Below, piece by piece: positions 1-34,163 of a DNA stretch of 34,163 bases (positions within the stretch are counted from its first letter, which is position 1; the number at the start of each line of letters is the position of its first letter). The position numbers and the translations under genes were made by a program. The DNA is from an uncultured beta proteobacterium. GTDB taxonomy: Bacteria > Pseudomonadota > Gammaproteobacteria > Burkholderiales > Burkholderiaceae_C. A model generated the notes under the pieces. It did no database searches. It saw nothing but the letters and a program-made list of their open reading frames with translations, and was not told the DNA's origin. Where the stretch lies: positions 1-34,163 of the forward strand of contig CAJAVE010000087.1 of NCBI GenBank assembly GCA_903945325.1, read 5' to 3'.

Positions 1-555
1 GGTGTCTCTCAAGTGGTCCATTACCGCGACAACCTGACCGCAAGCTACACCAGGCTGATGGGTTTGGCGCGCGCAAAGAACGATCAGGTCTCGATTGCCA
101 CTTTGGAATCGATCGGTCCGCCCCCTTGGGTGGATCCCCGTAGCTTCGGCAAGCTGCGCCGTATCACCAGACCCTACGAGGCAGCGACTTCGACGCCGGC
201 GCCTTCCACCTGGTGGGAGCGCGCACCCGAATACAACACGCCGCAGCGGCTCGCAGAGTACGAAGGCGGCGAAGACTTCTCCTTTCTGCAATTTGTGGGA
301 TTCAAGGGCAACGGAATGTTCTCCAGAGTGGATTTACCGGCACTGGGTAGCAACTTTGGTATTCCTGTGTTCCTGATTCACGGAGCGCAAGATTTAGTGG
401 CAACACCAGAAGTAGCACAACGTTACTTTGACAGCATCCAAGCACCCATCAAGGAGTTCTTGATAGTTCCCGATGCAGGCCATGACCCCAACGTGGCACT
501 GGTTGACGCCCATTTCAAGACCCTTCGTCAGCGTGTGCGTCCCTTGGCGCAGTAA
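1..555 (+). CDS. Alpha/beta hydrolase, C-terminal part (5' end outside window)
   Basis: The reading frame is open from base 1, so the gene begins upstream and only about 184 residues are visible. The C-terminal half carries the end of an alpha/beta hydrolase fold. A strand reading PVFLIHGAQDLVATPE supplies the probable catalytic acid (the D of GAQD), and the segment VPDAGHDPN supplies the catalytic histidine. The nucleophile elbow (G-x-S-x-G) must lie upstream of the window. The start of the visible part (GVSQVVHYRDN) and the IGPPPW segment resemble the lid region of proline iminopeptidase-like hydrolases, but the substrate cannot be told. It converges with the LysR gene, with only four bases between the two stop codons. 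Confidence 0.75.
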   Translation, partial: GVSQVVHYRDNLTASYTRLMGLARAKNDQVSIATLESIGPPPWVDPRSFGKLRRITRPYEAATSTPAPSTWWERAPEYNTPQRLAEYEGGEDFSFLQFVGFKGNGMFSRVDLPALGSNFGIPVFLIHGAQDLVATPEVAQRYFDSIQAPIKEFLIVPDAGHDPNVALVDAHFKTLRQRVRPLAQ

Positions 556-559
556 GGAG

Positions 560-1510
560 TCAAGCCCCCATGGTGGTAAGCCAGGGGTCTTCTTGTTTCC
601 CGCCAAATGTCTCCACCAGAAAATCGACGAAGGCCCGTGTCCGGGCTGGAACGTGCTTGCGGGTGGGCATGGCGGCATACAGTTGCAAGGTGCCGCCATG
701 CCACTGGGGCAGCACACGCTGCAAGCGACCATCCCGGATCGCATCAGCCACCATGAAAGTCGGCAAGCCGGTGACCCCCATACCCGCCAGCGCGGCCGCG
801 TAGAGAACTTCCAGTTGGCTGGTCAATAGTGCCGGTGGCTGCAGGCTCAGCCGAAGTATCTTTTGGGTTGGAAGGACAGTGCCATCCCCTGCTGGAAACA
901 AAGTTAGCTCCCGCCGGACCGCGGCTACATCCGGTAGCAAACCGTCATGCTGGAGCAGGTCGTGCGGCTCTTGCAGATGCCCGCGCAGCGCCAGATACGC
1001 CGGTGCTGCGCAGATGATGCATTGCGACAGCGCCAGTAGACGGACCACAAAATCACCCTGCAAAGGCTGCTGCCCGATAGAGACGATCGAAACATCAAAG
1101 TTCTCATCTGCAGCGTCAACCGGACCTGTAGCAGCCAACTCCAGCTGAATGCCGGGAAATCTCTGCCGGAATACGGGGATGCGCGGGACGAGTTGGTGCG
1201 TAGCAAAAGCCGGAGGGCACAGGATGCGCAAATTGCCACTGGGAGCACTATTGACATCGCGCACCAGGCTGTCCGCATCATGCAGGTCTGCCAGGACGCG
1301 TTTTGCACGATCCAGGTACTCTTCGCCAACCTCCGTCAAAACCAGGCTTCGCGTTGTTCGGTTCAACAGGCGCACGCCCAGATGGTCTTCGAGGTCAGAC
1401 ACCGCGCGGGTCACCACCGCCGGGGCGAGGTCGAGCGTTCTGGCAGCTCCAGCAAAGCTGCCCTCAGCAATGACCTGGGCAAAAACACGAAGAGAGCGGA
1501 GCTGATCCAT
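560..1510 (-). CDS. LysR-family transcriptional regulator
   Basis: This 316-residue protein has the standard LysR length and layout. A winged helix-turn-helix occupies about residues 1-60 (GSFAGAARTLDLAPAVVTRA is the recognition region, followed by LEDHLGVRLLNRTTR). A periplasmic-binding-like effector domain follows from about residue 90, starting at GNLRILCPPAF. The ATG at 1510 is the only sensible start, since the helix-turn-helix begins within about 15 residues of it. The gene is divergent from the Bug receptor gene at 1579 with 68 bases between them, the usual arrangement for a LysR protein that controls its neighbour. The effector is unknown. The family call is secure; regulation of the neighbour is inferred from position only. 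Confidence 0.93.
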   Translation of the reverse strand: MDQLRSLRVFAQVIAEGSFAGAARTLDLAPAVVTRAVSDLEDHLGVRLLNRTTRSLVLTEVGEEYLDRAKRVLADLHDADSLVRDVNSAPSGNLRILCPPAFATHQLVPRIPVFRQRFPGIQLELAATGPVDAADENFDVSIVSIGQQPLQGDFVVRLLALSQCIICAAPAYLALRGHLQEPHDLLQHDGLLPDVAAVRRELTLFPAGDGTVLPTQKILRLSLQPPALLTSQLEVLYAAALAGMGVTGLPTFMVADAIRDGRLQRVLPQWHGGTLQLYAAMPTRKHVPARTRAFVDFLVETFGGKQEDPWLTTMGA

Positions 1511-1566
1511 GTGACCATTCTTTCACACGAGCCGCACCGCTATGATGATCCACAAACCACACCAAC

Positions 1567-1572
1567 AGGAGA
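1567..1572 (+). promoter_or_regulatory. Ribosome binding site for the Bug receptor gene
   Basis: The bases AGGAGA lie six bases before the ATG at 1579. They decide this start over the overlapping out-of-frame ATG at 1574. Confidence 0.7.
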
Positions 1573-1578
1573 CATGCC

Positions 1579-2583
1579 ATGACCCCAGCGAATTCACGAC
1601 GCCAACTGCTGCTAACCGCCGCAGCCGCACTGCTGGCCCTGAGCGGCACCTGCGCCAACGCGCAAAGCACCTGGCCCAGCAAGCCGGTGCGCATCGTGGT
1701 GCCCTTCGCACCCGGCGGCACCACGGACATCCTGGCGCGTGCCGTAGCGCCCGAATTGTCCAAAGCCTTCGGCCAGCAGTTTGTGGTGGAAAACAAGCCG
1801 GGCGCCGGTGGCAATCTGGGCGCCGAGGTGGTGGCCAAGTCGCCGGGTGATGGCTACACCCTGCTCATGGGCACGGTGGGCACGCACGGCATCAACCGCG
1901 CGCTCTACCCCAAGCTGCCCTATGACCCGTTCAAGGACTTTGCGCCCATTACCCTGGTGGCCAGCGTGCCCAATGTGATGGTGGTTCCTGCCGAATTTGC
2001 ACGCGCCAACGGCATCAACACGGCGCAGGATTTCATCAAGCTGGCCAAATCCAAACCCGGCAAGCTCAACATGGGCTCCAGCGGAAACGGCACCTCTATT
2101 CACCTGGCGGGTGAGCTGTTTAAAAGCCAGACCGGCATCTTCATGACCCACATCCCCTACCGTGGCTCCGGCCCCGCCCTGCTGGATCTGGTGGGCGGCC
2201 AGGTGGATGTGATGTTTGACAATCTGCCGTCTGCCATGCAGCTCATCAAGGGCGGCAAACTCAAGGCGCTGGCGGTGACCAGCACCAGCCGCTCTGCCGC
2301 TCTGCCCGATGTACCGACCGTTGAAGACGCGGCGGGACTCAAGGGCTTTGAAGCCACCAGCTGGTTCGGACTGCTGGCACCAGCAGGCACCCCGACGGAT
2401 GTGGTTAACCGTTTGCAGCAGGAGGTTGCCAAGGCACTCAACAACCCGGCCATCAACGAGAAGATGCTGTCGCAGGGCGCTATCCCCAGCGGTAACACAC
2501 CGGCGCAATTCGCCGCCCTGATCGACAGCGAACACAAGAAATGGGCGCAGGTGGTCAAAGTATCCGGTGCGCGGGTGGATTGA
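1579..2583 (+). CDS. Tripartite tricarboxylate-type substrate-binding protein (Bug/TctC family)
   Basis: A 334-residue extracytoplasmic solute receptor. Residues 1-28 form a Sec signal peptide: basic start, Leu/Ala-rich core, and a cleavage site after ANA. The mature protein opens with [19 protein letters not shown], the family hallmark, then [20 protein letters not shown] and DGYTLLMGT. The length is typical. Such proteins bind carboxylates or similar small acids in the periplasm, either for a TctAB transporter or for sensing. No tctA or tctB is present here, as is usual for the many orphan Bug genes of Burkholderiales. The divergent LysR gene is the likely regulator. The ligand cannot be inferred from sequence. 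Confidence 0.93.
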
Positions 2584-2586
2584 AGA

Positions 2587-2640
2587 TTGCTACTATTTTA
2601 ATAGCTGCTTGCGCATATTCCACGGGGTCTAGAGGTCAAT
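2587..2640 (+). repeat. Short interspersed repeat between convergent genes
   Basis: This segment fills most of the 62-base gap between the Bug receptor and the ABC1 kinase gene. It starts with an AT-rich palindrome (GCTACTATTTTAATAGC), continues with TGCTTGCGCATATTCCACGG and ends in a short TCTAGA-containing block. A second copy of the same layout lies inside the DUF748 gene at about 25767-25819 on the minus strand, with roughly three quarters of positions matching by eye and one length difference. I recall elements with this pattern as common in Comamonadaceae intergenic regions. The left palindrome could also act as a bidirectional terminator stem. Confidence 0.65.
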
Positions 2641-2645
2641 TCAAC

Positions 2646-4019
2646 CTATAAGTTTGGGTCCGATTTTTGGCTACGTTTGCGCGGCTGCAACGCCACTGTC
2701 GCCAGCGCATGCACATCCACCCGCGCCTTGAGCCGGATGGCCAGCAAATACAGGCCGCCAAACTTGCGTTGCAGCAGCATGGCGTCGGACGGGGGAATTT
2801 TCCAGAACTCCCGGTCCATTCCCAAGGCCAGGCCCGTGGCGCGAATGCGCTCCGGCAGGTCTGAGGTGCCAAAGTCGTAGGCGCCAGACTGGCTGAACGG
2901 CTCAAAAGCCTGTTGCCCAATATCCAGCACGGCCTGACGGTGCCGTTCCTGGTTGGTGTCATCAAAGTAGCCAATGGCCATGCAGGCCTGGGCCATGACC
3001 TCGCGATCCGCCGCCATGGCGCCTTGCATCAGGTGTTTGAAGTCGCGCGACATGCTGGCCTTGTAGGGCCGGGTGGCGCCAAAGTCGAGCAAGATGAGCT
3101 GCTGCGTGGCCGTGTCATACCGGTAGTTGGCAAAGTTGGGGTCGGTCTGCACCAGGCGGAACTCCAGCAGCTCGCGCAGCAGCAGCGCAAACAGCAAGGT
3201 CATGACCCGGTCACGCTCGCCCTGCTCCGCGCTCACCAACGACTCCACCGCCACGCCACCCACGTAGTCCATGGCCAGCACGCTCTGGGTGGTCAGGTCG
3301 TCATGCCGCGCTGGCAGCAAATACTCGGGTGCATCGGCCAGCAACTCGCCGTAGCGTGCCAGGTAGTTGCCCTCCTTCAAATAGTCCGCCTCGTCATGCA
3401 ACTGGCGTTTGGCGTCGCGCAGCAGGGGCTTGATGTCCATCTCTTTGGGCAATAGCCCCGACATGCGCAACAGGCCGGCCACGTTGTCCACATCACTGTC
3501 AATGCTTTCGCGCACGCCGGGGTACTGGATCTTTATGGCCAGGTCGCGCCCATCAAGGGTCTGCGCCCGGTGCACCTGCCCGATGGATGCCGCCGCCATT
3601 GGCGTGAACGAAAAATGTTTGAACCTGCGCTCCCAGCCCTTACCCCAATTGTTCTGCAGCACGCTGGTCACCTGCGATTTGGGCATCGCCCGCGCGTCCG
3701 AGCGCAGGCGCGCCAGAATGTCGGCCAGCGCGGGCGGAAGCAAGTCGCCCGTCTCCATGGACACCAGCTGCCCCACCTTCATGGCGGCGCCACGCAGCTT
3801 GGCCAGCTGATCGGCCACGCGCATGGCATTGCCTGGGGTTAGCAACAGTTCGCTCATCCTGGGCCGGTTGCCCTGTGCCAGTTGCCGTGCACCCTCTGCC
3901 ACCATGCCACCAGCGATACCGGTCGCCATCCAGCCCAGGCGCATCAGGCGCGAGCCACGCCCGCTCGGCACGGCCAGCGTATTGGCAGTGGACTTCTTTT
4001 TGGGTTCGTCGTGGTTCAA
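2646..4019 (-). CDS. ABC1/COQ8-family atypical kinase
   Basis: A protein of about 457 residues with all the marks of the ABC1 (UbiB/COQ8/ADCK) kinase-like family. These are the KxGQ helix motif (KVGQ, about residues 81-84), the Ala-rich nucleotide loop AAAS (142-145), the invariant lysine in LAIKIQYPGV (163), the QTDPNFAN catalytic loop (D293, N298) and the DFG metal site (312-314). The QTDPN form resembles mitochondrial COQ8/ADCK3 more than bacterial UbiB. Members support ubiquinone biosynthesis, but the exact role here is inferred. No ATG lies early in the frame. I favour the TTG at 4019, preceded by AAGGA about eight bases upstream; a TTG at 4061 is also possible. It is divergent from the MASE1 kinase. 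Confidence 0.88.
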   Translation of the reverse strand: MNHDEPKKKSTANTLAVPSGRGSRLMRLGWMATGIAGGMVAEGARQLAQGNRPRMSELLLTPGNAMRVADQLAKLRGAAMKVGQLVSMETGDLLPPALADILARLRSDARAMPKSQVTSVLQNNWGKGWERRFKHFSFTPMAAASIGQVHRAQTLDGRDLAIKIQYPGVRESIDSDVDNVAGLLRMSGLLPKEMDIKPLLRDAKRQLHDEADYLKEGNYLARYGELLADAPEYLLPARHDDLTTQSVLAMDYVGGVAVESLVSAEQGERDRVMTLLFALLLRELLEFRLVQTDPNFANYRYDTATQQLILLDFGATRPYKASMSRDFKHLMQGAMAADREVMAQACMAIGYFDDTNQERHRQAVLDIGQQAFEPFSQSGAYDFGTSDLPERIRATGLALGMDREFWKIPPSDAMLLQRKFGGLYLLAIRLKARVDVHALATVALQPRKRSQKSDPNL

Positions 4020-4149
4020 ATCAGCTGTCCTTGAAAGGGGCTCATGGTGACAGATTCTCAAAACCGCAGAACTGTCACAATTAAATGACCCAGATCAAGT
4101 CGCGTTCGACATAGCAGTGCCAGCATGGGGCCAAGACTTCCCAGAAAAA

Positions 4150-5943
4150 ATGTTCACTTCGTACACCCGCTCCGACTTTCTCAAGATGGCAGGGCTGGTC
4201 ATCACCTATGTGCTATTGGCGCAACTGGTCAGGCTGCTGCTGGGCAGCAACTCGGTCATTGGTTTCATGCTGTTTGCCAGCGGCGGCGCGCTCGCGATAC
4301 TGGCGCTGGAAGGCTTTCGTTTTCTGCCGGCCCTGTTCCTGGGCGTCCTTGCGGGCTTTGCGTCCATAGGAGAATCGTCAGGCCTTGCGGTGGTCTCCGC
4401 TATGCGCCACGTTGGCACCCTGTTTGTTTGCATGTGGCTATTCAACCGCATGACCCAACTGGATGCGGATTTGAAAACTTTGCGCGACACGATTCGCATC
4501 TTCGCGCTGGCGATTGGTTTTGGCTTCATCGTCGCGCTCGCGATTCTGCCGGTGGCCGCACTGACTCCAGGCCTGGTGATCGGTGAAAACAGTTTCAACC
4601 AGCGGTGGAGCGGACATACCCTGAACGTCGTCGTCCTCATGCCTCTGATACTGGTGTGGCGCAAATTGCCGCGGGACTGGGCACAGCCCGAGCGTGGGCT
4701 GGAGGTGTTCCTCATTCTGGGTGCTACGTTTCTTGTGGGCCAGGTTGTCTTTCTGGATTGGTTCCACGACTCACTGGGTCAGATTGCACGGGGCTACTGG
4801 CTCTACCTTTTTATCACCTGGACCGCCGTGCGATTGGGTGCGCACGGTACCGTGCTCGTGGTGGCCATGGTCGCGCTGCAGGGCCTTGCCGGCGCCGCAT
4901 TGGGCGTAGGGTTCTTTTCCAATGACCTGGAAAAGACCCATCTTGCCAACTATTTTTTCTACACCATGACCTTGGCCGCTGTGGGCCTGCCGCTGGCCAC
5001 GTATTTCACGGAACGCCAACTTGCATCGAAGGCTCTGGAGCACCATCGCAACACGCTGGAATCAACCGTCACTAAACGTACTGCCGAGCTAGCCACGCGC
5101 CTGGAAGAAATGTCCGTGCTGAACAAAAAGCTGGAAGAGGTGCACATCCAGTTGCTTCAATCCGAAAAAATGGCCTCATTGGGCCAGCTCGCAGCGGGTG
5201 TGGCGCATGAAATCAACAACCCGATTGGGTTCGTTCACTCCAATCTGGGCGTGCTTGAAACCCACCTGGCCGACATTTTTGAAGTGACCGATGCACTGGA
5301 CGCAGTGATCAGCCAGGTTGCTAACCCACACGATGTGGAAGCGATCCGTCAATTGAAGTCGGAAAAGGAATTCGACTACCTGAAGACCGACATCCCTGCC
5401 CTGTTGGCGGAGTCCAAGGACGGGCTGATGCGGGTCAAGGACATTGTTCAAAATCTGAAAGATTTTTCGCGTGTGGGTGAATCCCAATGGGAGTGGGCGG
5501 ACATTCACCACTGCCTGGACTCCACCCTCAAGATTATTGCCAACGAACTCAAGTACAAGTGCACACTGGTCAAGCACTATGAATCCGGCTTGCCGGAGGT
5601 TCGATGCATTCCTGCGCAAATGAACCAGGTATTCATGAACCTGCTGGTCAATGCAGCGAACGCCATTGAGGCCGCTGGCGAAATCACCATCACCACCCAA
5701 AGCCTGACGCCCGGAACCATCCGCATATCCATTTCCGATACCGGCAGCGGAATTCCGGCGGAACATCTGGGGCGCATTTTTGACCCGTTTTTCACGACCA
5801 AGCCCATAGGCCAGGGTACCGGCCTGGGCTTATCCATCGTCTACGGCATCGTGCGCAAACACTACGGAAAAATCGAAGTTGAGAGTACAGTCGGCGAAGG
5901 CTCTACTTTCGTATTGACATTGCCGATTGATCCGCCCGCCTGA
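4150..5943 (+). CDS. MASE1-domain membrane sensor histidine kinase
   Basis: About 597 residues. The N-terminal 280 or so form eight or more hydrophobic segments matching the MASE1 integral-membrane sensor type (W/F-rich helices, [21 protein letters not shown]). A coiled coil follows (about 290-345), then a HisKA dimerisation domain with phospho-acceptor H353 in AHEINNP, and a HATPase_c domain with N box [17 protein letters not shown]1 box DTGSGIP and a G2 region GQGTGLGLS. All catalytic motifs are intact. I prefer the ATG at 4150; a GTG at 4117 in the same frame is possible, and neither has a strong ribosome site. It is the first gene of the signalling operon and lies 19 bases before a REC-HD-GYP gene, its likely partner. 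The membrane signal is unknown. Confidence 0.9.
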
Positions 5944-5962
5944 AGCAACCAGGACCCGATGC

Positions 5963-7342
5963 ATGCGAACCGACGACTCAACAACCCCTGTTCCAAATGG
6001 TTCGGCTGCGGCTGTGGACGTTCCTCCCACACTGCTGTTTGTTGACGATGAGCCGTCGATTCTGAGCTCGCTTCAAAGGCTGTTTCGTCCCAAGGGCTAC
6101 AAGATATTGACAGCCGAAAGCGGCGAAGCCGGGCTCGCCGTGCTGGACGTGCATCCGGTGGATCTGGTCATCTCGGACATGCGTATGCCCAAAATGGATG
6201 GTGCGCAGTTTCTTGAACAAGTGCGCCAAAAGACCCCCGAGACCATGCGCCTGCTGTTGACCGGCTACGCCGATGTCACCTCCACCATCAACGCCATCAA
6301 CAAAGGCGAAATTTACCGACACATCTCCAAACCCTGGGACGACAACGACATTGTGCTGATCGTCAAAAAGGCGTTGGAACACAAAGCATTGCGCGGCGAA
6401 AACCAGCGCCTGCTGGCCCTTACCCAGCGGCAAAATGACGAGCTCAAAGACCTCAATGCCGGGCTTGAAAAGCGCGTGCAGGAGCGGACCTCCGAGATTG
6501 AGCAAGTCAACAGCTTTCTCAATTTGGCCAATGACAAGTTGAAGCAAAACTTTTTGGTCTCTATCAAGGTTTTTTCGGGCCTGATCGAATTGCGCGAGGG
6601 CGCAGTGGCAGGTCACGCCCGTCGCGTAGCCGATATGGCACGCCGCATCGCCAAGCGCATGGCGCTGCCCGTACAAGGCCAACAAGACGTGTTTGTTGCG
6701 GCACTTTTGCACGACATCGGAAAAATTGGGTTCTCTGACGAATTGCTGTCCAGGCCAGTGTCCAAATTGGTGAACGAGGACCTTGCCCGCTACCGCAAGC
6801 ATGCTCTTTCAGGCGAAGCAGCGCTGATGCCATTGGTTGAATTGCAGGGCGTGGCGAAAATCATTCGGTCGCACCACGAGCGCTTTGACGGCGAGGGCTT
6901 CCCGGACGGCCTTTTGGGCACCGCGATTCCCCTGGGTGCACAGATTCTTGCCGTCGCCAATGACTACGATGGATTTCAGATCGGTACGCTGACCGAGCGT
7001 CGCTATTCAGCTGACGAAGTCAAATCCCTGCTGCAACAAGGCAGCGGTAAACGCTATGACCCCAAGGTGGTGGACGCTTTTCTGGATGTCATCGGCAAGC
7101 CCCGCGAGGAAGTCGGCCGCTACCGTGAGTTGCCAGCCTCAGAGCTGATGCCCGGCATGGTGTCCGGCAAGGACATCTTGAGCCGCGACGGCACCCTGTT
7201 GCTGGCCGCAGACTATGTGCTGGACGCCGTCATCGTGCGCCAGATTCAAACCTACGCCACGCGCGAGGGCATTCACCTGATGGTGAGTATTCGAACGGAC
7301 AAGCGGTTTAACGCTGCCCCTCAGACTGCGAGCCTGCCATGA
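5963..7342 (+). CDS. Response regulator, REC-HD-GYP (probable c-di-GMP phosphodiesterase)
   Basis: A 459-residue regulator. The REC domain (about 25-145) has the acidic pair in FVDDEPS, phospho-acceptor D72 in VISDMRMPKMDG, and SKPWDD with the conserved lysine. A coiled coil (about 150-205) leads to an HD-GYP domain. Metal motifs are present: GHARRVAD, H250-D251 in LLHDIGKIG, a downstream RKH, H304-H305 in HHERFDGEGFPDG, and VANDYD. GYP reads GFP, a tolerated variant. The C-terminal tail (after GKRYDPKVVDAF) has an ELMPGMVSGKDILSRDG segment shared with the paralogue at 14563. The ATG at 5963 has AGGA about nine bases upstream; a TTG at 5927 would overlap the kinase gene. Predicted cytoplasmic. 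Confidence 0.9.
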   Translation: MRTDDSTTPVPNGSAAAVDVPPTLLFVDDEPSILSSLQRLFRPKGYKILTAESGEAGLAVLDVHPVDLVISDMRMPKMDGAQFLEQVRQKTPETMRLLLTGYADVTSTINAINKGEIYRHISKPWDDNDIVLIVKKALEHKALRGENQRLLALTQRQNDELKDLNAGLEKRVQERTSEIEQVNSFLNLANDKLKQNFLVSIKVFSGLIELREGAVAGHARRVADMARRIAKRMALPVQGQQDVFVAALLHDIGKIGFSDELLSRPVSKLVNEDLARYRKHALSGEAALMPLVELQGVAKIIRSHHERFDGEGFPDGLLGTAIPLGAQILAVANDYDGFQIGTLTERRYSADEVKSLLQQGSGKRYDPKVVDAFLDVIGKPREEVGRYRELPASELMPGMVSGKDILSRDGTLLLAADYVLDAVIVRQIQTYATREGIHLMVSIRTDKRFNAAPQTASLP

Positions 7343-8808
7343 ACCTGAAATGGGAGTCTTACTTCGAAACCGGCATTGCGATTGTCGACCAGCAACACCA
7401 GGGCTTGGTCGCCATCATCAACGAGGCAGCCCCCATGCTGGCCCTCCCTGGTGGCCCGGACATGCAAGGCATCGGTGCCGTACTCGACAAACTATTTAAC
7501 TATGCGGCCATTCACTTTAAAACTGAAGAAGGCTTGATGGAGCTGCACCAGCTCGATGAACGATACGTTGCCCACCACTGCGCGATTCACGCACAGTTTG
7601 TTGAGCAGATCGTGGGCATGCGAACGCTTCTGGCAAGCGACGGAGCTCTCGAAGTGGGCCCGTCGCTGTTGCGATACATGACCAGTTGGCTGACGATTCA
7701 CATTCTTGACGAAGACCGACGTTTTGCCCGGCACGTCGCGCTGGTTGAGGGTGGCCAGACCCCTGAAGGTGCCTACAACACCATCGCTAAAAACAACCGC
7801 GCAGTCGACCCCGCCCGCGCCGCGCTGGAAACTGCACTGGGCGACCTGTATGTGGTGCTGGGAGAGCACAACAAAACCCTGCACCAGGCCAATGCAAAAC
7901 TGCAACAGGCACGCGACCAGCTGGAAATGCGGGTGGAGGAACGCACCCAGGAACTGACCGCCGCGCTGGAGCAGATGAAACTGACACAAGGTCAGCTGTT
8001 GCAGTCCGAAAAAATGGCCGCCGTCGGTCAATTGGCCGCAGGCGTGGCACACGAGATCAACAACCCGATTGGCTTTGTCAACTCCAACCTGGGCTCGCTC
8101 AAAAATTACGTTACCCAGCTACTCAACGTCATATCGGCGTATGAGGAGATGGGAGTCGAATCACGCCCCATTGCGGCCCGCCAGCAGCACCTGAATCAGG
8201 CGCGCGCAGATGCCGACCTGGACTATCTCAAGCACGACGTGGTGAACCTGCTCAACGAGTCGGTAGAGGGTCTGGACCGTGTCAAGAAAATTGTTCAGGA
8301 CTTGAAAGACTTCTCCCATGTGGACCAGGCTGAATGGCAGGATGCCGACCTCAACGCCGGGCTGGAATCCACCCTGAACGTGATCGCCCACGAGCTCAAG
8401 TACCGGGCCAATGTGGTCAAGCATTTTGCCCCATTGCCGTTGCTGCGCTGCCTGCCTTCCCAGCTCAACCAGGTTTTCATGAACCTGCTGCTCAATGCGG
8501 CGCAGGCGCTGGATGGACCGGGTGAAATCACGGTCACAACCGGCTTTTCGGACAAAGCGGTGTGGATTGAAATCCGTGACGACGGCAAAGGCATACCCCT
8601 AGAGATACAAAAGCGGATTTTTGAGCCCTTCTTCACCACCAAGCCGGTTGGCAAAGGCACCGGCCTGGGCTTGTCCATTGCGTTTGACATCGTGCAAAAG
8701 AAGCACGGCGGCCGCATGGAAGTCGAAAGTGCCATCGGTAAGGGCAGCACATTTCGGGTGATCCTGCCGCGCCATTCCATAGAACCGGTAGCACCCACTA
8801 GCCACTGA
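7339..8808 (+). CDS. Hemerythrin-domain sensor histidine kinase
   Basis: 489 residues, with no membrane segment. Residues 1-135 form a bacterial hemerythrin domain with all seven di-iron ligands in the expected spacing: H20 (IVDQQH), H59 and E63 (HFKTEE), H80 and H84 (HCAIH), H121 and D126 (WLTIHILDED). A coiled coil at about 165-225 leads to HisKA with H238 in AHEINNP. HATPase_c has [23 protein letters not shown] and GKGTGLGLS. Hemerythrins bind O2 reversibly at a di-iron centre, so the kinase probably reads oxygen, or redox or NO. The ATG overlaps the preceding stop as ATGA, which implies translational coupling to the REC-HD-GYP gene. Two bases separate it from the GGDEF-EAL-REC gene downstream. 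Confidence 0.93.
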   Translation: MNLKWESYFETGIAIVDQQHQGLVAIINEAAPMLALPGGPDMQGIGAVLDKLFNYAAIHFKTEEGLMELHQLDERYVAHHCAIHAQFVEQIVGMRTLLASDGALEVGPSLLRYMTSWLTIHILDEDRRFARHVALVEGGQTPEGAYNTIAKNNRAVDPARAALETALGDLYVVLGEHNKTLHQANAKLQQARDQLEMRVEERTQELTAALEQMKLTQGQLLQSEKMAAVGQLAAGVAHEINNPIGFVNSNLGSLKNYVTQLLNVISAYEEMGVESRPIAARQQHLNQARADADLDYLKHDVVNLLNESVEGLDRVKKIVQDLKDFSHVDQAEWQDADLNAGLESTLNVIAHELKYRANVVKHFAPLPLLRCLPSQLNQVFMNLLLNAAQALDGPGEITVTTGFSDKAVWIEIRDDGKGIPLEIQKRIFEPFFTTKPVGKGTGLGLSIAFDIVQKKHGGRMEVESAIGKGSTFRVILPRHSIEPVAPTSH

Positions 8809-8810
8809 AT

Positions 8811-10979
8811 ATGTCAAGTCCTACAACTCCCGCTCAGGTAACCGACTCCGCCGGAATTGAGCAGTTCGTGGATGAACGCCAACTGCTGCATGTGTTGATG
8901 CAGCGGTCCGCCATCGGTTTGATCGTGGTAGACACCCTGGGTGTGGTCGAATTTGTCAACACGTTGGCGCAAACCCTGTGCGCCTGCTCGCCAACCCAGT
9001 TGGTCGGCAAGAACTGTGTAACGCTGTTTGCCCAGGATCTGGCCTCCGTAGCCAATACCGCCTTGCAAAATGGCCTTGCCAATGGCTGCGGTTGGGGTAT
9101 GGAGACCATGATCCAGCGCATGGATGGAACCCAGTTTTGGTGCGACTTTCAGCTGGTTCCGGTCGAGGACGCGCGTACCGGCTCCACACGCTGGTGTGTC
9201 TTCCTGCACGACATCAGCCACCTCAAGCACGCTGCTGACAAGATTCAGCACATCTCCAGCTTTGATCAACTGACCTTGTTGCCCAACCGGGCGCAATTTT
9301 TGCAAAACCTGCATCAACTCTTGAGCAGCGCCAGTGCCAACGGTGATTTTGTGTTGATGGTGTGGATCGACGTGGACCACCTGCGCACCATCAATGACGC
9401 CATGGGCCATGCCGTGGCCGACCAGGTGCTTCTCACCGTGGCTGACCGCATGCGGGAAGCCTCCCGCAGGCAGGACCTGCTGGCACGTCTGGGTGGTGAT
9501 GAATTCGCGCTGGTGTTGTCGGGCGGCACTGACGCCCAAGACCTGAGGGAGGCTGCCGAGCGCCTGATCCGCAACCTCGAAGTGGATCTGGTCACACAAG
9601 CCTGCACGGTGAAATTCAGCCTGACGGCTGGCACTGCCATTTTTCCTACCGATGCCAGGTACGTCGATGATCTGATGTCCTGCGCTGAAATGGCGCTGCG
9701 GGAGGCCAAGAAAGCGGGCGATGGCGGCATAGGCCACTTTGTCACCGGGCTTGGAAATCTCGGGGCCTCGCACGCGCAAGCCGTTGCCGAACTGCGCAAT
9801 GCCATCGCAGCGGGCGAGCTGCGCCTGCACTACCAGCCGCAGCTGAGCCTGCACTCGGGCCAGGTTATTGGTCTTGAAGCCCTGGTGCGCTGGCAGCACC
9901 CCACGCGCGGCTTGCTGGCGCCCTTTCATTTCATTGCATTGGCTGAAGAGTGTGGCCTGATCATCACCCTGGGCGAATGGGTCATGCGCACGGCCGTGCA
10001 GCAAATCAGAGACTGGCGGACCGATGGCCTGACACCGGTGCGGGTGGCAGTCAACTTGTCAGCGCCGCATTTCCGTCAAAAAGGCCTACCCGATGCGATT
10101 GAGAAATTGCTGTTCGACCATGGCGTCCCTGCCGCGCTGCTCGAACTGGAGCTGACCGAAAGCGTCATGATGCGTGATGCGGAAGCGGCCATCCATATCG
10201 TGGACCGGTTGAAGATGCTGGGCCTTCGCATTTCTCTGGACGACTTTGGCACGGGCTACTCGTCTTTGGCCTACCTGTCGCGTTTTGCCATTGATGTCAT
10301 CAAGATTGACCAGTCTTTTGTAGCCAACATCACCACCAACCCGGTGAACGCTTCCATTGCCACGGCCACCATTGCCATGGCCCACAAACTGGGCAAGACC
10401 GTCATCGCCGAAGGGGTAGAGACCCAGGGACAAATGACTTACCTGCGCCGCCACGAGTGCGATGAAATGCAGGGCTACCTGTTCTCCCGGCCCGTGGATG
10501 CGCCAACCATCAGCGACATGCTGCGCAGCGGTGCCGGAATCAACTTGAGCCTGGACCAGGGCGAGGCGCAAATGACGCTGCTGCTGGTGGATGACGAGCC
10601 CAATATTCTGAACGCCCTCAAACGATTGTTGCGCCGTGAGGGCTACCGCATCCTGTGCGCGGAAAGCGCAGCCCAGGGGCTGGACCTGCTGGCAACGCAC
10701 CGCGTGCACGTGGTCATTTCCGACCAACGCATGCCCGTCATGACGGGTACCGAGTTTTTGAGCCGCGTCAAAGACCTCTACCCCGACACGGTGCGTCTGG
10801 TTCTGTCAGGTTATTCTGAACTCGAATCCCTGACGGACGCCATCAACAAAGGCGCCATCTACCGCTACATCTCCAAGCCGTGGGATGACGCCATGTTCAA
10901 ACAGGATGTCACGCAGGCCTTCCGCTACTACCGCGAGCGCAATCCTGCCAGCACACTAAACAACCATGAAGCAGACTGA
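8811..10979 (+). CDS. PAS-GGDEF-EAL-REC bifunctional c-di-GMP protein
   Basis: 722 residues in four domains. A PAS domain (about 25-150, QRSAIGLIVVDTLGVVEFVN) is followed by GGDEF with an intact active site at 228-232, preceded at five residues by RRQD, a proper RxxD inhibitory site. EAL has the signature at 356-358 (LEALVRWQHP) and the other catalytic motifs NLSAPHF, LELELTES, LDDFGTGYSSL, IKIDQSF and IAEGVET. At the C-terminus lies a REC domain (about 585-710) with VDDEPN, D638 in VISDQRMPVMTG and SKPWDD. Both enzyme domains look competent, so the net direction of c-di-GMP change cannot be read. The C-terminal REC is an unusual place and belongs to the same REC subfamily as the regulators at 5963 and 14563. 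It ends overlapping the next kinase by 14 bases. Confidence 0.92.
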   Translation: MSSPTTPAQVTDSAGIEQFVDERQLLHVLMQRSAIGLIVVDTLGVVEFVNTLAQTLCACSPTQLVGKNCVTLFAQDLASVANTALQNGLANGCGWGMETMIQRMDGTQFWCDFQLVPVEDARTGSTRWCVFLHDISHLKHAADKIQHISSFDQLTLLPNRAQFLQNLHQLLSSASANGDFVLMVWIDVDHLRTINDAMGHAVADQVLLTVADRMREASRRQDLLARLGGDEFALVLSGGTDAQDLREAAERLIRNLEVDLVTQACTVKFSLTAGTAIFPTDARYVDDLMSCAEMALREAKKAGDGGIGHFVTGLGNLGASHAQAVAELRNAIAAGELRLHYQPQLSLHSGQVIGLEALVRWQHPTRGLLAPFHFIALAEECGLIITLGEWVMRTAVQQIRDWRTDGLTPVRVAVNLSAPHFRQKGLPDAIEKLLFDHGVPAALLELELTESVMMRDAEAAIHIVDRLKMLGLRISLDDFGTGYSSLAYLSRFAIDVIKIDQSFVANITTNPVNASIATATIAMAHKLGKTVIAEGVETQGQMTYLRRHECDEMQGYLFSRPVDAPTISDMLRSGAGINLSLDQGEAQMTLLLVDDEPNILNALKRLLRREGYRILCAESAAQGLDLLATHRVHVVISDQRMPVMTGTEFLSRVKDLYPDTVRLVLSGYSELESLTDAINKGAIYRYISKPWDDAMFKQDVTQAFRYYRERNPASTLNNHEAD

Positions 10980-13716
10980 CCTGCCCACCTGGAAAACTCG
11001 TGCGCAGTGGCATCTGCTGTGGGCGGTGCTGCTGTTCCTCGGGACTTTGTTGGGCGGCATTCTTTACTACGACTACTCGCGCATCGAAAAAGATGCAGAG
11101 GCGTCTTTAAGCTTCCGCTCGGCTGCTGGTGCGGCAGATCTGGAGCGGCGTCTGGAGTCACTCAACACGGCCTTGAACGGCATTCGCGCGAGCTCACCCT
11201 TTTTTAAGACGGACAAGCGCGGGTTAGAAATTGCGAACCGGCAATTAAAGGCACTCAGCAACTCTCTGGAAGGCGTACGCACCTTGGCTCTGTTTGATGC
11301 CACTGGCACGATGATCGCCTCCAACCGCCCGGAAATCGTGGGGCAGAACTTTGCTGACCGCGCCTATTTCAAATTGCCAAAGGCAGAAAGGAACCCCGGC
11401 AGGCTCTATGTCAGCGCCCCAATTAAAACCATTTTGGGGGTTTACTCGGTCATATTGACCAAAAGCATAGTGGGCGCAGATGGTGAATTTTCTGGCATTG
11501 TGACTGCCACGCTGGACCCGGAAGACTTCAAAAGCACCCTGGAAGGGGCCCGCGAAGTACCCGACGCGTTCGCCGGCATTGTGCACGGCAACGGTCAGGT
11601 TTTCTTGTTTGCGCCTGCATCTGTGGCACTGCCCACCAGCGAGTTTGCGCTCATGCAAACCTTTTATGCGGATCACAAAAAAAGCGCGCAACCGACCAGC
11701 GTGAAAACTGGCTTGAGCCCCTACACGAATGCCATTCGGATGGTGGCCATGACCACAGTGCAAACCACGTCCCTCGCCATGGACCAGCCGCTCATCGTTG
11801 TCGTTAGCCGCGACGTTGCACAGATCTTCGACCAATGGCACAAGCAAGCAATTTTGGCGACAGGCATCCTTCTTGGTTTGACGTTGTTGAGCACGCTGAG
11901 TCTGCGCTTTTATCAACGGCGTCTGCGCAATCTGGAACAAACGGTGCAAATCCAGGCGCTGGGGCGTCAACAAGCCGAGCAAAAAGTGCGCGACAGCGCG
12001 CAACTGATGCAAAGCTTTCTGGACCACTTGCCCGGCATGGCCTACGTCAAAGACAGCGACTGCCGCGTGCTAATGGCCAATCGGGGCTTTCAAATGATTG
12101 GCCTTGACCCCGCCTTGATGATCGGAAAAACCAATCTGGAGATGCTGCCCGAGCCATTCGGCGAAAAGGTCACAGCGGACGACCAACGGGTTCTGGCAAA
12201 CGGCAAGATTGAATTGATGCAGGAAGAATTGGCGGGCCGCAGTTTTGAGACGTCAAAATTTGTAATTGATGACGAGAGCGGTCAACGCCTGTTGGGCGGT
12301 ATCACGCTGGACGTAACGGCACGCCAACGGCACGTCAGGTTGACCCAGGCACTGCTGGAAGTTAACGAAATAGGCTCACTATGGAGCGAGAAAGATTTTT
12401 TAACCCGTGGCCTTGAATTGGCGGAGCGTTTGACCAATAGCGGCATTGGTTTCCTGCACTTCGTCAACGACGACCAGGAAACGCTGGAGTTAATCACCTG
12501 GACGTCCAACGCACTGAAGGGCTGCACCGCAGTGCACGATGCCCACTACCCCATCAGCCAAGCGGGCATCTGGGCCGATTGCTTCCGCCAGAAGCGCCCT
12601 GTGGTCTTTAACGACTATGCAGCCTGCACACACAAACAAGGTTTGCCGGTTGGACATGCACCGTTGCAGCGATTGATTTCGGTGCCTGTGATTGAAAGCG
12701 GTGCCGTGCGATTGATGTTGGGTGTTGGCAACAAGCCAATCGACTACGACGATTTTGATTTGGAAGCCGTTCAACTCATTGGCAACGACCTTTGGCGCAT
12801 TGCCCGGCGCAACCGGGCAGAGCGGCAACTGCAGCAGCAGCTGGTTGAGCTGGGCGCGCTCAACACCAAACTGGCAGAAACCCAGGGGCAGCTCCTGCAA
12901 TCCGAAAAGCTGTCGGCCATCGGACAACTGGCGGCCGGCATTGCACACGAAATCAACAACCCGGTGGGGTTTGTCTATTCCAATCTGACAACCCTGACTG
13001 AATACGTGGACGACCTGCTGGACATTGACAGCGCATACAGCGAAGTGGAGGACCATTTGCAAAGTGTTGCCCCGCAACTGCTGGAGCGTGTGCGCGCATT
13101 GAAGTCCGCCTGCGACCACCCCTTTGTGGTGACCGATTTGCGCCATCTGCTGCGTGAATCGGGTGAAGGCCTGGAGCGCGTCAAAACCATTGTGCAAGAC
13201 CTGAAAGGTTTTTCACGCACGGGCGACACCAGCTGGGAGTGGTCTGATTTGCAAAGAGGCCTGGACAGCACACTCAACATCGTGCGCAACGAGATCAAAT
13301 ACAAGGCTGACATTGTTCGTGAATTGGCCACCTTGCCGCCAGTGAGATGCATACCCGCGCAGATCAACCAGGTCTTCATGAACCTGCTGGTGAATGCGGC
13401 GCAGGCGATTGAAGAACGCGGCACCATCACGCTGCGCTGCGGTGTCGATGGAGACTCCGTCTGGATCTCCGTGCAAGATGACGGATGCGGCATAGAGCCT
13501 GACAAACTCTCCCGGATCTTTGATCCGTTTTACACCAGCAAGCCCGTGGGCAAAGGCACCGGGCTGGGCCTGACCTTGGTGTGGGGCATCGTCCAGCGCC
13601 ACCAGGGCTCGATCAATGTGCAGTCCACCGTTGGCCATGGCGCTTGCTTCGCGCTTCGCCTGCCGATCAATGGACCGATCAATGTGCCGAATTTGGAAAG
13701 TCCTGGCCCGCCATGA
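10966..13716 (+). CDS. Cache-PAS-GAF sensor histidine kinase
   Basis: 916 residues. Transmembrane helix 1 lies at about 17-37 and helix 2 at about 297-317 (ILATGILLGLTLLSTLSLRF). The roughly 260-residue periplasmic loop between them has the double-Cache pattern (ALFDATGTMIASN, FADRAYFKL, RLYVSAPIKT, LTKSIVGADGEFSG). A PAS domain (about 345-455, MQSFLDHLPGMAYVKDSDCR) and a GAF domain (about 470-615, NSGIGFLHFVNDD to MLGVGNK) follow. Then come a short coiled coil, HisKA with H661 in AHEINNP, and HATPase_c with [23 protein letters not shown] and GKGTGLGLT. Cache domains usually bind small organic ligands outside the inner membrane; the ligand here is unknown. The ATG lies inside the end of the preceding gene, and the stop overlaps the HDOD start. 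Confidence 0.92.
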   Translation: MKQTDLPTWKTRAQWHLLWAVLLFLGTLLGGILYYDYSRIEKDAEASLSFRSAAGAADLERRLESLNTALNGIRASSPFFKTDKRGLEIANRQLKALSNSLEGVRTLALFDATGTMIASNRPEIVGQNFADRAYFKLPKAERNPGRLYVSAPIKTILGVYSVILTKSIVGADGEFSGIVTATLDPEDFKSTLEGAREVPDAFAGIVHGNGQVFLFAPASVALPTSEFALMQTFYADHKKSAQPTSVKTGLSPYTNAIRMVAMTTVQTTSLAMDQPLIVVVSRDVAQIFDQWHKQAILATGILLGLTLLSTLSLRFYQRRLRNLEQTVQIQALGRQQAEQKVRDSAQLMQSFLDHLPGMAYVKDSDCRVLMANRGFQMIGLDPALMIGKTNLEMLPEPFGEKVTADDQRVLANGKIELMQEELAGRSFETSKFVIDDESGQRLLGGITLDVTARQRHVRLTQALLEVNEIGSLWSEKDFLTRGLELAERLTNSGIGFLHFVNDDQETLELITWTSNALKGCTAVHDAHYPISQAGIWADCFRQKRPVVFNDYAACTHKQGLPVGHAPLQRLISVPVIESGAVRLMLGVGNKPIDYDDFDLEAVQLIGNDLWRIARRNRAERQLQQQLVELGALNTKLAETQGQLLQSEKLSAIGQLAAGIAHEINNPVGFVYSNLTTLTEYVDDLLDIDSAYSEVEDHLQSVAPQLLERVRALKSACDHPFVVTDLRHLLRESGEGLERVKTIVQDLKGFSRTGDTSWEWSDLQRGLDSTLNIVRNEIKYKADIVRELATLPPVRCIPAQINQVFMNLLVNAAQAIEERGTITLRCGVDGDSVWISVQDDGCGIEPDKLSRIFDPFYTSKPVGKGTGLGLTLVWGIVQRHQGSINVQSTVGHGACFALRLPINGPINVPNLESPGPP

Positions 13717-14555
13717 CCACCGATCTGGCTCTCAGGCTGGCCGCCGCGGTAGAAAGCATGCCGGCCTTTCCCAAAAGCGTTCAAAGCATCCTGGCACTGA
13801 CACGCAATATGGACTGCTCGCCCAAAGACCTGGTACAGGTCATTGGCAAAGACCCGGTGATTACCATCAAGGTCTTGCGGGTTGTCAACTCGGCCTACTA
13901 CAACCTGTCCAGCCAGATCACCTCCATGGACCATGCGGTGGTGTTTCTGGGGTTCAACACCATCAAGAACCTGGCGCTTAGCATTGCCGCCATCAGCATG
14001 CTGCCCGCAAACCACCTGGCGGGTTTTGACGCCCAGCAGTACCTGCTGCACTCCCTGGTGACCGCCGGCATTGCCAAGCAACTGGCGCTGCGCGTGCAGG
14101 ACGCAGACCCCAATGACTGCTTCATTGCCGGACTTTTGCATGACTTTGGCAAGGTGGTCGTGGCGCAGTGCATGCCGGCCGAGTACCAGCGCGCCGTGGA
14201 GATCAGCCTGTGGAACGAAACATCCCTGCACGCCGCCCTGCGCCAGGTGGTTGGGGTGGACCACTTTGCCATCGGTGCCATGCTGGTAGAGCGCTGGCGT
14301 TTTGCGCCCCAGCTGATCGAGACCATTGGCTGCCTGAACACGGCCAACCTCAAAGATACCGACATGATTGCCTGCGTCTTTGCGGCCAACCAGATTTGCA
14401 AGCACATCGGTTGCGATTTTGGCGGAAGCCCGTCACTGGATGCCTTACCCGTGACAGTGAGCCATCGTCTGTGCGGCTCGCTGGGTGAACTTCGCCAGTC
14501 TTTGGGCGACCTTACCCCGATGCTGGAAGAGGCCCGGGTTTTCGCCAAACTGTGA
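13713..14555 (+). CDS. HDOD-domain protein
   Basis: 280 residues, essentially a single HDOD domain (about 5-215). Marks are MPAFPKSVQSILAL, DPVITIKVLRVVNSAYYN, AVVFLGFNTIKNLALS and GLLHDFGKVV (H143, D144). HDOD domains are relatives of HD phosphohydrolases that mostly act as signalling or scaffold modules without proven catalysis. They are often encoded with two-component and c-di-GMP genes. The frame is open further upstream to 13581, but that stretch lies inside the kinase gene. The ATG at 13713 overlaps the kinase stop as ATGA, so the two are translationally coupled. Its place between the Cache kinase and the REC-HD' gene suggests it works in the same pathway; the function itself is not known. 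Confidence 0.9.
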   Translation: MTTDLALRLAAAVESMPAFPKSVQSILALTRNMDCSPKDLVQVIGKDPVITIKVLRVVNSAYYNLSSQITSMDHAVVFLGFNTIKNLALSIAAISMLPANHLAGFDAQQYLLHSLVTAGIAKQLALRVQDADPNDCFIAGLLHDFGKVVVAQCMPAEYQRAVEISLWNETSLHAALRQVVGVDHFAIGAMLVERWRFAPQLIETIGCLNTANLKDTDMIACVFAANQICKHIGCDFGGSPSLDALPVTVSHRLCGSLGELRQSLGDLTPMLEEARVFAKL

Positions 14556-14562
14556 GCCACCC

Positions 14563-15918
14563 ATGCAAGTAAAAGCCCCAACCACTCAGAACATCGGCGC
14601 AGCGACCGTGACAACGGGCGTCATGTCGATTCTGTTTGTGGACGATGAGCCCAGCATCCTGTCGTCACTCAAACGGCTGTTTCGCCCCAAGGGCTACCAG
14701 ATCCATCTGGCTGAAGGAGGCAAAGCGGCGCTGGAATTGCTGGAGCAGCTGGCAGTTGATCTGGTCATATCGGACATGCGCATGCCGGAGATGGACGGTG
14801 TGCAATTTCTGGAGCAGGTGCGCCAGCGCTGGCCCGATACGGTGCGCCTGCTGTTGACCGGCTACGCCGATATTGCGTCCACCATTGGCGCAGTGAACCG
14901 GGGCGAGATTTATCGCTATATCTCCAAGCCGTGGGACGACGCAGACATTTTGCTGATTGTTCACGATGCGCTGGAGCACCGGACCCTGGAGCTGGAGAAC
15001 CAACGGCTGGAGGCCGTTGCTCAAGTCCAAAACGCGGAACTCAAAAAAGCCCATGCCCACCTGGAGTCCCTGGTGGCATTGCGCACCACCGAGCTGACCA
15101 GCGCCAACGCCTCGTTGCAGACCGCCCATGAGCAGCTCAAAAGCAACTTCATCACATCAATCAAGGTGTTCAGCTCACTGGTCGAACTGCGGGGTGGCAA
15201 CCTGGCGGGCCACTCCCGGAGGGTGGCCGACCTGGCTCGGCGCATGGCAACCCACTTGGGACTGGAAAGCAAACAGGCGCACGAACTTTTTGTTGCCGCA
15301 CTCTTGCATGAAATCGGCAAAGTCGGTTTTGGCGACGACATGCTCACCACGGCCATCGTCAACCTGACGCCACGCCAGCTCGACCTCTACCGGCGGCATC
15401 CGGCGCGTGCCGAGCAACTGCTAACGCCGTTGCCCGACTTGAAGGGATCCACCGAGCTGATTGCCGCTCAACTCGAACGGTTTGACGGCAACGGCCACCC
15501 ACGCAGGCTGGCGCACGACGCCGTTCCCATGGGGGCACGCATTCTGGTGCTAGCCAGTGACTACGACAACATGCTCTCAGGCGCGCTGGCCAAGCGCAAG
15601 CTGAGCGAAGAGGACGCCAGGGCATTGGTCGAGAAAAACCGGGGCAAGCGCTATGACCCCAAAGTGGTGGATGCGCTGCTGGCAGTGCTCGACCGCATGG
15701 CAAGGGAGGCGCCGCACAAAACAGCGATAGCCGAACGCAAGGTGGGAGTCCATGAATTGCAAGCCGGTATGGTGCTGTCACGCGACCTGATAACGCCCAG
15801 CGGGCTGATGATGCTGTCGGCCCAGCACCTGCTGGATGACCGCATGATTCACAAAATCGTGGACTTTGAAAAGTCTGCCGAGTTGAATTTGTTCGCCTAT
15901 GTGTGCGTAGATCAGTGA
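14563..15918 (+). CDS. Response regulator, REC plus degenerate HD-GYP
   Basis: 451 residues, a clear paralogue of the regulator at 5963 with the same order: REC (D71 in VISDMRMPEMDG, SKPWDD), coiled coil, HD-type domain, and a tail with HELQAGMVLSRDL. The REC looks functional. The HD-GYP does not: the HD pair is H249-E250 (LLHEIGKVG), the HH metal pair is Q303-L304 (QLERFDGNGHPRR), and GYP reads GHP. RRH and the last aspartate (ASDYD) remain. Loss of these metal ligands predicts no phosphodiesterase activity, so the domain is probably a c-di-GMP-independent binding or regulatory module. The ATG at 14563 lies 7 bases after the HDOD stop; a GTG at 14485 would overlap that gene. Confidence 0.9.
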   Translation: MQVKAPTTQNIGAATVTTGVMSILFVDDEPSILSSLKRLFRPKGYQIHLAEGGKAALELLEQLAVDLVISDMRMPEMDGVQFLEQVRQRWPDTVRLLLTGYADIASTIGAVNRGEIYRYISKPWDDADILLIVHDALEHRTLELENQRLEAVAQVQNAELKKAHAHLESLVALRTTELTSANASLQTAHEQLKSNFITSIKVFSSLVELRGGNLAGHSRRVADLARRMATHLGLESKQAHELFVAALLHEIGKVGFGDDMLTTAIVNLTPRQLDLYRRHPARAEQLLTPLPDLKGSTELIAAQLERFDGNGHPRRLAHDAVPMGARILVLASDYDNMLSGALAKRKLSEEDARALVEKNRGKRYDPKVVDALLAVLDRMAREAPHKTAIAERKVGVHELQAGMVLSRDLITPSGLMMLSAQHLLDDRMIHKIVDFEKSAELNLFAYVCVDQ

Positions 15919-15927
15919 AGGTTGACC

Positions 15928-17226
15928 ATGCCCACCACCCCCGACACCGACCCTGCACTGAATTTCGTGGCTCCGGATCAGTTGCGTATCGGTTTGTACA
16001 TCTTTCTGGACATCCCGTGGTTTCGCCACAACTTCACACTCAACAGTTTCAAGATCTCGTCAGAACAACAAATTCGCGAGTTGCAGACACTGGGCGAGTC
16101 GCGCTTTCGGTTCGACCCGGCACGCAGCACGGCGCCGGCAAGCGCTTCACCCGAGCCGGCTCACACCATCCTCAAGCCACCAGTTGCGCCAGCCCCACCG
16201 GATGCACGAATGATTGAAAAGCTAGCCCGCATTCAGCGGCTGACCGAGCAGCGAAAAAATATTGCAAAAGTTGAAAAATCCTTTGCCAAGGCCTCTGGCG
16301 TGATGCGCAGCCTCAACAAAAACCTGGTGTCGAACCCCAAAGAGTCTTTGGCCGAAATGGACCTGATGGTGGATGAAATGGTGGACGTCTTTCTGGCGCG
16401 CCCTGAAGTGACGCTGCAGGTACTGGGCGAGAAGTCTGGTGGTGAAGAAATCTACTACCACGGACTCAATGTGTCCATCCTCTGTCTGATGCTGGCCAAG
16501 GAACTGGGGCTTGCGCCGGACCAGGCGCGGCTGCTGGGCACCGGTGCCTTGTTACATGACATTGGCCTGAGTGAAATACCCGACAAAGTGCTTCGCAAGC
16601 GCCCAGAACACTTCACCAAGCCCGAGCGCGAGTTGCGGGCGCTGCACGTGGAATTCGGCGTCAATCTTGGCAAGAAAATTGCACTCCCGCCCGACGTGCT
16701 GGTCATCATCGCCCAACACCACGAACTGGCCGACGGCAGTGGCTACCCCTTGGGTACCACACTTGACAAAATATCGCCGTTGGCGCGCATCGTCTCGCTG
16801 GTCAACTTTTATGAAAACCTGTGCAACCCCATGGACCCTGCCAGCGCCATGACCCCGCACGAGGCACTGTCGTACATGTACGCGCAGCGCCGCAGCAAGT
16901 TTGCCCCCGATGTGCTGCAAGTGCTGGTGCACTCATTGGGCGTCTATCCGCCCGGCTCCATTGTCAAGCTGTCCAACGATGCCATTGCCATGGTGATGTC
17001 CGTCAATCCGAAAAAGGCGCTGCGCCCCTGGGTTCTTGTTTATGACCCCAGTGTGCCCAAAGACGAAGCCATCATGCTGGATCTGGAGATGGAGCCATCC
17101 CTGAACATTCGCCAGGCCATACGCCCGGACACCTTGCACCCGGCGGTGCAGGCCTACCTGTGTCCACGCAAGCGTGTGACCTACTTTTTTGACGGAAAGA
17201 CGACCAGCGAAACGCACGGGGCTTGA
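15928..17226 (+). CDS. DUF3391/HD-GYP protein (probable c-di-GMP phosphodiesterase)
   Basis: 432 residues. The N-terminal about 70 residues match the DUF3391 module (APDQLRIGLYIFLDIPWFRHNF) that often precedes stand-alone HD-GYP domains. A Pro/Ala-rich linker (about 70-95) and a helical stretch follow. The HD-GYP domain has intact motifs: YYHGLNVSILCLML, H210-D211 in LLHDIGLSEIP, H264-H265-E266 and DGSGYP with the classic GYP. The C-terminal about 80 residues have no domain I recognise. The ATG at 15928 has AAGG six bases upstream and is preferred over the TTG at 15922. This is the most canonical HD-GYP of the three in the cluster. It has no REC, so it is not directly phosphorylated. Confidence 0.9.
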   Translation: MPTTPDTDPALNFVAPDQLRIGLYIFLDIPWFRHNFTLNSFKISSEQQIRELQTLGESRFRFDPARSTAPASASPEPAHTILKPPVAPAPPDARMIEKLARIQRLTEQRKNIAKVEKSFAKASGVMRSLNKNLVSNPKESLAEMDLMVDEMVDVFLARPEVTLQVLGEKSGGEEIYYHGLNVSILCLMLAKELGLAPDQARLLGTGALLHDIGLSEIPDKVLRKRPEHFTKPERELRALHVEFGVNLGKKIALPPDVLVIIAQHHELADGSGYPLGTTLDKISPLARIVSLVNFYENLCNPMDPASAMTPHEALSYMYAQRRSKFAPDVLQVLVHSLGVYPPGSIVKLSNDAIAMVMSVNPKKALRPWVLVYDPSVPKDEAIMLDLEMEPSLNIRQAIRPDTLHPAVQAYLCPRKRVTYFFDGKTTSETHGA

Positions 17227-17229
17227 CTC

Positions 17230-18894
17230 ATGTACGAATCTATTCTTCTGGATCAAACGCGCGAAATATTGCTGTTGGTCGACCCCATCACGCTGGTCAT
17301 TGGTGAGGTCAGCAAACCCACCCTGCAGCGTTTGGGCTACACCCACGATGCACTGCTTGGGCGCTCTATCACCGACATCGAGTGCGCCCTGTCAGACCTG
17401 TTCTACTGGGACGAGGTGCGCCAAGGCGGCAGCCCCAATGTGACCGACACCGAGTGCTCTTACCTGTGCAGCAACGGTGACATTCTGCTGGCCTCAAAAA
17501 CAGTTTTGCAGGTTGAGAGCGGCAGCACGAGCTGGCTGGTGATCCGGGCGGAGCCGCTGGAGCAGCGCCAGCAGGCAGAAAGCGAATTGGCCAGCATCAG
17601 CTCGCGCCTGCAGGCCACGCTGGAGGCCACGGCGGAGGGCATTTTGCTGCTGGACCGCGCGGGCAAGATCCTCAACATGAACCAGTGCTTCTCCCGGATG
17701 TGGGGTTTTCCGGATGCACTGCTGGCACGCCGCATAGACGAAGAGGCCTTTGCCTTTATGGCCAGTTTCTTTACCGATCAGGAGTCCTACCAACGCAATT
17801 TGGCGGCCATTCACCTGGACTCCGACCAGGAGTCGTTTGACACGCTGGAGCTGGCGGATGGCCGCATTTTTGAGCGCCGATCGCGCCCCGCGCGCCACGC
17901 AGAGCAAATCATCGGGCGTGTCTTTTCGTTCAGCGATGCTACCGAGCGCAAAGCCATCGAGCAACAGCTGCTAAACCAAAATGCCAGGCTGGAGGAGGTG
18001 GTACAGCAACGCACTGCTGCGCTGAGCCAACAACTGGCCGCATTGACCGAATCCAACCGCAAGCTGGAGGAGGCCCAGTTTCAACTGCTGCAGTCCGAAA
18101 AACTGGCATCCATCGGCCAGCTGGCCGCCGGAGTGGCGCACGAAATCAACAATCCGATTGGCTTCATCAACTCCAACCTGGGCACGCTGGGCGGCTACGT
18201 GGAGTCCCTGCTCGCAATCGACGCTGCCTACACAAGCGCGCAGCGCGCTCTGGAACCCAGTGTGCAGTTGGCCTTTGAGTCGGTGAATGCACTGAAGACG
18301 GAATCGGACCACGCCTTCATGGTCGAAGACCTGCGCCAGCTCATCAAAGAGTCGCGCGATGGCCTGGAGCGGGTCAAAACCATTGTGCGTGACCTGAAAG
18401 ATTTTGCCCGCGTGGGTTCGGCCGAATGGGCTTGGGCTGACATTCACCAGGGGCTGGAAAGCACTCTGAACATCGTCTGGAATGAACTCAAATACAAGGC
18501 CACGGTGGAGCGCGAGTACGGCACGTTGCCCCAGGTGCACTGCATTCCGTCGCAGCTGAACCAGGTCTTCATGAACTTGCTGGTCAACGCGGCACACGCG
18601 ATTGAGGGCCAGGGCGTCATTCGGGTTCGCACCGGGTGGAACGACCAACAGGTCTGGGTGGAGGTGATTGACACTGGCGTCGGCATACCTCCGGAAAACA
18701 TCAACCGCATCTTTGACCCGTTCTTCACCACCAAGGCGCTGGGCAAGGGCACCGGGCTCGGGCTGTCGCTCGCCTGGGGCATTGTGCAGCGTCACCGGGG
18801 AACCATTGAAGTGGAGTCACAACCCGGCAAGGGCTCGACCTTCAGGGTCGTGCTGCCCATCAATGGAACCGCGGAAACCCCGAGCCCGAAATAA
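17230..18894 (+). CDS. PAS-domain cytoplasmic sensor histidine kinase
   Basis: 554 residues with no signal peptide or membrane helix. Two PAS-like domains lie in the first about 235 residues: a divergent one (about 8-110, EILLLVDPITLVIGEVSK) and a typical one (about 125-235, LEATAEGILLLDRAGKIL). A coiled coil at about 240-285 precedes HisKA with H304 in AHEINNP. HATPase_c has [24 protein letters not shown] and GKGTGLGLS. It begins three bases after the HD-GYP stop. It is the fourth kinase of the cluster with the same catalytic core. The receiver it serves is not obvious from position; the REC-GGDEF protein at 22035 or the shared REC proteins upstream are candidates. Confidence 0.91.
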   Translation: MYESILLDQTREILLLVDPITLVIGEVSKPTLQRLGYTHDALLGRSITDIECALSDLFYWDEVRQGGSPNVTDTECSYLCSNGDILLASKTVLQVESGSTSWLVIRAEPLEQRQQAESELASISSRLQATLEATAEGILLLDRAGKILNMNQCFSRMWGFPDALLARRIDEEAFAFMASFFTDQESYQRNLAAIHLDSDQESFDTLELADGRIFERRSRPARHAEQIIGRVFSFSDATERKAIEQQLLNQNARLEEVVQQRTAALSQQLAALTESNRKLEEAQFQLLQSEKLASIGQLAAGVAHEINNPIGFINSNLGTLGGYVESLLAIDAAYTSAQRALEPSVQLAFESVNALKTESDHAFMVEDLRQLIKESRDGLERVKTIVRDLKDFARVGSAEWAWADIHQGLESTLNIVWNELKYKATVEREYGTLPQVHCIPSQLNQVFMNLLVNAAHAIEGQGVIRVRTGWNDQQVWVEVIDTGVGIPPENINRIFDPFFTTKALGKGTGLGLSLAWGIVQRHRGTIEVESQPGKGSTFRVVLPINGTAETPSPK

Positions 18895-18984
18895 CTGGGG
18901 ACCCGCTCATTTCATCCGTCGTCATCTGACTTACTCCGAAAAATGAAGCCAGCTTGAAACACCTCCTTTATAGAAGAATCCCAT

Positions 18985-19908
18985 ATGAAAAAATCAACGC
19001 AAGCAGGTCCCGGCTTTCTTTGGAGTCCGGGTGTACGGTTGATGGGCAACGTCAGCTTTCCTACCAAAGCGCTGATAGTCAGTCTGGTCTTCCTGCTGCC
19101 AATTGCGCTATTGGGTTACTTTTTTGTCAGCGCCCAGAACGACCAGATTGCCTTCAGTGCGAAGGAGCGACTCGGTGTCGCGGCGCTACAGCGCGTTGAA
19201 CCCATTGCGACCGGTGTGCTCAAAATTCGCAACGCTACGCGGGCGATTCTGGGAGGCTTTGATGGTGTCAGCAAGTTCGAAGCAGCGAAAACCGAGACGG
19301 ATGCAGCCTTAAATGGCTTCGACAAGTACTTGTCTGAGTCGGGTGACCCCTTGGCGCTCAAATCCGAGTTTGGGAAACTCAGGGACGCTTGGGCAACCGC
19401 AGTCAAGGCGCGCAATGGTGTTGACGAATCAGGACGCACGGTCTTTGGACCATTGGCGGCGTCATTGGACAAGCTGGTGGGATCCATTGGTGACGAATCC
19501 AATCTCGCGCTGGATCCTGACATCGACAGTTACTACATGTTCAGCACCTTGTACGGCCTGTCTTCAATGAGTGAAAACCTGGGGCAGCTGTGGGGCTGGG
19601 GCACCTATGCGCTGGCAATGAACCAAACCACCAAGAAAGAACTCGATCAGAAGGATCTGATGCGCTATGCCGTCTGGTCTGCGGGAGTCAAATCTTCATT
19701 GACCACTTCCAAAGATTACCTGGACAAAGTATTTGCCTATAACCCGTCGCTGAAGGCAAAGATCGACCTCACCGTCATGGACGATGTCCGAACTTTTCAT
19801 GACATGGCCAAAGACGTGCAGGTACTGGCAAAAGGGTCAGACTCTGCGGCACAGTTCTATGGCAAGGGTGAGAAAGCTGTCATGAAGCTGCAATCGTTCT
19901 ACGACTAA
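18985..19908 (+). CDS. Chemoreceptor N-terminal part: TM1 and ligand-binding domain (split gene)
   Basis: 307 residues ending in TAA. One transmembrane helix (about 28-48, ALIVSLVFLLPIALLGYFF) is followed by about 255 residues of mostly helical extracytoplasmic sensor domain, with no second membrane helix. The frame continues without any shift into the next reading frame at 19912, which starts just before the missing second helix and carries all signalling modules. The two together form a complete methyl-accepting chemotaxis protein of about 990 residues, broken by a single TAA between FYD and GLPALDD. A C-to-T change in a CAA codon would explain it. On its own this product could be a membrane-anchored ligand binder with no output. 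Whether it is a true mutation or a sequencing error cannot be seen here. Confidence 0.8.
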   Translation: MKKSTQAGPGFLWSPGVRLMGNVSFPTKALIVSLVFLLPIALLGYFFVSAQNDQIAFSAKERLGVAALQRVEPIATGVLKIRNATRAILGGFDGVSKFEAAKTETDAALNGFDKYLSESGDPLALKSEFGKLRDAWATAVKARNGVDESGRTVFGPLAASLDKLVGSIGDESNLALDPDIDSYYMFSTLYGLSSMSENLGQLWGWGTYALAMNQTTKKELDQKDLMRYAVWSAGVKSSLTTSKDYLDKVFAYNPSLKAKIDLTVMDDVRTFHDMAKDVQVLAKGSDSAAQFYGKGEKAVMKLQSFYD

Positions 19909-19911
19909 GGC

Positions 19912-21957
19912 TTGCCCGCACTGGATGACATCCTGGTAGCACGTATCAATGGTCTAAAGCAGAAGTTAATCGTTTCCGCGGTGCTGGTGGCCGCTTTGCT
20001 GCTGATCGCAGGCTATTTGTTTTATAGTTTTTTCCTGATCACCAATGGCGGAATGATGTCTATTAAAAGACATTTGCAGGAGCTGGCCGATGGCGATCTG
20101 AGCAACCGCCCGGGTCCACCCTCCGGCAAAGACGAGACTGCGCAGGTTTTGACCTCGCTCATCGCTGTGCATGGTGTGCTGGCAGACTTTCAGGCCGCAC
20201 AGACCTCCATGGCGGCGGCCCATGCCGCAGGCGCTATTGACGCAGTGATGCCCGTGTCAACGCTGCCCGGAACCTATGGCGTGATGGCCCAGTCCATCAA
20301 CGATCTGGTCAAGGCGCAAATGGATGTGCAGACACGTCTTCTGGACCTGATTGAGCACTATGCGCAAGGCAAATTTGAGGAAGAAATGGAAGAACTGCCG
20401 GGCCTGATGCGCCGCATCACCAACACGGCGCGCGAGACACGCGCCAAATTGGCCGCCGCGGCGGAGGCGGCCATCTTCAACTTACGGGTGCTCAACGCCC
20501 TGAACAAGTGCAGCACCAATGTGATGATTGCTGACGCCAACAACGTCATCCTTTACATGAATGAGACCGTATCCACCATGATGCAGGGCAACGAGGCTGA
20601 GCTGCGCAAGTCGCTCCCCCACTTCGACGCACGAAAGCTCATTGGCCAAAACATCGATGTTTTCCACAAAAACCCTGCCCACCAGCGCAATATGCTGGGC
20701 GCCTTGCGGACGACCTATCGAACCCAGATTCAAGTGGGACGACTGTACTTTGGTCTGATCGCCAACCCCATCATCGATTCAAGCGGGGTGCGCGTTGGCA
20801 CAGTCGTCGAGTGGAGCGATCGCACCGCCGAGGTGGGCGTTGAGCACGAGGTTGCCGCGGTGGTGGAAGCCGCCGCCCGAGGCGATTTCAGCCAGCGCCT
20901 GAACCCGGTCGGCAAGACCGGCTTCTTCATTGGACTGACCACCGGAATGAACCAGCTGATCGAAACCAGCGAGCAGGGTCTGACCGATGTAGCCGATGTG
21001 CTGGCTGCCTTTGCCGAAGGCGACCTGACCCGGCGTATGGAGCGGGACTACCAGGGCTTGTTTGGCAAAGTCAAAGACAGTGCCAATTCCACGGCAGAGT
21101 CGCTCACGCGTGTGCTTGATGAGGTGCGCTCGGCAGCGGACGCTCTCACCGGTGCGGCCAACCAGGTCAGCGCTACCGCACAGAGCCTGAGCCAGGCCGC
21201 CAGCGAGCAGGCCGCCAGTGTCGAAGAGACCAGTTCCCAGATCGACGTCATGTCGGCATCCATCAGCCAAAACAGCGACAACGCCCGTGTTACCGACGGC
21301 ATGGCCACTAAAGCCAGCAAGGAAGCCACTGACGGTGGCAGTGCCGTCAGCCAGACCGTAGTGGCCATGAAGCAGATAGCCGCCAAGATTGGCATCGTCG
21401 ACGACATCGCCTACCAGACCAACCTGCTGGCCCTGAACGCCGCCATCGAAGCCGCCAGAGCAGGAGAACACGGAAAAGGCTTTGCCGTCGTGGCCGCCGA
21501 AGTGCGCAAACTCGCCGAACGCAGCCAGGAGGCGGCCCGGGAAATTGGTGAACTGGCGGGCTCCAGCGTATCCACTGCCGAGCGTGCGGGCAAACTGCTC
21601 GATGAAATCGTGCCCAGCATCCAAAAGACATCGGAGCTGGTGCAAGAGATTGCAGCGGCCAGTGCCGAGCAAAGTGAATCGGTGGTGCAAATTGGTGGCG
21701 CCATGGGGCAACTGAGCAAGGCCACGCAACAAAACGCCTCCGCCTCCGAAGAGCTGGCGGCCACCAGCGAAGAGCTTTCGGGCCAGGCCGAGCAGTTGCA
21801 ACAGTCCGTTGCATTCTTCAACACCGGAGACGCCGCACCCAAGGTGGCCAGCCGGCAGCTTGGGCGCCAGCCAGCATCGCTGGGCGAGCGCCGTGCCGCA
21901 GCCGTTCCACGGCTTGCGGGATCAGGCTCCAGCGGGGGCAACTTCAAGCCCTACTGA
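19912..21957 (+). CDS. Chemoreceptor C-terminal part: TM2, HAMP, PAS, MCP signalling domain (split gene)
   Basis: Up to 681 residues from a TTG. One transmembrane helix (about 18-42) is followed by HAMP-like modules (about 45-180), a PAS domain (about 185-305, [16 protein letters not shown]), a further HAMP-type pair (about 315-415, [12 protein letters not shown]) and an MCP signalling domain. The hairpin tip is well conserved ([20 protein letters not shown], then [20 protein letters not shown]), so the protein would couple to CheA/CheW if made. No CheR-docking pentapeptide is present at the C-terminus. Translation initiation is doubtful: TTG follows the TAA by three bases and AAGG is too close. 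No che genes are in the window. It most likely needs readthrough, reinitiation or correction of the stop to be expressed. Confidence 0.85.
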
Positions 21958-22034
21958 GTCAACCGGTCTTGAAAAAGGGGATTCAATCAGCGCCGGCAAC
22001 AGGCGAGTACCCCACACATCCCAGGATGTAAATA

Positions 22035-22976
22035 ATGAAAATAATGTTGGTAGAGGACGCGCGCTCCGTTGTTCTGGTCATGACGTCGCGGCTCAAGAGC
22101 TACGGATACGACGTGGTGCATGCAGAGAACGGACAGGTCGCGGTGAACCGGTTTGCCGAAACGTCGCCGGACCTGGTGCTGATGGACATCGAAATGCCGG
22201 TGATGAATGGCTTTGAGGCGGCGAATCGGATTCGTGCGCTAGAGGCGCAGCAGCGCTGGGCCTGGACGCCCATCATCTTTTTGACATCGTCTGACACGGT
22301 GGAAAACCTGGTGACTGCCATCGAAGCCGGGGGCGACGACTTCATGTCAAAGTTTGTGCCCGAACCTGTGCTCCACGCCAAGATGAAGGCCATGGGACGG
22401 ATCGCGAACCTTCGACAGAGTCTCTCCATCGCCAACCAGAAGTTGCAAAGCCTTGCGGACCACGATGGTCTGACCGGGCTGGTCAACCGTCGCAGCATGG
22501 ACACGCAGGTTGATCTGATCTGGTTTGAGTCAGCGCCCAGGGGCCTGCCGTTTGCGTTGCTCATGATCGACATCGACAACTTCAAGAGATACAACGACCA
22601 CTATGGACATCAGATGGGGGACGATTGCTTGCGCAAGGTCGCCAAGGCCATAGAGGAAGCGACAACGCAGGGCAATAAGCTGGGCACAACCAGCGGGGCC
22701 TTTGCTGCCAGATATGGTGGCGAAGAGTTTGCGGTGATCATTCCCGGCGCGGACCCGCAGGCGGTTGAAGCGCTTTCAACGTCCATTCTGGAGTCGGTTC
22801 GCCAGCTTGCCATTGCGCACGAACGCAATGACGCATGGGGAGTTGCCACTGTATCAATTGGCGGCGCGCGGGTCGAGAAAGTGAATGGCGAGTTGGCGGA
22901 GGTCTTTCGGACGGCAGACCAGCGTCTGTATGCAGCCAAGAGCCAGGGTCGCAATGGTGTTGTGAGTGCCGGCTAA
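22035..22976 (+). CDS. Response regulator diguanylate cyclase (REC-GGDEF)
   Basis: 313 residues. The REC domain (about 1-125) has E7-D8, the phospho-acceptor aspartate in LVLMDIEMPVMNG, FLTSSD and the MSKF lysine. After a short helix comes a GGDEF domain (about 145-313) with LMIDIDNFKRYNDHYGH, the active site YGGEEFAVIIPGAD and the closing ADQRLYAAKSQGRN. The GGEEF form is active in the family. The inhibitory RxxD motif five residues before GGEEF is absent (that position reads TSGA), so product feedback through the primary I-site is not expected. AGGA lies about eight bases before the ATG. It follows the chemoreceptor by 77 bases and is the last gene of the signalling block. It is the only dedicated cyclase there. 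Confidence 0.93.
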   Translation: MKIMLVEDARSVVLVMTSRLKSYGYDVVHAENGQVAVNRFAETSPDLVLMDIEMPVMNGFEAANRIRALEAQQRWAWTPIIFLTSSDTVENLVTAIEAGGDDFMSKFVPEPVLHAKMKAMGRIANLRQSLSIANQKLQSLADHDGLTGLVNRRSMDTQVDLIWFESAPRGLPFALLMIDIDNFKRYNDHYGHQMGDDCLRKVAKAIEEATTQGNKLGTTSGAFAARYGGEEFAVIIPGADPQAVEALSTSILESVRQLAIAHERNDAWGVATVSIGGARVEKVNGELAEVFRTADQRLYAAKSQGRNGVVSAG

Positions 22977-23080
22977 TCCACCATGGACTGATGGAAGCGA
23001 ATTGCGTTTCTACCTGAATCTTTGGCCCGGTACATGGCCGCATCGGCCCACTTCAGTCAATCGCTTGGGCTGACCTCGTG
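22973..23080 (-). pseudogene. Remnant of a diguanylate cyclase (GGDEF C-terminal tail)
   Basis: Read on the minus strand, the gap between two convergent genes encodes HEVSPSD, a TGA stop, then LKWADAAMYRAKDSGRN followed by AIRFHQSMVD and a TAG stop. The ADAAMYRAK..GRN pattern is the invariant end of GGDEF domains, so this is the last about 35 codons of a lost cyclase gene. The rest of the domain is missing: the DUF748 stop codon lies directly upstream in the same frame. The TGA replaces the leucine expected in a DLLKWAD segment. Its TAG overlaps the stop region of the intact cyclase on the other strand. Confidence 0.75.
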
Positions 23081-26000
23081 TCAACGGCTGGTCACGCTCA
23101 ACTCGGCGTGGGGCTTCCACGTCGCATCGGCTGTACGGGTGGCATCAGGATTCTCGGTCTTGGGTGCCCCCAGGAACAGCCGCTCAGGCCCCACTTTGCG
23201 GCTGGCCAGGTAGTCTTTCACGGCCACGCCGCGCTGCTGCGCCAGTGTGCGCATGGCGTCTTCGGTGATGGGAATGCTGGCCAGCAGCAGGGTTTCCATC
23301 TCGGCAGCAGGCAGGTCTTTGGCCAGACCCACCAGGTTGCGCGGCTTGGCGATGTCGGCGCGGCGGTATACATCCTTGAGTAGCACCGGGTATTCAGCAT
23401 CGTTCAGCACGGCCACAGCGCTGGCGTCTTGACCGCCCACGGCGGCGCGGCGGCGTTTTTCGGCCAGCAGCAAGGCTTTCAGGCGTTCGCGTTTGAGAGC
23501 GTCGCGCTCAAGGCCCAGGCTGGCGGTGCCGACAACCGTAACTTGCAGCACCGGGCGGTCGGCCAGCGCGGTGGCGATCTTGTCCAGGGTTTGCGTCACA
23601 TCGGGTGCCAGCGCGTTGCTTCCTGGCGCAAAGGCGACCGCACTGAGGTCTTCACCACTGCTGCCACCAAATGCGTTGGCCAGCAGGCTGAACGGCGCAG
23701 TCAGCGCTTTGGCTATGAGGTTGGTGATCACCTTCCACACCACGGCGCCAATGCTGAACTGCGGGTCGTTGAGCGAGCCGCTGATCGGCAGGTTGAGGTC
23801 GATCACACCATGCCGGTCAGCCAGCAGTGCCACGGCCAGCTTGACCGGCAGGCTGTTGGGCGCGCCCTCGACCTTGTCACCAAAACTGAGCTGGTTGAGC
23901 ACAAGGTTGTTGGTGGCCACGAGCTGGCCGTCGGGTTGCACGGTGTAGTGCACGTCCATGCTCAGCTTGCCGCGTTCGATGCCGTAGCCAGCGTATTTGA
24001 TGGAGTAGGCGGTCAGCGGTGGCAGGTCCAGGTCGCGCACGCGGCCCTTGATGTCCATCGCCAGCGGCTTGGCCAGGGGGTTGATCTTGCCGGTGATCTC
24101 CAGCGCGGCAGTTCCCTCGGCCCTGCCTTTGAGATCCAGGTCGGCCAGCTGAACGCTGCCATCCGGCGCTTGCGAAGAAAACTCGCTGAGCTTGCCGTTG
24201 AGCTCGCTCATATCCGCCGAGTAGTTGGGCCGGATGAATCGGTCGGAAAACAGCACGCGGCCATTGACCAGGGTGATGGGGCCCATGACAACGACGGCGG
24301 CTGGTGCAGAGGGTGCAGGTGCAGGTGCAGCTGCAGTTGCCGTTACCGCCTCAGGTGGGGCTGCGGGCGCCCCTGCACTGGCAGGCGCTGCCTTTAACAG
24401 GTCTTGCAAGTTGACACGCCCGGAGGCGTTGACGATGACGCGGGCGTAAAAGTCGGACAGCGTGGCTTCGCGCACCTGCACGCGGGTGGCGGTGCCGGGG
24501 GCCATGCTGAGGGTAATGCCGGGCGCGTTGAGCGACTTCCAGCTCAGCAGCTCTTCGGCCACCCCCAGGTCGTCTGACACGGCGGTAGCCGCTGGCGCAC
24601 CGGCTGCAGCCGTGCCGGCCACGCTGTTGGCGCGAAAGTCTTCCAGCGCGGCGTCGCCTTGCAGCTGCACCTGGGCCCCGGCCGCACTGGCGGTGTAGCG
24701 CACTTGGCCCTTGTAGCTGGCGTCCGCTCGCAATATGGCAATGTTGAGCTGGTCGGCAAAGTACGGGGCCACGCCGTGCACCGGCAGGTCCACTCCGGCC
24801 ACACTGCCCTGCAGGGCCAGAGGCGCCCACATCACAGTGCCCTGGTAGCTCAACTTTCCTGGCTCGGCGCGGCCCGACTTCAGGCGCGCTGAGAGTGTCA
24901 GCGGTGCAGGCTTGGTGCCGTCCAGTGTGGCACCCTTGAGTTGCAATTGCAGGGCCGACACTTCCAGGCGTGCGGGGCGTGCAAAGCTGCGGTCGTCAAG
25001 CTTGAGGGTGCCGTCGGCAATACCCAGCTCACCCAATGTGATCTGCCACGGCTTTGGCGCTTCGGTGGGTGCAGCAGGCTCTGCTGGCGGGTTGCTGGCC
25101 TTCATCCAGCGCTGAAACATCCACTGCCCCTGCGCATCCCGTTGTACGGTGGCGCTGGGCGCGCGCAATGCAACTTTTCCAACCATTCCGGTTTGGGCGA
25201 CCAGGTCGAGCTGGGCATCGGTGACTTCCAGCAGCTTGAACGAAGGCATTTCGTTGGCGGCGCGCTCGGCGTTGGTGGCGGCGGCCGCTACGGCCGGTGT
25301 CCAACCTTTTGCGCCCTTGAGGGAGAAATCGCGCACCGTCAGGTGGGGTACGGCCAGCTGTAGTGCTTCGCCTTGGGCTTTCAGGTTCAGTTCGGCATCC
25401 AGCACGCCCACCACGCCGGGCAGCAGAAATGGAGCCGCCTGCAGAGCAGTTGGCCCCAGGTCGAGCTCGTTGACTGATGCGTGCACGGTGGTGCTGGTAG
25501 CAGTGGCTTCGCCCTTTGCACTGAGTCGCGCAGCCTTGCCGCTCCAGGGCAGCATTGCCGAACCCTCAAAGGTGAGTGGCGTGGCGGTCTGGGGCCACTG
25601 CAAGGCCTTGGCCTGCAACTCCAGCTGCGCCAAAGCCATTTGAATCGGGGGTTGGCGGCTGTCGTCGGTCCAAGACGCATCGCCCTTGTGCACCACCAGA
25701 CGATCTAACGAGAGGGTCCATGCCGTGGGTTTCACAGGATTCAAAGCCGGATTTTTTGAGTCTTTTGTGCCGCTAGCCCCCGTGGATGTTGCGTAAGCAG
25801 CTCTATTTTTTGTAGCAGACTTATCTGACTTGGACTTTCCCGCTTCGAAGTTGGTGACGCCGGCACGGTTGCGCGTGGCCCGAAGTTTGGGCGCAGTGAC
25901 CTCCAGCGACGCCAGGTGCACCACCTGCTCCAGCGGGCGCACATCAGCCAAGCCGATGGCAATGGTTTCTGCGCCCAGCAGCGGTTTGCCGGTCGCGTCG

Positions 26001-26857
26001 GCCACGGCCAGGTTGGAAACCTTGACGGTGCCCTTGAGCGTGACCTTGGTCTTGGCCGCCTGCTCGAAGCCCAGGCGTACATCGGCATCGACCACAGCAC
26101 TTTGCAGCCGAACTGGCAGGCTTGCGGGCAGGTAGGGCAAATACGGTGCCAAGTCCAACTCGGCGATCTTGATGGTGGCGTCGCCCTTATCGACCTGGGC
26201 AAACGGCGTGCCTTCGGCAGCCGTGTCAAAGCGGCTGCCATTGAGCTCAAACGCCAGGTGGGGCTGCACTTTGATGTCGCGCTTGGAGTCCAGGGTGCTC
26301 AAAAACGGCACTGCCAGCTGCAGCGCACGCAGGGTGTGGCGGCGCTCGCCGGAGGGCAGTTGGTCCAGGAAATCCACCGCACCGCCGTTGACGGTGAGGT
26401 TGTACAGCGCAAATGGCATCGGTGCCGATGCTGCGTCGGACGTGCTGTCCTTGTTCAACCGGGCAAGAATGTCGTCCACGTCATAGCGGCCATCGCCCCG
26501 GTGGGTCAGGCGTAGGGTGGGTGCGTCCACCGTGATGGCGTCCACCACCGGTGCCATGCGCAGCAGCGACTCCAGCTCAGCATCCAAGTACACCCGCGCA
26601 ATGCTGAGCTGATTACCGCTGCCGTCAGCGCTGGCAATGGCCAGGTCGTGCACGGTGAGCTCCAGCGACCAGGGTTGAAAGTCGATCGAGCCAATGGTGA
26701 GCGTGCGTCTCAGCGCGGCGCTGCCCTCTTTCTCGATCTGCCGCTTGACCAGCGGCGGTACTGCCAGCCATGCCAGCACCCAAAGAATCAGCAGACCACC
26801 CAGAAACCAGCGGCCGCGACGCAGCCACTGCGGTGGAACGGAGAATGGAACCTGCAT
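23081..26857 (-). CDS. DUF748 (AsmA-like) large envelope protein
   Basis: About 1258 residues. A single N-terminal membrane anchor (about 17-36, FLGGLLILWVLAWLAVPPLV) is followed by long beta-rich repeats typical of DUF748 (FQPWSLELTVHDLAIA, the YDVDDILARLN block, LNGKLSEFSSQAPDG, INPLAKPLAMDIKGRVRDLD, and YTVQPDGQLVATNNLVLNQL). Related AsmA-like proteins bridge the periplasm and are linked to lipid transport; the role here is not established. The C-terminal about 180 residues (AFAPGSNALAPDVTQTLDKI) resemble an OmpA-like segment. The ATG at 26857 is preferred over a TTG at 26938. Two low-complexity Ala/Pro stretches break the domain. Residues of about 346-364 (KNRAAYATSTGAS) are encoded by an interspersed repeat copy. 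Confidence 0.88.
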   Translation of the reverse strand: MQVPFSVPPQWLRRGRWFLGGLLILWVLAWLAVPPLVKRQIEKEGSAALRRTLTIGSIDFQPWSLELTVHDLAIASADGSGNQLSIARVYLDAELESLLRMAPVVDAITVDAPTLRLTHRGDGRYDVDDILARLNKDSTSDAASAPMPFALYNLTVNGGAVDFLDQLPSGERRHTLRALQLAVPFLSTLDSKRDIKVQPHLAFELNGSRFDTAAEGTPFAQVDKGDATIKIAELDLAPYLPYLPASLPVRLQSAVVDADVRLGFEQAAKTKVTLKGTVKVSNLAVADATGKPLLGAETIAIGLADVRPLEQVVHLASLEVTAPKLRATRNRAGVTNFEAGKSKSDKSATKNRAAYATSTGASGTKDSKNPALNPVKPTAWTLSLDRLVVHKGDASWTDDSRQPPIQMALAQLELQAKALQWPQTATPLTFEGSAMLPWSGKAARLSAKGEATATSTTVHASVNELDLGPTALQAAPFLLPGVVGVLDAELNLKAQGEALQLAVPHLTVRDFSLKGAKGWTPAVAAAATNAERAANEMPSFKLLEVTDAQLDLVAQTGMVGKVALRAPSATVQRDAQGQWMFQRWMKASNPPAEPAAPTEAPKPWQITLGELGIADGTLKLDDRSFARPARLEVSALQLQLKGATLDGTKPAPLTLSARLKSGRAEPGKLSYQGTVMWAPLALQGSVAGVDLPVHGVAPYFADQLNIAILRADASYKGQVRYTASAAGAQVQLQGDAALEDFRANSVAGTAAAGAPAATAVSDDLGVAEELLSWKSLNAPGITLSMAPGTATRVQVREATLSDFYARVIVNASGRVNLQDLLKAAPASAGAPAAPPEAVTATAAAPAPAPSAPAAVVVMGPITLVNGRVLFSDRFIRPNYSADMSELNGKLSEFSSQAPDGSVQLADLDLKGRAEGTAALEITGKINPLAKPLAMDIKGRVRDLDLPPLTAYSIKYAGYGIERGKLSMDVHYTVQPDGQLVATNNLVLNQLSFGDKVEGAPNSLPVKLAVALLADRHGVIDLNLPISGSLNDPQFSIGAVVWKVITNLIAKALTAPFSLLANAFGGSSGEDLSAVAFAPGSNALAPDVTQTLDKIATALADRPVLQVTVVGTASLGLERDALKRERLKALLLAEKRRRAAVGGQDASAVAVLNDAEYPVLLKDVYRRADIAKPRNLVGLAKDLPAAEMETLLLASIPITEDAMRTLAQQRGVAVKDYLASRKVGPERLFLGAPKTENPDATRTADATWKPHAELSVTSR
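25767..25819 (-). repeat. Interspersed repeat copy inside the DUF748 coding frame
   Basis: On the minus strand this stretch reads GCTACAAAAAATAGAGCTGC, then TTACGCAACATCCACGGGGG and CTAGCGG. It matches the intergenic repeat at 2587-2640 over about 50 bases, with the same order of blocks and roughly three quarters identity by eye. It is read in frame as a Lys/Ser/Thr/Ala-rich peptide (ATKNRAAYATSTGASGTKDS) unlike the flanking beta-rich sequence. The palindromic left end is degraded compared with the intergenic copy. Confidence 0.65.
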
Positions 26858-27004
26858 GGATGCACTTTCAAAATCAGCCGTCAGACCGGCGGGTTGAATT
26901 TTAGTAGGCACCTGCCTGTGGTGTGGGTCTGAATGCAAATGCGGCTATCCTCGCTTGGTCAATTTCTGTAACTCTGATTTACCCATTCACTTGGCAGGAT
27001 CCCT

Positions 27005-27496
27005 ATGCAAAATATTCTGAAAACCACACTCCCCATGGCTGCAGCACTGGCGTTGTGCCTGGGTACCGCACCCGCGCTGGCGGACAGCACGTCGTCAGCG
27101 TCCAGCGCATCATCTACTTCCGTGGGAAGCTCTTCGGCATCGATCGGCAAGTCCAGCGACAGCTCCAACTCTGGCGCAAAAGACAAAGTCGCCCAAGGAC
27201 AGTACACCGTCGTCGACGTGGCTGAAGTGGCCGACCAAACCCATATGCTGCGCGTGCGGCTGCAGCCCCGCGCAACCGAAGGTGCAGTTTCAACTGGCCC
27301 GTCATTTGATCTGGTGCTACCGCGCCAGGCTGCCGAGCAGGGTCACCTGGTCGCGGGCCAGACCATTGCCGCCGAGCACCGTCCCTATGGGCTGGCATTT
27401 GCGGCGGTTACTGAGACCGGCAACGCCAGCCCCTTCTTCCTGGTGCTGGACGACGACTGGTACCGGGAACTGCAAAGCCGCCCCGTGGTGATTTAG
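27005..27496 (+). CDS. Secreted Ser-rich hypothetical protein
   Basis: 163 residues. A Sec signal peptide occupies residues 1-26 (cleavage after ALA). A Ser/Ala low-complexity linker follows (about 27-58, repeated SS and SAS units), then a compact domain of about 100 residues beginning QYTVVDVAEVADQTHMLRVR and ending in a DDDWYREL segment. I do not recognise the domain. AGGA lies about six bases before the ATG. It is followed after one base by the DUF2145 gene, so the two are probably co-translated and may act together in the periplasm. Confidence 0.8.
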   Translation: MQNILKTTLPMAAALALCLGTAPALADSTSSASSASSTSVGSSSASIGKSSDSSNSGAKDKVAQGQYTVVDVAEVADQTHMLRVRLQPRATEGAVSTGPSFDLVLPRQAAEQGHLVAGQTIAAEHRPYGLAFAAVTETGNASPFFLVLDDDWYRELQSRPVVI

Positions 27497-27497
27497 G

Positions 27498-28397
27498 GTG
27501 CGTTTTGCGCTGGCCGCTGGATTGGCGCTAGGGCTTTGGTGCAACGGCACCTGGGCCGGATCGCTCAGCTACTGCGATGGCCAGACTGAACCCAGCGCAG
27601 AGGTGCAAGACCGACTCATCCAGGTGGCAGCCATCGTCAAGACCGAACTGGACCGCTCGGGTCAGAGCCTGGCAATCGTTTCACGCTCCGGGCTGGCCTT
27701 GCAGCGGCTGGACCAACGCTACTCGCACGCCGGGGTCAGCCTCAAAGCCAGCGGCAACACGCCGTGGTCCGTGCGCCAGCTGTACTACGCGTGTGACGAG
27801 CAACGCCCCCGCATTTTTGACCAGGGCATGACCGGCTTTGTGCTGGGTGCGCATGACACGTCAGAGAGCTACATCAGCATCGTGATGCTGCCCCCCGACG
27901 CCGCACAGGCACTGGAGCGCACCGCGCTGAACGATGCGCAAGCCCTGCAATTGCTGGGTGCAACCTACAGCGCCAATGCCCATGCCTTCAGTCAGCGTTA
28001 CCAAAACTGCAACCAGTGGCTGGCCGAGCTGCTGGCCACGGCGTGGGGACAAACGGCACCCGGTGGAAGTGCACGGGAAGGTGCCCAGCAATGGCTGCGT
28101 GCCGAGGGTTACCAGCCCAGCGTGCTGAAAGTGGGCTCGCAACCGCTGATGTGGGTAGCCGCCTTGCTGCCATGGCTGCACAGTGACGACCACCCGGATG
28201 AAGACCTGGCGCAGGCGCAGTTTCAAGTCAGCATGCCGCAATCCATTGAGGCATTTGTACAGGCGCGTCTGCCAGAGGCTACCCGCATGGAGTTGTGCTA
28301 CACCCAGCAGCGCATCGTGCTGCGCCGCGGTTGGGAACCCATTGAAGCGGGTTGCAGGGGATCCGCGGGTGACGAAATCATTTCGCTACACAATTGA
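27498..28397 (+). CDS. DUF2145 family secreted protein
   Basis: 299 residues starting with GTG one base after the preceding stop. Residues 1-20 are a signal peptide (cleavage after TWA). The body matches what I recall of DUF2145: LAIVSRSGLALQRLDQRYSHAGV, then WSVRQLYYACDEQRPRIFDQG, YISIVMLPPDAA and YSANAHAFSQRYQNCNQWLAE. The H of SHAGV and the C of YQNCNQW recall a papain/NlpC-like fold, which would make it a possible cysteine hydrolase. That reading is inference. It lies between the Ser-rich protein and a ferredoxin; the ferredoxin ATG is 8 bases after its stop. Confidence 0.8.
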   Translation: MRFALAAGLALGLWCNGTWAGSLSYCDGQTEPSAEVQDRLIQVAAIVKTELDRSGQSLAIVSRSGLALQRLDQRYSHAGVSLKASGNTPWSVRQLYYACDEQRPRIFDQGMTGFVLGAHDTSESYISIVMLPPDAAQALERTALNDAQALQLLGATYSANAHAFSQRYQNCNQWLAELLATAWGQTAPGGSAREGAQQWLRAEGYQPSVLKVGSQPLMWVAALLPWLHSDDHPDEDLAQAQFQVSMPQSIEAFVQARLPEATRMELCYTQQRIVLRRGWEPIEAGCRGSAGDEIISLHN

Positions 28398-28405
28398 CAC
28401 CCGAT

Positions 28406-28699
28406 ATGGACGCCATCACCACACCGACTCTCTTTATTGGCCACACCGAACCGGATTCCCTCCAGTTCGACGCCCCATCCGACCAGTCCCTGCTGCTGTC
28501 GCTGGAGCAAGGTGGCAGCACCTGGCCGAGTTCGTGCCGTGCTGGCAACTGCCGCACCTGCGTGGGCCAGTTGCTCAGCGGCGCGGTGCGCTACGAAATG
28601 GAGTGGCCGGGCCTGACCAGAGAAGAAATGGCCGAGGGCTGCGTGCTGCCTTGCGTGGCCTACCCGTGCTCTAACGTGGTGCTGCGCCCCGGATACTGA
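28406..28699 (+). CDS. 2Fe-2S ferredoxin (plant type)
   Basis: 97 residues. The cysteine pattern C44-x4-C49-x2-C52 (SSCRAGNCRTC), with the fourth ligand C83 in a VLPCVAYP segment, is that of plant-type [2Fe-2S] ferredoxins. It is a small soluble electron carrier; no reductase or oxygenase is encoded nearby, so its partner is unknown. The ATG at 28406 is preferred. A TTG at 28394 in the same frame would overlap the DUF2145 stop. The gene ends the three-gene operon. Confidence 0.9.
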   Translation: MDAITTPTLFIGHTEPDSLQFDAPSDQSLLLSLEQGGSTWPSSCRAGNCRTCVGQLLSGAVRYEMEWPGLTREEMAEGCVLPCVAYPCSNVVLRPGY

Positions 28700-28783
28700 C
28701 AACGCTAGCCTTGCGATAGCCGCAAAGCCGCGCCAGTGGCCGTTTTACCCGATTTCTTACTGCAAACTGACCACTCGACGCGC

Positions 28784-28792
28784 TGTGGATAA
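28784..28792 (-). promoter_or_regulatory. DnaA box (perfect 9-mer)
   Basis: The plus strand reads TGTGGATAA, the exact complement of the consensus DnaA box TTATCCACA. Confidence 0.5.
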
Positions 28793-28998
28793 CATTGAAG
28801 CCCCAGTGGCAGGCGGTGCGTCGGAATTTTTGGACCATACGGTCAGGAAACAACCACACAATCAGGGTTAACCCCGGAACTTTTTGCCCTTTTCACCAAT
28901 GATAGCGCCCAGCGTGATAGCAAAAAATGATGACCTCACCAGATGTGGACGTTGTGGCCCCAGCCACCCAAGTTACCCCCGTTTCCTGTGGGCCACTT

Positions 28999-29007
28999 TG
29001 TGGATAA
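28999..29007 (-). promoter_or_regulatory. DnaA box (perfect 9-mer)
   Basis: The plus strand reads TGTGGATAA, a second exact DnaA consensus in the same gene-free stretch and the same orientation. Confidence 0.5.
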
Positions 29008-29120
29008 CTATGTTTACAAGCTGCCAAAGCCGCACAAACAGGGGGTTTGGACGCCCTGCCTTGCAAATGACCACCGGCCACAGCCTGACACAATAGGATT
29101 TCATCCGCTTTGACGAAAGA

Positions 29121-30158
29121 ATGCCCGTGAATACAGTGCCCAGCGCCAGCTCCGATCCAGTAGCAAGCTCCCATGCAGACGCAGCCTGTTGCTTCAACAA
29201 GGTCTGTATAGTGGGCGCTGGCGCCATTGGAGGCTGGCTGGGAGCCGGTCTGGTGCGTATGGGCTGTCACGTCAGCATGCTGGCGCGGGGTGCCACGCTG
29301 GTGGCACTGCAAGCGCACGGCTTGCGCCTGGGCGACGTGCAGCACACGGTAACAGCCAGCGCCGATGCCACTGCGCTGGGGGTGCAGGATCTGGTGGTGG
29401 TTGCCGTCAAAGCCCCATCCCTGCTGGAGGTTGCACAACAAATAGGGCCGTTGATCGGGCCACAAACGGTGGTGCTCACTGCCATGAACGGCGTGCCATG
29501 GTGGTTTTTTCAGGGGTTTGGTGGTGCCATGGCAGGCACAAGCCTGACTGCGGTGGACGCCACGGGCGAAATCGCCAGCGCCATTGCCGCAGAGCATGTG
29601 ATCGGTTGTGTGGTGCATGCCAGTTGTTCGGTTGATGCACCGGGCGTGATTCGCCACCACTTTGGCAATGGCCTGATCATCGGCGAGCCGTCGGGCCAAG
29701 ACTCGGTGCGGGTCAAGGCGCTGGCCGCGCTGCTGGTGCGGGCAGGCTTTGCCGCCACCGTGTCGCCCCAGATACAAAAAGACGTTTGGTACAAGCTGTG
29801 GGGCAATATGACGGTCAACCCCATCAGTGCGCTGACCGGTGCTACCACTGATCTGATTCTGGGGGACAAGCTGGTGCGCAACTTTGTCTCCTCTGTCATG
29901 CTGGAGGCCAAAGAGATCGGAGCGCGCATCGGCATTCCCATTGACCAGCAACCGGCTGACCGGCACCAGGTCACGCTGAAGCTGGGCGCGTTCAAGACAT
30001 CCATGTTGCAAGACGTGGAGGCAGGCAAGGCCGTGGAGCTGGATGCGCTGGTCACCGTGGTGAAAGAGTTGGGCACGCTGACCGGCGTTGCCACGCCGTT
30101 TACCGACGCCCTGCTGGGCCTGAGCCGACTACAGGCACGCGTGCGGGGTCTTTACTGA
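29121..30158 (+). CDS. 2-dehydropantoate 2-reductase family protein (ketopantoate reductase)
   Basis: 345 residues. An N-terminal Rossmann fold with VCIVGAGAIGGWLGAGL binds NADP(H). VVAVKAPSL holds the conserved lysine region, and VWYKLWGNMTVNPISALTGA gives the catalytic lysine and the helical C-terminal domain. In pantothenate synthesis the enzyme reduces ketopantoate to pantoate; many genomes carry several paralogues with other 2-keto substrates, so panE is not assigned. About 26 residues precede the Rossmann strand, longer than usual, but no better start was found. The bases GAAAGA directly before the ATG at 29121 are a poorly spaced ribosome site. Confidence 0.88.
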   Translation: MPVNTVPSASSDPVASSHADAACCFNKVCIVGAGAIGGWLGAGLVRMGCHVSMLARGATLVALQAHGLRLGDVQHTVTASADATALGVQDLVVVAVKAPSLLEVAQQIGPLIGPQTVVLTAMNGVPWWFFQGFGGAMAGTSLTAVDATGEIASAIAAEHVIGCVVHASCSVDAPGVIRHHFGNGLIIGEPSGQDSVRVKALAALLVRAGFAATVSPQIQKDVWYKLWGNMTVNPISALTGATTDLILGDKLVRNFVSSVMLEAKEIGARIGIPIDQQPADRHQVTLKLGAFKTSMLQDVEAGKAVELDALVTVVKELGTLTGVATPFTDALLGLSRLQARVRGLY

Positions 30159-30208
30159 TTCCGTCCGGCCTTAGACTGCAACGCTTGCCCCTTCAACGGA
30201 GAAACCCC

Positions 30209-30499
30209 ATGGCAACCTACCTGATCGTCGACACCCTGCTCGACAAGCCCGATCTGTACGAAGAATACAAACTCAAAGCCAAACCGCTGGTGGAGCATTA
30301 CGGCGGAGAATACCTGGCACGCGGTGGCCAGCTGACTTTGCGGGAAACAGACTTGTGGTCACCTACGCGCATGGTGCTGGTGCGGTTTCCCGATGCCGAG
30401 TCCGCCAGCCGCTTCTATGACTCGCCCGAGTACCAGGCCATCCTGCCCATCAGCAAGCAATCTGCCCGACGCACCATGATCATGCTTGAGGGTGTGTAA
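30209..30499 (+). CDS. DUF1330 domain protein
   Basis: 96 residues of ferredoxin-like alpha/beta type: ATYLIVDTLLDKPDLYEEYK, then YGGEYLARGG, a beta strand with LVRFPDAESASRFYDSPEYQ, and an RTMIMLEG end, all typical of DUF1330. Its function is unknown. The ATG at 30209 has a GGAGA ribosome site about six bases upstream. It follows the reductase by 50 bases on the same strand and converges on the MtfA gene, with 12 bases between stops. Confidence 0.9.
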   Translation: MATYLIVDTLLDKPDLYEEYKLKAKPLVEHYGGEYLARGGQLTLRETDLWSPTRMVLVRFPDAESASRFYDSPEYQAILPISKQSARRTMIMLEGV

Positions 30500-30511
30500 G
30501 CCAGCAGCGCA

Positions 30512-31339
30512 CTACCAACCGGCGGGGTCTACCTGGTAGTAGCCCCTGAGCTCAAGGTACAGCGCCGGGTATTCCAACTTCAGCGCCTGGCCTTGCTCGA
30601 AAAACACTTCGGACACCACGGCAAAAAACTCGGCCGGGTCTTGCGCCCCATAGTGGTTGAGCAATCCGTCAACCCCATGGCGCGCCTGCGCCTGGAGCTG
30701 TGCAAAGGCTGCATGAAACACTTCTGACCAACGCTGCGCATTGTGCTGCGTGTGGCCCAAGGCCGGTGGTGGGGCCCCTTGCGCGGCACCGTTCTCCTGG
30801 TCGAGCTGGTGGGCAAACTCGTGGATCACTACATTGACGCCATCATCTGCCACTGCAGCGCCCTCCAGCGTGTCCTGCCACGACAAAATGACCTGCCCTT
30901 GCGACCAAGATTCACCTGCCAGGGCCTGCCGATGGTCTTGCTGTACACCGGCACCGTCCACGGTGCTGCGGTTCACTACAAAGGCACCCGGGTAGACCAG
31001 AATTTGCCGCACATTGCCAAAGTAATCGGTCGCCCGGTTGAGGATCAGCAGGCAAGCTTGCGCTGCAATCACCACCCGCATTTCTTCGGTGACCTGTAAA
31101 CCACCGCAGCCCAAAAACGATTTTTCGGCGATGAAAACCTGCATGTGCTTTTTGAGTTGCAACTGCAGGTCGGTTGGCAGACTGCGCACCAGAGGCACAC
31201 GCCGTTGCAAAATCTTGCGCCACGCTGCCGGAAAGGCCGTAGCGCGCACCCGGCTACGTTGCCAGGACTGCCAATAAGGATGGCCAGCCAGACCCAGCAC
31301 CAGAAGCAGTGCCAAGCCACAAAACAGATAAAAGGCCAC
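30512..31339 (-). CDS. mtfA: MtfA-like zinc peptidase (M90 family)
   Basis: 275 residues. A membrane segment at the N-terminus (about 2-19) is followed by the M90 domain: VRSLPTDLQLQLKKHMQVFI, FLGCGGLQVTEEMRV and VLSWQD-like strand ILSWQDTLEG. The zinc motif is H173-E174-x-x-H177 (VIHEFAHQLD), with E244 in FFAVVSEVFFE as the expected third ligand. Enteric MtfA lacks a membrane helix and binds the Mlc repressor; homologues in Burkholderiales often have a helix, and their target is unknown. The GTG start has GGAG about eight bases before it. It lies 65 bases downstream of the universal stress gene on the same strand. Confidence 0.88.
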   Translation of the reverse strand: MAFYLFCGLALLLVLGLAGHPYWQSWQRSRVRATAFPAAWRKILQRRVPLVRSLPTDLQLQLKKHMQVFIAEKSFLGCGGLQVTEEMRVVIAAQACLLILNRATDYFGNVRQILVYPGAFVVNRSTVDGAGVQQDHRQALAGESWSQGQVILSWQDTLEGAAVADDGVNVVIHEFAHQLDQENGAAQGAPPPALGHTQHNAQRWSEVFHAAFAQLQAQARHGVDGLLNHYGAQDPAEFFAVVSEVFFEQGQALKLEYPALYLELRGYYQVDPAGW

Positions 31340-31404
31340 GGGCAGTGCTCCAGTTAAAGCGGTTGTCAGACGCCATAACTGGGACCCGGGCGCGCAATTT
31401 CAAG

Positions 31405-31845
31405 CTACCGGGTCACCAGCACCGGTACTGTGGATTCGGCCACCACCTTGGTGGACACGCTGCCCAGCATCAGGCGCGAAATACCCGTGCGGCCATGCGA
31501 GCCCAGCACGATCAGGTCGGAGCCTTCCGCTTCGGCAGTTTGCACAATGCCGGCTGCCGCTCCCACGTCTTCCACCAGACGCGCCTGCAGTGCCACGGGC
31601 GCGCCACCCTGTGTGCACAGCGATTCCACCAACGCATGCGCCTGAGAGGCTTGCTGCTGTGCCGCTGCGGTATAGGCCTGATACCCCATGGGGTTGATTT
31701 CGCCCACGCCGATATACGGGTAGGGGTCAACAACATAAACCACGGTCAGCTTTGCGCCATGCGTGCGCGCAAGCCCCACCGCCAATTGGGCGGCGTGTTC
31801 GGATGCAGCAGAACCATCGGTTGCGAGAAGAATATGTTTGAACAT
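31405..31845 (-). CDS. Universal stress protein (UspA family)
   Basis: 146 residues, the normal length of a single USP domain. The start KHILLATDGSAASEHAA and the ATP-binding end GSHGRTGISRLMLGSVS (G-x2-G-x9-G-S/T) mark the nucleotide-binding subgroup. The ATG at 31845 is preceded by AGAGG. It is probably co-transcribed with mtfA. A possible Anr/FNR box lies about 70 bases upstream, which fits the anaerobic control known for many proteobacterial USPs. Confidence 0.93.
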   Translation of the reverse strand: MFKHILLATDGSAASEHAAQLAVGLARTHGAKLTVVYVVDPYPYIGVGEINPMGYQAYTAAAQQQASQAHALVESLCTQGGAPVALQARLVEDVGAAAGIVQTAEAEGSDLIVLGSHGRTGISRLMLGSVSTKVVAESTVPVLVTR

Positions 31846-31909
31846 GTGATTGCCTCTTGAATAATTGAAAAGCTACTGTGAATGCTGCGCCTTTGGTGGG
31901 TCGCATTCC

Positions 31910-31923
31910 ATGATGTGCGTCAA
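31910..31923 (-). promoter_or_regulatory. Candidate Anr/FNR box upstream of the universal stress gene
   Basis: On the minus strand the site reads TTGACGCACATCAT, against the FNR consensus TTGAT-N4-ATCAA (8 of 10 match, dyad kept). Its centre lies about 70 bases before the start codon, which would allow a class II promoter with a 30-base leader. It overlaps a TGCGTC/GACGCA inverted repeat at 31916-31933. Confidence 0.35.
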
Positions 31924-31954
31924 TTTGGACGCATTTGCCTTGCGTGTTTGCCAG

Positions 31955-32950
31955 TCAGGCAGCACCTCGCCCTTTCTGGCTCTCGAAATACACTACTTTG
32001 CGCGCGCGCTGCACATCACCCAAAGGGCGATGCTCGGCCAGCGCTTGCCAGGGGTCAAAGATGGACTGTTCAACTTCAGCCATCAACGCCTTGCCCTGGG
32101 AAGATTCGGTATCCTGGCGGGGCAAGGTCAAGCGTGCGACCGTGGCATACGGGCTGGGCCAGTTGACCGAGGCATCTTCAATGGGCGTCCGTTGGTCATC
32201 CAGATAGGGCTGCAATTGCACATCCCACTTTAGATCTTTGTCGCGCAAGTGGGTGCTGAAGTCGGCACCCCAATTCTGTTTTGCATCCGCCCTGGCAGGA
32301 CCATTGCCCGCTGACGGCAACAGACGCACCCGCACGGCATAGGGTCCACAGGCAATGGGGGCGGCGCTGAAATGCATTTCGGTGGCAAACCCGCTGAAGG
32401 GCTTGCCCATGGTGCGCATCAATTTCACCAGCCGGGCGGGGCCGCCCAACAAGCCATAGCGCTTGATCAGGAAACGAATCAGGCTACCCATACCGGCAGA
32501 TGCGGCCACCACAAAATCCACAAACTCTGCGCTGCTGGGAAAGCCGAACACTTCCTGGTTAATCAACGCAAAGTCCTGGCTCACCGCAGGGCCATTGCCC
32601 AACGCCGAGTCGCCTTTGACACCGAGCACGCGGATAGCAAAGCCTCGAATGTCTGGCGTGCTGTCTGCGGCGCGGTCCATGCCGCCATTGCTCAGGCGCA
32701 CCCGGGCTTCAAAGGTTTGGGGTGATGCAAACAGCCCATGCCTCGCAAAATCGGGCACGTCTGCCAGCACTTCGAAGGTGCCTTTAGCCGCAGTGAGCTG
32801 CTTGCGGTGGAGTGCGCGACCTGTGCCATAGCGCCTGGACTTGCGAGCCTGAATGGCAGCAAACTGCTGGCCATAGCTTGCAAAGCGACCTGCCTCGCCA
32901 GGGGGGACGCTTTCGCGCCATTGTGTGCTGGGTGTCATATCTTGTGCCAT
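31955..32950 (-). CDS. Catalase-like haem protein
   Basis: 331 residues, shorter than true catalases (about 480 or more). The N-terminal core keeps the catalase pattern: RALHRKQLTAAKGTFEV with the distal histidine H48, then ASPQTFEARVRLSNGG and DIRGFAIRVLGV. The family of small catalase-like proteins (SrpA/y4iL type) fits. The C-terminal haem-tyrosine motif (R-x-F-x-Y) is not evident. Activity may be peroxidase-like; the substrate is unknown. The gene is divergent from the small basic protein gene at 33039. Confidence 0.85.
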   Translation of the reverse strand: MAQDMTPSTQWRESVPPGEAGRFASYGQQFAAIQARKSRRYGTGRALHRKQLTAAKGTFEVLADVPDFARHGLFASPQTFEARVRLSNGGMDRAADSTPDIRGFAIRVLGVKGDSALGNGPAVSQDFALINQEVFGFPSSAEFVDFVVAASAGMGSLIRFLIKRYGLLGGPARLVKLMRTMGKPFSGFATEMHFSAAPIACGPYAVRVRLLPSAGNGPARADAKQNWGADFSTHLRDKDLKWDVQLQPYLDDQRTPIEDASVNWPSPYATVARLTLPRQDTESSQGKALMAEVEQSIFDPWQALAEHRPLGDVQRARKVVYFESQKGRGAA

Positions 32951-32990
32951 GGGACGGGATACTACCCCAATGCATGACCCATTTCTGCCG

Positions 32991-32996
32991 TAATAT
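32991..32996 (+). promoter_or_regulatory. Possible -10 element for the small basic protein gene
   Basis: TAATAT would start transcription near 33003, just before the hairpin at 33007. No clear -35 element is visible. Confidence 0.3.
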
Positions 32997-33006
32997 CGCG
33001 CTATCG

Positions 33007-33023
33007 AACCCCATGTCGGGGTT
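33007..33023 (+). promoter_or_regulatory. 5' leader hairpin
   Basis: AACCCC, a five-base loop, and GGGGTT form a perfect six-base-pair stem ending seven bases before the GGAGG ribosome site at 33030-33034. There is no U-tract, so it is not a terminator; it may stabilise the 5' end of the mRNA. Confidence 0.4.
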
Positions 33024-33038
33024 AACTACGGAGGCCCT

Positions 33039-33179
33039 ATGGCTAAAGGTGACCAGCGCAAAGAGAAAATGGCAAAGAAGCCCAAAAAAGATACTTCTGA
33101 GCCCAAAAACTCCACATCTGACCGACCCATGGCGCCGATGACTTCGGTGATTCCACGCGGCAAAGACAAAAACAAATAG
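33039..33179 (+). CDS. Small basic protein, 46 residues
   Basis: A short frame starting MAKGDQRKEKMAKKPKKDTS and ending in PRGKDKNK. It has a strong GGAGG ribosome site four bases upstream, a possible -10 element and a leader hairpin. It is very Lys-rich, with no predicted fold. I recall small proteins beginning MAKGQQ..KEAKKPKK as widespread in Burkholderiales, but their function is unknown. It is divergent from the catalase-like gene and converges on the DHH gene. Confidence 0.75.
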   Translation: MAKGDQRKEKMAKKPKKDTSEPKNSTSDRPMAPMTSVIPRGKDKNK

Positions 33180-33194
33180 GCGACGCAGCGCTTG

Positions 33195-34024
33195 TCAGCC
33201 GGCAGGTCTGGCAGGCGCGTTCAGAGTGCCGCTGAGTAAAGCGCACAGTTGCTCGGCACCCATCTTGAAGCCGCAGGCTTGCGCGTGGCCACCGCCGCCC
33301 ATGCTGCGCGCCAGGGCAATGCAATCAAAATTGCGTTGCGACCGAAGCCCAACCTTGATAACGCCGCCTTTGGTGGCGCTCCACATCAAGGCAAACGTGC
33401 CGCTTTTCGCCGAAAGTTTGTCGCCCACCAGGCTGTGGAACACGCTGGGTGCATTCACCATCAACCCAGGCTGCCCATTGAATACAAAAGCTTGTGCACC
33501 CTCTGCAATGTCGGCCGCCAGTTTGTTGAACTTGTCATCCATGGCTTGGCCGCGTGCCATAAACTGTTGCAACTGCGCTGCATCGAATGCAGCCATGGCG
33601 GCCCAATGCGCAAAGTCAAAGGGCTCCATGTCCAGCGCTGCCAAAAAGGCAGCGCTCTCGGGGTACTGCCAAACCCAAATGTCGCGGTCTTCAATGAAGC
33701 GGACCAGATCGGGCAAGGGCTTGTCAGGTTGAAAGAATTCCCACGCCAAACGGGAGCCGGATTTGTGCATGTCAAAGTGCACCTCGCCACAACGGCAGGC
33801 AAAGCCGGTCAACTGCTCGGCCGCGCTCTTGTGGTGGTCCAGCATCACCAGCTTTGCAGCTTGTGCATCAATTCCGAACATGATCTCGGTCGAGAACGAA
33901 AAATCCAGAATGTAGACCGCGCGACCGGTCATGTCGGGCAGGTCGGCCAGCGTTCGAATATCGCCGTGGTCCAGACCCAGGAATTCGGCTTTTCCTTCAT
34001 AGAAAAGCCAGGCAGCCAGGGCTG
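33195..34024 (-). CDS. DHH-family phosphoesterase, 3' exon (5' end beyond an intron)
   Basis: The protein-like frame is about 276 residues and lacks its start. It has the DHH family pattern: VYILDFSFS, VMLDHHKSAA, FIEDRDIWVWQYPES, and the DHHA1 end SMGGGGHAQACGF. An ATG at 33932 could start an annotation, but the conserved sequence continues upstream of it (LAAWLFYEGKAEFLGLDHGD), which matches the region just after the DGF-type N-terminal motif of the family. Conservation stops abruptly at about 34025. The sequence beyond looks like a group II intron 3' end, so the first exon (about 20-25 residues with the first metal motif) should lie outside the window. It probably cleaves small phosphodiester substrates; the exact substrate is unknown. 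Confidence 0.75.
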
Positions 34025-34163
34025 GTAGAGTAGAGATGTGGCGCGGTAGATTCCCGTCACGAAGCAGTTTCTGTTGGCCGCCTCGTATCTACGATTCGGT
34101 GCCTTTATTGGCCCATGGCAAGAATCCCCGTTTCCACATCCCCCTCATCGAACCGGACATGCA
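34025..34163 (-). mobile_element. Group II intron, 3' end (domains V-VI), partial
   Basis: On the minus strand the window edge begins TGCATGTCCGGTTCGATGAG, which matches the 3' strand of a bacterial group II intron domain V. A hairpin follows (GATTC/GAATC with TGCC/GGCA). A further stem pairs GTAGAT with ATCTAC and ACGAGGC with GCTTCGT. The last bases are TCTCTACTCTAC, a typical intron 3' end, directly before the DHH exon sequence. The domain V 5' strand and any reverse transcriptase lie outside. The distance from domain V to the splice site (about 125 bases) is longer than usual. Confidence 0.6.

Follow-up and report, generated by a model that had tools for sequence, protein, structure and literature searches.

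Do the sensor kinases and c-di-GMP enzymes encoded side by side in this DNA act on a common set of receivers, or is each kinase wired to a partner of its own? The window, that is, the whole stretch of 34,163 nucleotides analysed, carries a cluster from a Rhodoferax-like bacterium, for which a first-pass annotation had proposed that several stimuli converge on one c-di-GMP pool.

A core of nine closely spaced genes

Nine closely spaced genes on the plus strand (g1–g9, positions 4150–18894) form the core of the locus and encode four non-hybrid kinases, three related receivers, an HDOD protein and a DUF3391-HD-GYP protein. The first kinase, g1 (4150–5943), has MASE1 and HATPase_c above the Pfam cut-off and HisKA below it; its frame opens with a GTG at 4117, and the start annotated at 4150 is indeed the first ATG of the frame. 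The others are a hemerythrin histidine kinase (g3, 7339–8808; Pfam and motif positions), a dCache-PAS-GAF histidine kinase (g5, 10966–13716; Pfam) and a PAS-PAS histidine kinase (g9, 17230–18894; Pfam), with which the conserved core ends and whose orthologue in the nearest relative cluster (L039) is 85% identical. The hemerythrin domain of g3 has five histidines, one glutamate and one aspartate (H20, H59, E63, H80, H84, H121, D126), which we take to fit a hemerythrin-like spacing, with the ligands assigned by eye. Pfam also identified the HDOD protein g6 (13713–14555; 1e-54) and g8 (15928–17226), a DUF3391-HD-GYP protein without REC. Open frames and Pfam matches therefore bear out what had been annotated for this part of the locus: genes on one strand, four kinases that lack receiver domains and have MASE1, hemerythrin, Cache-PAS-GAF and PAS inputs, one stand-alone HD-GYP and one HDOD protein.

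With starts as chosen, successive genes from g1 to g9 are spaced by +19, −4, +2, −14, −4, +7, +9 and +3 bases, in agreement with the annotated range from a 14-base overlap to a gap of 19 bases. Promoter-like sites were below the level of shuffled sequence (2 versus 5.8; both strands, 3900–23200), so that the operon call for g1–g9 rests on spacing, and terminator-like sites numbered 27 versus 20.5 in shuffles (sd 4.4, same interval and strands). The core is operon-like, and we infer that its genes are cotranscribed.

The four kinases belong to one subfamily

Of 84 candidates from a search of this genome with the hemerythrin kinase, 15 were scored, and four reached E ≤ 1e-60, namely the four island kinases; since all of them lie inside the window, the cluster is not a product of chance. 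Partner choice in EnvZ is set by T250, L254 and A255, according to the accessible part of the report (PMC2991266). By distance from the histidine, these residues would correspond to His+7, +11 and +12 of the island kinases, a mapping of our own, and these three positions are the same in all four proteins. Across the subfamily (98 kinases, of which 93 were tabulated), they were G, S and N in 89, 89 and 93 of the 93, respectively; the five kinases missed by the search pattern were read from printed sequences and fit the triplet, save one with Ser at +7. None of 22 other readable kinases of the same genome (from 30 loci examined among 55 HisKA places) carried this triplet, while another one (N, G, M) was common to nine of them. 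In the subfamily, much of helix 1 around the histidine is conserved, which makes the triplet by itself weak evidence.

In a quick LG+G4 kinase tree calculated without bootstrap, for which the program warned of long branches, g5 and g9 each paired with their own L039 orthologue (100) inside a clade of 11 rows (97); g1 stood beside this clade at weak support (83), nearer to the L074 and L077 kinases (90), and g3 lay apart without a resolved position. On this tree, we reject recent local duplication of the kinases as a whole set.

Three related receivers, one of them degenerate

With the g7 REC as query (96 of 96 candidates scored), the closest RECs in the genome were those of g7, g2 and g4 (100, 73 and 55%), followed by the next at 40%. 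The three share the helix-1 pattern DDEPxILxxLxRLxR, within which g4 has N, N, A, L versus S, S, S, F in g2 and g7. Pfam supports the annotated outputs of the REC proteins, with one addition: g4 (8811–10979) has an N-terminal PAS and thus reads PAS-GGDEF-EAL-REC, with GGDEF, the upstream RxxD, EAL and DDFGTG all found by motif position, and is likely, as judged from these motifs, to be a phosphodiesterase or a bifunctional GGDEF-EAL protein.

Of the two annotated REC-HD-GYP proteins, both have the architecture and one has lost metal ligands. In g2 (5963–7342; Pfam and motif table), the HD and HHE motifs are present, with GFP in place of GYP, and alignment to PmGH (4mcw) also showed the equivalents of H189 and H250; at the equivalents of E185 and D305 we read, by eye, Ala and Asn. 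In PmGH, substituting any one of the eight ligands other than E185 and D305 abolished activity, in the accessible part of that study (PMC4159591). We consider g2 a likely active HD-GYP phosphodiesterase, although its activity is not certain, because the equivalents of E185 and D305 are missing. By contrast, g7 (14563–15918; Pfam, motif table, alignments to solved HD-GYPs, tree) lacks the metal ligands: HE replaces the HD dyad and QL the HH pair (motifs HE, QLE and GHP). In Shewanella oneidensis, HnoK and HnoS converge on several response regulators, including an EAL phosphodiesterase and a degenerate HD-GYP that inhibits it, as far as the available text of two papers goes (PMC6335343, PMC8846402); g7 looks like an inactive enzyme and, by analogy with HnoD, may serve as a regulator.

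Loss of this kind is frequent, as metal ligands were lost in 26 of the 53 REC-HD-GYPs examined, g7 included (both motifs in 22 and one in four, the other 27 being intact). Degenerate proteins fell mostly into two all-degenerate clades of 11 and 13 rows (SH-aLRT 99 and 96), in a tree that retained the motif columns and in which row L101, whose motif begins MLHD, was mislabelled as degenerate. In the same tree, g2 and g7 belong to different supported sets (97 and 99), which rules them out as recent twins. An intact and a degenerate REC-HD-GYP occurred together only in the window and in L039, among 62 loci.

Recurrence of the module in relatives

Among 200 genomes of the family, the kinase subfamily was found in 48 and the receiver subfamily in 50; 47 genomes had both, one had the kinase only, three the receiver only and 149 neither. 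Kinase, REC-HD-GYP, EAL-REC and HDOD were present together in 14 of 60 kinase loci, which had been chosen around kinase or receiver hits and some of which share one genome. In all seven of these 60 loci with a g8-type gene, it was followed by a subfamily kinase on the same strand. The core is a recurrent Burkholderiales module in enlarged form. A chance pile-up of signalling genes without functional unity would suit a genome as rich in them as this one (103 REC and 55 HisKA places) and also the g6 relatives, as only L039, of 30 related HDOD loci, had the cluster around it, several contigs being short; the overlapping genes and the recurrence of the same four parts make it very improbable.

The genome totals also bear on a second alternative, in which the kinases and receivers are parts of larger networks spanning the genome, clustering reflects shared ancestry and expression, and the more important partners for phosphate or phosphatase exchange lie elsewhere in the genome. 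This would agree with the 21 of 86 subfamily kinases for which the same contig carries no subfamily receiver within 6 kb. We nevertheless regard it as improbable, given that the closest RECs of the genome all lie inside the cluster and that the kinase and receiver subfamilies co-occur near-perfectly.

A stronger competitor, although still an unlikely one, is a row of insulated cognate pairs (g1-g2, g3-g4, g5-g7) with a lone kinase g9, so that signals would meet in the c-di-GMP pool only. Its supports are the alternation of kinase and receiver in the gene order, the helix-1 differences between g4 and g2/g7, and the equality of kinase and receiver numbers in 20 of the 47 genomes (11 of them one and one). 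Opposed to it are the three key positions, which are the same in all four kinases, the unequal numbers in the other 27 genomes (one kinase with at least two receivers in 16, at least two kinases with one receiver in five), and L039, in which g2 and g4 are kept and g1 and g3 are missing within 20.8 kb. The alternating order of g1–g9 fits pairs as well as a pool.

A shared receiver pool as the favoured mechanism

Taken at the level of sequence, the evidence speaks for a common kinase-receiver pool rather than insulated pairs, because kinase and receiver numbers are often not one to one and the near-invariant triplet is without match in the 22 control kinases. The proposed convergence of several stimuli on one output set is likewise supported, indirectly, for g1–g9 by subfamily concentration, identical specificity positions, genome co-occurrence and numbers that are not one to one; this support does not extend to the REC-GGDEF protein and the chemoreceptor downstream. 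With moderate confidence, we read g1–g9 as a locally enlarged Burkholderiales module of four kinases and a shared receiver pool, with net c-di-GMP breakdown and g7 acting by contact.

In such a module, four kinases of the same subfamily, each with its own sensor, would exchange phosphate with the pooled g2, g4 and g7. Inputs would enter through the MASE1 membrane domain of g1, the hemerythrin di-iron site of g3 (redox or oxygen), the extracytoplasmic dCache domain of g5 and the PAS domains of g9. The phosphorylation state would set net c-di-GMP breakdown, the output being probably degradation (EAL plus HD-GYP); the dead g7 would most likely touch g4 or g2, as HnoD does HnoB, and g6 and g8 would be accessory parts. 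Cross-phosphorylation, net direction, the role of g7 and the signals sensed are what we infer from the locus.

More tentatively, and with slightly less conviction than we would need to prefer it, the locus may represent a Burkholderiales plug-in module: one kinase subfamily would swap its sensor domains freely while keeping a single fixed kinase-receiver code, so that sensors in any number could be added to a common pool of phosphate supplying HD-GYP receivers both active and permanently dead, and the duplicated kinases of this cluster would not have diverged into insulated pathways in the usual way. If true, this would be an unusually compact exception, beside Roc, to the divergence against cross-talk expected of duplicated two-component systems; a single 15-kb block would encode all the partners, and many related loci would be available for asking why dead HD-GYP receivers persist.

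Relation to known c-di-GMP networks

The cluster is, in our view, a previously undescribed variant among the branched c-di-GMP networks already known (Hno, Roc, Nos), which are compared here as far as the accessible parts of the cited papers describe them. Like Hno (HnoB/HnoC/HnoD), its receiver set combines a phosphodiesterase with a degenerate REC-HD-GYP, here by motif only (EAL in g4, intact g2, degenerate g7). Unlike Hno, the core has no DNA-binding response regulator, places four kinases in one operon-like block and adds an intact REC-HD-GYP, an HDOD protein and a DUF3391-HD-GYP. In Pseudomonas aeruginosa, the paralogous Roc kinases (RocS1, RocS2, RocS4) share response regulators (RocA1-3, RocR) that include a REC-EAL phosphodiesterase (PMC12051241); the Roc kinases, of unorthodox or hybrid type, are spread over more than one locus, whereas those described here are simple and adjacent, in a core without a transcription factor. 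The NosP-NosK-NosR operon of Burkholderia pseudomallei, whose kinase phosphorylates a REC-HD-GYP that has lost its catalytic motif (HG-GTP) (PMC12570481), has one kinase and a FIST-domain NO sensor as against four kinases in the window. Among the 27 window frames scanned, none matched H-NOX (HNOB) or FIST at E ≤ 0.01.

Also in B. pseudomallei, cdpA, encoding an EAL phosphodiesterase, adjoins the HDOD gene I2285, and insertion mutants of both are less motile (PMC9040570); the EAL-HDOD adjacency is alike, and the accessible part of that paper describes no kinase or REC-HD-GYP block. EmbRS of Rubrivivax was ruled out as this module, since it has a LuxR-family regulator (PMC3684757, accessible part). 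In Vibrio Bhr-DGC and Ferrovum Bhr-HD-GYP, hemerythrin couples c-di-GMP turnover to redox state or oxygen (PMC9388753) and is fused to the enzyme, whereas in g3 it sits on a kinase. The characterised hemerythrin c-di-GMP sensor classes of that 2022 review include no kinase in its available text, and a kinase of this sort would add an input type missing from the accessible parts of two reviews (PMC9388753, PMC8846402). In the open-access literature, with subscription papers mostly outside, no title or abstract opening among the matches listed described a g1–g9-type block.

Neighbouring genes outside the core

The first-pass annotation had extended the cluster to a chemoreceptor and a REC-GGDEF protein, but L039 stops after the PAS kinase. 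The REC of the REC-GGDEF protein (g12, 22035–22976, +) is of another family than those of g2, g4 and g7, ranking 24th of 32 matches to the g7 REC query in this genome (96 of 96 candidates scored). The chemoreceptor and g12 therefore appear separate from the core, given the wider gaps, the different REC family and the absence of both from L039. The chemoreceptor itself, annotated as a single gene, comprises two open frames on the plus strand in one reading frame, which an in-frame TAA at 19906–19908 divides: an N-terminal part with a weak NIT match (g10, 18985–19908) and a C-terminal part with HAMP and MCP signal domains (g11, 19912–21957). For the first piece, the two best homologues (53 and 50% identity) each belong to a single frame, of 1003 and 984 aa, and weaker ones (31–34%) to frames of 552–1014 aa.

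A nine-gene core of kinases and c-di-GMP proteins

In a host genome of 4.69 Mb (394 contigs, completeness ~90%), Pfam domains identified the nine core genes (4150-18894) as a MASE1 kinase (g1), a REC-HD-GYP protein (g2), a hemerythrin kinase (g3, 7339-8808), a PAS-GGDEF-EAL-REC protein (g4), a dCache-PAS-GAF kinase (g5), an HDOD protein (g6), a second REC-HD-GYP protein (g7), a DUF3391-HD-GYP protein (g8) and a PAS kinase (g9). Their spacing, from a 14-base overlap up to 19 bases, agreed with the first-pass annotation. The genome holds 55 HisKA and 103 REC places; the g3 query (E <= 1e-60) had four matches, all inside the window (15 of 84 first-look candidates scored), and the best three places for the g7 REC were g7, g2 and g4 (100, 73 and 55% identity), the fourth reaching 40%. 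The REC of the downstream REC-GGDEF gene (g12) ranked 24th of 32 matches. Concentration of the best kinase and receiver matches in the core argues against a chance grouping.

The first-pass annotation had proposed an eleven-gene island and a search for its order in relatives. Among relatives, the nearest cluster was that of uncultured beta proteobacterium KT_bin-2367 (L039), which contained g2 and g4 to g9 in unchanged order, with 71-85% identity over aligned parts and, 3' of the cluster, opposite-strand genes without a match to the domain set used; g1 and g3 counterparts were not found in its 20.8 kb. Given this gene content and the g12 REC rank, we drew the core to stop at g9, leaving the chemoreceptor and REC-GGDEF genes outside. 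The L039 orthologue of g4 (5459-7195) keeps PAS, EAL and REC while GGDEF is cleanly absent, which suggests that EAL activity is the conserved part of g4.

Shared pool or insulated pairs

With moderate confidence, we consider the most likely reading to be that kinases and receivers form one shared pool controlling c-di-GMP breakdown, the main rival being insulated kinase-receiver pairs. Among 200 family genomes (completeness >= 90%), relatives of the core kinases (E <= 1e-50) occurred in 48, relatives of the g2/g4/g7 receivers (E <= 1e-26) in 50 and both in 47 (Fisher p 6e-41, genomes treated without correction for relatedness). A subfamily receiver lay <=6 kb from 65 of 86 kinases, and a subfamily kinase <=6 kb from 83 of 91 receivers. 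Where both occurred, numbers were equal in 20 genomes, with more receivers in 18 and more kinases in nine; 16/47 had one kinase and at least two receivers, 5/47 at least two kinases and one receiver, low-score single-domain RECs being probably undercounted at this threshold. Since numbers were often unequal (27/47), these counts argue against fixed pairs. One genome (G208; L126, L127, L128) had six subfamily kinases and two receivers; five of the six lacked a subfamily receiver <=6 kb away and are candidates for acting in trans, another REC being close by in one of three fetched neighbourhoods (L127).

Of 93 tabulated subfamily kinases, 89 had G at His+7, 89 had S at His+11 and all 93 had N at His+12, and five further kinases outside the search pattern had the same residues in their printed sequences, except one with Ser at +7. 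This triplet occurred in none of the 22 readable other kinases of this genome (30 control loci, 8 unreadable; motif far from its expected place in two), nine of which shared N, G, M. By distance from His, we map these positions to EnvZ T250, L254 and A255, which sufficed to swap partner choice with RstB according to excerpts of that study (PMC2991266). The RECs of g2, g4 and g7 share a DDEPxILxxLxRLxR helix, which varies among relatives, least strictly kept in single-domain RECs (9/121 RECs missed the pattern), and was absent from the genome's control RECs (25/30 loci were readable, g7 itself was one of the other five, and a few motifs lay far from where they were expected). Since conservation extends over much of kinase helix 1, the evidence for a partner code shared within the subfamily is circumstantial.

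A shared pool would resemble the branched Hno (Shewanella oneidensis) or Roc (Pseudomonas aeruginosa) networks in how it works. The window had no H-NOX or FIST match, which places the cluster outside the Hno and Nos (Burkholderia pseudomallei NosP-NosK-NosR) systems.

Recurrence of the module

The four kinases in 20 kb of the window were the highest number among the 48 kinase-bearing family genomes; loci from other families of the order had five (L083) and four (L084). In 60 fetched regions, chosen for kinase or receiver hits so that proportions are not unbiased rates, a kinase accompanied REC-HD-GYP in 47 and HDOD in 27, and kinase, REC-HD-GYP, EAL-REC and HDOD were all present in 14; a subfamily kinase followed DUF3391-HD-GYP in all seven regions with that gene. 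Module parts look shuffled between loci, and blocks joined in the window stand apart in some other genomes (e.g. L076 and L077, both in G023). For g6, the named contigs with the closest matches came first from an uncultured beta proteobacterium (84%) and after that mainly from Rhodoferax, Curvibacter and further Comamonadaceae/Burkholderiales, which suggests a Rhodoferax-like genus. The cluster was not seen at 29 HDOD loci (L040-L068, 62-70% identity to g6), some on short contigs; one (L041) had weaker kinase and REC matches on the opposite strand.

Intact and degenerate HD-GYP receivers

In g7, HE replaces HD and QLE replaces the HHE of active enzymes. In PmGH, the HD-GYP protein of structure 4mcw, excerpts report that, of the eight metal ligands, only E185 and D305 could be changed without abolishing activity, and that GYP changes had little effect (PMC4159591); g7 is therefore probably inactive. 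Conversely, g2 is probably active, retaining HD, HH and equivalents of H189 and H250, with Ala and Asn (alignment by eye) at the E185 and D305 equivalents, both dispensable in PmGH. Among 53 REC-HD-GYP proteins, HD and HHE were intact in 27, both lost in 22 and one lost in four. Motif loss looks old and maintained, as 24 of 26 such proteins sit in two clades of the tree (11 and 13 rows). Intact and degenerate forms occurred together only in the window and L039 among 62 loci. HnoD and NosR, the degenerate REC-HD-GYP proteins of Hno and Nos, are the closest precedents for g7 in the parts of the literature covered.

Sensor inputs and flanking genes

Judged from N-terminal domains, the kinase inputs look interchangeable: among 98 subfamily kinases (window and L039 included; figures among the families listed, 25 of 28), 51 carried PAS_4, 16 hemerythrin, 15 GAF_2 and five a receiver domain, with a few Cache, CHASE5, Tll0287 or MASE1. 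The g3 hemerythrin residues His, Glu and Asp, read by eye, form what we take to be a di-iron site pattern. In the g3 kinase core the HisKA match is stretched, covering ~100 residues for the model's 66 positions, as if an insert separated the two DHp helices; the match was only partial in g1, g5 and g9.

Gaps of 90 and 77 bases precede the chemoreceptor (18985-21957, two pieces, g10 and g11) and, after it, g12. An in-frame TAA (19906-19908) interrupts the chemoreceptor, either as a pseudogene or through assembly error; the two closest homologues of the first piece each lie in one frame, 1003 aa and 984 aa long. On the minus strand (~22976-23080), a short stretch that by eye resembles a GGDEF C-terminus lies right behind the stop of a DUF748 gene.
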